Below, piece after piece: positions 1-64,000 of a DNA stretch of 64,000 nt. Under the pieces are notes generated by a model that was not told where the DNA came from, ran no database searches, and was given only the letters and a program-made list of their open reading frames with translations. Source of the DNA: Acidovorax temperans (GTDB lineage Bacteria > Pseudomonadota > Gammaproteobacteria > Burkholderiales > Burkholderiaceae_C); contig NZ_VFPV01000001.1 of NCBI RefSeq assembly GCF_006716905.1, forward strand, positions 1,428,001 through 1,492,000, in the 5' to 3' direction. Numbering within the stretch: the first letter of the stretch is position 1; each line of letters opens with the position of its first letter. A program made the position numbers and the translations under genes.

Positions 1-833
1 AACAGCAGATCGACGCGATACCACGTCTGGTCGATGCGCAAGCGACGTTGCCGCCCGACGAAGGTGAAGCCGTCGCCAAGCTCAAGCAGAAAATCCTCCA
101 GCCGTCGAATCAAGGCTTGTTCGAGGTCGGATTCCGAATACTCGTCCTTGAGGTCGAGGAACTCCAGCACATACGGGTCTTTGATCGCATCATCGACCGT
201 CACGGCGTCGTCTGGCTTCGGCACAGCGCCCTTGACCAGCATCCCTGCCTTGTTCTTCGACAGCGCCGTGCGCTCGTAGAACTGGCTGCCGATCTGCCGG
301 TCGAGCTGGCGCACGCTCCAGCCGCCGCGCAGGGCCTCGGCTTCGTAGAACTGGCGCGCATGGTCGTCCTTGACCATCAGCAGCCGCACATAGGCCGACC
401 ACGGCAAGGGGAAGACCTGGGCCAGTTCGTCCAGCCGCTCAGGGCGCCCCTGCGCCAGCAGGAAATGCCCTTGCGACGGCGCCAGGGAAGATTCGCTAGA
501 CACTGTCTGGCGAATTGGCCAGGTCAGGAAGAACGACCGCATCTGCTGCAAGTTCGGGCGGCTGAACCCACGCCCGAACTGCGCAGTCAAGTCGGCAGAC
601 AGCCGTTCGATCAACTGCTCGCCATACCCCGCGCGGCGTTTGCCCTGCTGCTCGGCTTCCACGATGCGGCGGCCGATTTCCCAATAGCTGGCGGTCATCA
701 GCGCATTGACGCTGCGCGCCGTTGCACGGCGTGCAGCGTCGAGCAGTTCCACGATGCCGCCGTGGATGCCGGCGTAGCCGGCAGGCAAGGCGGCAGGCTT
801 GACCGCCACTGCGGCCGATTTCTTGCTGTTCAT
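1..833 (-). CDS. PDDEXK nuclease-domain protein, DUF1016/YhcG type (3' end outside window)
   Basis: The minus strand is open from an ATG at 833 to the window edge, giving about 277 codons with no stop. The first ~110 residues match the DUF1016 N-terminal region: an alanine-rich helix, then SYWEIGRRIVEAEQQG, a YGEQLIERLS segment and a FSRPNLQQMRSF segment. The last visible residues (LEDFLLELGDGFTFVGRQ, then a stretch ending in YRVDLL) begin the PD-(D/E)xK-type core, but the catalytic lysine would lie beyond the edge. The start overlaps the integrase stop as ATGA, so the two are probably translationally coupled. Family members are known from defence islands and near type I restriction genes; a role here is inference. 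Family assignment is good, completeness unknown. Confidence 0.8.
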   Translation of the reverse strand, partial: MNSKKSAAVAVKPAALPAGYAGIHGGIVELLDAARRATARSVNALMTASYWEIGRRIVEAEQQGKRRAGYGEQLIERLSADLTAQFGRGFSRPNLQQMRSFFLTWPIRQTVSSESSLAPSQGHFLLAQGRPERLDELAQVFPLPWSAYVRLLMVKDDHARQFYEAEALRGGWSVRQLDRQIGSQFYERTALSKNKAGMLVKGAVPKPDDAVTVDDAIKDPYVLEFLDLKDEYSESDLEQALIRRLEDFLLELGDGFTFVGRQRRLRIDQTWYRVDLL

Positions 834-2035
834 GCTGTTGCCTCCCGCGGCTGACTCTGCCGCGCACCCGTGATGGCCTGCCGCCGGCTGGCCACCAACT
901 CGGCCGCATCGCGGACGGGCTTGTCCTCGGTGTGGACGTAGTGCATGAACTGCGCGACGGTCTTGTGCTGGGTCAGCTCCATGCCGACCTTGATGGGGAC
1001 GCCAGAATTGGCAATGTCCGTCGCCGAGCGGTGGCGGATGCCGTGCGTGCCAACGTGCGGCACGCCAGCGGCCTTGAGCACTCGGCACCAGCCACCGTAG
1101 TGCTCGCCGAAGGTCAGGTGCTTGTCCGGGTCGTTGGGCGAAGGCAGGACATAGGGGCAGCCTTCCCGGCGCGGAGCCGTCGAAAGCAGCCGATAGGCTT
1201 CCGCGCTCATGGGCTTGGACATGCCGCCGGTCTTGCTGTCAGGCCACTTCACTCGCCGCCCCTCGAAATCCAGCCAATCCCATTCGAGCGGGCAGATTTC
1301 GGAGCGACGCGCGGCAAACTCGAATTGCAGCCGGATCGCCAGCGGAATGACGTAGTTCTCCAGTCCCTCCGCTTCCAGCTTCTCCAACTGACGGAAGACG
1401 CGCACCAGTTCATCGTCCACGATGAGCCGCGTTTCCTTGCCGGGCGGGTACATCGGAACGTGGCGGCACGGATTCGTGCCGTCCGGGCGGAAGCCCCACA
1501 CTTCGGCCAGGTTGAACATCTTGCGCAGCACGCCGAAAGCCTTGTTCGCTTCGGTCGGCTTGTAGGCCAGCTTCTCCATCAGGCCGGCAATGTCGGGCCG
1601 TTTCACGTCCTGAACCTTCTTGCGGCCTAGCAGCGGGACGATGCAGCGGTCGATGACGCCCTGGTAGCCGTCCTGCGTGCTGGGCTTGTTGCGCTTCTTG
1701 GAGTAGTCCTCCATGAACTTCTTGCACAACTCGGCCATCGTAGGCGCCTTGCGCGCCTCGGCCTTGGCGCCGCCGGGGTCGCCGCCCCGGCGAACCTCGG
1801 CCAGCCAGTCCTGGGCCATGACGCGGGCCTGTTCAACCGTCAGTTCCCCGAACAAACCCAAGGCGGGCTTGCGACGTTCTCCGGCGTTCGTGCGGTACTG
1901 GAGCATGAACACCCGACGGCCCGCCGGGGTGATCTTGCAGAGGAATCCGGGCACCACGGTGTCCCGCAGTTCGATGGCCATGACCTGGGGTTGTGCCGCC
2001 TCTACGGCGGTCTTGGTGAGCTTGATCTTTGCCAT
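830..2035 (-). CDS. Tyrosine site-specific integrase of a genomic island
   Basis: This 401-residue protein has the layout of an island or phage integrase: an N-terminal arm-binding domain (residues 1-90), a core-binding SAM-like domain (about 98-180) and a C-terminal catalytic domain. The catalytic set is visible as R243 (AARRSEI), H331 and R334 (HGIRHR), H357 (TQHKT) and the nucleophile Y366 (MHYVH). The ATG at 2035 follows an AGGAG ribosome-binding site. The stop overlaps the start of the downstream PDDEXK gene by 4 bp. It sits just beyond the ftsZ terminator, at a place where related bacteria usually carry lpxC, so the island probably entered between ftsZ and lpxC (inference). No tRNA or obvious att repeat is visible here. 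Confidence 0.93.
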   Translation of the reverse strand: MAKIKLTKTAVEAAQPQVMAIELRDTVVPGFLCKITPAGRRVFMLQYRTNAGERRKPALGLFGELTVEQARVMAQDWLAEVRRGGDPGGAKAEARKAPTMAELCKKFMEDYSKKRNKPSTQDGYQGVIDRCIVPLLGRKKVQDVKRPDIAGLMEKLAYKPTEANKAFGVLRKMFNLAEVWGFRPDGTNPCRHVPMYPPGKETRLIVDDELVRVFRQLEKLEAEGLENYVIPLAIRLQFEFAARRSEICPLEWDWLDFEGRRVKWPDSKTGGMSKPMSAEAYRLLSTAPRREGCPYVLPSPNDPDKHLTFGEHYGGWCRVLKAAGVPHVGTHGIRHRSATDIANSGVPIKVGMELTQHKTVAQFMHYVHTEDKPVRDAAELVASRRQAITGARQSQPREATA

Positions 2036-2211
2036 GATGACTCCTTGGAACGACCCGATTCCAGGAGCCAGATAGGAGCGGCGCGAGGGGAAACCGGGTC
2101 AGGTTTCGGAAAGCACCGGCATATGATGGACGCGCGTAAGTTATTGATAAACCTGCTGTATCGGGCTACAGCGCAGTCCAGCGCAATGTCGGGCTGGAGT
2201 CATCGTGAAAC

Positions 2212-2239
2212 AAAAAAGCCCCGGTGACGGGGCTTTTTT
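2212..2239 (-). terminator. Rho-independent terminator after ftsZ (bidirectional)
   Basis: A stem of AGCCCCG and CGGGGCT around a short GTGA loop is flanked by six A and six T residues, so it can work on both strands. On the minus strand it ends the dcw transcript about 200 bp after the ftsZ stop. Confidence 0.85.
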
Positions 2240-2262
2240 GTGGGCAATGCAGTACGGGTACA

Positions 2263-2318
2263 ACGCTATTAATTACATAGCTGCTTGCGCTTATTTCATA
2301 AGACTCTTGAGGCTTAAA
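2263..2318 (+). repeat. Dispersed palindromic repeat, copy 1
   Basis: The segment contains ATAGCTGCTTGCGCTTAT, then an AAG-n-CTCTTGAGGC arm and an AAAA tail, matching the repeat seen throughout the window (ATAGCTGC, GCGCTT, spacer, AAGCGCTAGAGGC). It is intergenic, between ftsZ and its terminator. Confidence 0.7.
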
Positions 2319-2445
2319 ACCCTCAAAGCCCCGCAAATAAAGCGTAAACAGCTCTCTTTTTCATAGCATTCCTGTGACTGCGCAGCCCTGAGTTTCTGGC
2401 GGGCAGCCAGGCGCGCACTGCCATGCGCCCCGGCCGCCAGCCGCC

Positions 2446-3681
2446 TCAGTCAGCCTGTTTGCGCAGGAACGCGGGGATTTCCAGATCGTCCATGCCACCG
2501 GACGACAGCGCGTCCACACGGGCTGCGGCCTGGGTGCGGTTGGTACGCCACACGCTGGGCACCGACATGCTGCCGTAGTCCGCCGCCTGTGCACCACCGG
2601 CCACGCCCACCGCACTGCCCACGGCGCCCATGGCACCGGCCACAGGCATCTGGTAGGCGATGTTGTCGGTGCCGGTACGCAGGCCGCCCTGCACCACCGA
2701 GATAGGCTGGCGGCGCGCGTTGGGGCGCGACAGGCCGGTAGCCACCACAGTCACGCGAATCTCATCACCCAGGCTGTCGTCGTAGGCAGCGCCGTAGATG
2801 ACATGCGCGTCGGGCGAAGCGTAGGCGTTGATGGTGCTCATGGCCAGGCGCGACTCGGACAGCTTGAGGCTGCCCTTGGCGGCCGTCACCAGCACCAGCA
2901 CGCCCTTGGCACCCGAGAGATCGATGCCTTCCAGCAGTGGGCAGGCCACGGCCTGCTCGGCAGCGATGCGGGCGCGGTCAGGGCCGCTGGCGGTAGCCGT
3001 GCCCATCATGGCCTTGCCGGGCTCGCCCATCACGGTGCGCACGTCTTCAAAGTCGACGTTCACATGGCCGTATTCATTGATGATTTCGGCAATGCCGCCC
3101 ACGGCGTTCTTGAGCACGTCGTTGGCGTGGGCAAAGGCTTCGTCCTGGGTGATGTCGTCGCCCAGCACTTCGAGCAGCTTTTCGTTCAGCACCACGATCA
3201 GCGAATCAACGTTGGCTTCCAGCTCGGCCAGGCCGTTGTCGGCGTTTTGCATGCGGCGGCCACCTTCCCAGTCGAAAGGCTTGGTCACCACGCCCACGGT
3301 CAGGATGCCCATTTCCTTGGCCACGCGGGCGATCACAGGCGCAGCGCCCGTGCCCGTGCCGCCACCCATACCAGCAGTGATGAACAGCATGTGCGCGCCA
3401 TCAATGGCGGCGCGGATGTCTTCCACGGCCGCTTCCGCAGCATCGCGGCCCTTGTCGGGCTTGCTGCCAGCGCCCAGGCCGCTGCCGCCGAGCTGGATGA
3501 TGCGGTGGGCCGAGCTGCGGGTCAGGGCCTGCGCGTCGGTGTTGGCGCAAACGAATTCCACGCCCTGCACGTTGCGGGCAATCATGTGCTCAACGGCGTT
3601 GCTGCCGCCACCGCCCACGCCGATCACCTTGATCTGGGTGCCCTGGTTGAATTCTTCGGCTTCGATCATTTCGATGGACAT
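2446..3681 (-). CDS. ftsZ: Cell division protein FtsZ
   Basis: FtsZ is the tubulin-like GTPase that polymerises into the cytokinetic ring. This 411-residue protein has the GTP-binding signature GGGTGTGAAPV near residue 105, an N-terminal GVGGGGSNAV nucleotide-binding loop, the T7-loop region and a low-complexity linker (about 318-395). It ends with the conserved tail DDLEIPAFLRKQAD, which binds FtsA and other partners. Length and architecture are normal. It is the last gene of the dcw cluster, 154 bp after ftsA, with an AGGAGC ribosome-binding site, and is followed by a strong terminator. Confidence 0.98.
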   Translation of the reverse strand: MSIEMIEAEEFNQGTQIKVIGVGGGGSNAVEHMIARNVQGVEFVCANTDAQALTRSSAHRIIQLGGSGLGAGSKPDKGRDAAEAAVEDIRAAIDGAHMLFITAGMGGGTGTGAAPVIARVAKEMGILTVGVVTKPFDWEGGRRMQNADNGLAELEANVDSLIVVLNEKLLEVLGDDITQDEAFAHANDVLKNAVGGIAEIINEYGHVNVDFEDVRTVMGEPGKAMMGTATASGPDRARIAAEQAVACPLLEGIDLSGAKGVLVLVTAAKGSLKLSESRLAMSTINAYASPDAHVIYGAAYDDSLGDEIRVTVVATGLSRPNARRQPISVVQGGLRTGTDNIAYQMPVAGAMGAVGSAVGVAGGAQAADYGSMSVPSVWRTNRTQAAARVDALSSGGMDDLEIPAFLRKQAD

Positions 3682-3835
3682 CTGGGAGCTCCTGTTTCTT
3701 TACGGGTATGGATTTGCCAATGAATGAATGGGGTCAACTTCGCGGGGGGTGAGCCTGGCGGTCCGGTACATCGCCATCGCTCACGGTGGCGCAGGTGGGG
3801 ACTTTCCCGGGCGAGGGTCGTGGGGAAGTGCTGCA

Positions 3836-5065
3836 TCAGAAATTCCCCACGATGAAGTCTTTGAAACGGCCAAACGCGGTCTTCACAGAGCCGCTCTTTT
3901 GCGCAACCTTGAAGCCGCGCAGCCGGGCCAGGCGGGCCTCTTCGAGCAGGCCCATCACGGTGGCAGCACGGGGCTGGGCCACCATGTCGGCCAGTGCGCT
4001 GGAATACTTGGGCATGCCACGGCGCACGGGCTTGAGGAAGATATCTTCGCCCAGCTCGATCATGCCGGGCATCACAGAACTGCCGCCAGTGAGAACAATG
4101 CCCGAAGACAGCACTTCTTCGTAGCCCGACTCGCGCACCACCTGCTGCACCAGCGAGAAGATTTCTTCGACACGCGGCTCGATCACACCGGCCAGCGCCT
4201 GCTTGCTGAGCATGCGGGGGCTGCGGTCGCCCAGGCCTGGCACTTCCACCTGGGCTTCGGGGTCGGCCAGCAACTGCTTGGCGTAGCCGCTTTCGACCTT
4301 GATGTCTTCAGCATCTTTGGTGGGCGTGCGCAGCGCCATGGCGATGTCGCTGGTGATGAGGTCGCCCGCAATCGGGATCACCGCCGTGTGGCGAATGGCA
4401 CCGCCGGTGAAGATGGCCACATCGGTCGTGCCTGCGCCAATGTCCACCACCACCACGCCAAGCTCGCGCTCGTCATCGGTCAGCACGGCCTGGCTGCTGG
4501 CCAGGGGGTTGAGCAACAGCTGCTCCACTTCCAGGCCGCAGCGACGCACGCATTTGATGATGTTCTCGGCCGCGCTCTGGGCACCGGTCACGATGTGGAT
4601 CTTGGCTTCCAGGCGGATGCCGCTCATGCCGATAGGCTCTTTCACGTCTTGCCCGTCGATCACAAACTCTTGTGGCTCCACCAGCAATAGGCGCTGGTCG
4701 CTGCTGATGTTGATGGCCTTGGCCGTCTCCACCACACGCGCCACGTCGGCCGCGGTGACTTCCTTGTCCTTCACGGCCACCATGCCGCTCGAATTGAGGC
4801 CACGAATGTGGCTGCCGGTGATGCCGGTGTAGACGCGCTGGATCTTGCAGTCCGCCATCAGCTCGGCTTCTTTCAAGGCCTGCTGAATGCTCTGCACCGT
4901 GGCGTCGATGTTGACCACCACACCGCGCTTGAGACCATTGCTGGGTGCCACACCCAGCCCGGCCAGCTTGAGCTCGCCACTGGGCAGGACTTCGGCGACC
5001 ACGGCCATGACCTTGGCTGTGCCAATGTCCAGGCCCACCACCACGTCTTTGTATTCTCTTGCCAT
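3836..5065 (-). CDS. ftsA: Cell division protein FtsA
   Basis: FtsA is an actin-like ATPase that tethers FtsZ filaments to the inner membrane. The 409-residue product begins with the actin-fold phosphate-1 motif VVGLDIGTAKVMAVV, has the phosphate-2 motif VVVDIGAGTTDVAIF near residue 205, and VLTGGSSVMPGM in the adenosine site. It ends in an amphipathic helix with FGRFKDFIVGNF, the membrane-targeting sequence. It lies 50 bp after ftsQ and upstream of ftsZ, the normal order. Confidence 0.97.
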   Translation of the reverse strand: MAREYKDVVVGLDIGTAKVMAVVAEVLPSGELKLAGLGVAPSNGLKRGVVVNIDATVQSIQQALKEAELMADCKIQRVYTGITGSHIRGLNSSGMVAVKDKEVTAADVARVVETAKAINISSDQRLLLVEPQEFVIDGQDVKEPIGMSGIRLEAKIHIVTGAQSAAENIIKCVRRCGLEVEQLLLNPLASSQAVLTDDERELGVVVVDIGAGTTDVAIFTGGAIRHTAVIPIAGDLITSDIAMALRTPTKDAEDIKVESGYAKQLLADPEAQVEVPGLGDRSPRMLSKQALAGVIEPRVEEIFSLVQQVVRESGYEEVLSSGIVLTGGSSVMPGMIELGEDIFLKPVRRGMPKYSSALADMVAQPRAATVMGLLEEARLARLRGFKVAQKSGSVKTAFGRFKDFIVGNF

Positions 5066-5115
5066 ATCAGTTTCTGCCCTTCATGGTTCTTTTCTGCTGC
5101 GCATTGCCTCTGGCG

Positions 5116-5913
5116 TCACCGGCGCACGGCGGGGGTTGCTTCCACCCCAGCCGTGGTGGTCACCCCCCTCAGCTTCAACGCGTAGCCCCCAACATGTCTC
5201 AAATCTGCCGACTCCAGCGCATCCACCCGTCGCTGGTATTGCGCAGCCACCTGTGCCAGCGTGCGGGCAAAGCGGCGCGTGCGCTGCAGCAGCTCTTGCT
5301 CGTCGCCACCGCCCAGTTGCACCACGGCGTTGTTCGCCAGCTTGGCGCGCCAGCCGCCGCGTCCGTTCAACTCCAGCTCTTCCAGCTCCAGCCCCATGGT
5401 TTTGAACACCGGGGCCACCACGCCGTACATGGCCAATACCTCTTGCGAACTGCCTTCGGGGCCTGACAGGCGCGGCAGGTCTTCCTGCTCGACATCGCCT
5501 ACGTTCGCTTCAAATACCTCGCCCTGGCTGTTGACCAGCGCCGAGCCCGACTCCGGGCCCCAATACGCCACAGCGTCGTGCTCTTCCAGTTCCACATGCA
5601 GCAGGCCGGGGTATTCGCGGCGCACAGCCGCCTTGCGCACCCAGGGCACCTGCTCGAACGCCTCGCGCGCTGCACGCAAATCCACCGTGAAAAAGTTGCC
5701 CGCCAGCCGGGGCCCCACATTGGCCCGCAGGGTGACAGCGTTGTTGTGCACCAAGTCTCCGTGCACCACGATGCGTGCGATGGCAAAGCCGGGGTAGCGC
5801 ATCACCCACCAGGCACCCGCTGCCAGCACAAGCAGGGCGCAGCCCACAAACAGGACCGAGGCGGTCATGTTCATGAGCTTGACGTCCAGCGGTGCTGGCA
5901 TGGCGGCGGTCAT
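5116..5913 (-). CDS. ftsQ: Cell division protein FtsQ
   Basis: FtsQ is the bitopic divisome protein that joins FtsB and FtsL and links early and late assembly steps. The 265-residue product has a short cytoplasmic N-terminus, one membrane segment at about residues 17-38 ([20 protein letters not shown]), then a POTRA-like domain ([16 protein letters not shown] onward) and a periplasmic beta domain. Its ATG overlaps the ddlB stop (ATGA). The C-terminal tail is rich in threonine and alanine. Normal length for the family. Confidence 0.94.
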
Positions 5914-6896
5914 GGCTGAATGGCTCCTTCATGCCCGGCGGCAGAGTCCAGCGACGCGGTGGCCAAAATGCCCACGCACAGGTCTTCATAGCTCAGCCCC
6001 GCAGCGCGGGCCGACATGGGCACCAGCGAATGGCCAGTCATGCCGGGCGAGGTGTTGATTTCCAGCAGGAAGGGCTGGCGGTCGCTGGCGCGAATCATGA
6101 TGTCGGCACGTGCCCAGCCCCGGCAACCCAGGGCGCGGAAGGCCTTTTCCACCAGACGCTGGATGGCGGCTTCCTCATGCGCTGGCAAGCCGCTCGGGCA
6201 GTGGTACTGGGTGGTGTCGGTGAAGTACTTGTTCTGGTAGTCGTAGTTGCCCTCGGGCGCCACGATGCGGATCACCGGCAGTGCCTGGGCAGCAGCCCCC
6301 TCGCCCAGCACGGGGCAGGTGGTTTCATCGCCTTCGATGAACTGTTCGCACAGCACTTCAGGGTCGTATTGCGAAGCCAGCGCATACGCCTTGGCGCATT
6401 GCTCGGCCGAGGTGACCTTGGTCAGCCCGATGGTCGAGCCCTCACGCGAGGGCTTGACGATCATGGGAGCGCCCAGGGCCTGCAGCGCCTGCTCGGTTTC
6501 CGCTGCGCTGGACACCAGACGCCAGTCGGGGGTGGACAGACCTTCAAAGCGCCAGATGCGCTTGGTCATGATCTTGTCGATGGCAATGCTGGACGCCATC
6601 ACGCCAGGGCCGGTGTACGGAATGCCCAGCAGCTCGAGCGCGCCCTGCACGGTGCCGTCTTCACCATGGCGGCCATGCAGCGCGATGAAACAGCGGGCGT
6701 AACCACCGCGCTTGAGTTCGATCAGATCGGTTTCCGAAGGGTCGAACGCATGGGCATCGACACCGCGCGAGCGCAGGGCCTGCAGCACGCCGGTTCCCGA
6801 CATCAGCGAAACCTCCCGCTCTGCCGAGGAGCCACCCATCAACACGGCCACCTTGCCCAGGGCCTTCACATCAACATTGGTATTCAATTGCGTCAT
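5910..6896 (-). CDS. ddlB: D-alanine--D-alanine ligase
   Basis: Ddl joins two D-alanines for the peptidoglycan stem peptide. The 328-residue ATP-grasp enzyme shows the N-terminal [19 protein letters not shown] motif, the [12 protein letters not shown] segment, the ATP-binding [13 protein letters not shown] stretch, and the metal-binding [16 protein letters not shown] near the C-terminus. The start is the ATG at 6896, which overlaps the murC stop by 4 bp; the stop overlaps the ftsQ start. It acts in the cytosol just upstream of MurF. Confidence 0.97.
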
Positions 6897-8326
6897 TGCG
6901 CTTTCCCTGCAAGCGGTGCTAGCTCACTATTTTGTAGCAAATCGACCACCTTTCCGGGCACCAACCCTATGGAACCAGCCCCCATGCACATGACTACGTC
7001 GCCATCGCGTGCGTTGTCGGCAATGGTCTGTGGCAGATCCGCCACGTTGTCTACAAAAAGCGGCTCCACGCGGCCCGCCACGCGCAGCGCGCGGGCGAGA
7101 GAACGCCCGTCCGCAGCCACCACCGGAGCCTCACCGGCGGCATACACCTCGGTCAGCAACACCGCGTCGGCACTGCCAATCACCTTCACGAAATCTTCAA
7201 AGCAATCGCGTGTGCGGCTGTAACGGTGGGGCTGGAAGGCCAGCACCAGCCGGCGCCCAGGAAAGGCACCACGCGCGGCGGCCAGCGTGGCGGCCATCTC
7301 GACCGGGTGGTGGCCGTAGTCGTCGATCACGGTGAACTGGCCGCCGTCCTTGGCGGGCAGGTTGCCATAGCTCTGGAAGCGCCGGCCCACGCCCTTGAAG
7401 CCCGCCAGCGCGCGCTGCACGGCTTCGTCGGGAATGTTCAGCTCCACCGCAATCGCGATAGCCGACAAGGCATTGAGCACGTTGTGCTCGCCCGCCAGGT
7501 TGAGCACGATGTCCAAGTCCGGCAGCGTGACGCCGTTGCGCCGCTGCACCGTGAAATGCATTTGCCCGGCTTGGGCGCGCACGTTGACGGCACGCACCTG
7601 GGCGTCTTCCGAGAAGCCGTAGCTGGTCACCGGGCAGGTCACGTTGGGCAAGATCTCGCGCACCGCGGGGCTGTCCACGCACAGCACTGCGGTGCCGTAG
7701 AACGGCATGCGGTGCAGAAAGTCCACAAACGCGCCCTTGAGCCGGCCAAAGTCGTGGCCGTAGGTTTCCATGTGGTCGGCGTCGATGTTGGTCACCACCG
7801 CCATCACCGGCAGCAGGTTCAGGAATGAGGCGTCAGACTCATCCGCCTCCACCACGATGTAGTCACCGCTGCCCAGCTTGGCGTTGGCACCCGCGCTGTT
7901 GAGCTTGCCGCCAATCACGAAGGTCGGGTCCAGCCCCGCCTCGGCCAGCACGCTGGTCACCAGGCTGGTGGTGGTGGTCTTGCCATGGGTGCCTGCGATG
8001 GCAATGCCCTGCTTCAGGCGCATCAGCTCGGCCAGCATGAGGGCGCGGGGCACCACGGGAATCTTCTTGGCGCGTGCCGCCAGCACTTCGGGGTTGTCAG
8101 CGGTGACTGCGGTGGAGGTCACCACGGCATCGGCACCATCGATGTTCGCTGCGGCGTGGCCCAGGCAGGTCTTGATGCCCAGGCCCTGCAGGCGGCGCAG
8201 CGTGGCGCTGTCGGCCAGGTCCGAGCCCGAAATGCGGTAACCCAGGTTGAACAGCACTTCGGCAATGCCGCTCATGCCGGCGCCACCCAAGCCTACGAAG
8301 TGGATATGGCGAATGGCGTGCTTCAT
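6893..8326 (-). CDS. murC: UDP-N-acetylmuramate--L-alanine ligase
   Basis: MurC adds L-alanine to UDP-MurNAc. The frame is open much further upstream, but the ATG at 8326 ([20 protein letters not shown]) overlaps the murG stop as ATGA and gives 477 residues, the usual length. Motifs seen are the nucleotide fold [15 protein letters not shown] at the N-terminus, the P-loop [13 protein letters not shown] near residue 112, [12 protein letters not shown] and DDYGHHPVE. The last ~15 residues ([15 protein letters not shown]) are encoded by a copy of the dispersed palindromic repeat, so this C-terminus is probably lineage-specific. The stop overlaps the ddlB start. Confidence 0.97.
6899..6945 (-). 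repeat. Palindromic repeat copy forming the 3' end of murC
   Basis: Read on the minus strand, the segment starts GCTACAAAATAGTGAGCT and continues to AAAGCGC. It aligns without gaps to the copy at 37721-37778 (GCTACAAAATAATGAGCT, later AAAGCGC). It is in frame and ends at the murC stop. Confidence 0.6.
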
Positions 8327-9387
8327 TGTGCCAACTCCTCGCACGCGGCCACCACTTCGCGGGTGGCATTGATTTTTTGCATGTTTTTGGCCTTCTCGGC
8401 AATCTCTACAAGCGCTGGGCGCTCTGAATTCAATAGCATTTTGGCCAACCCCTCGGGGGTCAGGTCGCTTTGCTGCACCAGCCAGCCGCCGCCCGCGCCC
8501 ACCAAAAACTGGGCGTTGGTGGTCTGGTGGTCGTCCACCGCCGAAGGGAATGGCACAAAGATGGCCGCGGCACCCACGGCGGCAATTTCGGTCACGGTGC
8601 TGGCCCCGGCACGGCAGACGATGATGTCGGCGTGGGCAAACGCACTGGCCGTGTCTTCGATGAACGGAGTCAACTCCGCCTGCACGCCAGCGGCCTCGTA
8701 GTTGGCGCGCAATGCATCGATCTGCGTGGCCCCGCTTTGGTGGAGGGCCACGGGGCGTTGCTCGGGCGGAATCAAGGCCAGTGCCTGGGGCACGATCTCG
8801 TTGAGCGCCCGGGCGCCCAGGCTGCCGCCCACCACCAGCAGCCGCAGCGGGCCGGTGCGGCCTGCAAAACGCTCTGCCGGTGCCGCCTGGCGCGTGAATG
8901 CAGTGCGCAGCGGGTTGCCCACCCACTGGGCCTTCTTGAACACGTTGGGGAAGGCGGTGAACACCCGGTCGGCCACGCCCGCCAGCACCTTGTTGGCCAT
9001 GCCCGCCACCGAGTTCTGCTCGTGCAGCACCAGCGGCTTGCCACACAGCACGCCCATCATCCCGCCCGGGAAGGTGATGTAGCCGCCCAGGCCCACCACC
9101 ACATTGGGCTTGACGCGGCGCACGACCTGCAATGCCTGCCAGAACGCACGCAGCAGGCGCAGCGGCAGCAAGGCCAGCGTGACCAGACCCTTGCCGCGCA
9201 CGCCAGAAAAATCAATCAGCTCCAGCGCAAAGCCGTGCTGGGGCACGATGCGCGATTCCATGCTGCCGGGCGCGCCCAGCCAGTGCACTCGCCAGCCGCG
9301 CGCACGCAGCTCTTCGGCCACTGCAAGGCCAGGGAAGATGTGGCCGCCGGTGCCGCCGGCCATGATGAGAGCAGTCTTCTGGCTCAT
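8323..9387 (-). CDS. murG: UDP-GlcNAc:lipid I N-acetylglucosaminyltransferase MurG
   Basis: MurG transfers GlcNAc to lipid I at the inner face of the membrane, making lipid II. The 354-residue GT28-type protein has the N-terminal glycine-rich [12 protein letters not shown] loop, a second [12 protein letters not shown] loop near residue 190 and the UDP-GlcNAc site [19 protein letters not shown] ribosome-binding site precedes the ATG at 9387. That ATG overlaps the stop of the 56-codon ORF upstream, and its own stop overlaps the murC start. A degenerate repeat copy codes for [16 protein letters not shown] near the C-terminus. Confidence 0.97.
8401..8442 (-). repeat. Degenerate palindromic repeat copy inside murG
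   Basis: On the minus strand it reads GCTATTGAATTCAGAGCG, then CCAGCGCTTGTAGAG. The order of blocks fits the repeat, and the encoded LLNSERPAL resembles [10 protein letters not shown] in MurC. It is weaker than the other copies. Confidence 0.4.
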
Positions 9388-9554
9388 ACGCGACCTCCGC
9401 GCATGGGCTGCTGCGCAGCCCGCATTGCTGGTGCAATGCAGCGCATATTTTTAAGAAACAAGCTGCTCATACGCGGCCTCCGTGCATCGAATGCTTCGCA
9501 TTCGGCAGCGCTGACGCGCTGCAGTTGCTTGCTTTGATGAAACAAGCTGCTCAT
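9384..9554 (-). CDS. 56-residue coupled mini-ORF between ftsW and murG
   Basis: The ftsW stop (9551-9553) overlaps an ATG at 9554 that opens a 57-codon frame. Its own TGA (9384-9386) overlaps the murG ATG, so all three frames are chained by ATGA overlaps. The frame contains the sequence CGGAGG-CCGCGT-ATGAGCAGC twice, and a close variant precedes murG; MSSLF occurs twice and the ORF ends MRGGRV, exactly as ftsW does. This looks like tandem duplication of the ftsW/murG junction that kept the reading frame. Whether the peptide has a function is unknown; it may only keep ribosomes moving from ftsW into murG. No family recognised. Confidence 0.5.
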
Positions 9555-10843
9555 ACGCGGCCTCCGCGCATGAGCAGCTTGTTTTCATAGTCCACTCGCA
9601 TCACGATGGCCAGGGCCACCAGGTTGAGCAGGATGGCCGAGCCGCCGAAACTCATCAACGGCAAGGTCAGCCCCTTGGTGGGCAAGGCGCCCAGGTTCAC
9701 GCCCATGTTGATGAAGGCCTGAAAGCCGATCCAGATCGCCACGCCCTGCGCGACCAGACCCGAGAAGACACGGTCCAGGGCAATGGCCTGGCGGCCAATG
9801 TGCATGATGCGGCGCGTCATCCAGAGGAACAGGACGATGAGCGTGATCACGCCCACCAGGCCAAACTCCTCGCCGATCACGGCCAGCAAAAAGTCGGTGT
9901 GCGCTTCGGGCAGCCAGTGCAGCTTTTCCACACTGCCGCCCAGCCCCACACCAAAAACCTCACCGCGCCCGATAGCGATCAGCGAGTGTGACAGCTGGTA
10001 GCCCTTGCCCAAGGCGTGTTGCTCGCTGAACGGATCGAGGTACGCAAACACCCGCTCACGCCGCCAGGGGGAACTGGCAATCATCAAGGCGAAGGCCCCC
10101 ACCAGCACGCCAGCAATCAGGAAGAACATGCGGGCGTTAACGCCCCCCAGAAACAGAATGCCCATGGCAATCACCGCCACCACCATGAAGGCGCCCATGT
10201 CGGGCTCGGCCAGCAGCAGTACACCCACAATGCCCACCGCAGCGCCCATGGGTAGCACGGCGCGGAAGAAGCGCTCCTTCACTTCCATCTTGCGCACCAT
10301 GTAATCGGCGGCGTAGATCAGCACGGCCAGCTTGGCCACCTCGGAAGGCTGAAAGCCAATGGGGCCGATGGCCAGCCAGCGGCGGGCACCGTTCACCACC
10401 TTGCCCACACCTGGGATGAGTACCGCCACCAGCAACAGCAACGCGCCCACAAACAGCCAGGGCGCCAGGCGCTCCCACACCTTCATGGGCACCTGAAAAG
10501 CCAGCAGCGCCGCCACAAAACCAAACACCAGGTACATCATGTGCCGGGTGAGGAAATGGGTGGGGGCGTAGTTGGCAAAGCGCGGGTTGTCTGGCAACGC
10601 AATCGAGGCCGAATACACCATCACCAGCCCCCAGGCCAGCAATGCCACCACCACCCACATCAGCGCCTGGTCGTAGCCCAGCACGCTGGCAGGCGTGGTG
10701 GTGGACTGGCGGTACTCCGTGCCGCCCACGCGCACGGGCAGCACATCACCAGCCTTGCCTGTCAGGCTGCCAAACCAGCCGCCCAGGCGCGACAGCAAGC
10801 CTGTGCCGGATTCGGGGGATGTGTCGGCGGATGCGGGCATCAC
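9551..10843 (-). CDS. ftsW: Peptidoglycan glycosyltransferase FtsW
   Basis: FtsW is the SEDS-family polymerase that makes septal peptidoglycan with its partner FtsI. The 430-residue product has a ~50-residue cytoplasmic N-terminus and about ten membrane segments starting at [21 protein letters not shown] motifs such as [18 protein letters not shown] and, near the end, [24 protein letters not shown] (shown in two parts: [13 protein letters not shown], then [11 protein letters not shown]) are present. The start may be the GTG at 10843, overlapping the murD stop as GTGA, or the ATG immediately after it at 10840. It ends in MRGGRV. Confidence 0.96.
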
Positions 10844-12846
10844 TCGCCCTCCAGGGTTTGGCCTGCGTCCTGCGCCAGGCTGCGCACGGTGTCGCAGAAC
10901 ACATGCGCGCGGTGTTCGTAGTCTTTGAACATGTCAAAGCTGGCGCAGGCAGGGGACATCAGCACTGCATCGCCCGCGTGCGCACGCTGCGTGGCCAGGG
11001 CCACGGCCTGGGGCAGGTCGGGCGCGTCGATCAGGGCCACGCCCGTGTCGGACAAGGCGCTGCGGATCTGCGGGGCATCGCGGCCGATGAGTACCACGGC
11101 ACGCGCGTACCGCGCCACGGGCGTTGCCAGCGGCGAAAAATCCTGCCCCTTGCCTTCACCACCCAGGATGAGGACGATGCGGCGATCCGCCCCCAGGCCC
11201 GTCAACGCGGCCACTGTGGCGCCCACGTTCGTGCCCTTGCTGTCGTCAAAATATTCCACGCCATTGACCAACGCCACAGGCTCCACGCGGTGCGGCTCGC
11301 CGCGGTATTCGCGCAGGCCGTAGAGCATGGGAGCCAGCGGGCAACCAGCGGCAGAGGCCAACGCCAGGGCAGCGAGGGCATTGGTGGCGTTGTGCCGACC
11401 GCGAATGCGCAGGGCATCGGCAGGCATGAGGCGCTGGATGTGCAGTTCTTCCTCCGCCTCGCTGCGGCTGCGTTTGCGGGTTTCGTCGGCTTCCAGCGCG
11501 CGCACCAGCCAGGGCATGCCGTTGACGATTTCAATCCCGAAATCGCCCGGCCGACGCGGCATGTCGGCACCAAAGGTGATGTGTTCGCGCTGCTGCGGCT
11601 TCTGGAGCTTCACCCGCACGGGCGGCGGCAGCATCTGCATCACCTCGGGGTCTTCGCGGTTGAGCACCATGAGGCCCGTCTCGCCAAAAATGCGGGCCTT
11701 GGCCGCAGCATAGGCGTTGATGTCGCCGTGCCAGTCGAGGTGATCCTGCGTGATGTTCAGCACCGTGGCGGCCGTGGGTTCAAAGCCAGCCACGCCATCG
11801 AGCTGAAAGCTGGAAAGCTCCAGCACCCAGGCCTGGGGCAATGTGTCCGCGTCGATATGACCTGCCAGGGTGTCGAGCAGTGTGGGGCCAATGTTGCCGG
11901 CCACCGCCACGGTTTTGCCAGCACGCTCCACCAGTTGCCCGGTGAGCGATGTGACCGTGGTTTTGCCATTGGTGCCAGTGATGGCCAGCACGCACGGTGC
12001 GTAGCCGTGCTGGCTGCGCAGGTAGGCCAGCGCTGCGGCGTACAAGGTCAACTCGCTGCCCGTGACCAGGCCAATCGCCTGGGCTGCCCGGAACACCGGG
12101 GCAAACGTGGCCGGGCTCAGGCCAGGAGAACGGTACACCGCATGCAGGCCTTTGCCATCGACCAGTGACGCATCGAAGGGCCCTGCCACAAACCGCACCT
12201 GCGGCAGCTCTTGCTGCAGCAAGGCCAGTTGCGGGGGCGCTTCGCGCGTGTCGGCCACCGTGACCTGGGCGCCGCAGCGCACGCACCAGCGGGCCATGGC
12301 CAGGCCCGAAGCGCCCAAACCCAGCACCAGCACGTTCTGGCCTTGCATGGGGGCCATGCCTTCGCCGGGACGCCCCTGAGGCTCCAGTTCAGCGGGCTGC
12401 GCTTCAGCCACAGCAAGGTCATTGACCACGGGTCCCGCGGCGCCCTCGGGCACATCGCTCGCGCGGACCTCGGCAAAAATCTGTGCGACAAAATCGGCAG
12501 CGGCCTTGGCCGCAGAAACAGCTGGCGCCACGTAGTTGTCTAGCACCGCCACGCTGGGGGTGGACTCTGCTACGGGTTCGACACCTTCTGCTGGAGGCTC
12601 ACCTACGCTGGGTTGCAGATTGTCGGACGCGGTTGGGTCCGCTGCAGGTTGTTCATCAGGTGCATCCGCCATGGTGCACTCTGCTGCGGGCTGTACGGCC
12701 TCGCCGGCAAGGCCAGTGCGGTCAGCAGGCTCGCTCGCTGCGGGCATTTCTTGACGTTCCAACGCAGCGTCCTCCAGCCCGGTGGGCGCATCAGTGCCCG
12801 GCACTTCGGCACCGTGGTTCAGAGAAGAGGAATCCAGCGTACTCAT
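10840..12846 (-). CDS. murD: UDP-MurNAc-L-Ala--D-glutamate ligase MurD with long N-terminal extension
   Basis: MurD adds D-glutamate to UDP-MurNAc-L-Ala in the cytosol. The catalytic part begins near residue 164 ([20 protein letters not shown]) and holds the P-loop [24 protein letters not shown] and [12 protein letters not shown]. The ATG at 12846 overlaps the mraY stop (ATGA), so translation almost certainly starts there and adds a ~163-residue segment rich in Ala, Pro and Glu with almost no hydrophobic core. That makes 668 residues against about 450 for typical MurD. An internal start at the MAPMQG methionine is the alternative. Confidence 0.94.
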
Positions 12847-14021
12847 CGCAGTTTCAACGTGGACAGGCCGATGAGGCACAGCAGCATGGTGATGATCCAG
12901 AAGCGGATGACCACTTGCGTTTCTTTCCAGCCACTCTTTTCAAAGTGGTGGTGCAGCGGCGCCATCTTGAGCAGGCGACGGCCTTCGCCGTAGCGCTTTT
13001 TCGTGTACTTGAACCAGGTCACCTGCAGCATCACGGACAGGGCTTCCACCACGAAGATGCCGCCCATGATGGCCAGCACGATTTCCTGGCGCACGATGAC
13101 GGCGATGGTGCCCAGCGCGCCGCCCAGCGCCAAGGCGCCCACATCACCCATGAAGACCTGCGCGGGGTGGGCGTTGAACCACAGAAAGGCCAGCCCCGCC
13201 CCGGCCATGGCCGCGCAGAAGATCAACAACTCGCCCGAGCCAGGAATGTGCGGGAAGAACAGGTACTTGGAGTACACCGAGCTGCCGGTGACGTAGGCAA
13301 ACACGCCCAGGGCCGAGCCCACCATCACCACCGGCATGATGGCCAGGCCATCGAGTCCGTCGGTGAGGTTGACGGCATTGCTGGAGCCCACGATGACCAG
13401 GTAGGTCAGGATGACGAAGCCCAGCACGCCCAATGGGTAGCTCACCTCTTTGAAAAAGGGCAGTTGCAGGCCCGCCTTGGGCGGCAAATCCAGCGAGAAG
13501 CCCGACTGCACCCAGCTCACGAACAGCTCAAGCACCTTGGCGTTGGAGCTTTCCGAAATGCTGAACGCCAGGTACAGGGCCGCCACGAGCCCAATGACTG
13601 ACTGCCAGAAATACTTCTCGCGCGAGCGCATGCCTTCGGGGTCTTTGTTGACGACCTTGCGCCAGTCATCCACCCACCCAATGGCACCAAAGCCCAGCGT
13701 GACGATGAGCACGATCCAGACAAAACGGTTCGACAGGTCAAACCACAACAAAGTGGAGATCGCGATCGACAACAGAATCAGCACCCCGCCCATGGTGGGC
13801 GTGCCGCTTTTGGACAGGTGCGACTGCATGCCATAGCCCCGAATGGGCTGGCCGATCTTGAGCGCGGTGAGCACACGGATCACCCTCGGGCCCGCCACCA
13901 ACCCGATCAGCAGAGCCGTCATCGCCGCCATCACGGCGCGGAAGGTGAGGTACTGGAAGACCCGGAAAAAGCCGAACTCGGGCGAGAGCCCCTGCAGCCA
14001 TTGCGAAAGCATCAGTAGCAT
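12843..14021 (-). CDS. mraY: Phospho-N-acetylmuramoyl-pentapeptide transferase MraY
   Basis: MraY moves phospho-MurNAc-pentapeptide onto undecaprenyl phosphate, forming lipid I. The 392-residue membrane protein has about ten hydrophobic segments and the catalytic aspartate motifs [20 protein letters not shown] and [12 protein letters not shown]. The frame extends upstream, but the ATG at 14021 has a strong GGGAGG ribosome-binding site and gives the usual N-terminus (MLLMLSQWL). The stop overlaps the murD start, and murF ends 43 bp upstream. Confidence 0.97.
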
Positions 14022-14064
14022 GCGAATCCTCCCTGCACCGTGACCTGGTTCATTGCCTGAGTCA

Positions 14065-15480
14065 TCACTGCACGCCCCCTGCACCTGCTGCGGCGGGCTG
14101 TTGTTGTTCTTGTGCGGTGGCGACCATCGCCTCCACCACCTGTTCCATCTTCATGAACCGGGATCCCTTCACCAGCACGCTGCCCACCTGGGGCAGCGCC
14201 TTGCGCACCGCTGCCTGCAGCGATGCCATGTCTTCAAAATGTTGTGCGGCCGGGCCACAAGCCGCAGCAGCGTGAGCGGACAGCGCGCCCAGCGTGTAAA
14301 CGTGCGAAATGCCTGCGCTGCGTGCGTGCTCACCGGCTTCTGCATGGAACGCGGGGCCCTGGTTGCCCACTTCGCCCATGTCGCCCATCACCAGCAACTG
14401 GGGGGCGGGCAGATCGGCCAGCACGTCGATCGCGGCGCGCATCGAATCGGGGTTGGCGTTGTAGCTGTCGTCCACCACCGTGATGCCGCGACCGCCATGG
14501 GTGATTCGCAGGGCGCGCGAGCGGCCCTTGACGGGAGCAAATGCTTCCAGCCCTTGCACCACCGCATCCAGCGGCGCGCCGGCTGCCAACGCGCAGGCTG
14601 CAGCAGCCAAGGCGTTAACAACGTTATGGCGGCCTGCAATGTGCAGCCGAAAGCGCACTGCGCCCGCAGGGGCGGCCACAGCCACGCTCCAGGCCCCTTG
14701 CTCCCAAAGAGCCTGCGTGCACTGCACATCGCCGCCTTCACCAAAGGTGATGCAGCGGCGCCCCCCCGCCAACTGGCGCCACAGCGGTGTGTAAGTGTCT
14801 TGCGCCGGGAACACGGCCACCCCGTCGGCAGGCAGGGCGGTCAGCACGGAGCCGTTTTCTTCCGCCACCGCCTGCACGGTGTGCATGAACTCCAGATGTT
14901 CGCGCTGGGCGTTGTTGACCAGGGCCACCGTCGGTTGGGCCATGGCCGCCAGCGTGGCAATTTCGCCGGGGTGGTTCATGCCCAGTTCGATCACGGCAGC
15001 CTCGTGGGCGGCCGTGAGGCGCAGCAGCATCAGGGGCACGCCGATGTCGTTGTTGAAGTTGCCTTGCGTGGCAAACGCGGCCTCGCCCTTCCAGGCCCGC
15101 AGAATGGACGCAATCATCTGCGTCACGGTGGTCTTGCCGTTGCTACCCGTCACGCCGATCAGCGGCAAAGCAAACTGGGCGCGCCACCCTGCAGCCAAGG
15201 CGCCAAACGCAGCCAGGCTGTCGGGCACCTCAATGCCGGGCAGCCCCGCCGCCGCGACGCCACCGTGCGCCAGGGCGGCTGCGGCGCCGCTGGCCTGGGC
15301 TTGGGGCAGAAAGGCGTTGGCATCAAACCGCTCGCCCTTGAGCGCGACAAATAGGTCGCCGGCTTGCAAGGTGCGGGTATCGGTGTGCACACGGGCCAGG
15401 GGCGTGGCACCATCACCCACCAGGTGGGCGCTGGGGATGCGCTGGCGGACAAAGCCCAGGGCCTGTTGAAGGGTCATCAT
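14065..15480 (-). CDS. murF: UDP-MurNAc-tripeptide--D-Ala-D-Ala ligase MurF
   Basis: MurF attaches the D-Ala-D-Ala made by Ddl to the UDP-MurNAc tripeptide. Motifs are [20 protein letters not shown] in the N-terminal domain, the P-loop [14 protein letters not shown] near residue 110, and [16 protein letters not shown] in the Mur ligase central/C-terminal region. Three in-frame ATGs lie at 15486, 15480 and 15477; I chose 15480 because it overlaps the murE stop as ATGA, as at most junctions in this cluster. It yields 471 residues, a normal length. Confidence 0.96.
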
Positions 15481-17006
15481 GCCCATGTGCTGCCTCCGCG
15501 GGCCTGCAGCGCTGCACGCGCCTGGGCCATGTCTGAAAACGGGCGGCGCACGCCCGCCACCTCTTGGTAATCCTCGTGCCCCTTGCCGGCAATCAGCACC
15601 ACATCCGCAGGGTCGGCCTCGTTCAATGCCAGGGCGATGGCGGCGGCACGATCGGGCTCCACCCGCACGGTTTCGCCGGCAATCGTGCCCTGCAGGATCT
15701 GGTGCAGGATGTGGGCAGGGTCTTCGCTGCGCGGGTTGTCGCTGGTGGCCACCACCCAGTCGGCATGGTGCTGGGCGGCAGCGCCCATGAGCGGACGCTT
15801 GGTGGCATCACGATCACCCCCGCAGCCGAACACGCACCACAGTTGCCCACCGCGCTGCTGCGCCAGGGGGCGCAATGCTTGCAGGGCTTTTTCCAGCGCG
15901 TCGGGCGTGTGGGCGTAGTCCACAGCCACCAGAGGCTGGCCGGGCAGCGCCAGTTGCTCCATGCGGCCCGGCACGGGGCTGAGCTGTGCGCAGGCGTGCA
16001 CGGCATCCGCCAGCGGCACCCCCAGGCTGCGCAGCGTGGCCACCACGCCCAGCAGATTGAGCACGTTGTAATGGCCCACCACGCGGGATTGCAGCAGGTG
16101 CTGCTCCGCCCCTTCGACCACCAGCCACTGCAGGCCTTGCGTGCCGGCGGCAATGTCACGTGCGGCAATGCGCGCTTCGCCCGCAGCAGACACACTCCAC
16201 ACGTCCAAAGCACTGGCACCGCTGCGCTGAAGCAGTTCAGCGTGCAACTGCGCCCCGTGGGGGTCGTCGATGTTCACTACTGCGGTGCGCAACCCAGGCC
16301 AGTCGAACAAGGCCCGTTTGGCCAGCCAGTAGTCGGCCATGGAGCCGTGGTAGTCCAGATGGTCCTGCGTGAAGTTGGTGAACACGCCCACGCGGATCTG
16401 GGTGCCCGCCAGGCGGTGCTCCGCCAAGCCAATGGATGACGCTTCGATCGCACAGGCTGCCAAGCCTTGGTCGGCAAACTGGCGGAAGGCCCGGTGCAGG
16501 CGCACGGGGTCGGGAGTGGTCATGCCAGTGGTGAGCAGAGAGGGCGGAACACCCACACCCAAAGTACCCACTACCGCACAACCAGCAAGCGCAGGCAGCT
16601 CATTTTTTGATAGCAAATTCAAGGCTTCTGCCAACCACCAGGTGCTGCTGGTCTTGCCATTGGTGCCCGTCACGGCCAGCACCTGCAGGGCGTGGGACGG
16701 GTCATGAAACCATTGGGATGCCATCTCGCCCGTGGCGGCCTTGAGCCCACTGAACGCGGCGATGGGCGCAGCTGCCGGAAAGACAAAGTCCTGCACGCCC
16801 TGGGCTTCGACCAAGCAGGCTGCAGCACCGCGCTGAAGCGCATCTGCCACATGGGCGCGGCCATCGGTGGCCGCACCGGGCCAGGCGATGAAGCCGTCGC
16901 CCGGCTGCACACTGCGGCTGTCCGTCTGCAAAGTACCCGTGACGCGGGCGCGCAGCCACGCCACGGCTTCAGCCGCCTGGTGCAGGGTGGTCAAGGGGGC
17001 TGTCAC
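15477..17006 (-). CDS. murE: UDP-MurNAc-L-Ala-D-Glu--meso-diaminopimelate ligase MurE
   Basis: MurE adds the third stem residue. The GTG at 17006 overlaps the ftsI stop as GTGA and gives 509 residues; the longer open frame upstream lies in ftsI in another frame and lacks similarity. It has LQTDSRSVQPGDGFIAWPG, the P-loop VTGTNGKTSSTWWL, and the C-terminal ATSDNPRSEDPAHI, whose DNPR box is typical of enzymes that use meso-DAP. Residues LLSKNELPALAGCAVV, just after the P-loop helix, are encoded by a degenerate copy of the palindromic repeat. Confidence 0.97.
   Translation of the reverse strand: MTAPLTTLHQAAEAVAWLRARVTGTLQTDSRSVQPGDGFIAWPGAATDGRAHVADALQRGAAACLVEAQGVQDFVFPAAAPIAAFSGLKAATGEMASQWFHDPSHALQVLAVTGTNGKTSSTWWLAEALNLLSKNELPALAGCAVVGTLGVGVPPSLLTTGMTTPDPVRLHRAFRQFADQGLAACAIEASSIGLAEHRLAGTQIRVGVFTNFTQDHLDYHGSMADYWLAKRALFDWPGLRTAVVNIDDPHGAQLHAELLQRSGASALDVWSVSAAGEARIAARDIAAGTQGLQWLVVEGAEQHLLQSRVVGHYNVLNLLGVVATLRSLGVPLADAVHACAQLSPVPGRMEQLALPGQPLVAVDYAHTPDALEKALQALRPLAQQRGGQLWCVFGCGGDRDATKRPLMGAAAQHHADWVVATSDNPRSEDPAHILHQILQGTIAGETVRVEPDRAAAIALALNEADPADVVLIAGKGHEDYQEVAGVRRPFSDMAQARAALQARGGSTWA
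16561..16620 (-). repeat. Degenerate palindromic repeat copy inside murE
   Basis: On the minus strand it reads GCTATCAAAAAATGAGCTGC, then CTGCGCTTG, GCGGTAGTGG and GTACTTTGG, following the block order of the family. It is in frame and encodes LLSKNELPALAG. Confidence 0.5.
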
Positions 17007-18748
17007 AGCGACTCCTCCACCGGGTTGGCCACGATCTGGGGTTTGACGGCCATGTCGGGCTGCACGTTCATCATGCGCAGGGTTTGCTGCACCACCTCGC
17101 TGAACACCGGGGCGGCCACCAGGCCGCCGTAGACCTGCCCTGCGCTGGGCTCGTCCACCATCACGGCCACGATGATGCGGGGCTTGTCGACGGGGGCCAA
17201 GCCGGTGAACCATGCGCGGTATTTGCCGGCGGCGTAGCTCTTGCCCACCTGCTTGCGGGCCGTGCCTGACTTGCCACCCACCGAGTACCCCACCGTCTGG
17301 GCCTTCTGGCCCGTGCCGCCGGGGCCTGCCGCCATCTGCAGCATCTTGCGCACCTGGTCAGCGGTGCGCTCAGAAAAAACGGGGACGCCCACAGCGGGCT
17401 CATCGGTCTTGAGCAGCGTGGCAGGGATGACGCGGCCGCCGTTGGCGAACACGGTGTACGAGCGGGCCATCTGGAACAGGCTGGCCGACAGGCCGTAGCC
17501 GTAGGACATGGTGGCCTGCTCCACCGGGCGCCAGGTTTTGTAGGGGCGCAAGCGCCCACTGATGGCGCCGGGAAAGCCGATCTGCGGCTTCTGCCCAAAG
17601 CCAGCGGCCGAGAAGGTTTCCCACATCTCCTTGGCGGGCATTTGCATGGCGAGCTTGGTGGTGCCCACGTTGCTGGACTTCTGGATCACGCCTTCAACGG
17701 TGAGCGCGCCGTAGTTGTGCGTGTCGGAAATGGTGGAGCCAGTGATGTTGATGCGCCCTGGGGAGGTGTCGATCACGGTTTCAGGCTTGACGCGGCCAGA
17801 CTCCAGCGCAAGGCCAATGGTGAAAGGCTTCATGGTCGAGCCGGGCTCAAACACGTCGGTGAGCGCGCGGTTGCGCAGCTGCTCGCCGGTCAGGTTCTGG
17901 CGCTTGTCGGGCACGTAGCTGGGGTAGTTGGCCAGGGCCAGCAGCTCGCCGGTGTGAGCGTCCATCACCACCACGCTGCCCGCCTTGGCCTTGTGCAGCG
18001 CCACCTGGTCGCGCAATTTTTGGTAGGCGAAGAACTGCACCTTGCTGTCGATGGACAGCTGCATGTCTTTTCCGTCGATCGGTGGAATGGTCTCGCCCAC
18101 GCCTTCGACCACGCGGCCCAGGCGGTCCTTGATCACGCGGCGTGAGCCAGGCTTGCCAGCCAGCTGGCTGTTGAAGGCCAGCTCCATGCCTTCCTGCCCC
18201 TTGTCTTCCACATTGGTGAAGCCAACGATATGGGCTGCCGCTTCACCCTCGGGGTACTGGCGCTTGTATTCCTTGCGCTGGTAGATGCCCTTGATGTCGA
18301 GTGCCGCAATCTTCTGGCCCACGTCCCAGTCCAGCTGGCGCTTCACCCAGACAAAGGTCTTGTCTTCGTCGGAGAGCTTGGCCATCAGGTCGGCAAAAGG
18401 CATTTCCATCAGCTTGGCCAGCTGGCGCAGCTTGGCCTTGACCTCGGGCTTTTCGTGCTCCACGTCTTCGGGAATCGCCCAGATGCTGGCAGCGGGCACG
18501 CTGGACGCCAGGATGAGCCCGTTGCGATCCAGAATCTTGCCGCGGTTGGCGGGCAGCTCCAGCGTGCGGGCAAAGCGCACCTCGCCTTGCCGCTGGAAAA
18601 AATCATTGCCAAACACCTGCACATAGGCAGCGCGGGCACCCAGACCTACAAAGCCCAGCCCGATCATCGCCACGATGAACTTGCTGCGCCAGACGGGCGT
18701 CTTGCTCGCCAGCAACGGGCTGGAGGTGTAGAGCACGCTGCGGCTCAT
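17003..18748 (-). CDS. ftsI: Peptidoglycan D,D-transpeptidase FtsI (PBP3)
   Basis: FtsI is the septal class B penicillin-binding protein that cross-links strands made by FtsW. The 581-residue product has a cytoplasmic start, a membrane anchor at about residues 23-43, and the transpeptidase motifs STMK (EPGSTMKPFTIGL, the active-site serine), SSN (QKSSNVGTTK) and KSGT (VGGKSGTARK), in the right order. Its ATG overlaps the ftsL stop by 4 bp and its stop overlaps the murE GTG. Confidence 0.97.
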   Translation of the reverse strand: MSRSVLYTSSPLLASKTPVWRSKFIVAMIGLGFVGLGARAAYVQVFGNDFFQRQGEVRFARTLELPANRGKILDRNGLILASSVPAASIWAIPEDVEHEKPEVKAKLRQLAKLMEMPFADLMAKLSDEDKTFVWVKRQLDWDVGQKIAALDIKGIYQRKEYKRQYPEGEAAAHIVGFTNVEDKGQEGMELAFNSQLAGKPGSRRVIKDRLGRVVEGVGETIPPIDGKDMQLSIDSKVQFFAYQKLRDQVALHKAKAGSVVVMDAHTGELLALANYPSYVPDKRQNLTGEQLRNRALTDVFEPGSTMKPFTIGLALESGRVKPETVIDTSPGRINITGSTISDTHNYGALTVEGVIQKSSNVGTTKLAMQMPAKEMWETFSAAGFGQKPQIGFPGAISGRLRPYKTWRPVEQATMSYGYGLSASLFQMARSYTVFANGGRVIPATLLKTDEPAVGVPVFSERTADQVRKMLQMAAGPGGTGQKAQTVGYSVGGKSGTARKQVGKSYAAGKYRAWFTGLAPVDKPRIIVAVMVDEPSAGQVYGGLVAAPVFSEVVQQTLRMMNVQPDMAVKPQIVANPVEESL

Positions 18749-19074
18749 CGCGCGCCCTCCACCGCAGGCGCAGGCTTGGCCTTGGCACCGGAAGCAGCGG
18801 CTTCAGCCCCGGCAGGGTCACTTACGTACTGCGTGATGGCCGGCGTGGCCGTGCGCATGTTCAGCTGGGCGCGGGCCATCTTTTCCACGCGCAAGGGTGT
18901 GGCCTGCGCGCGTTTTTCAACCTGCAACCGCTGGTGCTCCGTGTCCAGGCGGCGCGCTTCGGCCACCGCGCGGTCCAGCTCGGTGAACAAGCGGCGCGAC
19001 TGGTACTGCGTGTGCACCAGATACAGGGCGCTCACCAGCACCGCCAGCAAGAGCATCAGGTTCAGGCGCGCCAT
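18745..19074 (-). CDS. ftsL: Cell division protein FtsL
   Basis: FtsL is a small bitopic divisome protein that forms a complex with FtsB and FtsQ. The 109-residue product has one N-terminal membrane helix (residues 3-20, LNLMLLLAVLVSALYLVH), then a heptad-rich periplasmic coiled coil (RLFTELDRAVAEARRLD and onward) and a variable Ala/Pro tail. Sequence conservation in the family is low, so the call rests mainly on size, topology and its place between rsmH and ftsI. Confidence 0.93.
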   Translation of the reverse strand: MARLNLMLLLAVLVSALYLVHTQYQSRRLFTELDRAVAEARRLDTEHQRLQVEKRAQATPLRVEKMARAQLNMRTATPAITQYVSDPAGAEAAASGAKAKPAPAVEGAR

Positions 19075-19156
19075 GCAGCCTCCTGAACGCGGCGCACGCG
19101 CACGCTCTCACCGCCCCAGACAGGGGCGGCGGCGTACAGCGGTGCGCCATGCAAGA

Positions 19157-20080
19157 TCATGCATCCGTCCTTTGCGCGACGCGCATGATGGCGCTGCGCG
19201 AGCGGGGGTTGCCCGCCACTTCTTGCTCGCTGGGCTTGATGCGATCGAGCGCGATGAGCTTCATGGCTTGCGGCACGGCAAACGGCGCACGGCGGTCAAA
19301 CACTTCTTTGGAATGCTTGGCGATGAACTGCTTGACGATGCGGTCTTCCAAAGAATGGAAGCTGATCACCACCAGCCGCCCGCCCGGGCGCAGCACCGTC
19401 AGGCTGGCCTCTAGGGCCTGCTGCAGCTCTTCAAGCTCAGCGTTGATGAAAATCCGTAGAGCCTGAAATGTGCGCGTTGCAGGGTTCTGGCCCGCCTCGC
19501 GGGTCTTGACCGCGCCAGCCACGAGATCGGCAAGCTCGGAGGTGGTGGCAAGGGGGCCCCGTTCCTCGCGCCGAGCAACAATCGCCTTTGCAATGGGGCC
19601 AGCAAACCGTTCTTCACCGTATTCACGTATCACCTCCGCAATCTGCCCGACTTCGGCCGTGGCCAGCCACTCGGCCACGCTTTCGCCGCGCGTGGTATCC
19701 ATGCGCATGTCCAGCGGGCCATCAAAACGGAAACTAAAACCCCGCTCGGGGCTGTCGATCTGGGGCGAACTCACCCCGATGTCCATCAGCACGCCCGAGG
19801 CACTGCCCGCAGGCAACTCGCCCAGATGGCGAAAACCTTCGTGCCGAATGGAAAAACGCGCATCAGTGATGCGCGCTGCCTCCTGGATGGCTTCGGGGTC
19901 TTTGTCGAATGCGACAAGATTCCCCTGCGGCCCCAGCCTCTGCAGGATCAGCCTGGAATGCCCCCCTCGCCCGAAGGTGGCATCCACCCAGGTACCGGAA
20001 GGCTCAGGGCCAGCATTGCCCAGCAAGGCATCGACTGCCTCATGCAGCAAAACCGTGGTGTGTTGAAGAGATGGGGTCAC
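19157..20080 (-). CDS. rsmH: 16S rRNA (cytosine-1402-N4)-methyltransferase RsmH (MraW)
   Basis: RsmH methylates N4 of C1402 in 16S rRNA using SAM. Family features are the start region [15 protein letters not shown], the SAM-binding [14 protein letters not shown], and the late motifs FFSL-type [16 protein letters not shown] and [13 protein letters not shown] place the start at the GTG at 20080, 7 bp after the mraZ stop with GAGG upstream, which gives 307 residues; an ATG at 20113 overlapping mraZ is possible. It is the second gene of the dcw operon. Confidence 0.96.
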
Positions 20081-20087
20081 CGCGGCC

Positions 20088-20516
20088 TCAGAAAGAAAAA
20101 TCCTTGAAGGCATCGGGCATTTCGCCTTGCATGGCTTGTGCCTCCTGCTCGTCGTACGTGGCCTTGTCCCACAGTTCAAAGTGGTTGCCCATGCCCAGCA
20201 GCACGGCCTCTTTGGTCAGGCCTGCAGCTGCGCGCAGTTCCGGGGAGATCAACACACGGCCCGTTCCATCCATGTCCACATCCATGGCATTGCCCAAAAA
20301 GATACGTTTCCACCACTGGGCGGACATGGGAAGCTGCGCCAGGCGCTCGCGGAACTTCTCCCACTCGGGGCGCGGGAACACCATCAGACAACCGTGCGGG
20401 TGCTTGGTGATGGTGAGCTGGCTGGATGCCGTCGCCGCCAGGACGTCACGATGCCGGGTCGGCACGGAAAGCCGACCCTTCGCATCGAGACTGAGCGATG
20501 AGGCACCTTGGAACAC
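20088..20516 (-). CDS. mraZ: Transcriptional regulator MraZ
   Basis: MraZ is the DNA-binding repressor of the dcw operon and forms a ring of SpoVT/AbrB-fold units. Using the GTG at 20516 ([20 protein letters not shown]) gives 142 residues, the family length, with two AbrB-like halves: [14 protein letters not shown] and [14 protein letters not shown]. An upstream ATG at 20585 would lie within the operator, so the GTG is preferred. It is the first gene of the cluster and the boxes it should bind lie about 55 bp upstream. Confidence 0.95.
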
Positions 20517-20565
20517 GGATGGATTTCCCAGATTGGTGGACCGCCAGACACTCCGCGAATCGGAG

Positions 20566-20605
20566 CAAATGGCACTTTCCCCCACTTATTTGCACTTTTT
20601 TCCAC
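20566..20605 (-). promoter_or_regulatory. MraZ operator: four 10-bp-phased GTGS boxes
   Basis: On the minus strand, GTGG, GTGC, GTGG and GTGC start at 20605, 20595, 20585 and 20575, exactly 10 bp apart. The last three are preceded by AAA, TAA and AAA, which fits the published MraZ box form AAAGTGN4. They overlap the predicted start of transcription, so binding should block the promoter. Confidence 0.8.
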
Positions 20606-20631
20606 TGTAGCAGGAAAACCATGTTCATCAA
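20604..20631 (-). promoter_or_regulatory. Predicted sigma-70 promoter of the dcw operon
   Basis: On the minus strand, TTGATG (20631-20626) and TACAGT (20609-20604) are separated by 16 bp. Transcription would begin near 20597, within the MraZ boxes. Confidence 0.6.
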
Positions 20632-20941
20632 CAGGGTCGCTACAAAGTTTTTCAATGAAATCAATGACTTAGCGCCGAATTGCAAGGTAACCAGGCGAGA
20701 AAATATGTTCAAAAATAAGCACTTAGAACAGGCTATGCAAGTGATACCTGAAGCATAGGCATGCCGATAGGACTTGTTAACTTTGGTGACCTGCCGATAG
20801 GCACCCCTGATCGGCTCTCATCGACACAGACAGGACACCCCGATACCAGACGACTTGCTCGTTACCGGCATAAAAAAGCCCCGCCAAGTAGGGCGGGGCT
20901 GAATCACGGCAAGCATTGGCGCAAACATGCGCCCTCTTGCA
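20632..20941. other. AT-richer gap between the dcw promoter and hslU
   Basis: About 300 bp that hold the far-upstream dcw promoter region and the hslU terminator (20872-20900). It is noticeably AT-richer than its neighbours around 20640-20760. I see no gene or RNA in it. Confidence 0.5.
20872..20900 (-). terminator. Rho-independent terminator after hslU
   Basis: The minus strand forms AGCCCCGCC and GGCGGGGCT around a CTACTT loop, followed by TTTTTTA, about 40 bp after the hslU stop. Confidence 0.9.
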
Positions 20942-22267
20942 TCAAAGGATGTAACGCGACAGGTCTTCGTCCTGGCTGAGCGACTGCAGGCGTGCATCCA
21001 CATAGGCCGCATCGATGCGCACGGTTTGACCGCCCAGGCGGGTGGCGTCAAAACTCACCTCGTCCAGCAGGCGCTCCATCACGGTGGACAGCCGGCGCGC
21101 ACCGATGTTCTCCGTGCGCTCGTTCACTTCGTAGGCAATGTGGGCCAGGCGCGTGATGCCTTCAGGCAGAAACTCCAGCGTCACCCCTTCGGTAGCCAGC
21201 AAGGCCTGGTACTGCTTGACCAACGACGCATGGGTCTGGGTGAGGATGGCCTCGAAGTCCTTCACTGACAGCGACTCCAGCTCCACACGGATGGGGAACC
21301 GCCCCTGCAACTCAGGAATAAGGTCGCTGGGCTTGGAGAGGTGGAAGGCCCCCGAGGCAATGAACAGGATGTGGTCCGTCTTGATCATGCCGTACTTGGT
21401 GGAGACGGTAGTGCCTTCCACCAGGGGCAGCAGGTCACGCTGGACCCCCTGACGGGAGACGTCAGAACCGCTGGTTTCCTGGCGCGCAGCCACCTTGTCA
21501 ATTTCGTCGATGAAGACGATTCCGTTTTGCTCGGCATTGGCAATGGCGCGGACCTTGATTTCCTCTTCATTCACCAGCTTGCCAGCTTCCTCGTCGGTGA
21601 TGAGCTTGAGGGCCTCGGCGATCTTGAGCTTGCGGGTGCGGCGACGGTCCTGGCCCAGCTGGCTGAACATGCCACGCAGCTGGTCGGCCATTTCCTCCAT
21701 GCCCTGGGGGCCCATGATCTCGACCTGCGGGCGGGCATCGGCCACGTCGATCTCGATCTCCTTGTCGTCCAGCTGGCCTTCGCGCAGCTTTTTGCGAAAC
21801 ACCTGGCGCGCGGTGTTGTCGGCAGCGGGCTCAGCCCCGGCCGCTGTGCGGGCCTGCGGGATCAGCACATCCAGGATGCGCTCTTCGGCCGCGTCTTCGG
21901 CGCGGGTGCGCACCTTCTTCATCTCGGCTTCACGCGTCTGCTTGACGGCCATCTCGGCCAGGTCGCGGATGATGGCGTCCACATCCTTGCCCACGTAGCC
22001 CACTTCGGTGAACTTGGTGGCCTCGACCTTGATGAAGGGAGCATCGGCCAGCTTGGCGAGGCGCCGGGCGATTTCGGTCTTGCCCACGCCCGTGGGGCCA
22101 ATCATGAGGATGTTCTTCGGGGTGATCTCGTGGCGCAGGCTGCCCTCGACCTGCTGGCGGCGCCAGCGGTTGCGCAGCGCGATGGCCACAGCGCGCTTGG
22201 CGCTGGCCTGGCCCACGATGTGGTTGTCCAGCTCGGAGACGATTTCCTGGGGGGTCATGGAAGACAT
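20942..22267 (-). CDS. hslU: ATP-dependent protease ATPase subunit HslU
   Basis: HslU is the AAA+ unfoldase that feeds proteins to HslV. The 441-residue product has Walker [15 protein letters not shown] near residue 55, an inserted I domain (about 110-245), Walker [14 protein letters not shown] and a sensor-2/C-terminal region ending DLSRYIL, whose tail inserts into HslV. The start may be the ATG at 22267 or 22258 ([10 protein letters not shown]). It follows hslV with a palindromic repeat in the 94-bp gap, and ends at a strong terminator. Confidence 0.97.
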
Positions 22268-22287
22268 GGTGTCAGCCTGAATTCAAT

Positions 22288-22345
22288 CAAAAATGGCTCT
22301 GGCGCTTATTAATAAAGCGCTAGCAGCTATCAAAATAATAGTAAA
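22288..22345 (-). repeat. Dispersed palindromic repeat, copy between hslV and hslU
   Basis: A nearly perfect copy. On the minus strand it reads ATAGCTGCTAGCGCTTTATT, then AATAAGCGCCAGAGCCAT and a TTTTT run. The two arms can pair into a long hairpin in the hslV-hslU transcript. Confidence 0.85.
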
Positions 22346-22361
22346 CCTGCGCAGTCGCCGC

Positions 22362-22925
22362 TCAGAGCGTCTCGATGGTGTGGTTCATGTTGGTGTAGAT
22401 GCAAAGTTCACCCGCAATTTCGAGCGACTTCTTCACGATCTCCTGCGCGGACAGATCCGTGTTGACCAGCAGCGCCTTGGCAGCCGAGTGTGCATACGCC
22501 CCACCCGATCCAATCGCCACGATGCCCTGCTCCGGCTCCAGCACATCGCCATTGCCCGTGATGATGAGCGAGGCTTCCAGGTCGGCCACGGCCAGCATGG
22601 CTTCGAGGCGGCGCAGCACGCGGTCGGTGCGCCAGTCCTTGGTCAGCTCGATGGCTGCACGCGTCAAGTGGCCCTGGTGCTTTTCCAGCTTGGCCTCAAA
22701 GCGCTCAAACAACGTGAAGGCATCGGCCGTGGCGCCCGCAAACCCTGCCAGCACCTTGCCGTGGTACAGCTTGCGCACCTTCCGTGCCGTGCCCTTGACG
22801 ACGATATTGCCCAGCGTGACCTGGCCATCGCCACCAATGGCGACCTGCATGCCCTGCGGCGTCTGGCGGCGCACGCTCAAAATCGTGGTGCCATGAAACA
22901 CCGGTGTGTTGTGTGTTGAGTCCAT
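22362..22925 (-). CDS. hslV: ATP-dependent protease peptidase subunit HslV
   Basis: HslV is the threonine protease that forms a double hexamer with HslU caps. The 187-residue precursor starts at the ATG at 22925 and has a short propeptide ([12 protein letters not shown]) cleaved before the catalytic threonine of TTILSVRR. Later features are the GGDGQVTLG and [16 protein letters not shown] segments, standard for the family. It is transcribed ahead of hslU and downstream of the STAS gene. Confidence 0.96.
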
Positions 22926-23001
22926 AGCTGCCGCAGGTGGGGATGGTCCGCCCAATTGCAAGCGCCCCCCCCGCAGACGAAACGCCGCCGCAGCAAGGGC
23001 T

Positions 23002-24777
23002 TCAGTTCTTGCGCGGAATGACCCAGGCGTGCTCGTTGATGCCGATCACGTTGAAGAACACGGCAATGAGGCGGTGCAGGTTTTGAAAATGCACCACATG
23101 GCCCTGCGATTGCAGATCGGCCGCCCAGTTAAGCACGGAGCCAGCCGCCGCAAAGTCAATGCGCATGAGCTTGTCGCACGCAATGACCAGAGGCACGCCG
23201 GGTTTGACCAGCTCTTGCAGCGGTTGCAGCAAAGGCACTGCATCGCCCTCAATGACGCCACTGAGCAGCGCTGCCGGCCCGTTGTCGATGGGAGGCGGCA
23301 GTGTCAGCTCTCCAAAATCAGAGGCCAGCATGTCGCGCTCGTTGGCCTGCGGCTGCGCGTTGGCCGACGCGTTGTCATCGGAATAACCGCACTTGGGCGC
23401 CGCCCACGATGGAGGCGAAACTTCAAATGTCACGCAGTAGTCCAGCGCGACCAGTTCGAATTCATCCGGGCGCCCCATCAGGCGCAAAGCCGACATGCGC
23501 AGACGCCACCATTCCGTGCCGGAGGTGCGATCTCCCGACTGGGTCATGATCTCCAGCAGGGTCTCCAACCGATCCACACCAGAAAAAACAAACTGGCCTT
23601 GCTTGTCGGCCCAGCGGGTGAACAGATCGGCCAGCAGCGGCACCGCAGCATCGTCAATACCCGCAATGCGCGACCAGGCCAAAGTCCAAGGGGAAGCAGC
23701 CCGCTCGACAGAGGCCTGCAATGCAGCTATAGAGGACACAGCCAGCCGCTGAGGGGCATTCCAGCTGAACTCACGGCGCCCCGGCGCATCACCAGCCGCC
23801 TTAGACGAGGAAACTTGCACACCCAACTGGTCAGGCAGCGAGAACCACAGCGGGGCGGAGCGGCTGTACTGCGCCGCAAAATCAATGGCCAGGCTTTCAA
23901 AACGGTCTTGCTGGCCGGTGGCCCGGTACAGGTCGAACAGCGTCATCCACAGTTCCAGCTGCTGCTCAGGGTCATCCTGCCGGTGCTGCTCCAGCACCTG
24001 CAGCAAGCCCGACTCAGCGCCTTCGTGGTCGCCGTTGGCGTAGCGGATGGCCGCTTCTTCAAGATCGGGTTCGTGCACGAATCTCTCCAGCTGGACAACC
24101 ACAGGGGGAACCCCGCCTGGCACGGTGGGGCTGAACGAAGGGTGTACCTCTGGTTCCGCTTGCAGCGCAGCGTCCACACCGCAAAATCGACCTACCGCCA
24201 TGCTGTCGTTAGCAAACAAAGGCGCCACCGGGCTGGAGGCCGTAGGCGCAGCGGCGCTGGCGGCGGCCAACGGGCTGCCCAGGGTAACCGGCGCCGTGGG
24301 CGCAAATGCTCGCACATCGGCCGCCTGGGTGTCCGGCCCCGGTGCGGGCTGTGTTGCGCCAGGGGGCATGGTGAGCGGCATGGTTTCGCCAGCCTCGTTG
24401 CCCGACTGCTTGCTCTTCCACCACTGCTGCGACATCTGGGCTTCGATCTCGTCGATCTTCTTGAGCGTCACGGCGCGCTCGTCGGGCGAGGCCATGCTGC
24501 TTTGGAAGAGCGAAGGCCGGTTGCTCGCATCTTCAGTGCGATGGCCTTGCAACACCTCACGCTGGCGCAGCTTGCGCAGTTGATCGAACTCGCGGCGGCG
24601 CACAAAGTCGTTGCGGCGCTTGCGCTCAATCATCTCCTTGAGCATCTGCTTGCTGTACTGGCTCTCCCGGTCATCTTGCAGTGAGTCCAGCTCTGTCCAC
24701 TGCACGGTGGGATTGCGCACAAACCTCACCATCTTGGACAGCAGTCCACCGGCTGGTGGGGTTTCTTCCTTGCTCAT
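23002..24777 (-). CDS. Large protein with C-terminal STAS-like domain
   Basis: A 591-residue protein found between dksA and hslV. The N-terminal ~120 residues are charged and helical ([20 protein letters not shown]), next comes an Ala/Pro-rich linker (130-200), then a helical repeat-like region ([20 protein letters not shown]) that may be TPR-related. The C-terminus (about 490-591) resembles a STAS/anti-sigma-antagonist fold: it has [20 protein letters not shown], where classic STAS proteins carry the phosphorylated D-S motif. No Asp-Ser pair of that type is clear, so phospho-switching is doubtful. No signal peptide or membrane segment. Function unknown. Confidence 0.75.
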
Positions 24778-24825
24778 GGTGATGCGGGTACGGTGGTGAA
24801 GAGGCTACTCAGGATACAGCCTGCT

Positions 24826-25593
24826 TCAATCCCCGAACATCTTTTGCTTGAGTTCGCGGCGCTGCTGGGCTTCCAGCGACAGCGTGGCCGTGGGGCGTGC
24901 GATCAGGCGGCCCACGCCGATGGGCTCGCCCGTCTCGTCGCAGTAGCCGTAGTCGCCCGCATCAATGCGCGCGATCGATTGCTCGATCTTCTTGAGCAGC
25001 TTGCGCTCGCGGTCGCGGGTGCGCAGCTCCAGGGCGTGCTCTTCCTCGATGGTGGCACGGTCGGCGGGGTCGGGCACCACCACGGTGTCTTCGCGCAGGT
25101 GCTCGGTGGTTTCACCGGCACTGTTATGGATGTCTTGCTTGAGCTGAACGAGCTTGAGGCGGAAAAACGCCATTTGCTTGTCGTTCATGTACTCGCTGTC
25201 CGGCATCGCCATCACTTCAGCGTCTGTCAGCTCCTCGGCCGTCTTGGTCTTCCAGTTGTTGGCGAGCTTGGGGTCTTTTTTGGCAGCGGTGTAGGTAGGT
25301 TGCACTGGCGCGGTCGTGGGCATGGTGTGTTGATAACTAGCTTTGGCAGCGGTGGAAGCCACTGCCTGGGCCATCGATGGTACGGTCAATTGGGCCAATC
25401 GCGAAGAAGGCCGAGTGGCGCGCAGCGGAACTTGCGGGCTCTCGGCCACGGGGGCCGGAGCGGCAGCGGCAGCTGCAGCCTTGGTGGAAGCCGCAGGCTT
25501 GGTCGCCTTGGCGGATACCGGGGCGGCAGCACCTTTGGCCGCAGTGGCAGGCGCTTTGGTCACCGCTTTGGGTTTACTGGTATCGGCTTTCAC
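24826..25593 (-). CDS. dksA: RNA polymerase-binding transcription factor DksA, single-cysteine form
   Basis: DksA enters the secondary channel of RNA polymerase and acts with ppGpp. The C-terminal ~150 residues form the coiled coil (YMNDKQMAFFRLKLVQLKQD to ELRTRDRERKLLKKIEQSI), including the DPADRAT tip region, and the globular end. Of the four zinc-site cysteines only the first remains (YGYCDETGEPIG near residue 218); the later ones are Thr, Ser and Ala, as in the zinc-independent type. An Ala/Lys-rich extension of about 100 residues precedes the domain (PATAAKGAAAPVSAKATK), making 255 residues against 151 in E. coli. It follows a COG0523 GTPase gene. Confidence 0.93.
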   Translation of the reverse strand: MKADTSKPKAVTKAPATAAKGAAAPVSAKATKPAASTKAAAAAAAPAPVAESPQVPLRATRPSSRLAQLTVPSMAQAVASTAAKASYQHTMPTTAPVQPTYTAAKKDPKLANNWKTKTAEELTDAEVMAMPDSEYMNDKQMAFFRLKLVQLKQDIHNSAGETTEHLREDTVVVPDPADRATIEEEHALELRTRDRERKLLKKIEQSIARIDAGDYGYCDETGEPIGVGRLIARPTATLSLEAQQRRELKQKMFGD

Positions 25594-25760
25594 TTCCTGG
25601 TCTCCTCGCTATACGGGCAGGCCCCGGCTGCGGGGGCAGTCAGGGACGGATGGCAAGCCTTCCGGGGTTTTACCGGGGCGCGATTGTATCGACCTGCGCC
25701 GCCGCAAACGAAAACGTTGCAGATACAACACACCCCGGTGTTTCCCCGAGGGAAACGGCC

Positions 25761-26870
25761 TCAGACCAGGCTCTGGTCCAGACCCTGACGGAAGATGTCC
25801 TGCGGCAGATCGATGCCGATGAACACCATCTTGCTCACCCGCGCCTCACCTTCAGCCCACTGGGGGCCCAAATCACTGCCCATGAGCTGGTGCACGCCCT
25901 GGAAGATCACCTTGCGATCGGTGCCCTTCATGTTCAAGACACCCTTGTAACGCAGCATGCGCGGGCCATAAATGTTGACAATGGCGCCCAGGAAGTCTTC
26001 CAGCTTGGCGGGGTCGAACGGTCGGTCGGAGCGGTAGACAAAGCTCTTGACGTCGTCATCGTGGTGATGGTGGTGACCATGCCCGTGGCCGTGCTGGTGC
26101 GAGGGGTGATTGCACGCCTCGCCCGGCGCATGGTCGTGGTGCTCATGGCCATGGTCGTGATCGTGGTCGCAATGCCCATGGTCGTGGTCGCAGTGGCTGT
26201 GGTCGTGCTCGTCTTCCTTGAGGAAGTCGGGGTCGATGTCCAGCTTGGCGTTGAGGTTGAAGCCCCGCAGATCCAGCACCTCCTTGAGCGGCACCTCGCC
26301 AAAATGCACCGCCTTGATGGGCGCACGCGGGTTCATGTGCTTGAGGCGGTGCGTCAGGGCATCCACGTCCTCGGCACTCACCAGATCCGTCTTGGACAGG
26401 AAAATCTGGTCAGCAAAGCCCACCTGGCGGCGCGCCTCCTGGCGGTCGTTGAGCTGCTGCGCTGCGTGCTTGGCGTCCACCAGGGTGATGATGGAGTCGA
26501 TCAGGTAGGTCTCGGCAATCTCTTCGTCCATGAAGAACGTCTGCGCCACAGGGCCGGGGTCGGCCAGGCCGGTGGTTTCGATCACGATGCGCTCAAAGTC
26601 CAGCAAGCCCTTGCGCTTTTTGGCGGCCAGCAGTTGCAGGGTTTCACGCAGGTCTTCACGGATGGTGCAGCAGATGCAGCCGTTGCTCATCTGCACGATC
26701 TGCTCTTTCGACTCCGTCACCAGGATGTCGTTGTCGATGTTTTCTTCACCAAACTCGTTCTCGATCACGGCGATCTTCTGGCCGTGGGCCTCGGTCAAGA
26801 CGCGCTTGAGCAAGGTGGTTTTGCCCGAGCCCAAAAAGCCCGTGAGGATGGTGACTGGAATGAGTGCCAT
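25761..26870 (-). CDS. COG0523 (CobW/YjiA-type) metal-chaperone GTPase
   Basis: A G3E-family GTPase thought to deliver zinc or another metal. The start is the ATG at 26870 (MALIPVTILTGFLGSGKTTL), which gives 369 residues. It has the Walker A GFLGSGKTTLLKRVL, the metal-site CxCC motif SNGCICCTIRED, ETTGLADPGPVAQTF, and a guanine motif in FLSKTDLVS. A very histidine-rich stretch (residues ~220-275, e.g. DHDHGHCDHDHDHGHEHHDH) precedes the C-terminal CobW domain and should bind metal. It lies upstream of dksA on the same strand. No Zur-like palindrome was seen upstream. Confidence 0.93.
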   Translation of the reverse strand: MALIPVTILTGFLGSGKTTLLKRVLTEAHGQKIAVIENEFGEENIDNDILVTESKEQIVQMSNGCICCTIREDLRETLQLLAAKKRKGLLDFERIVIETTGLADPGPVAQTFFMDEEIAETYLIDSIITLVDAKHAAQQLNDRQEARRQVGFADQIFLSKTDLVSAEDVDALTHRLKHMNPRAPIKAVHFGEVPLKEVLDLRGFNLNAKLDIDPDFLKEDEHDHSHCDHDHGHCDHDHDHGHEHHDHAPGEACNHPSHQHGHGHGHHHHHDDDVKSFVYRSDRPFDPAKLEDFLGAIVNIYGPRMLRYKGVLNMKGTDRKVIFQGVHQLMGSDLGPQWAEGEARVSKMVFIGIDLPQDIFRQGLDQSLV

Positions 26871-27010
26871 GGGAATCTCTTTCAAATGAACTAAGGCGGG
26901 GGCCACAGCCCCCTGCCCGCTGGATAACCGTGTCCGCAGATCGGGGCAGAACTGGTTTTTTCCAGTGTAGCGATCGTGTCAAGCCCCTGCGGGCGACAAA
27001 GTGTGCCCGC

Positions 27011-28255
27011 TCAGGCCTTGCGCATCACCACCAGGCCCTTGAGGTATTCCCCTTCAGGAAACTCCAGTGTCATCGGGTGGTCAGGTGCGCCCCCCAGGCG
27101 TTCGGTGATGTAGCCATCCACCCCCGCATCGGCCCCGGCGGATGCCACGATCTTGTGGAACAGATCAGCACTGATACCGCCCGAGCACGAGAAGGTGAAC
27201 AGCACGCCGCCCGGCTCCAGCAGTTGCAGCGCCAGGCGGTTGATGTCTTTGTAAGCCCGCGCTGCGCGGTCGGCGTGGGCGGCCGTGGGCGCAAATTTGG
27301 GCGGGTCGAGCACGATGGCGTCAAAGCGCACGCCGTCCTTCAAAAACTGGCGCAGCGATGCATTCACATCGGCGTCCATGAACCGGGCCTGCGCCACATC
27401 AAAACCGTTGAGCAGCACATGGGCGCGGGCCCGATCCAGCGCGGGGCCGGACGAATCGATGGAAGTCACCACGCCACCGCCCTGCCCGCCCGCCTGCTCG
27501 GCAGCGCGCATGCCCGCCAGCGCGGCCACGCTGAAGCCGCCGGTGTAGCAAAAGCAGTTGAGCACCTTGCGCAGGTTCAAGCGCTGCACACAGTCGGCAA
27601 AACGCTTGCGGCTGTCGCGCTGGTCCAGGTAAAAGCCGGTCTTGTGGCCTTCGGCGATGTTCAGCGTCAGGCGCCAGTCGTGTTCGTGGATGGTCAACTC
27701 CAGTGGCGGCTCAGGCTGCCCCGTCTGCCCAGCAACAGGCCCACCCCGCAGCCAGCCGGTGGCGGGCTCCAGACCTTCCAGCTGGCGCACGTTGGCGTCC
27801 GATCGCTCATACAGCTTGCTCAAGCCCGTGGCCTGCAGCAAGGCATCGACCAGCACCGCCTTCCAGCGCTCAGTGCCCGCACTGGTGAACTGGGCCACCA
27901 GCGTATCGCCGTAGCGGTCCACGATCAGGCCGGGCAGCCCATCGGATTCGCCGTGCACCAGCCGCACGCCATCGCTTTTAACGTCAAATCGGTCTCTAGC
28001 GCTTATAGAGCGAGCGCAAGCAGCTATAAAAAAAGAAGCATCAATGCGCTGCTTTTCATCAAAGCTCCACACCCGGGCTCGGATGCGCGAATGGGGGCTG
28101 AACGCCGCCCAAGCCAGAAACTGCCCCTCGTGCGACTCGACACGCACCGTCTCTCCGCTGTCGCCGCCGCCTTTGGCAATGGCAGATTCAAATATCCAGG
28201 GGTGGCGGCGCTGCAGCGAGCGTTCTTTGCCTTGCTTAAGTCGGATCGTTTTCAT
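27011..28255 (-). CDS. rlmI: RlmI-like 23S rRNA (cytosine-5)-methyltransferase
   Basis: A class I SAM-dependent methyltransferase with an N-terminal PUA domain, like RlmI, which makes m5C1962 in 23S rRNA. In the 414 residues are the PUA start IRLKQGKERSLQRRHPWIFE, the GESDGLPGLIVDRYGD segment, NLRKVLNCFCYTGGFSVAAL (SAM site), FDAIVLDPPKFAPT (catalytic loop) and LLEPGGVLFTFSCSGG with the catalytic Cys. A full copy of the palindromic repeat lies in frame at 27991-28036 and codes for FFIAACARSISARDRF. Stand-alone gene, divergent from cheW. Confidence 0.88.
   Translation of the reverse strand: MKTIRLKQGKERSLQRRHPWIFESAIAKGGGDSGETVRVESHEGQFLAWAAFSPHSRIRARVWSFDEKQRIDASFFIAACARSISARDRFDVKSDGVRLVHGESDGLPGLIVDRYGDTLVAQFTSAGTERWKAVLVDALLQATGLSKLYERSDANVRQLEGLEPATGWLRGGPVAGQTGQPEPPLELTIHEHDWRLTLNIAEGHKTGFYLDQRDSRKRFADCVQRLNLRKVLNCFCYTGGFSVAALAGMRAAEQAGGQGGGVVTSIDSSGPALDRARAHVLLNGFDVAQARFMDADVNASLRQFLKDGVRFDAIVLDPPKFAPTAAHADRAARAYKDINRLALQLLEPGGVLFTFSCSGGISADLFHKIVASAGADAGVDGYITERLGGAPDHPMTLEFPEGEYLKGLVVMRKA
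27991..28036 (-). repeat. Complete palindromic repeat copy inside rlmI
   Basis: On the minus strand it reads TTTATAGCTGCTTGCGCT, a short spacer, then ATAAGCGCTAGAGACCG, so both arms are intact. It is in frame within the rlmI coding sequence. Confidence 0.85.
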
Positions 28256-28341
28256 CCCTGGATTGTGCAGGCAGCCATCCCGTTAGCCACCGGCCCGAAC
28301 AGCGGCGAATGACCTCACAGTCAAATAAAAATTTGTCAAAA

Positions 28342-28369
28342 TTGACACGATTTTTCTCATTGATAAAAT
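28342..28369 (+). promoter_or_regulatory. Predicted sigma-70 promoter of cheW
   Basis: TTGACA (28342-28347) and TAAAAT (28364-28369) are separated by 16 bp in a strongly AT-rich stretch, 38 bp before the cheW start. The match to consensus is unusually good for this GC-rich genome. Confidence 0.7.
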
Positions 28370-28406
28370 TTGATTCATATTGTTATCATTTAAGCCAGGG
28401 CATCCG

Positions 28407-28928
28407 ATGATCAACGCCGCAACTGCCACATCTACCTCCCTCTCCGCCGCCTCCAGTGGCACCGGGGCGCTGACCCAAATTCGGGAATTCCTGGCATTCA
28501 AGATCGCCAACGAGGAATACGGCGTGGACATCCTGCGCGTGCAGGAAATCCGCTCGTACGAAAAGCCCACCAGCATTGCCAATGCACCAGAGCACCTCAA
28601 AGGAGTGGTAAACCTGCGTGGCGTGATCGTCCCCATCATCGACCTGCGCATCAAGCTGGGCGTGAGCGATGTGCAATACAACCACCTCACCGTGGTGATC
28701 GTGCTGAACATTGGCCAGCGCGTGATCGGCGTGGTGGTGGACGGCGTGTCAGACGTGCTGACACTGGAGCCCTCGCAACTGCGCCCCGTGCCCGCGCTGG
28801 ACTCCAACTTCGACCCTGAGCACCTTCTGGCCATTGGCTCGGTGGACGAACGCATGCTCATCTTGCTGGACATCGAGAAGTTCCTATCAGACACAGTGCT
28901 GGGTGAGTCCACTGTCGGCGCGCATTGA
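28407..28928 (+). CDS. cheW: Chemotaxis adaptor CheW
   Basis: CheW couples chemoreceptors to the kinase CheA. The 173-residue protein begins with a Ser/Ala-rich tail (to residue ~25), then the CheW fold: REFLAFKIANEEYGVDILRV, KPTSIANAPEHLKGVVNLRG, VIVPIIDLRIKLG, and GVVVDGVSDVLTL. The ATG at 28407 is preferred over an in-frame ATG 27 bp upstream. No cheA or che genes are near it, but a broken chemoreceptor lies 22 kb away. It has its own strong promoter. Confidence 0.95.
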   Translation: MINAATATSTSLSAASSGTGALTQIREFLAFKIANEEYGVDILRVQEIRSYEKPTSIANAPEHLKGVVNLRGVIVPIIDLRIKLGVSDVQYNHLTVVIVLNIGQRVIGVVVDGVSDVLTLEPSQLRPVPALDSNFDPEHLLAIGSVDERMLILLDIEKFLSDTVLGESTVGAH

Positions 28929-28974
28929 CGCCAAAGCGCAGCCTGAGTAGCTGACCAGCGCGTAGCGCCAGGCT

Positions 28975-29946
28975 TCAGGGCTTTTTGCGCGCCCGCGGGT
29001 GGGCTGCGTCGTATACCTTGGCCAAGTGCTGAAAATCGAGCCGCGTGTAGACCTGTGTGGTAGTGATGTTGGCGTGGCCCAGCAACTCCTGCACCGCCCG
29101 TAAATCACTGCTGGACTGCAGCACATGGCTGGCAAACGAATGGCGCAGCATGTGCGGGTGCACCGGGGTGGTCAGCCCCGCGAGCTGGCTGCGCTGGCGC
29201 AGCCGCAGCCACACCGATTGCGCCGTGAGCCGCTTGCCGCGCTGGCCCACAAACAAGGCCCCATCGAGCCGGGCTGAGGAGGCCCCAAACGGCTGCGCGC
29301 GTAGCGCCAGCCAGGCCTGCAGCGCCTGCACCGCCGCACGGCCCACAGGCACGCTGCGGCGCTTGCTGCCTTTGCCAAACACATGGGCTTCGCCCGCCTG
29401 CAGATCGACCCAGCCACGGCCTTCGCGCTCGGCTTGCGGGCTGGCCACGGCGTCCAGCCCCACCAGCTCGCCCACACGCAGGCCGCAGCCGTAGAGCAGC
29501 TCGACCATGGCCGCGTCACGCGCCTCCAGCCAGGGGTCGGCTCCGGTGTTTTCGTAATCGGCCAGGCGCACCGCATCGTCCACGCCCAGGGCCTTGGGCA
29601 GCGGCTTGGGCGCCTTGGGCGCGCGCACGTCCTGCACCGGGTTGTGCGCGACCAGGCCCTGGCGCCCGGCCCAGGTGTAAAACCCGCGCCAGCCCGACAG
29701 AATCAGCGCAATACCCCGCCCGCTGCGCCCGCCGCTGTGCATCTGCGCCACAAAGCGGCGAATGTGCGCACTGGTGAGTTGCAGCAACGGCAGATTCACC
29801 CCCGCCGCAAACTGCGCGAGCTTTTCCAGGTCCAGCGTGTACAGCGTGAGCGTGCGCGCCGCCAGCCGCTTTTCCACCCGCACATGCTCCAGGTAGCGCA
29901 GAACGTGCGGATCGGTGGGCAGCAAAGCAACCAGGGCGTCGGGCAT
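28975..29946 (-). CDS. xerC: Tyrosine recombinase XerC
   Basis: XerC resolves chromosome dimers at dif with XerD. In the 323 residues the core-binding domain (HVLRYLEHVRVEKRLAARTL) is followed by the catalytic domain with R in GCGLRVGELVGL, K in HVFGKGSKRRSVPVG, HMLRHSFASHV (H-x-x-R), LLGHANITTTQVYT (H and nucleophile Tyr). Usual length is about 300-330. It is last in the dapF-DUF484-xerC group, the same order as in E. coli. Confidence 0.94.
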   Translation of the reverse strand: MPDALVALLPTDPHVLRYLEHVRVEKRLAARTLTLYTLDLEKLAQFAAGVNLPLLQLTSAHIRRFVAQMHSGGRSGRGIALILSGWRGFYTWAGRQGLVAHNPVQDVRAPKAPKPLPKALGVDDAVRLADYENTGADPWLEARDAAMVELLYGCGLRVGELVGLDAVASPQAEREGRGWVDLQAGEAHVFGKGSKRRSVPVGRAAVQALQAWLALRAQPFGASSARLDGALFVGQRGKRLTAQSVWLRLRQRSQLAGLTTPVHPHMLRHSFASHVLQSSSDLRAVQELLGHANITTTQVYTRLDFQHLAKVYDAAHPRARKKP

Positions 29947-30032
29947 GGGGATTTAGAAGGCCCTGAGCGCAGGTCCCGAGGTGTCCGTGCACCCACTGTG
30001 GCGCAGCGTGCGCAACCGGCGCGGCCCCGGAC

Positions 30033-30117
30033 CAGTGCCACCGTGGAGCCGGCTTTGCCGGTCCAGGGGTGGCGTCCCCCCCTTGGGGGGGGAAGACGCG
30101 AAGCGGCTCAGGGGGGG
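30033..30117. repeat. GC-rich repeat family 2, copy A
   Basis: The segment runs CCACCGTGGAGCCGGCTTTG, GGTGGCGTCCCCC, GGGGGGAAGACGCGAAG and CGGCTCAGGGGGG. A similar segment lies at 62321-62397. Both end at the stop codon of a minus-strand gene. It contains several inverted repeats and no gene. Confidence 0.6.
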
Positions 30118-30119
30118 CG

Positions 30120-30812
30120 TCACTTCAACCGCACCAGCGCCGCGCTGGCCAGCTCCGCAATGCGTGAGAGGAATTCCGTGCCCATGGTGGCGTCAAAGCG
30201 CTGCGGGTCGGGCGAGCCCAGCACCAGCAGGCCAAACGCTGGCGTGGCGCTGTCGATGGCGCCTTCGCGCAGCGGCAGCAGGGCCAGCGACTGGGCGGGC
30301 TCGCCTGCCTCCTGTGCCAGCCAGCCCGCAGGCTCAAAGCCCAGGTTGGGGCCGCAAAACGGCATGGTCAGCGACGAGGCAAATGCCCGCGCGTCTTCGC
30401 TCGCGCCTTGCGTGAAGTCGGCGTCGATATAGGGGCCAGCCACCGTCCACACACGCACGGCCGCCTGGGGCACGTCGAACAGGGTGCGGATGCCGCTGAC
30501 CACCGCCTCGGGCAGGTCAAACGGGTCCTTCACGCGCAGCAAGGCGCTGGTCCACTGGTGCACCTTGGTGGCAATGGCGGTGTTGTCGTTGCTGTTGCGC
30601 ACCATGTCCATGATGCGGTGCTCCAGCCCCTTGATCTTCTCGCGCAGCATCTCGGCCTGGCGCTCTTGCAGGCTCACGGCGCGCTGGCCGTGGGGGCTGG
30701 TGATCTGCACGCTGGCCAACACCTCGGCATGGCGTTCAAAGAAGCCGGGGGTGTTGGTCAGAAAGTTGGCGATGTCTTCTTCGGTGATCGGGGGAACGTG
30801 GGTGCTGGTCAT
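30120..30812 (-). CDS. DUF484 family protein (YigA-like)
   Basis: A 230-residue GAF-like protein of the DUF484 family. The ATG at 30812 overlaps the dapF stop as ATGA. The N-terminus ([20 protein letters not shown]) and the segment [20 protein letters not shown] are typical. A coiled coil at about 50-75 precedes a GAF-like domain. No catalytic motif is visible. It sits between dapF and xerC, as in many Proteobacteria, but its role is not established. Confidence 0.9.
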
Positions 30813-31699
30813 AGGTGGTCTGGGATGTCGATCTGGCCTTCGAACACGGTGGTGGCCGGGCCGGTCATGTAAAGGGTGTCGGTGTCCTGGCCCGTCCAGG
30901 CGATGGTGAGGCGGCCGCCGCGCATGTCCACATGCACTTCGTTGTCGAGCAGCCCCAGGCGAATGCCGGCCGCTACAGCCGCGCAGGCGCCCGTGCCGCA
31001 GGCCAGCGTTTCGCCCGTGCCGCGCTCGAACACGCGCAGGCGCACGTGGTTGCGGCCCACCACCTGCATAAAGCCCGCATTCACACGCTGCGGAAAGCGC
31101 GGGTGCCGCTCCACCAGGGGGCCCCAAAGGGCCACCGGGGCGGTGTCCACATCGTCCACCAGCTGCACGGCGTGGGGGTTGCCCATGGACACCACCACTA
31201 CCAAAACTGTAGCTGGTTGCGCAGGCACATCAAGCGCTAGCGGCCATTTTTGCCCTGAACCTTGCGCCACCGGCTGCAGGCCGGTGGTGTCAAAGGGCAC
31301 GCGGGCAGGCTCCAGCACGGGGCGGCCCATGTCCACGGTGACTCGGCCATCGGGCGTGAGGCGGGGGGCGATGACGCCGCTGAGCGTTTGCACGCGGATG
31401 GTGTCCTTGTCCGTCAGACCCTTGTCGCGCACGTAGCGGGCAAAGCAGCGCGAGCCGTTGCCGCACTGCTCCACCTCGCCGCCATCGGCGTTGTGGATCA
31501 CGTATTCGAAATCGATGCCTTCAGCGGCAGCATCTGCGGTGGGTCGGCGCACGGTGAGGATCTGGTCCGCGCCCACGCCAAAGTGGCGGTCAGCCAGGTA
31601 GCGGTAGTGCGCAGGCGTCAGGCCCAGGCGGCCCTGGGTTTCGTCCAGCACGACAAAGTCGTTGCCAGCGCCCTGCATTTTGGTGAAGCGAATCTGCAT
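30809..31699 (-). CDS. dapF: Diaminopimelate epimerase
   Basis: DapF converts LL-DAP to meso-DAP, the substrate of MurE and the precursor of lysine. The 296-residue protein has both catalytic cysteines in [15 protein letters not shown] and [15 protein letters not shown], and the start [18 protein letters not shown] copy of the palindromic repeat (31200-31252) is read in frame in reverse orientation, encoding [17 protein letters not shown] before the conserved [11 protein letters not shown]. First gene of dapF-DUF484-xerC. Confidence 0.97.
31200..31252 (+). repeat. Palindromic repeat copy inside dapF
   Basis: On the plus strand it has CAAAACTGTAGCTGGTTGCG and ATCAAGCGCTAGCGGCCATT followed by TTTG. 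The block order fits the family. dapF is read on the opposite strand. Confidence 0.75.
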
Positions 31700-31793
31700 G
31701 GGACGGGATTATGGCCCCGCCCCTGCGCCAAACCGCGTGCGGGCGTACGCTTGGCAGCTTCTCTCGATTCCACCGGCTTTTCAGGAACCTCGC

Positions 31794-32498
31794 ATGACCG
31801 ATCTTTCCGCTTTTGCCATCACCCGCAAATGGCCCGCCCGGCACCCGGACCGCATCCAGCTGTATTCCCTGCCCACGCCCAACGGCGTGAAGGTGTCGAT
31901 AGCGCTGGAAGAACTGGGCCTGCCCTACGAGCCCCATCTGGTGAGCTTTGAGACCAACGACCAGACCACGCCCGAATTCCTCTCGCTCAACCCCAACAAC
32001 AAGATCCCAGCCATCCTGGACCCGAACGGCCCGGACGGCCAGCCGTTGGCGCTGTTCGAGTCCGGTGCCATCCTGCTGTACCTGGCCAGCAAGACCGGCC
32101 AATTGATGCCACAGGACACCGCCGGGCGCTTCGAAACCCTGCAGTGGGTGATGTGGCAGATGGGCGGCGTGGGCCCCATGTTTGGCCAGCTCGGCTTTTT
32201 CCACAAATTTGCGGGCAAGGACTACGAAGACAAACGCCCGCGCGACCGGTATGTCGCTGAGTCGAAGCGCCTGCTCAAGGTGCTGGACGAGCGCCTGACG
32301 GGCCGCCAATGGGTGATGGGCGACCAGTACACCATCGCCGACATCGCCATCCTGCCCTGGGTGCGCAACCTGGTGGGCTTTTACGGTGCGGGCGACCTGG
32401 TGGAGTTTGACCAGTTCAAGGAGGTGCAGCGCGTGCTCGCCGCCTTTGTGGCACGTCCGGCGGTGGCCCGGGGGCTGGCCATTCCGGCACGCGGCTGA
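31794..32498 (+). CDS. Glutathione S-transferase family protein (YghU/YfcG type)
   Basis: A 234-residue GST with an N-terminal thioredoxin fold and a C-terminal helical domain. LYSLPTPNGVKVSIALEELG, NPNNKIPAILDPNG and LFESGAILLYLA form the glutathione site; the PNG start matches the YfcG/YghU (nu-class) group, which reduces disulfides using two glutathiones. The ATG at 31794 follows CAGGAACC. It is divergent from dapF and is directly followed, 2 bp after its stop, by an IS200-type element, so its own terminator may be lost. Confidence 0.9.
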   Translation: MTDLSAFAITRKWPARHPDRIQLYSLPTPNGVKVSIALEELGLPYEPHLVSFETNDQTTPEFLSLNPNNKIPAILDPNGPDGQPLALFESGAILLYLASKTGQLMPQDTAGRFETLQWVMWQMGGVGPMFGQLGFFHKFAGKDYEDKRPRDRYVAESKRLLKVLDERLTGRQWVMGDQYTIADIAILPWVRNLVGFYGAGDLVEFDQFKEVQRVLAAFVARPAVARGLAIPARG

Positions 32499-32500
32499 CG

Positions 32501-33170
32501 GGTAACCATCCCCCGGCAAAGCCGGGGGCATTCGGGATGTGAGCCGCTCAAAGCGGCTGTAAGGGGTCGCTAACGCGGCCCCTCATTCTTGGGGCCACCT
32601 ATCGGTGGCTACTCACCTCCATAGACCGAGTTGGTCCAACCTCTCGTCTTCCTTCTCCTGGTTTCGGATGTACTCCCGTATCACCGCTTCGTCGCGTCCC
32701 ACCGTCGAGACGAAGTACCCTCGCGCCCAGAAGTGCTGACCCACGAAGTTGCGCTTTCGCTCTCCGTACACCCGCGCAAGGTGGATTGCGCTCTTGCCTT
32801 TGATAAAGCCCACCACCTGCGACACCGAGTACTTCGGTGGGATCGACAGCATCATGTGCACGTGATCGGGCATCAGATGCCCCTCTTCAACCCTGCATTC
32901 CTTTTGCGCGGCCAACTTTCTGAATACCTCACCCAGGTGTTCGCGTAGCTGCTTGTACAGCGTTCGCCTTCGACACTTGGGGATGAAGACCACGTGATAT
33001 TTGCAATCCCAGGCCGTGTGACTCAAACTTTCATACTTGTCCATCGTGTTTCTTCCTTTCGTTTGCTTGGCGGCTCACGATTGAAAGTCTCTACGGTGGA
33101 CAACCTCCTGAAAAGTCAAACTTCTACTGCCTCCCCGGCAGAGCCGGGGGGCCTCCTTTTGGTAGCTAGG
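32501..33170 (-). mobile_element. IS200/IS605-family element, copy A (670 bp, intact)
   Basis: The ends are defined by comparison with copy B at 52057-54193: the shared sequence starts at GGTAACCATC and stops at GGTAGCTAGG. Both ends hold hairpins (CCCCCGGC-AAA-GCCGGGGG on the left, CCCCGGC-AGA-GCCGGGG on the right) and there is no target duplication, as expected of this family. It carries only a tnpA gene. It entered 2 bp after the gst stop. Confidence 0.88.
32613..33044 (-). CDS. tnpA: IS200/IS605-family transposase TnpA, copy A
   Basis: A 143-residue Y1 HUH-type single-strand transposase. The HUH motif is H61-V-H63 (MPDHVHMML) and the nucleophile is Y125 (AVIREYIRNQ). The product is identical to that of copy B at 53636-54067. 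No accessory TnpB is present. It appears intact. Confidence 0.95.
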   Translation of the reverse strand: MDKYESLSHTAWDCKYHVVFIPKCRRRTLYKQLREHLGEVFRKLAAQKECRVEEGHLMPDHVHMMLSIPPKYSVSQVVGFIKGKSAIHLARVYGERKRNFVGQHFWARGYFVSTVGRDEAVIREYIRNQEKEDERLDQLGLWR

Positions 33171-33274
33171 GCGCCGGGTTTCTCATCCGCCCTTGATCTT
33201 GATCATGCCGCGCAGCCCGGCACCCGGGCGCCACGCATCTACCATGAGCCTCCTCAAAAAACAGGGAGCACCCC

Positions 33275-33472
33275 ATGGGATTGACCGTTGATGTTCTTCA
33301 GGATCTGGAGCTGCACGACCTGCAGGCTGCCGCCCGCGCAGCGCTGCAGGAAACCAACGCCATCGCGCTGATCGAGTTGCTCGAAATGCTATGGAGCTGC
33401 GATGTGGAGGGCGCCAACGCCGTCATCGACGCGGTGCTGCTTCGCTTGCAGCAGCTGCGTGGATTGCGCTGA
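33275..33472 (+). CDS. Small hypothetical protein
   Basis: A 65-codon frame starting MGLTVDVLQDLELHDLQ, with a GGGAG ribosome-binding site 7 bp before the ATG. The product is acidic and leucine-rich, predicted to be helical, and has one Cys and one Trp. No membrane segment, no family recognised. Codon use fits the local GC bias. It is isolated between the IS element and a possible LysR remnant. Confidence 0.5.
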   Translation: MGLTVDVLQDLELHDLQAAARAALQETNAIALIELLEMLWSCDVEGANAVIDAVLLRLQQLRGLR

Positions 33473-33499
33473 GAACCAGTCCACCAGCCCGCAAGACGG

Positions 33500-33640
33500 T
33501 CAGCCCAAACGCTCCTGCAAGAAAACCAGAAAACACGTGATGCGTGCCGCCAGCTGCGTGTTGCGGTAGTACGCCGCGCTGATGGACTGGCGCACGTCCA
33601 TCGTGTCCTTGGCCAGCAGGCACCAGGCCCCCACAGTGGA
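33500..33640 (-). pseudogene. Possible 3' remnant of a LysR-type regulator
   Basis: A minus-strand frame ending at 33500 reads TMDVRQSISAAYYRNTQ, then LAARITCFLVFLQERLG, which resembles the last helices of LysR effector domains. No matching N-terminal part precedes it. It could be debris left by rearrangement near the IS element; the match is short and tentative. Confidence 0.3.
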
Positions 33641-33694
33641 CCAATGCGGACGCAGGGTCCATCCCGAAGGTCGGGCTGCCTCTAGCCTCCCCTC

Positions 33695-34564
33695 TCAGTC
33701 AGCCATCACCCGCACGAACGCCGGCACCACACCCAGCAGGTCGTCGCGCCGCTGCACCGCATGCACATCGGCGCGCGGCGCTTTGGCGCCCAGGGGCTTG
33801 AACACCACGCGCGGCCCGAACAGCATGCCCAGGGACGACGGCACCAGGGCCACGCCCAGCCCGGCCGCCACCAGGCTCAGCACAGCCGCCAGCTCCACCG
33901 TGGTCTGCGCCACCCGGGGCGCAAAGCCCGCCTGCACGCAGCACTGCACCATGTGCTCGGCATGGGCTGATGAATCGCGGCGCAGCATCACAAAGGCCTC
34001 GCTGCGCAGGTCCTTCAAGGCCAGCGCCTTGCGCGCCGCCAGCGGGTGGCCGGGCGGCAGGGCCGCCACCACAGGGTCGGGCCACAGCAGGGTGCTGGCG
34101 AGCTGGTCGTCGTTGACGGCCGTGCGCGAGATGCCCACATCGATGCGTTTGTCGCGCAGGGCCGCCTGCTGCAGCGAAGGCTGCATCTCGTGCAGCACCA
34201 CATCCACGCCCGGATGGCTTTGTCGGTAGCGCGCCAGCGCCGCCGGAAACGGCCCGAGGAAATGCGAGCCAGACAGTCCCACTTCAATGCGCCCCGCCTG
34301 CCCCTGGCCGATGGCCGCCACACGCTGGCGCGCCGTGTCCAGCCGCTCCAGCACCGCGCGTGCATCCACCAGATAGGCCTGGCCTGCCAGCGTCAGCTCC
34401 ACGCGCCGGCTGGTGCGCACGAACAGCTGGGCGCCCAGTTCCTGTTCCAGCTGGGCGATCTGCAGACTCAGCGGCGGCTGCGAGACATGCAGGCGCTGCG
34501 CGGCGCGTGTGAAGCTCAGCTCTTCCGCCAGGGCGACGAAGTAACGCAGATGGCGCAGTTCCAT
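33695..34564 (-). CDS. LysR-family transcriptional regulator
   Basis: A 289-residue LTTR. The N-terminal winged HTH reads MELRHLRYFVALAEELSFTR and AAQRLHVSQPPLSLQIAQLE; a type 2 periplasmic-binding-like effector domain begins near residue 92 (IEVGLSGSHFLG). The HTH and early effector region resemble CatR/BenM-like regulators. It is divergent from the Bug receptor gene and probably controls it together with the isomerase gene. Two palindromes lie in the shared promoter region. Confidence 0.93.
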   Translation of the reverse strand: MELRHLRYFVALAEELSFTRAAQRLHVSQPPLSLQIAQLEQELGAQLFVRTSRRVELTLAGQAYLVDARAVLERLDTARQRVAAIGQGQAGRIEVGLSGSHFLGPFPAALARYRQSHPGVDVVLHEMQPSLQQAALRDKRIDVGISRTAVNDDQLASTLLWPDPVVAALPPGHPLAARKALALKDLRSEAFVMLRRDSSAHAEHMVQCCVQAGFAPRVAQTTVELAAVLSLVAAGLGVALVPSSLGMLFGPRVVFKPLGAKAPRADVHAVQRRDDLLGVVPAFVRVMAD

Positions 34565-34576
34565 TGATACTTTTCA

Positions 34577-34605
34577 GGTCTTGATCAAGACCAACAATAT
34601 ATTGG
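34577..34605. promoter_or_regulatory. Two palindromes, probable LysR operator
   Basis: A perfect 16-bp palindrome, GGTCTTGATCAAGACC (34577-34592), is directly followed by an imperfect one with CCAA and TTGG arms (34591-34605). They lie in the 98-bp divergent region between the LysR gene and the Bug receptor gene, where LysR proteins normally bind. Confidence 0.6.
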
Positions 34606-34662
34606 ACTGTTGATTCGCTTGTTTCCACAATACCCTCACTACAACATCTGGTGGAGACAAAC

Positions 34663-35625
34663 ATGACGATCAAGCACAGCCTGCTGGCTGCCACGCTGGC
34701 CCTCTCGGGCCTGGCCATGGCGCAAGACAACTACCCCAGCAAGGCCATCACGCTCACCGTGCCCAACCCGCCTGGCGGTGTGGTGGACACCTCGGCCCGC
34801 CTGCTCAACGAGCCGCTGGCCCGTGTGATCGGCCAGCCGGTGGTGATCGACAACAAGGCGGGCGGCAGCGGCAACGTGGCCTATGGCGCCGTGGCCCGCG
34901 CCAAGCCCGACGGCCACAACCTGCTGATCTCGTACTCGGCCTACCACGTGGGCAACCCGGCCCTCACCCCCAGCCTGCCCTGGGAGGCCAAGGACTTCGC
35001 CCCCGTCGCGCTGCTCACCGTGGCCACCAACGTGATTGCAGCCCACCCCTCGGTGCCAGCCAACAACCTCAAGGAATTCATCGCCTACCTCAAGGCCAAC
35101 CCGGGCAAGGTGAACTACGCCTCGCAGGGCAACGGCTCGCTCTCGCACATCGGCACCGAGATCTTCAAGCAGCAAAGCGGCACCTTCATGACCCACATCC
35201 CCTACCGTGGCTCGGGCCCAGCGGTGGCCGATGTGCTGGCGGGCCAGGTGCAGGTGTTCATCACCACGCCACCGTCGGTCATGCAGCATGTGGTCAGCGG
35301 CAAGCTCAAGGCCTTTGCCGTCACCGGTACCAAGCGCCACCCGGGCCTGCCCAACGTGCCCACCGTGGCCGAGGCCGGCATGCCCGACTTCAAGCTCGAG
35401 GCCTGGGTGGGCCTGTTCGCCCCGGCCGCCACGCCACCCGCCGTGGTGGCCAAGCTCACGGCCGATGTGAAGAAGGCGCTGGACATGCCCGAGACGCGCC
35501 AGCGCGCCGACGCTGCCGGCATCGAACTGCGCTACCTGCCGCCCGACGCCCTCGGTGAGCTGGTGAAGACCGAAACCGCCTACTGGGCCAAGACCATCAA
35601 GGCCGCCGGTATCAAGGCCGACTGA
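34663..35625 (+). CDS. Bug-family tripartite tricarboxylate receptor (periplasmic)
   Basis: A 320-residue TctC/Bug-type solute receptor. It has a signal peptide (HSLLAATLALSGLAMAQ) ending before DNYPSKAITLTVPNPPGG, which is the usual Bug N-terminus. DNKAGGSGNVAYGAVARAKP and HIPYRGSGPAVADVLAGQVQ are family segments. The ATG at 34663 follows GGTGGAGAC. No TctAB membrane subunits are nearby, as is common for Bug proteins. With the next gene it suggests uptake and use of a small dicarboxylate (inference). Confidence 0.92.
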   Translation: MTIKHSLLAATLALSGLAMAQDNYPSKAITLTVPNPPGGVVDTSARLLNEPLARVIGQPVVIDNKAGGSGNVAYGAVARAKPDGHNLLISYSAYHVGNPALTPSLPWEAKDFAPVALLTVATNVIAAHPSVPANNLKEFIAYLKANPGKVNYASQGNGSLSHIGTEIFKQQSGTFMTHIPYRGSGPAVADVLAGQVQVFITTPPSVMQHVVSGKLKAFAVTGTKRHPGLPNVPTVAEAGMPDFKLEAWVGLFAPAATPPAVVAKLTADVKKALDMPETRQRADAAGIELRYLPPDALGELVKTETAYWAKTIKAAGIKAD

Positions 35626-35716
35626 CCGGCCCACAGACATCCCCTGCGCGATCCATTCCCGGCGCTCCGCGCGCCGGGCGGGCCGCGCTTTGCCCATCCA
35701 TTCCTGAAAGACCACC

Positions 35717-36469
35717 ATGCAACGCACCTACCGCATCGGGCAGATCGTGCCCAGCTCCAACACCACAATGGAGACCGAGATACCGGCCATGCTGCGCGCC
35801 CGCGAGCAGATCCTGCCCGAACGCTTCAGCTTCCACGCCAGCCGCATGCGCATGCAGAAGGTCACCAAGGAAGAGCTGGCTGCAATGGACCGCGACTCCG
35901 ACCGCTGCGCACTGGAGCTGTCGGACGGCAAGATGGACGTGATGGGCTATGCCTGCCTCGTGGCCATCATGAGCATGGGCCTGGGCTACCACCGCGCATC
36001 CGAAAAGCGGCTGCATGAGGTCACCGTGGCCAATGGCAAGCCCGCGCCGGTGGTGTCCAGCGCAGGGGCGCTGGTCGAAGGCCTCAAGGCCATGGGCGCC
36101 AAGAAGGTCTCGGTGCTCACGCCGTACATGAAGCCGCTCACGCAACTGGTGGTGGACTACATCGAGCACGAGGGCATTGCCGTGCACGACAGCCTGTCGC
36201 TGGAAATTGCCGACAACCTGCAGGTGGGCGCGCAGGACCCCGCCGCCCCGGCCCAGCTGGTGCAACGGCTGGACACGCGCGGCGTGGACGTGGTGGTGAT
36301 CTCGGCCTGCGTCCAGATGCCCTCGCTGGCGTCGGTGCAGATGGCACAGGACCAGTTGGGCATTCCTGTCGTGTCCGCTGCAGCCTGCACAACCTGGGCG
36401 ATGCTCAAGCGCCTGGGGCTGGAAACGCGGGTACCCAACGCAGGGGCCCTGCTCTCTGGCGCCTACTGA
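35717..36469 (+). CDS. Maleate isomerase-type enzyme (Asp/Glu racemase superfamily)
   Basis: A 250-residue protein close to maleate cis-trans isomerase and arylmalonate decarboxylase. IVPSSNTTMETEIPAMLR near the start is a family signature. Two cysteines sit in the expected places: GYACLVAIMSMG (about residue 80) and VISACVQMPSL (about residue 198), the pair that does catalysis in maleate isomerase. It follows the Bug gene by 91 bp on the same strand. It could convert maleate to fumarate; the exact substrate is inferred. Confidence 0.85.
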   Translation: MQRTYRIGQIVPSSNTTMETEIPAMLRAREQILPERFSFHASRMRMQKVTKEELAAMDRDSDRCALELSDGKMDVMGYACLVAIMSMGLGYHRASEKRLHEVTVANGKPAPVVSSAGALVEGLKAMGAKKVSVLTPYMKPLTQLVVDYIEHEGIAVHDSLSLEIADNLQVGAQDPAAPAQLVQRLDTRGVDVVVISACVQMPSLASVQMAQDQLGIPVVSAAACTTWAMLKRLGLETRVPNAGALLSGAY

Positions 36470-36549
36470 CCTCGCCAAAGGCAAGAGGCCGGTCCGGTGC
36501 CGAAAGCAGCTGGCGGGCAGGCTGCAGGGCAACACCGGATAATGGCCCC

Positions 36550-38229
36550 ATGCCACGCACCAGCCAGCACCTGCACCCCTCCCGCGAGCCCGTGAGCCCT
36601 TTGCACGCAGCCACCGTGCTGCTGATGCGCGATGCCTCGCCGGGCGGCGATCTTGAAGTTTTGATGACCCGGCGCTCTGGCAAAGCCAGCTTTGCGCCGG
36701 GGGCGTATGTCTTCCCCGGCGGGGGCATCGACGAGGCAGACCGCCTGGCCCACCCGGTGGCCGACCGGCGCCCCACGCAAAGCGACGAACACCTCACCCA
36801 GGCCATTGCGGCCATTCGCGAGAGCTTTGAAGAGCTGGGCATTTTGCTGGCGCGCCATGCCAGCGGCCCCCGCCAAGGCCAGATGGCCGACGCGCAAGAC
36901 ATTGCCGCGCTGGACCGCCACCAGCCCTTTGCCGAGCAATGCAGCGCCCGCGGCCTGCGCCTGGCCGCCGACAGCGTGTTCCTGCTGGCCCACTGGACGG
37001 CCGACCGCGACCTGCCCCGGCGCTTTGCCGTGCCCTTCCTGGTGGCGCGCATGCCCGAGGGGCAAGAGCCCGTGGCCGACGAAACCGAGCAGTTTGAGCC
37101 CGTGTGGGTGCGCCCGGCCGACGCACTGGCGCGGCACGAGGCAGGCCAGTTCTTCATGATCTTCCCGACCATCCGCACCCTGCAGTGGCTGGCCCGCTTT
37201 GCCAATACCGACGCCGTGCTGGCCGCCCTGGCGCACGAAAAGCCGCTGTGGACCAGCTGCCCCCGCGCCGGGCTGCTGGGCGGCAAGGAAGCGCACTACA
37301 TGGAAGGCGATGCCCCCTTCGGCGAACTGGCCCTGGTGTGCCCCGATGGCCAGATCGCCCACCCGCTGGACTGGCAGAGCGAGCGGCCCGTGCCGCTGCT
37401 CAAGAACGTGCAGCGCCTCACCGCCCCCAATTCGGGCGTGATGACCGGCCCCGGCACCAACAGCTACCTGGTGGGCGAACCGGGCACCGGTTTCATCGCC
37501 ATCGACCCCGGCCCGGCCGACCCCGACCACCTGGAAAAGCTGTGGCGCGCTGCGGGCGGCGATATCCGCATGATCGTGTGCACCCACTCGCATCCCGACC
37601 ATTCCCCTGGTGCAGCCCCGCTGCAAGCGATGTGCGAACGCGCGGGCCGGGCCAAGCCGCCCATTTTGGGCCTGCCATCGGCCCCCACCGCGCGGGTGGT
37701 GAGCCAGTTCACGCCCGACAGGGCGCTACAAAATAATGAGCTGCTGGCGCTTTCTGGTAAAGCGCTAGAAGGCGAAATCACCCATACCCTGCAAGTGGTG
37801 CACACCCCCGGCCACGCAGCCAACCACCTGTGCCTGATCCTGCGCGAAGATGGCCTGCTGTTCAGCGGAGACCACATCCTCAACGGCAGCACCACCGTGA
37901 TCGACCCGCCCGACGGCAATATGGCCGACTACCTCGACTCGCTCGACCGGCTCGATGCCCTGTGCGCCGAACACGACGTGCAATTCATCCTGCCCGCACA
38001 CGGCTATGTGCTGGACAATGCGCGGGGCGCCATCGCGCAGCTCAAAGCCCACCGCCTGGCGCGCGAAGCGAAAGTGCTGGCCGCCATGCAAGCCCTGCCC
38101 GACGGCACGCCCGAAGACTGGGTGCGCCACGCCTACAGCGATGTGCCCCCGCGCATGTGGCCCGTGGCCCAGCGTTCGCTGCTGGCCCATGTGGAGCGCA
38201 TCCGCACCCTGCCACCGGGCAACAATTGA
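36550..38229 (+). CDS. Nudix hydrolase-metallo-beta-lactamase fusion protein
   Basis: A 559-residue two-domain enzyme. The first ~230 residues are Nudix-like: YVFPGGGIDEAD, then after an insertion RESFEELGILLAR, fitting the REUXEEXGU box. The second half (from about 300) is an MBL-fold hydrolase with THSHPDHSPGAA (HxHxDH), HTPGHAANHLCLI, SGDHILNGST and a final HG. The two enzymatic parts suggest processing of a nucleotide- or CoA-linked substrate followed by ester or thioester cleavage (inference). A palindromic repeat copy in the MBL part encodes ALQNNELLALSGKALEGEI. The start lacks a clear ribosome-binding site; a GTG at 36592 is an alternative. Confidence 0.85.
   Translation: MPRTSQHLHPSREPVSPLHAATVLLMRDASPGGDLEVLMTRRSGKASFAPGAYVFPGGGIDEADRLAHPVADRRPTQSDEHLTQAIAAIRESFEELGILLARHASGPRQGQMADAQDIAALDRHQPFAEQCSARGLRLAADSVFLLAHWTADRDLPRRFAVPFLVARMPEGQEPVADETEQFEPVWVRPADALARHEAGQFFMIFPTIRTLQWLARFANTDAVLAALAHEKPLWTSCPRAGLLGGKEAHYMEGDAPFGELALVCPDGQIAHPLDWQSERPVPLLKNVQRLTAPNSGVMTGPGTNSYLVGEPGTGFIAIDPGPADPDHLEKLWRAAGGDIRMIVCTHSHPDHSPGAAPLQAMCERAGRAKPPILGLPSAPTARVVSQFTPDRALQNNELLALSGKALEGEITHTLQVVHTPGHAANHLCLILREDGLLFSGDHILNGSTTVIDPPDGNMADYLDSLDRLDALCAEHDVQFILPAHGYVLDNARGAIAQLKAHRLAREAKVLAAMQALPDGTPEDWVRHAYSDVPPRMWPVAQRSLLAHVERIRTLPPGNN
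37721..37778 (+). repeat. Palindromic repeat copy inside the Nudix-MBL gene
   Basis: It contains GCGCTACAAAATAATGAGCT, then GCTGGCGCTTTC and GGTAAAGCGCTAGAAGGCG. It is in frame, in the same orientation and phase as the copies in murC and murE. Confidence 0.8.
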
Positions 38230-38267
38230 CCCCTGCCCCCTCCACAAGAACAACGAGCCCCGCCTCC

Positions 38268-39053
38268 ATGACCGCACCGAATCCCAACCCCAGCCACATC
38301 CGCCTTGCCAAGCGCGTGGCCGAGCAGTTGAACTGCTCGCGCAGCACCGCAGAACAGTTCATTGAGGGCGGCTTTGTGAGCGTGGACGGGCAGCTGGAAG
38401 AAGCCCCCGGCGCGCGCGTGCGCCCGGACCAGGTCGTCACCGTGGCGCCCGACGCCAGCTTGCTGGAGCTGACCCCGGTCACGCTGCTGCTGCACAAGCC
38501 TGTGGGCTTTGAAGCGGGCCTGGGCCTGCCGCAGGGCGCTGCCGCCCACGGCAGCCGCAGTCAGGGCGCGGCGCAGGCCATCACGCTGCTGAGCGCCGCA
38601 TCGCACCTGCCTGAAGACGCCAGCGGCATCCGTGTGCTGCAGCGCCACTTCAAGCAGCAGGAATGTTTCACACCGCTGCCCACCGAAGCCAGCGGGCTGG
38701 TGGTCTACACGCAAGACAAGCGCATCGCGCGCAAGCTGGCGGAAGACATTGAGTCGCTGGAGCAGGAGTGCATCGTCGAGGTGGCGGGCGAGATTGCGCC
38801 CAACGGGCTGCAGCGCCTGTGCCACGGCCTGTCGTTCAACGGGCGGCCACTGCCCCCCATCAAGGTGAGTTGGCAAAACGAGACCAAACTGCGCTTTGCC
38901 TTGAAGGGCATCCGCCCCGGCCAGATTCCGGCCATGTGCGAGGCTGTGGGCCTTCGCGTGCTGGGCATCAAGCGCATCCGCATCGGGCGGGTGCCGCTGG
39001 CCAAGGTGCCTGAAGGGCAGTGGCGCTACCTGCAGCCCTGGGAAAAGTTCTGA
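38268..39053 (+). CDS. RluF/RsuA-like S4-domain protein, catalytic Asp absent
   Basis: A 261-residue relative of rRNA pseudouridine synthases. An N-terminal S4 RNA-binding domain (IRLAKRVAEQLNCSRSTAEQ) is followed by LLLHKPVGFEAG, LVVYTQDKRIARKLAED and IRPGQIPAMCEAVGLRVLGI, all in the family order. Where active enzymes have GRLD plus a short loop before SGL, this protein reads TPLPTEASGL, so the catalytic aspartate is a proline. It may bind rRNA or act as a factor without isomerase activity. It lies 38 bp after the Nudix-MBL gene. Confidence 0.82.
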   Translation: MTAPNPNPSHIRLAKRVAEQLNCSRSTAEQFIEGGFVSVDGQLEEAPGARVRPDQVVTVAPDASLLELTPVTLLLHKPVGFEAGLGLPQGAAAHGSRSQGAAQAITLLSAASHLPEDASGIRVLQRHFKQQECFTPLPTEASGLVVYTQDKRIARKLAEDIESLEQECIVEVAGEIAPNGLQRLCHGLSFNGRPLPPIKVSWQNETKLRFALKGIRPGQIPAMCEAVGLRVLGIKRIRIGRVPLAKVPEGQWRYLQPWEKF

Positions 39054-39068
39054 CTGCGCCCACCCCGG

Positions 39069-39125
39069 AGCTACCAAAACCATAGCTGCCAGCGCTTGCC
39101 ACGATTGCGCCAGAGGCACTTTTCG
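39069..39125 (+). repeat. Dispersed palindromic repeat, intergenic copy before yjgN-like gene
   Basis: It reads CTACCAAAACCATAGCTGCC, AGCGCTTGCC, then TTGCGCCAGAGGCACTTTT. Block order and TTTT tail match the family. It lies just after the S4-protein stop. Confidence 0.75.
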
Positions 39126-39184
39126 CCTCAAGCAAACCCCTCCTGGTCGGCTGCTAAACTGCGCCCACAAAAGGGAGGGAGAGA

Positions 39185-40456
39185 ATGCACCACAACACCC
39201 AAGGCGGCGCTGCAGAACAGCCGTCGGTTTTCATGTCTCAGAACATTGAGGCGTATCCCATGGAATTCACCGGCAGCGGCGGTGAGTACTTCCGAGTCTG
39301 GATCGTGAACGTGCTGCTGGGCATCGTCACGCTGGGGTTCTACACCCCCTGGGCGCGCCGGCGCACCGCCATGTATTTCTACGGCCACAGCCTGGTCGCC
39401 CACAGCCCGCTCGAATTCACCGCGCAGCAGCGCAAGATGGTGCTGGGCTTTGTGCTGCTGGCCCTCATTTCCATCGCCTACCAAATTGCCGCCAAAACGG
39501 GGCAGGACCTGGCCGTGGGACTGATGCTGCTGGCCGGCGCCGCGCTGGCCCCCTACCTGTGGGCCAGCGCCATGCGTTTTCGGCTGGGGGCCACGCGCTG
39601 GAAGGGGCTGCGGCTGCAGTTTTCTGCCAGCTGGAAAGAGGTGTACCTGGCCAGCTGGCCGGTGTTTGCCCTGGCGCTGGTGTGGTTTGGTGTTTTCTTT
39701 GGCATGCAGATGCTTTCGCCCGAACTGGCCCAGGCCCTCGATGGCCCGGCCGCCAGCGGTGCCCCCAAGGTCAAGCCGCAGTTCACCGCCCCCATGGGCG
39801 CCCTGCTGGGCCTGGGGCTGCTGCTGTCCATCCTGTGCTTTATCCGACTCGAATACAACTACAAAAGCCTGCTGGTGCTGCGCGCCCGCCTGGGCAACGA
39901 GCACGGGCGCTGGAAGCCCGTGTACACCGATTTCGTGACGGTGTGGCTGGCCACCGTGGCGGTGTTCATTGCCTGCGTGCTGGTGGTGTGGCTGGCCGTG
40001 ACGGCGCTGGCCGGTGGCTCCATCGCCATGCTGCTGATGAGCAAGGGCGCGGGCAAGGGCAACATCTTCTGGATCATCGTGATTGCCATCGTGGGCGTCA
40101 TCGGCTTCTTCTTTCTGCTGCTGCTCGCATCGGCCCCCGCCCGCGCCTACCGCGAGGCGCGCATGTTCCAGCTGCTGTGGAACAACATCGGCGTGAGCCA
40201 GATCGCGCGCTTCAAGTGCAACCTGCGCGCCGGCCGTTTTGTGCGGCTGCGCCTGAAAAACACGGTGCTGACGCTGCTGACCCTGGGCTTTTACCGCCCC
40301 TTCGCACGGGTGAGCGAATACCGCATGAAGCTCGAATCGGTCACCCTGCACATCAAGGGCGGGGCCGACCAGGTGGCGGGTGTGCTGGTGCGCCAGCAGG
40401 AAGGTGGCCTGGGCGATGCGCTGGCCGACGCCGCTGGCCTGGACCTGATTGGCTGA
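39185..40456 (+). CDS. YjgN-family (DUF898) membrane protein
   Basis: A 423-residue inner-membrane protein with about seven hydrophobic segments. The family start FTGSGGEYFRVWIVNVLLG and the motif LGFYTPWARRRTAMYFYGHS are repeated in the second half (LRLKNTVLTLLTLGFYRPFA), giving two DUF898-type units. A strong GGGAGG site precedes the ATG at 39185. It lies 3 bp before the M48 peptidase gene; such pairing is common, but the function of the pair is unknown. Confidence 0.9.
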   Translation: MHHNTQGGAAEQPSVFMSQNIEAYPMEFTGSGGEYFRVWIVNVLLGIVTLGFYTPWARRRTAMYFYGHSLVAHSPLEFTAQQRKMVLGFVLLALISIAYQIAAKTGQDLAVGLMLLAGAALAPYLWASAMRFRLGATRWKGLRLQFSASWKEVYLASWPVFALALVWFGVFFGMQMLSPELAQALDGPAASGAPKVKPQFTAPMGALLGLGLLLSILCFIRLEYNYKSLLVLRARLGNEHGRWKPVYTDFVTVWLATVAVFIACVLVVWLAVTALAGGSIAMLLMSKGAGKGNIFWIIVIAIVGVIGFFFLLLLASAPARAYREARMFQLLWNNIGVSQIARFKCNLRAGRFVRLRLKNTVLTLLTLGFYRPFARVSEYRMKLESVTLHIKGGADQVAGVLVRQQEGGLGDALADAAGLDLIG

Positions 40457-40459
40457 CGC

Positions 40460-41680
40460 ATGACCCCCACCGCAGGCCCAGAGGCCACGGCCCCCATGCT
40501 GCCCGCCCGCTGGTTTGACGGGCTCAGCAGCAAGCCCCGCCCCGTGATGGTGGTGCTGCAGGCCGGGGCCAAGGGGCCTTCGCTGCTGCTGCACCCCTTG
40601 AACGAACCGGGCGCTGCGCCCCAGGTGTTCACCCACGCCCAGGTGGGCTGGCCCGAGGCCTGGAGCGACCGCCGCCCCCAGCGCCGTGTGGTGGTGGACC
40701 TGCGCGAGCGCGGCAGCCTTGAAGTGGACGCCGTGGCCGCTTGGTACAGCGCCTGGGCGGCTGCGGGCGCCAGGCCCGGCGTGGCCCAGCGCATGCAAAC
40801 GCGCTGGCCCTTGCTGCTGGGCGTGGTGGCGGTGTCCATCGTGGCGCTCGGGCTGTTCTACCGCTACGGCACCCCGTGGGCAGCGGCGCAGCTCACGCGC
40901 TGGGTGCCCTTGGGGTGGGAAACGCGCTTGTCCGGCGACTTGCTGCAGCGCCTGGACGACGGCTTTCTCAAACCCAGCAAGCTGCCCGCCGAGCGTCGCG
41001 CCCAGCTCAACGCACGCTTTGAGGCCCTGGCCCAGCAAGCCCCCCACGCCGCCCAGCGCTACGCCAGTTACCGGCCGCCACTCAAGCTGGAGTTCCGCTC
41101 TGGCATGCCTGCCAACGCCTTTGCCCTGCCCGGCGGCACGGTGGTGATGACGGACGCCATCGTCCAGGCTGCGGCCGACAAGGGCATCAGCGACGACGCA
41201 CTGATAGGCGTGCTGGCCCACGAAATCGGCCATGTGGTGCACCGCCACGGCATGCGCATGGTGGTGGAACAAGGCGTGCTGAACATGGGCCTGGGGCTGG
41301 CCTTGGGCGATGTGTCGGGCGTGGTGTCCACCGGCGCCACCCTGCTCACCAGCCGCGCCTACAGCCGCAGCCACGAGCGCGAGGCCGACTGCTATGCCAT
41401 CGCCCTCATGCGCCAGGCATCGTTACCCACGGCCCCCATGGGCCAGTTGCTGCTGGCGATTGCGCACGATGAGGAAGAAGAGGCCCACAAGCCCAAGGGC
41501 ACCAAGCCTGCTGAATCGACCGCCCCTGCCGCCGAGCCAGCCTCTGCCCCCAAGGCCAAGGACAAAGCTGCCACCCCACGGGAGTCCAGCCCGGTGTGGT
41601 CGCTGCTCGCCTCCCACCCCGATACCGTGCAGCGCGCCACCGAGCTGCAGCAAGGGCACGCGCCGCATTGCGCGCGTTGA
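40460..41680 (+). CDS. M48-family zinc metalloprotease
   Basis: A 406-residue membrane-associated protease. One membrane segment (LLLGVVAVSIVALGLFY, about residues 115-135) separates a cytoplasmic N-terminus from the protease domain. The zinc site is GVLAHEIGHVVHRHG (HExxH) and the third ligand E is in SRSHEREADCYAIALM. The last 60 residues contain an Ala/Pro/Lys-rich insert before a final conserved SHPDTVQRATEL. It is coupled to the yjgN-like gene and converges with rnpB. Confidence 0.92.
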   Translation: MTPTAGPEATAPMLPARWFDGLSSKPRPVMVVLQAGAKGPSLLLHPLNEPGAAPQVFTHAQVGWPEAWSDRRPQRRVVVDLRERGSLEVDAVAAWYSAWAAAGARPGVAQRMQTRWPLLLGVVAVSIVALGLFYRYGTPWAAAQLTRWVPLGWETRLSGDLLQRLDDGFLKPSKLPAERRAQLNARFEALAQQAPHAAQRYASYRPPLKLEFRSGMPANAFALPGGTVVMTDAIVQAAADKGISDDALIGVLAHEIGHVVHRHGMRMVVEQGVLNMGLGLALGDVSGVVSTGATLLTSRAYSRSHEREADCYAIALMRQASLPTAPMGQLLLAIAHDEEEEAHKPKGTKPAESTAPAAEPASAPKAKDKAATPRESSPVWSLLASHPDTVQRATELQQGHAPHCAR

Positions 41681-41701
41681 GCGTATTGAGCGCGCCCAAG
41701 C

Positions 41702-41737
41702 AAAAGGGCCGGACCGCGTTGGCAGTCCAGCCCTTGA
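41702..41737 (-). terminator. Rho-independent terminator of rnpB
   Basis: The minus strand forms AAGGGCTGGACTG and GCGGTCCGGCCCTT around CCAAC, followed by TTTTGCTT. It lies directly after the RNase P RNA and also faces the M48 gene. Confidence 0.8.
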
Positions 41738-41746
41738 AAATAAAGT

Positions 41747-42114
41747 GTGAAGCGCGCCGATAAGCCGGATTCTGTGCACCACGGTTGCCCGCAGTGTGAC
41801 CGCCATTAATCTGGGCCGGGTGTCGCCACCACGGCTCGGTGCTACCTACCCGCCAGCTCTCCCCGCGGATCCACAAGGTCGAGAGAGGTCGCCCTGCTCC
41901 CGTGGCTGGCCTACTTGGTATTGCTGCGCGTAGAGATTGCCCGTTTCACCCCCAGTGGTCTACCTTGCGGCACTCCCCTGGGACTCGTCTCTGTTGCTCT
42001 GATCCTCACCTCACGGTGGGCAGCCGTTAGCTGCTACGCTGTCCTGTGCAGTCCGGACGTTCCTCCAGTGCCTGGTTTCCCAGATTGCACCAGCGGCGGT
42101 CTGGCGTGCTTCAC
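41747..42114 (-). ncRNA. rnpB: RNase P RNA
   Basis: The minus strand carries the hallmark GAGGAACGTCCGGACTGCAC near the 5' end (about 42067), the GTAGCAGCTAACGGC-type P10/11 region, a GGTGAAACGGGCAA block and the 3' AGAATCCGGCTTATCGGCG. The first seven bases GTGAAGC pair with the 3' end CGCTTCAC (helix P1), which fixes ends near 42114 and 41747. About 368 nt, close to the 377 nt of E. coli. RNase P RNA cuts the 5' leader of tRNA precursors. It converges with the M48 gene. Confidence 0.95.
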
Positions 42115-42193
42115 GGCGCTGATTATCCCAGAGCATGGCGTGCGCTGCGCCGAGGGCATTGAAAATAGATGCTCCACCAGCCACCAACGAGCC

Positions 42194-42796
42194 ATGACAG
42201 AACCCACCCACTTCGACACCGGCGCCCGCGAATGGGACCAGCGCCCCACCTCGCTGCAACTGGCTGCCGTGCCCCCGCGCCTGCTGGCGCAGGTTCCCTT
42301 CGCCGCCACCGACCGCGTGCTGGACTTTGGCGCAGGCACCGGCTTGCTGGCCACCGCCATCGCCCGGCATGTGGCGCATGTCACCGCGCTGGACAGCTCC
42401 GGCCCCATGCTGCAGGTGCTGCGCGAAAAGGGCTTTGCCAACATCACCACGCTGCAGCAGGACATCTTCGACGGCCTGCCCGAGCGCTACGACGCCATCG
42501 TGAGCTGTATGGCCATGCACCATGTGCCGGACACACGCGCGCTCCTGCAGGCCTTTGCCGACGCACTCCAGCCCGGCGGCCGCATTGCGCTGGTGGACCT
42601 GTATGCCGAGGACGGCAGCTTCCACGGCGACAACGCGGCCAAGGGCGTGCACCACTTCGGCTTTGCGCCCGATGCGCTGCAGGCACTGGCCGAGCAGGCG
42701 GGGCTGCAGGGCATTGCATTCACCGAGGTGCTGCGCATGCACCGCTCCAACGGGCGCGAATACCCGCTGTTTCTGATGACAGGGCACAAGCCCTGA
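42194..42796 (+). CDS. Class I SAM-dependent methyltransferase
   Basis: A 200-residue methyltransferase with motif [17 protein letters not shown], motif II acidic end [11 protein letters not shown], motif post [21 protein letters not shown] and [13 protein letters not shown]. It resembles small UbiE/Tam-like proteins; substrate unknown. The ATG at 42194 gives [18 protein letters not shown], typical for this subgroup. The gene starts about 80 bp from the rnpB 5' end, divergent from it. Confidence 0.9.
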
Positions 42797-42809
42797 GCCC
42801 GCACGCCCT

Positions 42810-42862
42810 TCAAAAACCATAGCACCTGCCGCTTTCTGCATGGGCGCTAGACGGTGTTTTTG
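42810..42862 (+). repeat. Dispersed palindromic repeat, intergenic copy before cysK
   Basis: It reads CAAAAACCATAGCACCTGCC, GCTTTCTGCAT, then GGGCGCTAGACGGTGTTTTT. It lies in the 172-bp gap between the methyltransferase and cysK genes. Confidence 0.75.
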
Positions 42863-42968
42863 CACCAAATCCGCATCTTTTTGCAGCGGCATATCCATAT
42901 GCCCAGGCGGGCAGAACAAGTGGTTCAGAATGTGCGACATCTTTTCATCCCCTTCTCCAGGAGACGCC

Positions 42969-43886
42969 ATGAGAGTCGAGAACATCCTGCAAACCATCGG
43001 CAACACGCCCCACGTTCGCATCAACCGCCTGTTTGGCCCATCGGCCAATGTGTGGGTGAAGTCCGAGCGCAGCAACCCCGGTGGCTCGGTCAAGGACCGC
43101 ATTGCGCTGGCCATGGTGGAAGACGCAGAAAAATCGGGTGCGCTGCAGCCCGGCGGCACCATCATCGAGCCCACCTCGGGCAACACGGGCATTGGCCTGG
43201 CCCTGGTGGCCGCCGTCAAGGGCTACAAGCTGATTCTGGTGATGCCCGACAGCATGAGCATTGAGCGCCGCCGCCTGATGCTGGCCTACGGCGCGCAGTT
43301 TGACCTGACGCCCCGCGAAAAGGGCATGAAGGGCGCCATCGCCCGCGCCCAGGAACTGCAGGCACAAACCCCCGGCGCGTGGATTCCGCAGCAGTTTGAA
43401 AACCCCGCCAACATCGACATCCACGTGCGCACCACCGCCCAGGAAATCCTGGCCGACTTCCCCGACGGGCTGGACGCGCTCATCACCGGCGTGGGCACCG
43501 GCGGCCACCTCTCGGGCACCGCACGCGTGCTCAAGGCCAAGTTCCCGCAGCTCAAGGTGTTCGCGGTCGAGCCCACGGCATCGCCCGTGATCTCGGGCGG
43601 CGCACCGGCACCCCACCCCATCCAGGGCATTGGCGCGGGCTTCATCCCCAAGAACCTGGACACCAGCCTGCTCGACGGCGTGATCCAGGTTGAAGCCGAA
43701 GCAGCCCGTGAATACGCCCGCCGCAGCGCACGCGAAGAGGGCATGCTGGTGGGCATCTCCTCCGGGGCCACACTGGCCGCCATCGCGCAAAAGCTGCCCG
43801 AGCTGCCCGCTGGCGCCAAGGTGCTGGGTTTCAACTACGACACGGGCGAGCGCTACCTGTCGGTCGAGGGCTTCCTGCCCGCGTGA
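42969..43886 (+). CDS. cysK: Cysteine synthase A (O-acetylserine sulfhydrylase)
   Basis: A PLP enzyme that makes cysteine from O-acetylserine and sulfide. The 305-residue product has the PLP lysine in [17 protein letters not shown], the substrate loop [16 protein letters not shown], the phosphate-binding [14 protein letters not shown] and the C-terminal [13 protein letters not shown]. The ATG at 42969 follows CCAGGAGACGCC. A single-gene unit with its own terminator. CysM is possible but the substrate loop fits CysK better. Confidence 0.95.
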
Positions 43887-43919
43887 TACCGCTCACGGTG
43901 CAGCAACGCACCTGAATGA

Positions 43920-43947
43920 CCAGGGCCCTGCGGGGCCTTTGGTTTTT
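43920..43947 (+). terminator. Rho-independent terminator after cysK
   Basis: AGGGCCC and GGGCCTT pair around TGCG, framed by CCA and TTGG, then TTTTTG. About 34 bp after the cysK stop. Confidence 0.75.
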
Positions 43948-44083
43948 GCGCCACGGCAGCACACCGCCACGGCCAGCCGTCCTACACGGGTAGAGCCCCG
44001 TGGCTTCAACAATCGTTTGCACCCCTTGGCACGCCCGTAGCGCGGGCCAGCCTAGGGGCTTGTTCACAACGATTTGTTCACCC

Positions 44084-44848
44084 ATGGCCACCCCAACGTC
44101 CCTGCCGATTGCATTCAAGGTGCTCACCGTGAATGTGCACAAAGGCTTCACCACCTTCAACCGTCGCTTCATGCTGCACGAGCTGCGCGAGGCCGTGCGC
44201 GGTGTGGCGGCAGACCTGGTGTTTTTGCAAGAGGTGCAAGGCAGCCACCAGCGCCATGCGCAGCGCGTGGCCAACTTTCCGCAGGTGCCGCATTACGAAT
44301 TTCTGGCCGACACGATCTGGTCGCAATACGCCTACGGGCGCAACGCGGTGTATGACAACGGCGACCACGGCAACGCCCTGCTGTCGAAGTTTCCCATCAC
44401 GCATTACGAAAACCACGACATCTCCATCCGGGGGCCGGAGCGGCGCGGCATGCTGCATTGCGTCCTGCAGCCGCCGGGCCACCACCTGCCGGTGCATGCG
44501 GTGTGTGTGCACCTGGGGCTGCAGGAATCGCACCGCCAGCAGCAGTTGCAGCGCGTGTGCGATCTGATCAACAGTTTTCCGGCCGACGAGCCCGTGGTGC
44601 TGGCGGGCGATTTCAACGACTGGCGCCACCGCGCCCACGCCGTGCTGCAGCGCGAAGCCGGTTTGCAAGAGGTGTTCGTCCATGCATTCGGCCGTGCGGT
44701 GCGCACCTTTCCGGCATCGATGCCGCTGCTGGCGCTGGACCGCATTTACGTGCGCAACGCCGCCGTGCACGCGCCACTGGAACTGCCCCGCAAACCCTGG
44801 GACCAACTCTCGGACCACGCCCCCCTGGCGGCGGAGATTCTGTTATGA
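44084..44848 (+). CDS. Endonuclease/exonuclease/phosphatase family protein (YbhP-like)
   Basis: A 254-residue EEP-fold protein. Catalytic elements are FKVLTVNVHKG (Asn), FLQEVQGSHQRHA (Glu), VCVHLGLQESHR (His), VLAGDFNDWRHRA (Asp and Asn) and QLSDHAPLAAEI (Asp-His). The ATG at 44084 gives MATPTSLPIAFKVLTV. The stop overlaps the start of the cardiolipin synthase gene by 4 bp. The order ybhP-clsB-ybhN is that of E. coli, which suggests a job in membrane lipid metabolism; the substrate is unknown. Confidence 0.92.
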   Translation: MATPTSLPIAFKVLTVNVHKGFTTFNRRFMLHELREAVRGVAADLVFLQEVQGSHQRHAQRVANFPQVPHYEFLADTIWSQYAYGRNAVYDNGDHGNALLSKFPITHYENHDISIRGPERRGMLHCVLQPPGHHLPVHAVCVHLGLQESHRQQQLQRVCDLINSFPADEPVVLAGDFNDWRHRAHAVLQREAGLQEVFVHAFGRAVRTFPASMPLLALDRIYVRNAAVHAPLELPRKPWDQLSDHAPLAAEILL

Positions 44849-46086
44849 CCCGCCCCTTCTTTGCACCGCGCTCCTCCCGCTGGGTGCCGGGCAACCACTT
44901 CGAGTTGCTGGAAAACGGCGAGGAGTTCTTCCCCCGTGTGTTCGACGCCATTGCCCAGGCAAGGCACGAGGTGATGCTGGAGACCTTCATCCTGTTTGAA
45001 GACAAGATCGGCCAGCAACTGCACGCAGCGCTGCTGGGCGCCGCGCAACGTGGCGTGGAAGTGCATGTGCTGGTGGACGGCTTTGGCTCGCCCGACCTGT
45101 CTGAACAGTTTGTGGGCAGTCTGGTGGCCGCCGGAGTGCATTTCCGCATTTTTGACCCGGGGCGGCGCATTCTGGGCCAGCGGCTGAACGTGCTGCGGCG
45201 CATGCACCGCAAGATCGTGGTGGTGGACGGGCAGCTGGGCTTCATCGGCGGCATCAACTACTCTGCCGACCATGTGGCCGACTTCGGCCCCGAGGCCAAG
45301 CAGGACTACGCCGTACAGGTGCGCGGCCCCGTGGTGGCCCACTTGCACCACTTCACGCGCCAAGCCGTGCTGCCCAAGGCAGAACGCCAGCGCGCCCGGC
45401 AGGCGGGCGTGCTGGGGCGCCCCCATGCGGGCACGGCGCATGCCATGTTCGTCACGCGCGACAACCAACACCACACCAATGACATTGAGCGCCACTACCG
45501 CGTGGCCCTGCGTGCCGCGCGCAGCCGCGTGGTGATTGCCAATGCCTACTTCTTTCCGGGCTACCGCTTCATTCGGGAGATGCGCCGCGCTGCCAAGCGC
45601 GGTGTGGATGTGCGGTTGATCCTGCAGGGCCAGCCCGACATGCCCATCGTGCGCACGGCCGCGTCGCTGCTCTATGACCACCTGTTGCGCGCCGGGGTGC
45701 GCATTTACGAATACTGCGACCGCCCGCTGCACGGCAAGGTGGCGCTGGTGGACGAGGCCTGGGCCACCGTGGGGTCCAGCAACCTCGACCCGCTGAGCCT
45801 TTCGCTGAACCTGGAGGCCAACGTCATCATCCAGGACCGCGCCTTCAACGCGCAGCTGCACCGCCGCCTGTCGCACCTCATGAACCATAGCTGCCGCCAG
45901 GTGCAAGCTTCGCCCTCGGGGCCGTGGGAGGGGCTGCGCCTGCTGCGCAGCTATGTGGTGTTCCACCTCATGCGCTGGTTCCCCACCTGGGCCGGATGGC
46001 TGCCCCGCCATGAGCCGGTCATTACCAAGGCCAAAGCCGGTCCAGCCGCCGAGCCCACGCGCCATGCAACCCGCAGCCCTGCCTGA
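44845..46086 (+). CDS. clsB: Cardiolipin synthase B
   Basis: A phospholipase D-type enzyme that makes cardiolipin, probably from phosphatidylethanolamine or phosphatidylglycerol. The 413-residue product has two HKD motifs: MHRKIVVVDGQLGFIGG (about residue 117) and LHGKVALVDEAWATVGSSN (about 300). No N-terminal membrane segments, as in ClsB. The ATG at 44845 overlaps the upstream stop (ATGA). The end overlaps the start of the ybhN-like gene. Confidence 0.95.
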   Translation: MTRPFFAPRSSRWVPGNHFELLENGEEFFPRVFDAIAQARHEVMLETFILFEDKIGQQLHAALLGAAQRGVEVHVLVDGFGSPDLSEQFVGSLVAAGVHFRIFDPGRRILGQRLNVLRRMHRKIVVVDGQLGFIGGINYSADHVADFGPEAKQDYAVQVRGPVVAHLHHFTRQAVLPKAERQRARQAGVLGRPHAGTAHAMFVTRDNQHHTNDIERHYRVALRAARSRVVIANAYFFPGYRFIREMRRAAKRGVDVRLILQGQPDMPIVRTAASLLYDHLLRAGVRIYEYCDRPLHGKVALVDEAWATVGSSNLDPLSLSLNLEANVIIQDRAFNAQLHRRLSHLMNHSCRQVQASPSGPWEGLRLLRSYVVFHLMRWFPTWAGWLPRHEPVITKAKAGPAAEPTRHATRSPA

Positions 46087-47077
46087 ATTGCATCAGCGGC
46101 ATGAGCGGCGGCACGGCTGGCGCAGCCTTCCGCAACGCCCGTGGTGGCCCTGGCTGACACGCGGGGCTGCCGCGGCATTCTTTGTGCTGGTGGCCGGGTT
46201 GCTGTTTCGCCAGGCCCGCACGGTGGACTGGCCCGCCGTGCTGCAGGCGTTGCGCGCCCTGCCCCCGGGCACCCTCGCCGTGGCTGGTGCGCTGGCGCTG
46301 GCCAGCCACTGCCTGTATGGCACGTTTGACCTGGTGGCGCGCCACTGCTGCGGGCACCGCCTGCGGCGCAGCACCACGCTGGGCATCGCCATGACCAGCT
46401 ATGCATTCACGCTGAACCTGGGCTCGCTCGTGGGCGGGGTGGGCGTGCGCTACCGGCTGTATGCGCGGCGCGGGGTGGATGCGGGCACCATCGGCCAGGT
46501 GGTGGGCACCAGCGTATTGACCAACTGGGTGGGCTACCTGCTGCTGGCTGCCGTGCTGCCCTGGCTTTGGGCACCGCCGCCGCTGGCAGGCTGGAGTGCA
46601 CCCGCATGGCAATGGCGCCTGGGCGGCGCCTTGCTGGGTTGCATTCCACTGGCTTACGGTGTGCTGTGTGCGCTGCGCGCGGGGCGCGCCGTCACGCTGC
46701 GGGGCCACGCGTTTGCGCTGCCCCGCTGGCCCGTGGCCTTGTGGCAAATGGCTGCGTCGGCCGGCAACTGGATGCTGATGGGTGCCGCGCTGTGGGCCAC
46801 GCTGCAGGCGCAGGTGAGTTACCCCGCGGCCTTGGCCACCGTGTTGCTGGGCGCGGTGGCGGGGCTGGTACTGCGGGTGCCCGCTGGCCTGGGGGTTCTG
46901 GAAGCCGTGGGCGTAGCCCTGCTGACCAGCCCCAGCCTGGGGCAGGACAAGGTGCTGGCTGCCCTGCTCGCCTACCGTGCGCTGTATTACTTCGTGCCCC
47001 TGGTGCTGGCTTCGCTGGCCCTGGGTGCGGCCGAACTGCGCTGGCGCCACGGCGAAGCAGCATCTGCAAAGAATTAA
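46064..47077 (+). CDS. ybhN: YbhN-family (UPF0104) membrane protein
   Basis: A 337-residue polytopic protein of the lysylphosphatidylglycerol-synthase-like flippase/transport family. About eight hydrophobic segments are seen, starting at GAAAAFFVLVAGLLFRQ. Conserved parts are TLGIAMTSYAFTLNLGSLVG, GVGVRYRLYARRGV and VPAGLGVLEAVGVALL. I use the ATG at 46064, which gives close to the E. coli length (318); an ATG at 46010 is possible. It overlaps the clsB end and completes the operon. Confidence 0.9.
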   Translation: MQPAALPELHQRHERRHGWRSLPQRPWWPWLTRGAAAAFFVLVAGLLFRQARTVDWPAVLQALRALPPGTLAVAGALALASHCLYGTFDLVARHCCGHRLRRSTTLGIAMTSYAFTLNLGSLVGGVGVRYRLYARRGVDAGTIGQVVGTSVLTNWVGYLLLAAVLPWLWAPPPLAGWSAPAWQWRLGGALLGCIPLAYGVLCALRAGRAVTLRGHAFALPRWPVALWQMAASAGNWMLMGAALWATLQAQVSYPAALATVLLGAVAGLVLRVPAGLGVLEAVGVALLTSPSLGQDKVLAALLAYRALYYFVPLVLASLALGAAELRWRHGEAASAKN

Positions 47078-47078
47078 G

Positions 47079-47132
47079 CCAAATCGGCGCGTAGCGCTTA
47101 TTCCACAAGCGCAGGCAGCTATCAATTTTGAT
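47079..47132 (-). repeat. Dispersed palindromic repeat, copy after ybhN
   Basis: On the minus strand it has AAAATTGATAGCTGCCTGCG, then CTTGTGGAATAAGCGCTACG and CGCCGATTTGG. It starts right after the ybhN stop and lies upstream of the FAD oxidoreductase gene. Confidence 0.8.
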
Positions 47133-47252
47133 GAACCACCCCTTACCCGCATCACACCCAGATGGCCAGGGGGTGCGCCCGCCATACACCCCCGGTAAAA
47201 TCACGGCCCCTCGACTTTGCCTGCCGCCCGATCGACACGGGCCCGCAAAACC

Positions 47253-48977
47253 ATGATCCGAATCTCTGAAATCCGGCTGCCCTTCACGGTGGCCGAGGCC
47301 CCCGAGGCGCCCCTGCGCGCAGCCGTTTCGCAACTACTGGGCATGCCTGCTGGCGACATCGCGCACCTCCACGTTTTCAAGCGCAGCTTTGACGCCCGCA
47401 AGGCCGACCTGCTGGCCGTCTACATCGTCGATGTCACGCTGATCCAGCCCGAGCGCGAAGCCGCGCTGCTCGCCAGGTTCGCCAGCAACCCGCACATCCA
47501 GCCCACGCCCGACATGGCCTGGCACCCCGTGGGCCAGGCGCCGGCCGACCTGCCCCTGCGCCCGGTGGTGGTGGGCTTTGGCCCCTGCGGCATCTTTGCC
47601 GCGCTGGTGCTGGCGCAAATGGGCTTCAAGCCCATCGTGCTGGAACGCGGCAAGACCGTGCGCGAGCGCACCAAAGACACCTGGGGCCTGTGGCGCAAGC
47701 GCGCGCTCAACCCCGAGAGCAACGTGCAGTTTGGCGAGGGCGGCGCTGGCACCTTCTCGGACGGCAAGCTCTACAGCCAGATCAAAGACCCGCGCCACCT
47801 GGGCCGCAAGGTGATGAACGAGTTCGTCAAAGCCGGCGCACCCGAAGAAATCCTGTACGTCGCCCACCCGCACATCGGTACCTTCAAGCTGGTGAAGGTG
47901 GTGGAGAACCTGCGCGAGCAGATCATTGCGCTGGGCGGCGAGATCCGCTTTGAGCAGCGCGTGACGGACGTGATCGTCGAGAACGATGCCCAAGGCCAGC
48001 GCCACCTGCGCGGCCTGAAAGTGCTGAACCAGGCCACGGGCGAAACCACCGAGCTCGCTGCCTCCCATGTGGTGATGGCGCTGGGCCACAGCTCGCGCGA
48101 CACCTTTGCCATGCTGTACGAGCGCGGCGTGGCCATGGAGGCCAAGCCGTTTTCCATCGGCTTTCGCATCGAGCACCCACAAAGCGTGATCGACCGCGCC
48201 CGCTGGGGCCGCCACGCGGGCCACCCGCTGCTGGGCGCGGCCGACTACAAGCTGGTACACCACGCGCAGAACGGCCGTGCGGTCTACAGCTTCTGCATGT
48301 GCCCCGGAGGCACGGTGGTGGCCGCCACCAGCGAGCCGAACCGCGTGGTGACCAACGGTATGAGCCAGTACTCACGCAACGAACGCAACGCCAACGCGGG
48401 CATGGTGGTGGGCATTGACCCGCGCGACTATCCGCACGACCCCGCTGCGTTCGAGGCCCACCTGGGCCAGACCTATGGCGTGGAGGCGCTGCCTGCCGGG
48501 CAGTTCCACCCGCTGTCGGGCAGCGTGCTGCAGCGCCAGCTCGAATCCAACGCCTTTGTGCTGGGCGGGCGCGACTACAGCGCGCCGGGCCAGCTGGTGG
48601 GCGAGTTCATTGCGGGCAAGCCGTCCACCCAACTGGGCGGTGTGGAGCCTTCATACAAGCCCGGCGTGGCCCTGGGTGACCTGCACGCCGCCTTGCCTGG
48701 CTACGCCATCGAGGCCATGCGCGAAGCCCTGCCCGCGTTTGGCCGCAAGATCAAGGGCTTTGACATGCACGACGCGGTGCTGACGGGGGTGGAAACACGC
48801 ACGTCCTCGCCACTCAAGATCCCGCGGGGCGATAACCTGCAAAGCCTGAACACCGCCGGTCTGTACCCGGCGGGTGAAGGCGCCAGCTACGCGGGCGGCA
48901 TCTTGTCGGCCGGGGTGGACGGCATCAAGGTAGGTGAAGCCGTGGCGCGCAGTCTGCTGGGCACAGGTGCCGCATGA
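47253..48977 (+). CDS. FAD-dependent oxidoreductase (predicted dehydrogenase, NAD(FAD)-utilising)
   Basis: A 574-residue flavoprotein. An ~85-residue N-terminal domain (IRISEIRLPFTVAEAP) precedes the FAD-binding VVVGFGPCGIFAALVLAQMG. Later features are ESNVQFGEGGAGTFSDGKLY, ALGHSSRDTFAMLYERGV and the C-terminal TAGLYPAGEGASYAGGILSA. This is the widespread uncharacterised dehydrogenase family COG2509. Start chosen at the ATG at 47253. Its stop overlaps the next gene by 4 bp. No substrate can be inferred. Confidence 0.88.
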   Translation: MIRISEIRLPFTVAEAPEAPLRAAVSQLLGMPAGDIAHLHVFKRSFDARKADLLAVYIVDVTLIQPEREAALLARFASNPHIQPTPDMAWHPVGQAPADLPLRPVVVGFGPCGIFAALVLAQMGFKPIVLERGKTVRERTKDTWGLWRKRALNPESNVQFGEGGAGTFSDGKLYSQIKDPRHLGRKVMNEFVKAGAPEEILYVAHPHIGTFKLVKVVENLREQIIALGGEIRFEQRVTDVIVENDAQGQRHLRGLKVLNQATGETTELAASHVVMALGHSSRDTFAMLYERGVAMEAKPFSIGFRIEHPQSVIDRARWGRHAGHPLLGAADYKLVHHAQNGRAVYSFCMCPGGTVVAATSEPNRVVTNGMSQYSRNERNANAGMVVGIDPRDYPHDPAAFEAHLGQTYGVEALPAGQFHPLSGSVLQRQLESNAFVLGGRDYSAPGQLVGEFIAGKPSTQLGGVEPSYKPGVALGDLHAALPGYAIEAMREALPAFGRKIKGFDMHDAVLTGVETRTSSPLKIPRGDNLQSLNTAGLYPAGEGASYAGGILSAGVDGIKVGEAVARSLLGTGAA

Positions 48978-49522
48978 CAGTCGCGCCCCTGCAACGCCCC
49001 AGCAAGGCACAGTTTGCCACCGCCGCACTGGCCATGGCGGTGGTGGTGCTGGCCTCCAACATCCTGGTGCAGTTCCCCATCAACGACTGGCTGACCTGGG
49101 GCGCCATCACCTACCCGGTGGCCTTCCTGGTGAGCGAGCTGGTCAACCGCGCCCATGGGCCAGCGCAGGCCCGGCGCGTGGCCTGGGTGGGGTTTGCCGC
49201 AGCCGTGGCGGCATCGCTGGTGCTGGCACCCGCGCGCATTGCCGTAGCCTCAGGCACCGCCTTTTTGCTGTCGCAATGGCTGGACATTGGTGTGTTTGAC
49301 CGGTTGCGGCATGCCACCTGGTGGCGCGCTCCGCTGGTGGCCACCTTGCTGGCTGCGGTGCTGGACACCGCCGTGTTCTGGAGCATTGCCTTTGCGGGCA
49401 CCGAGGACCCCTGGGTGACCTGGGCACTGGGCGACCTGGCCGTGAAGCTGGCACTGGGCGTGGCGCTGCTGCTGCCGTTTCGCCTGTTCATCGGCCGCCA
49501 GCTGGCACAGCGCGCCGCCTGA
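48974..49522 (+). CDS. Queuosine precursor transporter (VUT/YhhQ family)
   Basis: A 182-residue membrane protein with about six helices. ASNILVQFPINDWLTWGAIT, YPVAFLVSELVNRAHG and FLLSQWLDIGVFDRLR match the VUT/YhhQ family, which imports preQ0 or preQ1 for tRNA queuosine. The start overlaps the oxidoreductase stop (ATGA). No que genes are nearby and no preQ1 riboswitch was recognised. Confidence 0.85.
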   Translation: MTVAPLQRPSKAQFATAALAMAVVVLASNILVQFPINDWLTWGAITYPVAFLVSELVNRAHGPAQARRVAWVGFAAAVAASLVLAPARIAVASGTAFLLSQWLDIGVFDRLRHATWWRAPLVATLLAAVLDTAVFWSIAFAGTEDPWVTWALGDLAVKLALGVALLLPFRLFIGRQLAQRAA

Positions 49523-49714
49523 CGGGCCACCGCGCCGCGTTCACGCGGACGTGGCTGCGGGGAGGCGGAGCACTGGTGCGGCCGCACCGCGCCCCTCTCT
49601 TGACTTGAATCAACCCGCCCGCCGGGCCGCGCGCAACACTTGGGGTCTGCGCGCATCTCGCTGAAGTGGCCTTCGGCGGATCGCTCCCGTGCCTTCACAA
49701 ACCGGAGTTGTTCC

Positions 49715-51229
49715 ATGTCTTCCAGCGCGCCCAGTGCAACCCCCGCCGCCCCTTCGGGCAGTCTCTCCAAACGGCTCGGCCTGGTCGGCGCGGTGCTCGC
49801 GCTGATACTGGTGCTGGCGCTGCCCACCCCGGCAGGCTTGCCCTTGGCGGGGCAGACGATGCTGGCCATTTTGGCGTTCGCTGTGATCGTGTGGATGACC
49901 GAGGCGCTCGAATATTCGGCAAGCGCGGTGGTGATTGCTGCGCTGATGGTGTTTTTGCTGGCCTATGCGCCCAGCGTAGCCAAGCCCGACGGGCCGGACA
50001 TGGGCACCGGCGCGGCGCTGAACCTCGCGCTTTCGGGCTTTGCCAACAGTGCCGTGGCACTGGTGGCAGCGGCGTGCTTTATCGCATCGGCCATGACGGC
50101 CACCGGGCTTGATCGGCGCATTGCGCTCACGGTGCTGTCGAAAGTAGGGGCCAAGACGCACCACATCGTGATCGGCGCCATGGTGGTGGGCTTTCTGTTG
50201 TCGTTCATCGTGCCCAGCACCACGGCCCGCGTGGCCTGCCTCATGCCGATCATGATGGGCTTCGTGCTCGCCTTCAAGGTGGACCGCAAGAGCCGCTTTG
50301 CCGCCCTGCTGGTCATCACCACGGCGCAAACCGCCAGCATCTGGAACGTGGGCATCAAGACGGCTGCCGCACAAAACATGGTGGCCATCGGCTTCATCGA
50401 AAAGCAGCTGGGCGCCCAGATCACCTGGGGTGAATGGTTTGTGGCAGCGGCCCCGTTTGCCGGGCTGATGACGGTGGCGCTGTTCTTCATCATGACGCGC
50501 ATGATGGAGCCCGAGATGAAGGAAATTGCAGGCGGCCAGGAGACCATTCGCCAGCAACTGGCCGAGCTGGGCCCCATGACGCTGAACCAATGGAAACTGC
50601 TGGCGGTGGTGCTGGTGCTGCTGGGGTTCTGGTCCACCGAAAAGGTGCTGCACAACTTTGACACCACCTCCACCACCATCGCCGCCGTGGCGCTGATGCT
50701 GTTCCCACGCATCGGCGTGATGGACTGGAAGCAGTCGCAAAAGGGCTTCCCCTGGGGCACCGTGGTGCTGTTTGCCGTGGGCATCAGCGTGGGGTCTGCG
50801 CTGCTGCAGACCAAGGCCGCTGGCTGGCTGGCGCAGCTCATTGTGAGCAACCTTGGCCTGCAAATGGCCTCGGCCTTCGTGATTCTGATGCTGCTGTCGG
50901 CCTTCCTGATTGTCATCCACCTGGGCTTCGCCAGCGCCACGGCCCTGGCGTCCACCATGATCCCGATCGTCATCAGCGTGCTGTCCACCGTGCAAACGCC
51001 GGGCATCAACATCGTGGGCATGACGATGATCCTGCAGTTCGTGGTGAGCTTCGGCTTCATCCTGCCGGTGAACGCACCGCAGAACATGATTGCCTACGGC
51101 ACCGACACCTTCGAGGCGCGCGACTTCGTGCGCACCGGCATCGTGATCACGCTGGCGGCGGTGGTTCTGCTGGTGGTATTTGCGCTGACCTACTGGCCCT
51201 GGCTGGGGCTGATGGTGAACCGCGCCTGA
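49715..51229 (+). CDS. DASS-family (SLC13-like) anion permease
   Basis: A 504-residue sodium-coupled dicarboxylate/sulfate-type transporter with about 12-13 membrane segments. SNx-like family elements are seen as [39 protein letters not shown] in the first half and [20 protein letters not shown] in the second. The ATG at 49715 follows CCGGAG. No regulator or enzyme is beside it, so the substrate is open. Its last 83 bp overlap the convergent end of the chemoreceptor pseudogene. Confidence 0.92.
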
Positions 51230-52056
51230 TAGGGCGAATTGACCGCAGCGCCTTGAGTACACCTGCCGCAGCGGGCAGGCGGAAGGCCTCTACCAAACCT
51301 GCCAGCTGCTGCGCCTGCACTCGCAAGCCCTGCGCAGCGGCGGAGGATTCCTCCACCAGCGCGGCATTCTGCTGGGTCATCTGGTCAAGCTGAGATACAG
51401 CTTCGCTCACCTGGCTCAGGCCCGTGGTCTGTTCGCGGGCGGCAGTGCTGATCTCGCCAATGATCGTGGCCACCTGCTGCACCGATTGAACAATCTCGCC
51501 CATGGTGCCGCCGGCAGCGTGGACCAGTTGGGTGCTTTCGTCCACCTGCCGCACGCTGTCGCTGATCAACCCACCGATCTTCTTGGCCGCCGTGGCCGAG
51601 CGCTGCGCCAAGCTGCGCACCTCGCTGGCCACCACGGCAAAGCCCCGGCCTTGCTCACCGGCCCGCGCCGCTTCAACCGCCGCATTCAGTGCCAGGATAT
51701 TGGTCTGGAACGCAATACCGTCAATCACGCTGGTGATGTCCGCAATGCGGCGCGACGACAGTGCGATACCGTCCATGGTGCCCACCACACGATCCACAGC
51801 GTCACGGCCGCGCTGGGCAACGCTGCTGGCATCCGTGGCCAGGGTGTTGGCCTGTACAGCCGCATCAGCACTGTGCCGCACGGTGGCCAGGAGTTCCTCC
51901 ATGCTCGCAGCGATCTCTTCAAGGTTGGAGGCCGTCTGCTCGGTACGCGCCGACAGATCGCTGTTGCCTGCAGCTATCTCGCTGCTGGCGCCCGCTACCG
52001 ACGTACTGGCCTGGCGCATGCCCACCACCAACTCCGCCAGGCGCGCCTGCATGCCC
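51147..52056 (-). pseudogene. Methyl-accepting chemotaxis protein, C-terminal part (cut off by IS200 copy B)
   Basis: About 300 codons of a chemoreceptor signalling domain: [20 protein letters not shown], the hairpin tip [26 protein letters not shown] (shown in two parts) and [20 protein letters not shown]. It ends in a long Pro/Ser-rich tail that overlaps the DASS gene by 83 bp. The HAMP and sensory parts lie on the far side of the IS insertion (54194-54950). It has no promoter of its own here and is probably not made. Confidence 0.9.
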
Positions 52057-52122
52057 GGTAACCATCCCCCGGCAAAGCCGGGGGCATTCGGGATGTGAGC
52101 CGCTCAAAGCGGCTGTAAGGGG

Positions 52123-53578
52123 CATCCCTTTCAAGGTCTTGTCCCCGCAGCCTGTTTGAGGACACGAGCGGTGGACAGCTGCTTGCGAGCCACAGCGCCA
52201 GCCACGTATCCCCCAGGCTTTTCCTTCTTGGGGCCGCGCTTGGCCGTGGCAACACTGCGCGGGTTGACCGTCCCTGCCAGGCGCAGCAGATGCTGCGCAA
52301 CCTCCGCGCTTGACGCCTCGCACCACGATTGCCACACCTCAGATGGCAGCGCGATGAGCATGCCCTGGTAGTCGCTGGCCACATGCACGCCCAGGTGATA
52401 GGTCGAGACATCCAGACCAGGCGCTCGCTCGCAGTGCGCCTGCTCCACGCAGCGCTTGAGTAGCGCCAACACGTTGAACGCCAGCACTGCTGCAGCAAAC
52501 CCCAACAGCGCCGCACGCGGGTGGCCCAAGGTCCGGATCTCGCTGTGCAGCACCGATTCGAGCCGTCCGAACAAGCCCTCGATGCGCCAGCGCTTGCGGT
52601 ACAACTGCGCAATGGTGGCCGCGTCGATGCTCGCCGGCAGGTTGCTCCACAAGGCAATGCTTTGGTCACCCGCTTCGGTGGGCGCCTGCAACTGGATCTC
52701 GATGCGGCGCCAGGACGGCGGGGCGAGCACCGTCTCCTGGGTGGCCGCCAGCTCAATGGCTTGCTCACGCACCTGCCCGGTCTCTGTTGGCACGGCTTCG
52801 CTCCAGGGGCCGGTATTGTCCAACTTCGGGTGCCTGGCGTGCTCACGCACGATAAAGCCCGCTTGGCGCTGTTGCCAGCCCTGCAGCAGGGTGCGGGTGC
52901 AGAAGTGGCGGTCGGCGATCCACACCTGGCCCTGCTGGGCCTGCTGCAGCAAGGTGGCCGCGCCTACGCGCTCGCTCTCGTGCGCGTCCTCGCAGGCCAG
53001 GATGTCCGTGACCAGGGCGCTGTCGGGGTCGTAGACCACCAGCGTGTGGCCCGGCATGGCCGCTCCCCGGTGCGAGCGCAGTGGCGCCAGGCGTTTGTCA
53101 CTGGCTGGCAAATGGTTGCCATCGAGAATGCGCAGTTGCCAGCCCTGTAGGCTGGGCTGGCTGCCTACCGCAGCAACCACCGGCTGCAGGCGCGCCGCGC
53201 TGCCTTGCACCAGTGCCCGCAGCACCTGGGGCTCTGTGCGCTTGACCTTGTCGTACAGCGCCGCCAGCGTGACGGGCAACTGCGCCATCTTCTTGGCCGC
53301 CGCGTGCAGCGAGGGGCGCAGCCCCAGGCTCACCAGCATCATCAGCTCCACCACGCTGGAGAACAGCAACTCGCGTGGATATTGGCGTTGGCGGCTGGTC
53401 TGGAACACTTCATCCACCCAGCACGCCGGCAAGGCATGCTCCAACGCCACCCGGGTCATCACGCTCACCGGCGCATGGCTCTCAAACCTCTCCAAGACTT
53501 CTTTCCACATCCGCAGTTCTCCCTCTGTGGGGCGAAGGTTACTGCTGCGGGAGCAGGGACAACACCTTGAAAGGGATG
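52123..53578 (-). mobile_element. IS4-family insertion sequence (1456 bp) with 11-bp target duplication
   Basis: Terminal inverted repeats start CATCCCTTTCAAGGT and match at both ends for about 23 bp with one mismatch. The target sequence GCTGTAAGGGG is present on both sides (52112-52122 and 53579-53589), as expected for the IS4 group. It carries one transposase gene. It landed within IS200 copy B, so it came later. Confidence 0.95.
52131..53510 (-). CDS. IS4-family transposase
   Basis: A 459-residue DDE transposase. The start is the ATG at 53510 (MWKEVLERFESHAPVS), which lies within the element; a longer frame would start outside it. Catalytic positions are D in RILDGNHLPASD, D in VWIADRHFCTR and E in QLYRKRWRIEGLFGRLE, the last matching the IS4 YREK signature. 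The gene is complete and ends 8 bp from the left inverted repeat end, so the element may still be active. Confidence 0.95.
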   Translation of the reverse strand: MWKEVLERFESHAPVSVMTRVALEHALPACWVDEVFQTSRQRQYPRELLFSSVVELMMLVSLGLRPSLHAAAKKMAQLPVTLAALYDKVKRTEPQVLRALVQGSAARLQPVVAAVGSQPSLQGWQLRILDGNHLPASDKRLAPLRSHRGAAMPGHTLVVYDPDSALVTDILACEDAHESERVGAATLLQQAQQGQVWIADRHFCTRTLLQGWQQRQAGFIVREHARHPKLDNTGPWSEAVPTETGQVREQAIELAATQETVLAPPSWRRIEIQLQAPTEAGDQSIALWSNLPASIDAATIAQLYRKRWRIEGLFGRLESVLHSEIRTLGHPRAALLGFAAAVLAFNVLALLKRCVEQAHCERAPGLDVSTYHLGVHVASDYQGMLIALPSEVWQSWCEASSAEVAQHLLRLAGTVNPRSVATAKRGPKKEKPGGYVAGAVARKQLSTARVLKQAAGTRP

Positions 53579-53635
53579 GCTGTAAGGGGTCGCTAACGCG
53601 GCCCCTCATTCTTGGGGCCACCTATCGGTGGCTAC

Positions 53636-54067
53636 TCACCTCCATAGACCGAGTTGGTCCAACCTCTCGTCTTCCTTCTCCTGGTTTCGGATGTACTCCC
53701 GTATCACCGCTTCGTCGCGTCCCACCGTCGAGACGAAGTACCCTCGCGCCCAGAAGTGCTGACCCACGAAGTTGCGCTTTCGCTCTCCGTACACCCGCGC
53801 AAGGTGGATTGCGCTCTTGCCTTTGATAAAGCCCACCACCTGCGACACCGAGTACTTCGGTGGGATCGACAGCATCATGTGCACGTGATCGGGCATCAGA
53901 TGCCCCTCTTCAACCCTGCATTCCTTTTGCGCGGCCAACTTTCTGAATACCTCACCCAGGTGTTCGCGTAGCTGCTTGTACAGCGTTCGCCTTCGACACT
54001 TGGGGATGAAGACCACGTGATATTTGCAATCCCAGGCCGTGTGACTCAAACTTTCATACTTGTCCAT
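53636..54067 (-). CDS. tnpA: IS200/IS605-family transposase TnpA, copy B
   Basis: The 143-residue product is identical to copy A, with the HUH pair H61 and H63 and the nucleophile Y125. The IS4-family element lies outside this gene, close to the 3' end of the IS200 unit, so the protein is intact but one DNA end of its element is separated. Confidence 0.95.
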   Translation of the reverse strand: MDKYESLSHTAWDCKYHVVFIPKCRRRTLYKQLREHLGEVFRKLAAQKECRVEEGHLMPDHVHMMLSIPPKYSVSQVVGFIKGKSAIHLARVYGERKRNFVGQHFWARGYFVSTVGRDEAVIREYIRNQEKEDERLDQLGLWR

Positions 54068-54193
54068 CGTGTTTCTTCCTTTCGTTTGCTTGGCGGCTCA
54101 CGATTGAAAGTCTCTACGGTGGACAACCTCCTGAAAAGTCAAACTTCTACTGCCTCCCCGGCAGAGCCGGGGGGCCTCCTTTTGGTAGCTAGG

Positions 54194-54950
54194 CGCGCCA
54201 ACAGGGCACGCAGTTCGTCCCGGCTGCCCGTTTGCGGCTCGGGCACAGCCGAGGTGAGGTCACCTTCGGCAATGCGATCGGTCACTTCGGTGGCATGGGC
54301 CAGAGGCCGCAGAATGGAACGCGACAGCAGCCAAGCACAGGCCAGACTGAGCAACAGGCCCACCAGCGAGCCCGCCGCCAGCAGCGTGTGCCTTGGCGTT
54401 CGCTGCGCGCGGCGGCCTCACGGGCCTCTGCCACGCGCTGGCGCTGGAATTCGGCCAGCTTGTTCACCGCCGCCGCATAGGCATCAGCCGCAGGCCGCAG
54501 CTGGTTGGCAATGGCGTCCGGCGGCAAAGCCTCGCTGGCCTTGCGGCGCGTTACGAGGTCATCCCGCACCGTGCGAAAGCCATTGCCAGCCTTGTCGATG
54601 GCGTCGAATAGCGCCTGAGACTCCGCATCTGCCGCCAGCTCATCCAGGCGCTTGCGCACTTCAGAGGAACGGACCGAGGTGGTTTTGCGGTCGGCTTCGA
54701 TGCGCGCGGCGTAAGCTGGGTTGTCGATCTCTAACAGCGTTTCCGCGCGGGCGGAGCTGAGCACCACGATCGCGTGCAGTTAACGCGCCAGCAATGCGCG
54801 CTCGGACGATGCACCGCCCAGGTCATCCGCAATGTCCTGCAAGCCCGCCAGTCGCCAGATGCCTACCGCTGCCGACAGGGACATGACGAGACAGACCACT
54901 CCAAAAGCCAGGGCCAAGCGGACTGCAACACGTGCGTGGGAGATAGACAT
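54194..54950 (-). pseudogene. Methyl-accepting chemotaxis protein, N-terminal part (nonsense and frameshift)
   Basis: The 5' half of the chemoreceptor gene. It starts at the ATG at 54950 (MSISHARVAVRLALAFGVVC), with a signal-anchor helix. A TAA at 54780-54782 stops it after about 56 codons, where the frame otherwise continues as LHAIVVLSSARAETLLEIDN. Near 54386-54390 an extra AC pair (ACACG for ACG) shifts the frame between the sensory helix and the second membrane segment and HAMP domain (SLACAWLLSRSILRPLAHAT). It is then cut by IS200 copy B. So there are three separate lesions. Confidence 0.88.
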
Positions 54951-55089
54951 GGGGGTTCTCGTGAGGAAGAAATGAAAATCGCGGCCTTACCGGTGCGGCC
55001 GCTACCGAAGTGATATCGACAAATGGTGACGAACCCTTGAACGAACCGACACCAGCTTGCCACTGCGCGCGCGAGAGCAGCCCCAAAAC

Positions 55090-55122
55090 AAAAAAGCCGC
55101 CGCAGTACCAGACTGCGGCGGC
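55090..55122 (-). terminator. Rho-independent terminator after htpX
   Basis: GCCGCCGCAGT pairs with ACTGCGGCGGC around a short loop, then TTTTTTG on the minus strand. It lies about 32 bp after the htpX stop. Confidence 0.9.
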
Positions 55123-55153
55123 CTTGAGGCCCGAGAAGGCGTTGCGCCGGTCG

Positions 55154-56029
55154 TTATTGCTGCGCGTTTTGCAGGGCGGCAATGCGCTCTTCAATGGGTG
55201 GGTGGGTGCTGAACAGCTTGCCAATGCCACCGACAATGCCCATGGCGGCCACGCTCTTGGGCAGTTCGCCGGGGTGCATGCCGCCCAGGCGGGCCAGGGC
55301 GTTGATCATGGGCTGACGGCGGCCCATCAGCTGGGCTGCACCGGCGTCGGCGCGGAATTCACGCTGGCGACTGAACCAGGCCACGATGATCGCAGCCAGG
55401 AAGCCCAGCACGATGTCGAGCACGATGGTGGTCACGTAGTAACCGATGCCGGGGCCGGAGCTTTCCTCGTCGTTCTTGCGCAGGAAGCTGTCCACTGCAT
55501 AGCCAATGACGCGCGACAGGAACACCACGAAGGTGTTCATCACACCCTGGATCAGCGTCATGGTCACCATGTCGCCGTTGGCGATGTGGGCCACTTCGTG
55601 GCCGATCACGGCCTCGATTTCTTCGCGGGTCATGCCTTGCAGCAGGCCGGTGGACACGGCCACCAGCGCCGAGTTCTTGAACGCGCCCGTGGCAAAGGCA
55701 TTGGGGTCGCCTTCAAAGATGCCGACTTCGGGCATGCCGATGCCCGCCTTGTCGGCAAACTTGCGCACGGTCTCGACGATCCAGCGCTCGTCGGGCGAGC
55801 CGGAGCCGTCGATCACGCGCACGCCCGAGGTCCACTTGGCCATGGGCTTGCTGATGAGCAGCGAGATGATGGCGCCGCCAAAGCCCATGACCAGCGCGAA
55901 GCCCAGCAGCGCGCCCAGGTTCAGGCCGTTGGCGGTGAGATAGCGGTTTACACCCAGCAGGCTGGCCACCACCCCAAGCACCAGCACGACGGCCAGGTTG
56001 GTCAGTACAAATAACAAGATCCGTTTCAT
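55154..56029 (-). CDS. htpX: Membrane protease HtpX
   Basis: HtpX is an M48 zinc protease of the inner membrane that removes damaged membrane proteins. The 291-residue product has two N-terminal membrane segments ([18 protein letters not shown] and [20 protein letters not shown]), the zinc site [15 protein letters not shown], two more hydrophobic segments, and the third ligand E in [14 protein letters not shown]. Ends with the conserved [13 protein letters not shown]. Single-gene unit with terminator. Confidence 0.97.
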
Positions 56030-56246
56030 GTTCTCTCCGTGGGGTCAACAACAAGTGTTTGTTCGCTCATGTGGGGGCTGGTTCCGTGCAGTTCAAGCAT
56101 GGATGGCAGGATTGCCGGCCCGCCGCCCCTTCATGGACGCGATTGCATCGCGCTATGGTAGGGGCAAACTCACTGCAGGCCTTATCACACAGGCCATGGC
56201 GGGAATTACACCGCCTGCCCAGGATGTGGCCCTGGCTGGTGTCTGC

Positions 56247-56984
56247 TCACCGGGGCGGGCGAAACACCTGGGCGTCTGCGTAAAACTCCGGCGCTTCGTT
56301 GCCCGGCCACCAGCCTGGCACCCCCAGCACCGGCAGGGGTGCGAAAGGCTTGGCATCCCAGGGCTGGGGCTGCATGGCCTGCGCCAGCCAGCCATCCAAA
56401 GCAGCTATGGATTTTATAGCTTGCGGCGCTTGATAGACGTGCGCTACCATCGGTTTTCGTGGTGAAACCAGCTTTTCCAGCAGGGCGTGGCCGAACAGCA
56501 ACAGCCGAGCCTCGGCCCACAAAGGGCGCAGCTCGATGAAAAGGCGCTGCCAGTCCCGCGCGCGCAGGGCCTGCCACAGCGCAGCGGGCGCTTGCAGCAG
56601 AGCCCCGTTTTCATCAAACACCGTGAGCGCGTCACGCAGCGGACCGCGCACCGCGCCCACGCCGTCTTGCGCAATCGCCTGGGCCTGCAGTTCGTTGATG
56701 CGCCGCTTGGCCTGCGGAAATTCCAGCCACACCAGGCCGTTGAAAAAATCGTGCAGGTTGTCGCGCGTGGGCACGCAGCGGGTGTCCCAGATGAATTGTT
56801 CGTAGGCCTGCCCCTCGGGCAGATCGCTCTGGGGCACAAAACGCACCGGAGCGGGGGCGGCTGAAAGCGCGGCATGCACTGGCACACCGGCCGCTTGCAG
56901 CGCAGCCGCCAGAGGCTCTCCCCGGGTCTGCCAGGGCTGCAGCCAGGGGGCAGCCCAGTCGATGCGCTCTACACCAGGCGCCAC
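56247..56984 (-). CDS. DUF3025 family protein
   Basis: A 245-residue member of an uncharacterised proteobacterial family. Typical parts are [40 protein letters not shown] and [13 protein letters not shown] chose the GTG at 56984, which overlaps the pyrC end by 16 bp and gives [15 protein letters not shown] palindromic repeat copy (56398-56456) lies in frame and encodes [19 protein letters not shown]. Function unknown; probably co-transcribed with pyrC. Confidence 0.85.
56398..56456 (+). repeat. Palindromic repeat copy inside the DUF3025 gene
   Basis: The plus strand has AAAGCAGCTATGGATTTTAT, AGCTTGCGGCGCTTGATAG, then GTGCGCTACCATCGGTTTT. The gene is read on the other strand. Confidence 0.7.
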
Positions 56985-58009
56985 GGCAACGCTTCGCCAG
57001 CGCGCAGGGGCTTGAGGTTGGCCTCGCCAAACACAAAGCTTTCGGGCGGCGTCCACGACTCGCGGCGCAGGGTGATGGTGCCGGTGTTGCGCGGCAGGTT
57101 GTAGAAGTCGGGGCCGTGGAAGCTGGCAAAGCCCTCGAGCTTGTCGAGCGCGCCCGCGTTGTCAAACGCCTCGGCATACATCTCCATGGCGGCGTGCGCG
57201 GTGTAGCAGCCTGCGCAGCCAGTGGCGTGTTCCTTGAGATGTGCAGGGTGCGGGGCGCTGTCGGTGCCCAGGAAGAACTTGTGGCTGCCGCTGGTGGCGG
57301 CCTGCACCAGGGCCACACGGTGCGTTTCGCGCTTGAGCACGGGCAGGCAGTAGTAGTGGGGGCGTACACCACCCACAAAGATGGCGTTGCGGTTGTACAG
57401 CAGGTGGTGCGCGGTGATGGTGGCGGCCGTGTAGCGGTCGGCCTCGGCCACGTAGTCGGCAGCGTCTTTGGTGGTGATGTGCTCGAAGACGATCTTCAAT
57501 TCGGGAAAGTCGCGGCGCAGCGGGATGAGTTGCTGCTCAATGAAGACGGCCTCGCGGTCGAAGAGGTCGATGTCGCTGCTGGTCACTTCGCCGTGCACCA
57601 AGAGCAGCATGCCTGCCTTCTGCATGGCTTCGAGGGTCTTGTAGGTTTTGCGGATGTCGGTCACGCCCGCGTCGCTGTTGGTGGTGGCGCCTGCGGGGTA
57701 GAGCTTGCAGGCCACCACGCCTGCGGCCTTGGCACGCACGATTTCTTCGGACGGCAGGTTGTCGGTGAGGTACAGCGTCATCAGCGGCTCAAAGCTCACG
57801 CCTGCGGGCACGGCGGCCAGGATGCGCTGCTTGTAGGCCAGGGCCTGCTCGGCCGTGGTGACCGGGGGGCGCAGGTTGGGCATGATGATCGCGCGGCCAA
57901 ACTGGGCGGCCGTGTGGGGCACGACGGTGTGCAGGGGTTCGCCGTCGCGCACATGCAGATGCCAGTCGTCAGGGCGGGTGATGGTGAGGGTGTGGGGTGC
58001 TGCAGTCAT
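56969..58009 (-). CDS. pyrC: Dihydroorotase PyrC
   Basis: PyrC closes carbamoyl aspartate to dihydroorotate in pyrimidine synthesis. The 346-residue class II enzyme has the metal ligands in [10 protein letters not shown], the carboxylated lysine in [15 protein letters not shown], histidines in MLLLVHGEV and [14 protein letters not shown], and the catalytic aspartate in FLGTDSAPH. The ATG at 58009 has GGAG close upstream and is preferred to one at 58018. Confidence 0.97.
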
Positions 58010-58060
58010 GGGCTCCATTGTCCCATTGCCTCCAGCCCTGCCACAGCCCTCTGCGCAATT

Positions 58061-58118
58061 GCTATATTTTTAATAGCTACTTGCGCCTTCTATTCGGGCG
58101 CTAGAGCCTGAAATGGCT
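58061..58118 (+). repeat. Dispersed palindromic repeat, intergenic copy upstream of pyrC
   Basis: It contains TTTTTAATAGCTACTTGCGC, CTTCTATTC, then GGGCGCTAGAGCCTGAAATG. It lies between the Bug receptor and pyrC, in the pyrC leader. Confidence 0.8.
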
Positions 58119-58149
58119 TCAATTCACGCGCCCGTGCACGACATTGAAG

Positions 58150-59136
58150 TTATTCGGCCTTGATGCCAGCGCGCTTGACCACGTCGCCAAACTTCACCAT
58201 GCGCTCGGCCATCATCTTTTCGAAGGCGGCAGGCGTCATCTCTTCGGGCGGGATGACGCCACGGTCTTTGAGATTGGCGATCATCGCGGGCGATGCTGCC
58301 ACCTGGCGCACGGCCTTGTGCAGGGTTTGCACCGCAGCGTCGGGCGTACCGGCGGGTGCGGCAATGCCGATCCAGGACGTGAGGTTGAGCTGGGGGTAGC
58401 CCACTTCGGCCAGGGTCGGTACATCGGGCAGTTGGGGCAGGCGCTGGTCATTGGCCACGGCCAGTGCACGCACCTTGCCCGCCTGGATGTGCGGCAGCAT
58501 GATGACCAGGTTGTCGAGGATGAACTGCACCTCGTTACCCAACACGGCGGTGATCAGTGGTGTACCGCCCCGGTAGGGAATATGGGTGGTATAAGCGCCG
58601 GTAGAGGCCTTGAGCATTTCCACGTTCAACTGGCCCATGCTGCCCACGCCGCCACTGCCGTAGTTGAGCTTGCCAGGGTTCTTCTTGGCGTAGTCAATGA
58701 ACTCCTTGAAGGTCTTGAACGGCAGGCTGCTGTGCACCACCAGGGCGTTGGGCAGGCGCCCCAGGATGGCGATGTTTTCAAAGTCCTTGACCGGGTCGTA
58801 GCCCACCTGGGGCTGGGTCAGCGGGTTGGCCAGATGGCTGCTTTGCGACGACACCACCAGGGTGTAGCCGTCGGCCTTGGCGCGCGCCACGTATTGCGCG
58901 CCCACCGAGCCACCCGCACCGGGGCGGTTTTCCACCACGATGGGCACGCCCAGCACGCGCGACAGAGGCTCCGAATACTGGCGGGCCATGATGTCCACCG
59001 AGCCGCCGGGTGGGAAGGGCACCACCATGGTGATGGGGCGCGAAGGGTATTTGTCTTGCGCAACGGCAGGCAGCGTAGCCAGGCCAGCCAGGCCCAGGCC
59101 GATGGAAAGGAGAAGTCGGCGGGAAGAAAATTTCAT
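58150..59136 (-). CDS. Bug-family tripartite tricarboxylate receptor (periplasmic)
   Basis: A 328-residue TctC/Bug receptor. The signal peptide is RRLLLSIGLGLAGLATLPAV with a cut before QDKYPSRPITMVVPFPPGGS, the family N-terminus. VENRPGAGGSVGAQYVARAK and HIPYRGGTPLITAVLGNEVQ are typical. Start chosen at the ATG at 59136 (MKFSSRRLL). It follows the M20 peptidase gene by 70 bp on the same strand and may be co-transcribed with it, suggesting uptake of the peptidase's substrate or product (inference). Confidence 0.92.
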   Translation of the reverse strand: MKFSSRRLLLSIGLGLAGLATLPAVAQDKYPSRPITMVVPFPPGGSVDIMARQYSEPLSRVLGVPIVVENRPGAGGSVGAQYVARAKADGYTLVVSSQSSHLANPLTQPQVGYDPVKDFENIAILGRLPNALVVHSSLPFKTFKEFIDYAKKNPGKLNYGSGGVGSMGQLNVEMLKASTGAYTTHIPYRGGTPLITAVLGNEVQFILDNLVIMLPHIQAGKVRALAVANDQRLPQLPDVPTLAEVGYPQLNLTSWIGIAAPAGTPDAAVQTLHKAVRQVAASPAMIANLKDRGVIPPEEMTPAAFEKMMAERMVKFGDVVKRAGIKAE

Positions 59137-59206
59137 AGGGTTCAAAGGTTTCACGGGGTCAATAAAAAGTCTTCAATGAGCGCGCTCCACGGCTGCGCCG
59201 TCGGCT

Positions 59207-60376
59207 TCAGGGGTGCCCCAGCACGGCCAGCGCCACTGCCTGTGCGCGCGGTACAAAGGTGGTCAGCTCGCAATACTCGCGCTCGGTGTGCGGGTGGCCG
59301 CCCACGGGCCCGGTGGCGCACAGGGTGGGCACGCCCACCGAGGCAGTGAGGCCGCTGTCGGCTGCGCCGCCTGTGAACTCGCCCTGCACTTCAAAGCCCA
59401 GCGTGCGCGCGCTCTCCTGGTACAGCGCCAGAAGGTAGTCGGGCGTGGGTTTCATGGGCAAGGTGCTGCGGGCCACGGTGATGCGGCCCTGGGTGCGCGG
59501 CACGCTTTCTTCTTCGATGATGGCGCGCACACGGGCCAGCAGGTCCTCCGGGTTGGTGTCGGCAGTGAAGCGCAGGTCCAGCTCCGCCCGGGCATGGGGG
59601 GCCACCATGTTGGACACCACACCGCCATGCACCACACCCACGTTGGCGGTGACGCCAGTGGCAGGGTCGGTCAGCGCGTGCAGGGCCAGCGTCTTGCGGG
59701 CCAGGGCGTCAATGGCGCTGGCGCCCGCCGCGTGGTTGATGCCAGCATGGGCGGCCACACCCTCCACCTCAAACTCCACCAGCATTGAGCCTTTGCGGCT
59801 GGTGACCACGTTGCCGCTGACGCGGCCCGGCTCGGCATTGAACACGGCGCGGGCGCCCCGCACGCGGTCCATGATCAGATCGCGCGTGGCGGGCGAGCCA
59901 ATTTCTTCATCACACGAAAAGAACAGGTGCAGCGGCGCTTTCAGGCCACCGCAGCGTGCAAAGGCTTCGGCCACGAACACGTTGAGTACCAGGCCTGATT
60001 TCATGTCGGCCACGCCAGGGCCGTAGGCGCGCCCGGCTTCCTCGCGGTAAGGTCGCTTGGCGACCGTACCGGCGGGGAATACCGTGTCCATATGCCCCAT
60101 GAGCACGATGGGGGCGCCCTCGCCCGCAGCGTTGACCTGCGCGTGCAGTAGCACGCCGTAACCAGGTACGGCCTCAAACTGCACCGGCACGCCTGCCGCC
60201 TGCAGGCGTTCAGCCAGAGCGTGGGCCACGGCCGTCACGCCTGCTTCGTCGCGGCTGCCGCTGTCGATATTGACCACTTTCTGCAACAAGTCTTGCATCG
60301 CTTGCTGCTGGCTGGCCAGCCAGTCCAGGACCAGACCGCGGGCCTGCGGCGCGCTGGCTTCAAGGGTATCCTGCAT
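59207..60376 (-). CDS. M20-family zinc peptidase (glutamate carboxypeptidase/CPG2 type)
   Basis: A 389-residue cocatalytic zinc hydrolase. Ligands and catalytic residues are in VLMGHMDTVFPAGTV (His and Asp), GPGVADMKSGLVLNV, FFSCDEEIGSPATRD (Glu pair), FNAEPGR and GGHPHTEREY (final His). The dimerisation domain lies at about 180-295. It resembles carboxypeptidase G2, which frees C-terminal glutamate. It is divergent from an RpiR regulator and close to glutamate-type ABC genes; the true substrate is not known. Confidence 0.9.
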   Translation of the reverse strand: MQDTLEASAPQARGLVLDWLASQQQAMQDLLQKVVNIDSGSRDEAGVTAVAHALAERLQAAGVPVQFEAVPGYGVLLHAQVNAAGEGAPIVLMGHMDTVFPAGTVAKRPYREEAGRAYGPGVADMKSGLVLNVFVAEAFARCGGLKAPLHLFFSCDEEIGSPATRDLIMDRVRGARAVFNAEPGRVSGNVVTSRKGSMLVEFEVEGVAAHAGINHAAGASAIDALARKTLALHALTDPATGVTANVGVVHGGVVSNMVAPHARAELDLRFTADTNPEDLLARVRAIIEEESVPRTQGRITVARSTLPMKPTPDYLLALYQESARTLGFEVQGEFTGGAADSGLTASVGVPTLCATGPVGGHPHTEREYCELTTFVPRAQAVALAVLGHP

Positions 60377-60445
60377 GGTTCATCCTTCTGTACACCGGCT
60401 CACCGGCGAAAAACCGGGCGACAGTGTTGCACGCGTTGCAGGTGT

Positions 60446-60463
60446 TTGCAATACTCATTGCAA
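60446..60463. promoter_or_regulatory. TTGCAAT-type palindrome, probable RpiR operator
   Basis: A perfect inverted repeat, TTGCAAT-ACTC-ATTGCAA, lies in the 99-bp region between the M20 and RpiR genes. A further half-site ATTGCAA (60487-60493) falls in the first codons of the RpiR gene, and TTGCA recurs upstream. Likely bound by the RpiR protein for both promoters. Confidence 0.6.
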
Positions 60464-60475
60464 TAAATTGGTTTT

Positions 60476-61414
60476 ATGAAATCATCATTGCAAACTTCCG
60501 CAGGCCTGCTGACCGAGCGGTTGGCACGGCACCATGCCGACTTGACCGGCAGCGAACGCGCCCTGGCCGAAGCACTGCAGCGCGACTACCCCCACGCGTT
60601 GCTGGAATCGGCCACGGCGCTGGCAGCTCGCAACGGCACCAGCGCATCGACCGTGGTGCGGCTGTTTGCCAAGCTGGGCTATGCCAGCTACGCAGAGGCG
60701 CAGCGCGAGGCCCGTGCCGAAGTCACCGCCCTGCTGCAAACGGCGGGGCAGCGCGCCCCCGTCACCATCGGAGCAGAGCGCACCCTGCAGCAATGTGTGG
60801 ACGATGCCCTGCTGCACGACCAGCACAACCTGTCAGCCACGCGCGAAGGCTTGAACCTGGCTGCGTTTGAGGCCATGGCCACGTGCCTGGCGCAAGACAA
60901 GGGCCGGGTGCATGTGCTGGCGCAGATCAACAGTGCACCCGTGGGCTCATGGCTGGCCCTGCACCTGAACATGTGCCGCCCCGGCGTGCAGGAACTGGGC
61001 GCTGGCGCCATGGACACCACCGACCAACTGCTGTGGGTGCAGCCCGACGATGTGCTGCTGGTCTTCAGCATCCGCCGCTACGCCAGTGGCCCTGCCAAAG
61101 TGGCGCAGCACTTTCGCGACGCGGGGGCCCAGGTGCTGGCGATTACCGACAGCCCGGCCGCACCCGTGGCGACGCTGGCGCACCACCATCTGCAAGTTCA
61201 TACCTCGAACGCCTCACCGTTCGATTCATACACCGCCGCGTTCTTCCTGTGCAACGCGCTCGTTTCTGCCGTGGCCCAGCTACGGCACGGGGCAGTGCCG
61301 CAGGTGCTGGCCCGGCGCGACAGCCTGTGGGACCAGTTTGAATCACAGCGCTTGCTGGATCCTCCCGCCAGCCGCAGTGCTGGTACGCGCCGCAAACCAG
61401 CAGACAAGAAATAG
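60476..61414 (+). CDS. MurR/RpiR-family transcriptional regulator
   Basis: A 312-residue regulator with an N-terminal HTH_6 domain (LTGSERALAEALQRDYPHAL, then ALAARNGTSASTVVRLFAKL) and a C-terminal SIS domain (VHVLAQINSAPVGSWLALHL, DDVLLVFSIRRYASGPAK). SIS domains of this family sense phosphorylated sugars or related ligands. It is divergent from the M20 peptidase gene and probably regulates it and itself. The Lys/Arg-rich C-terminal tail is short. Confidence 0.92.
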   Translation: MKSSLQTSAGLLTERLARHHADLTGSERALAEALQRDYPHALLESATALAARNGTSASTVVRLFAKLGYASYAEAQREARAEVTALLQTAGQRAPVTIGAERTLQQCVDDALLHDQHNLSATREGLNLAAFEAMATCLAQDKGRVHVLAQINSAPVGSWLALHLNMCRPGVQELGAGAMDTTDQLLWVQPDDVLLVFSIRRYASGPAKVAQHFRDAGAQVLAITDSPAAPVATLAHHHLQVHTSNASPFDSYTAAFFLCNALVSAVAQLRHGAVPQVLARRDSLWDQFESQRLLDPPASRSAGTRRKPADKK

Positions 61415-61450
61415 CGCCTGCCCGCCACGCCCTCACCGCAAGACGGCATG

Positions 61451-61475
61451 AAAAAAGGCACCCGAGGGTGCCTTT
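61451..61475 (-). terminator. Rho-independent terminator after gltL
   Basis: The minus strand has AAAGGCACCC-TCGG-GTGCCTTTTTT, about 36 bp after the gltL stop. The opposite strand has only a short T run, so it chiefly serves gltL. Confidence 0.88.
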
Positions 61476-61510
61476 GAACCACCGTACTGCGGCAGCGCGC
61501 CGCAGAATCA

Positions 61511-62248
<738 letters not shown>

Positions 62249-62320
62249 TTCTTTCTCCAATCTCTTCTCTTGTCACTTTTTCGGGGCGCCGCCCATAAGA
62301 CCGATGCGGCCTCATGCGGG

Positions 62321-62397
62321 GACGCCGTGGAGCTGGCTCTGCCAGGCCACTGGCGTCGTCACCCTCGGGGGAAGGCGCCGAAGGCGACTCAGGGGGG
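62321..62397. repeat. GC-rich repeat family 2, copy B
   Basis: The segment runs GACGCCGTGGAGCTGGCTCT, CACTGGCGTCGTCACC, GGGGGAAGGCGCCGAAG and GCGACTCAGGGGGG, parallel to copy A at 30033-30117. It ends at the gltK stop codon. Confidence 0.6.
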
Positions 62398-63063
62398 CTA
62401 CCGAATAATTGCGATCTTCTGGTGCAGGCGCTTCACAGCCCAGGACAGCGCATAGCACATCACAAAGTACAGGACGGCAGCGGCCAGGTACGCCTCGATG
62501 GGTCGGCCAAAGTTCTTGCCCGCCACTTCAAAGCCCTTGAGCATGTCGTAGGCGCCAATCGCATACACCAGCGAGGTGTCCTGGAACAGGATGATGGTCT
62601 GGGTCAGCAGCACAGGCAGCATGTTGCGGAAGGCCTGGGGCAGCACCACCAGCTTCATGTTCTGGCTGTAGGTCATGCCCAGCGCCTGCCCGGCATACAC
62701 CTGCCCACGCGGAATGGACTGGATACCCGCGCGCATGATTTCGCTGAAGTACGCGGCCTCGAACGCGATGAAGGTGACCACCGCCGACAACTCAGCACCA
62801 ATGGGGCGACCGATGATGGCAGGCATCAGCAGGAAGAACCACAGAATCACCATGACCAGCGGAATGCTGCGCATGCCGTTGACGTAGATGGTGGCGGGCA
62901 CATCCAGCCATTTGCGGCCCGACAGGCGCATCAGCGCCAGCACCGTGCCGAACAGCACGCCGCCAATGGTGGCAACCAGGGTGAGCATCAGGCTGAAGTA
63001 CAGCCCCTTCAGGACGAAGTTGGAGATCAGGTCCCAGTTGTAGAAGGAAAAGTCGAGATTCAT
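62398..63063 (-). CDS. gltK: Glutamate/aspartate ABC transporter permease (GltK type)
   Basis: A 221-residue permease of the HisM/GltK group with about five membrane segments. The first region is NFVLKGLYFSLMLTLVATIG, and the EAA-loop is EIMRAGIQSIPRGQVYAGQA LGMT (shown in two parts). It begins 2 bp after the gltJ stop. Works with GltJ as a heterodimeric channel. Substrate inferred from family resemblance. Confidence 0.92.
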   Translation of the reverse strand: MNLDFSFYNWDLISNFVLKGLYFSLMLTLVATIGGVLFGTVLALMRLSGRKWLDVPATIYVNGMRSIPLVMVILWFFLLMPAIIGRPIGAELSAVVTFIAFEAAYFSEIMRAGIQSIPRGQVYAGQALGMTYSQNMKLVVLPQAFRNMLPVLLTQTIILFQDTSLVYAIGAYDMLKGFEVAGKNFGRPIEAYLAAAVLYFVMCYALSWAVKRLHQKIAIIR

Positions 63064-63065
63064 GT

Positions 63066-63824
63066 TCAGTGACCTCCGCCCGCTCCGCCTGCCACCACCA
63101 TGCCGGGGATGCGCACGCGCTTTTCAATGAAGGCCATGATGCGGTTGATGGCGAAGGCCGACACGATATAAAGCCCGGTCACCGCGAGGTAGACCTCAAT
63201 GCCGCGCGAGGTTTCTTCCTGCGCCTGCATGGCAAACATCGTGAGCTCGGCCACCGAAACGGCAAACGCCACCGACGAGTTCTTGAAGATGTTCATCGTC
63301 TCGCTGGTCAGCGGCGGCACGATGATGCGAAACGCCATCGGCAGCAGCACATAGCGGTACGTCTGGAACGTGGTGAACCCCATGGCCATGCCTGCATAGC
63401 GCTGGCCGCGTGGCAACGCCTGGATGCCCGAGCGCACCTGCTCGGCTATACGCGCCGAGGTAAAAAAGCCCAGGGCAAACACTACCAGCACGAACCCCGG
63501 CACGCCCTTCATGGCTGGCACCAGGGTCGGCACCACGTGGTACCACAAGAAAATTTGCACGAGCAACGGTATGTTGCGGAACAGCTCCACCCACGCATTG
63601 CCCAGCCGGGTCACGATGGGGCTGTTGGGCAACGTGCGCAACGTGCCGATCAGCGAGCCAATGACCAACGCCAGCAACAAAGCCAGCAGCGATACAGACA
63701 CTGTCCACCCCCAGGCCGACAGCATCCAGTCGAGGTAAGTGATGTCGCCGCCTTTGCCAAAGCAGCCTTGCACCACTTCCCGCTCAATGGTGTCCTGGCA
63801 GAACACCTGCCAATCCCAACTCAT
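63066..63824 (-). CDS. gltJ: Glutamate/aspartate ABC transporter permease (GltJ type)
   Basis: A 252-residue permease. The ATG at 63824 (MSWDWQVFCQDTIEREVVQG) follows AGGGGTGAT, giving the usual GltJ start; the longer frame upstream carries unrelated sequence. Membrane segments include VSVSLLALLLALVIGSLIGT and VLVVFALGFFTSARIAEQV, with the EAA-type loop EQVRSGIQALPRGQRYAGMA. The substrate-binding gene gltI, normally just upstream, is not in the window; the 170 bp before it look foreign. Confidence 0.92.
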   Translation of the reverse strand: MSWDWQVFCQDTIEREVVQGCFGKGGDITYLDWMLSAWGWTVSVSLLALLLALVIGSLIGTLRTLPNSPIVTRLGNAWVELFRNIPLLVQIFLWYHVVPTLVPAMKGVPGFVLVVFALGFFTSARIAEQVRSGIQALPRGQRYAGMAMGFTTFQTYRYVLLPMAFRIIVPPLTSETMNIFKNSSVAFAVSVAELTMFAMQAQEETSRGIEVYLAVTGLYIVSAFAINRIMAFIEKRVRIPGMVVAGGAGGGH

Positions 63825-63836
63825 AGGATCACCCCT

Positions 63837-64000
63837 TAGCAGGCCGTTGAAAAAGTGCTCTTCGAACGCATCAAGGTCGTGGATTTCGAAGAAGCAAGTC
63901 GCCCAGACGCGCCCACGAATCAAATTCGAGGGCCATTTCGGCCTGTTTGCAGGCCGTTTTGCCCGTTTCGGGCGCACGTATCCCATGGCTCACGCATGAT
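63837..64000. other. Possible end of an insertion sequence upstream of gltJ (cut by window edge)
   Basis: The segment starts CAGGCCGTTGAAAAAGTGC, which resembles the terminal repeats of IS1182-like elements, and continues without any ABC-transporter gene sequence to the edge. No transposase frame can be recognised in the visible part. Tentative. Confidence 0.35.

Follow-up and report, generated by a model that had tools for sequence, protein, structure and literature searches.

The window, by which we mean the whole 64-kb stretch of Acidovorax temperans DNA that was analysed, carries a dispersed family of a near-palindromic motif of 69 bp, with copies both inside genes and between them. The family is real, as every one of the 13 places reported in an earlier note (12 and a weaker one in murG) reaches at least 10 bits with a 69-column weight matrix, the scores running from 17 to 86 bits, and a 14th copy, inverted, lies partly over the first. 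The matrix was derived from 234 distinct copies taken from fetched loci and from the window; because its training set included the window copies, their scores are not independent, and the reversed sequence serves as the independent control. Support from relatives is given below as the number of alignable relatives in which the motif reaches at least 5 bits.

Among the intergenic copies, the overlapping pair lies at 2262..2330 (+ strand, 17.2 bits) and 2302..2370 (- strand, 16.8 bits). Others are found at 22277..22345 (-, 86.3 bits; 5/5 relatives), where a raw match on the + strand at the same coordinates is the opposite strand of this copy and was merged with it, at 39067..39135 (+, 47.8 bits; 4/4 alignable relatives), at 42804..42872 (+, 24.4 bits; 0 relatives alignable) and at 58058..58126 (+, 62.4 bits; present in the 1 alignable relative), the spacers of motif-free genomes being shorter at 39067 and 58058. 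The copy at 6873..6941 (-, 19.3 bits; 4/5 relatives) is indeed at murC (6893-8326, -), as reported, with the correction that it covers the 3' end and spans the stop codon of the gene, and that at 47069..47137 (-, 63.4 bits; present in the 1 alignable relative) overlaps the 3' end of a gene on the + strand (46184-47077). Copies inside genes were located in murG (8323-9387, -) at 8372..8440 (-, 27.4 bits; 5/5 relatives), where motif-free MurG is colinear; in murE (15477-17006, -) at 16549..16617 (-, 35.5 bits; 5/5), where mainly the left half is present and motif-free MurE is 2-6 residues shorter; and in rlmI (27011-28255, -) at 27974..28042 (-, 74.4 bits; 4/4 alignable). A gene with NUDIX and metallo-beta-lactamase-fold domains by Pfam (36550-38229, +) holds a copy at 37722..37790 (+, 59.8 bits; 5/5). 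The copy at 31194..31262 (48.2 bits; 5/5) was correctly placed in dapF (30809-31699, -), while its orientation had to be changed to the + strand, antisense to the gene; the copy at 56401..56469 (+, 27.1 bits; 4/4 alignable) is likewise antisense to its host, a Pfam DUF3025 gene (56247-56984, -).

In the motif, two half-sites, AGCTGCNNGCGCTT and AAGCGCTAGAGGCC, face each other across a 7-nt centre, with A/T tracts outside. The window copies align without gaps, which gives the element a constant length of about 69 bp; what had been described as a variable spacer of 8-12 bp is the 7-nt centre, variable in sequence and constant in length. Its information, about 57 bits, is distributed over the 69 bp, and its mean GC content is 45%. 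Matches to AAGCGCTAGAGGC with at most 2 mismatches occur at 7 places against 1.8 expected (2/100 shuffles reach 7), and matches to ATAGCTGCNNGCGCTT with at most 3 mismatches at 23 places against 9.7 expected (0/100 shuffles reach 23). In the A. temperans genome itself, a 32-bp pattern allowing up to 3 mismatches was found at 484 places and its reversed form at 1, and the matrix gave 138 raw matches, 119 after merging, in an 864-kb sample, with 0 in the reversed sequence. Motif words head the list of 10-mers of this sample (25 and 22 copies) without dominating it, and the top 14 8-mers include no motif word; a dominant short core of about 9-12 bp in the style of DUS and USS was not found in these word counts. 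We found no description of the motif in the literature searched (titles and opening lines of abstracts), literal motif strings retrieved no paper, and Rfam at gathering thresholds matched only RNase P in the window.

Both orientations occur, in the window as in the genome sample (67 + and 52 -). Counts per 20 kb over 40 stretches have a mean of 2.6 and a variance of 2.3, which is an even, Poisson-like spacing, and there was no sign of regional concentration within the sampled contigs; a replichore strand bias, suggested among the genome-wide pattern matches listed, did not hold in the fetched sequence. Only 32 of the 119 sampled copies fall entirely within genes, as predicted by our own script, although predicted genes make up 85% of the sample, so copies are concentrated outside genes; the high density in essential genes to which the earlier note drew attention is a feature of this window. 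The motif is nearly absent from three plasmid-like replicons: plasmids hold 4 copies in 360 kb where 49 were expected, A. temperans pEP1 (187,379 bp) holds 0, and the genome's own contig C5 holds 1 in 160 kb (22 expected). The exact 32-bp pattern is present in 17 IMG/VR contigs, a number that has no host-matched baseline, in some cases next to clear phage genes, and these contigs include near-consensus copies. The statement that the motif is common in Comamonadaceae was borne out. Among 36 Acidovorax genomes the copy number ranges from 1 to 463.

Orthologous loci that carry a copy were compared with those that lack one. Among relatives the positions proved fixed, and the earlier note was right to doubt a mobile element. 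The motif is kept in place in 43 of 44 alignable pairs of a window copy and a relative. The same genes are present in motif-free relatives, and no insertion distinguishes the two forms: 120 of 141 comparisons are gapless, 15 have a gap of 1-6 residues, 6, all from the DapF of one genome, align anomalously, and none lacks a segment of 18 residues or more. Against structures from E. coli and Pseudomonas, RlmI and MurG each run colinear but for two residues. Inside genes the motif is written with synonymous, often rare codons, and in rlmI the motif-free relatives encode the same peptide with different codons. Third-codon-position identity under the motif is 0.880 among motif-bearing relatives (n=292) against 0.672 in the flanks (n=6846; p=9e-16), while at the same site in motif-free relatives it is 0.431 (n=267) against 0.627 (n=6526). 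Presence and absence of the motif in genes are shown to arise by substitution without a 69-bp indel, and inside genes its behaviour is not that of a mobile element. Because copies even in essential genes are gained and lost through base changes instead of insertions, the motif resembles a label read by some protein, perhaps during DNA uptake.

Rickettsia palindromic elements are palindromic repeats inside protein-coding genes, where they are inserted in frame and lengthen the protein. The Acidovorax motif shares with them its palindromic form and its occurrence within protein-coding genes, but the proteins that bear it keep their length (0/141 lack the segment), and in-frame insertion of this kind was rejected.

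A mobile origin of the genic copies is already disfavoured, and we consider it improbable that the family as a whole is an old mobile repeat of REP or MITE type, dispersed by insertion and afterwards retained or allowed to decay. Such an origin would account for the sharp ends and fixed length, for the near-consensus copies in phage contigs and for the shorter sequence that motif-free genomes have at three intergenic loci, the difference being 74-117 bp in most comparisons and, at one of the three, 25-32 bp relative to the A. temperans copy. Against it count the 141 genic comparisons, the spacer at 22277, which in motif-free genomes ranges from 1 bp shorter to 34 bp longer, and the motif-bearing relatives, among which 0 of 181 pairs combine absence with a shorter spacer and the 8 clear absences are all of equal length and all in one gene. 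As with REP, the motif is short, palindromic, mostly extragenic and present in hundreds of copies; it departs from the REP/RAYT arrangement in that it does not insert in genes and that, although most genomes of the genus carry a single-copy RAYT-like Y1 transposase, there is no copy within 1.5 kb at 13 of 14 of these divergent loci, and at the remaining one a weak copy lies about 0.3 kb off. A RAYT mobiliser is not supported. A marginally smaller chance is given to templated overwriting, in which the motif would be copied onto existing DNA in a gene-conversion-like manner with length unchanged. This would explain why the protein segment under the motif is far more diverged than the gene in several loci, among them murG (median 46 vs 87%) and the NUDIX gene (median 38 vs 82%), as well as the near-consensus copy inside thiL (88.6 bits), but it sits poorly with rlmI, where the peptide hardly changes (80.5 vs 87.6%) while the codons do, and with the intermediate scores seen among genomes in miaA (-1 to 50 bits).

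Least probable of all, and very unlikely, is an element that acts at the RNA level, for example as a terminator or mRNA hairpin, even though copies often adjoin gene ends and prefer convergent over divergent spacers (1.15 vs 0.22 per kb). The check on stem covariation called for earlier gave at most a weak signal: RNAalifold assigned a covariation term of 0.04 kcal/mol to 64 copies, and for the 14-pair stem the covariation score was reached by 6/500 shuffles, the double-change count by 26/500, while 50, 130 and 317 of 500 shuffles reached the remaining three measures. With weak or absent covariation an RNA fold is not supported, and further points against RNA are that mid-gene copies are conserved in either orientation (in the sample 20 are sense and 12 antisense) and that A tracts and T tracts are interchangeable.

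The best explanation, to which we give a probability of about one half, is a DNA-recognition motif of the chromosome, about 69 bp long, that is read in double-stranded form and works like a DNA uptake sequence. We hypothesize that the motif is kept by selection or drive and is most likely an unusually long DNA-uptake signal. Within the uptake machinery of the type IV pilus, a putative receptor would favour motif-bearing DNA, so that transformation would repeatedly import and restore motif-like sequences from kin and copies would sharpen in place, essential genes included; lineages that lose uptake specificity would let their copies decay. The DUS of Neisseriaceae and USS of Pasteurellaceae evolve in place and are chromosomal and not plasmid-borne, as is the Acidovorax motif. 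It is also like them in having hundreds of copies on both strands, in and between genes; it differs in that it is a 69-bp near-palindromic unit and not a core of 9-11 bp, the length given in PMC4212676, and in that some copies lie in phage contigs.

The absence of genic insertion, the synonymous and rare codons, third-position conservation, even spacing, plasmid depletion and the copy-number range within the genus favour uptake. So does natural transformation in A. temperans, A. facilis and V. eiseniae, the last with selective uptake, as reported in PMC4212676; the passages of that source consulted on selective uptake in Verminephrobacter, a close relative of Acidovorax, name no signal sequence. 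A. facilis DSM 649 is motif-rich (286 copies at <=2 mismatches), and the A. temperans genome encodes ComEC and a ComP_DUS-family minor pilin. On the other side are the lack of a dominant short word and the spread of the information over 69 bp, since the uptake sequences known from PMC4212676, in the two groups it names, have short cores of 9-11 bp. The A. temperans ComP_DUS protein resembles a general PilE-type pilin (0/24 PDB hits named ComP), and ComEC and ComP_DUS (PF16732) are each found in 44/47 genomes of the genus, motif-free ones included; neither therefore separates the motif-rich from the motif-free group, and both were rejected as markers of motif-rich species. Transformation was not detected in A. 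defluvii, whose genome is motif-rich (314), nor were Acidovorax species transformed by one another's DNA in the experiments PMC4212676 reports, although several of these species have the motif in common. The 17 IMG/VR contigs also count against uptake, and neither the phage copies nor the three longer intergenic loci fit in easily.

The main rival, which we regard as possible though rather unlikely, is a site for a cytoplasmic, chromosome-specific protein with a role in nucleoid organisation, segregation, occlusion or recombination, with ordinary selection, instead of uptake drive, maintaining it. Such a chromosome-organising site would agree equally well with evolution in place, conserved silent sites, even spacing and the absence from plasmids, and the symmetric centre with its A/T tracts suggests a dimeric DNA binder. 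The range from 1 to 463 copies within one genus and the existence of motif-free species with normal core genes, however, suggest a dispensable function, and there is neither a strand bias nor a concentration in part of the sampled contigs.

Returning to the uptake signal, we tentatively propose, as the less secure part of that reading, a new kind of genome-wide DNA label, in which the whole 69-bp dyad with its A/T tracts, about 57 bits, would serve as one unit for the putative receptor, spread by substitution and not by insertion, rewrite protein stretches in essential genes, mark chromosomes and not plasmids, and decay when a lineage stops using it. The motif is a concrete, testable candidate for a signal of selective DNA uptake; if true, uptake labels would extend past the two groups named in PMC4212676 and be far longer than 9-11 bp. 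Even if uptake is wrong, a chromosome-wide motif that influences which codons and amino acids are used in murG, dapF or rlmI, with third codon positions conserved, gives a strong lead to a putative DNA-binding protein and warns that repeats within genes need not be insertions.

A dispersed repeat of betaproteobacteria including Comamonadaceae, BRE, also has some copies within coding sequence; as described in PMC3110155, it is about 90 bp long, has a mean GC content of 69%, is often tandem and reaches at most 29 copies. By that description the Acidovorax motif is set apart from BRE, being 69 bp long, 45% GC, dispersed and present in hundreds of copies.

The thirteen places that the earlier note had grouped into one dispersed repeat family are copies of a single element, of fixed length and alignable without gaps. 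The weight matrix built from 234 distinct copies, drawn from fetched loci and the window, has 69 columns with sharp edges and the consensus ATTGCTATTAAATTGATAGCTGCTAGCGCTT-N7-AAGCGCTAGAGGCCAATTTGACTTAAAATTT, where N7 is a variable centre. Matrix matches in the window comprise the 13 noted places and one overlapping inverted copy; at 2262-2370 lies a doublet-like pair of low-scoring copies, overlapping and in opposite orientation. A profile scan of 864 kb of the A. temperans genome (the window and another 40 stretches, each 20 kb long; cut-off at least 10 bits) gave 138 raw matches (119 once overlaps were merged) compared with 0 in the reversed sequence. Genome-wide, 484 places matched a 32-bp motif pattern at up to 3 mismatches, compared with 1 for the control.

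Counts at up to 2 mismatches ranged from 1 to 463 in 36 genomes of the genus, including our own: 31 had at least 20 copies, one had 11, and four had 1-2. Matches never exceeded one per genome in 24 genomes sampled from the order's other families. Of a family-level sample (200 genomes), 23 had at least 20 copies, 3 of these 23 belonging to the genus. At the same mismatch limit, 3 to 501 copies were found in 22 genomes chosen via loci already known as motif carriers, among them Acidovorax facilis DSM 649 (286), A. defluvii (314; record flagged UNVERIFIED_CONTAM), A. radicis N35 (248), Diaphorobacter nitroreducens (295), Paenacidovorax caeni (278), Acidovorax sp. MR-S7 (501) and Comamonas sp. B21-038 (3). 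In G018, a species with few copies, the median score was 26 (n=6) versus 59 in our genome, and these six low-scoring copies look as if they were decaying.

Gene predictions for the 864-kb sample, made with our own script (85% coding), placed 60 of the 119 copies between genes and 27 across gene ends; the other 32 lay fully within genes, 20 of them sense and 12 antisense. Copy density in this sample was 1.15 per kb in convergent spacers (20 copies) and 0.76 per kb in tandem spacers (61 copies); divergent spacers fell below both, at 0.22 per kb (5 copies). The strands were split 67 plus to 52 minus. Counts per 20 kb had a variance of 2.3 and a mean of 2.6, with zero copies in 5 of 40 stretches; the similarity of variance and mean points to even or random spacing.

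The earlier note had asked whether the copies were fixed or recently mobile. Of 70 pairs of window copy and relative, 44 had alignable flanks on either side, and in 43 of these the relative carried the motif (at least 5 bits) in the same place, so that positions are fixed; five other relatives had no match of at least 10 bits in 80 kb each. Insertion into genes found no support. We took 32 in-gene copies from six motif-bearing genomes, 31 of them with an ortholog and representing seven distinct genes, which yielded 141 comparisons with motif-free relatives. The genes were colinear, with gap-free alignment in 120 comparisons, a gap of 1-6 residues in murE in 15 and an anomalous alignment of the G002 DapF in 6; in none of the 141 did the motif-free ortholog lack 18 or more residues. 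Against the E. coli structure 3c0k, RlmI was colinear except at the segment edge, where E. coli has two additional residues; MurG was colinear with 3s2u except for two single-residue insertions. A gene near 12.6 kb in our own coordinates carries the motif in two genomes (G033 and G007) and lacks it, at equal length, in four other motif-bearing genomes. In miaA the motif scored 31-50 bits in nine genomes including ours, -1 in G018 and 4 in G002; four motif-free genomes had no motif and a one-codon gap. Aligned spans of ThiL, compared by length only, were 951 to 984 nt in 15 genomes. At three intergenic loci the motif-free genomes were shorter; most comparisons gave a difference of 74-117 bp, and our own copy at one of these loci gave 25-32 bp. 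Intergenic copies may therefore be partly inserted, or their spacers may have shrunk later.

Conservation follows the DNA. In rlmI, rare codons (ATA, AGA) spell the motif with the peptide almost unchanged. For seven genic window copies (columns of at least 1 bit; the murC copy extends across the stop), third-position identity to motif-bearing relatives was 0.880 under the motif (n=292) versus 0.672 in the flanking gene (n=6846; Fisher p=9e-16), and for intergenic copies identity was 0.817 (n=611) at high-information versus 0.626 (n=487) at low-information columns (p=2e-12), these p values being too small because the cells are not independent, with twelve loci and related genomes behind them. 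Compared with motif-free relatives, third positions under the motif fell to 0.431 (n=267), below the flanks at 0.627 (n=6526). Ortholog identity correlated with column information for motif-bearing relatives, at rho 0.57, a correlation that motif-free relatives did not show (0.11, p=0.35).

The palindrome described in the earlier note is better read as a double-stranded dyad than as an RNA element. Across 64 copies of our genome, mostly intergenic or across gene ends with one in a predicted gene, the covariation term was 0.04 kcal/mol. For the 14-pair stem, 6 of 500 shuffles reached the covariation score and 26 the double changes, and the remaining measures were matched by 50, 130 and 317; the two flanking hairpins gave no covariation signal in these copies. 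The 7-nt centre matched GATGGAT (at least 5 of 7) in 117 of 448 copies (shuffled mean 61, maximum 80) and its reverse complement in 69 (mean 18, maximum 28), and the A and T tracts are interchangeable between copies. The centre in both senses and the interchangeable tracts would be signs of a symmetric DNA reader; loop inversion is another possible source of both centre orientations.

To judge from these data, the motif looks like a sequence that is read in DNA form and kept by selection or biased import. DNA uptake, as with DUS and USS, is a process known to maintain sequences in this way (in part PMC4212676, in part general background), and the motif might be a DNA uptake signal, with a probability of about 0.5. 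PMC4212676 reports natural transformation of A. temperans, A. facilis and V. eiseniae, the last with a preference for its own DNA, and none detected in A. defluvii and A. delafieldii. It also states that no Acidovorax tested was transformed by DNA of another species, which a motif common to several species does not by itself explain. A ComEC match and a ComP_DUS-family pilin were each found in 44 of 47 genus genomes; the three without ComEC include the motif-poor G005, but also G003 (99 copies) and G020 (44 copies). Two features fit an uptake signal poorly: known uptake sequences are far shorter than the 69-bp motif, and no short word dominates within it. The shorter intergenic loci of motif-free genomes are a further misfit.

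The main rival, a site that organises the chromosome, seems to us about half as likely. Plasmid DNA bears on both readings. The second contig of Acidovorax sp. DW039, with a 20-kb stretch 100% identical to plasmid NZ_AP029020.1 (364,914 bp), held 4 copies in 360 kb versus 49 expected from 30 copies in 220 kb of its chromosome. Our own contig C5 held 1 copy in 160 kb versus 22 expected; its products include a Tn3 transposase and one protein bearing a Mu-type transposase domain, and it matches an A. temperans plasmid over 9.4 kb at 93% identity (37% of a 20-kb query) and is a candidate plasmid. The A. temperans plasmid pEP1 had 0 copies in 187,379 bp, and the second contig of G018 had 1 in 60 kb versus 6 in 80 kb on the first, numbers too small for a verdict. 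Copies in phage contigs sit somewhat awkwardly with an uptake signal. The exact pattern occurred, as a raw count, in 17 IMG/VR contigs (best copy per contig 65-91 bits). One gene beside the motif was classified in each of ten contigs, and all ten had a PHROG match at 1e-5, including terminase (L157), portal (L151), Ant (L145) and Rha (L150, L160); one is RdgC, found in bacteria too. By our script's gene calls, the motif lay at or just past the 3' end of a gene in 9 of 12 contigs inspected, and it fell within the final part of the terminase gene in L157 (8133-8201), L151 (1108-1176) and L155 (8487-8555), for which the phage records compared had <60% identity among the matches listed. Further copies lie at or near gene 3' ends in L145, L150, L160, L148, L161 and L156, with terminase and antirepressor-type genes among the set.

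Other repeats were also seen. Window positions 32496-33044 and 52052-54067 hold a near-identical pair of IS200-like elements with a Y1 transposase, 100% identical over 300 bp starting at 32555 and 53578. Our genome has 35 such genes (153-aa open frame), all minus on contig C1, all plus on C2 and mostly minus on C3; the motif shows no such bias in orientation. A divergent, RAYT-like Y1 transposase gene of ~240 aa (G000:C1:1188423-1188719 and relatives), mostly one per genome, is present in most genus genomes; it is unlinked to the motif and occurs in motif-free genomes too. Near the murG start, 9366-9571 contains three partly conserved 39-bp units spaced 83-84 bp apart, and the overlapping short direct repeats at 26053-26212, rich in CATGGTCGTG, look like His-rich coding repeats.
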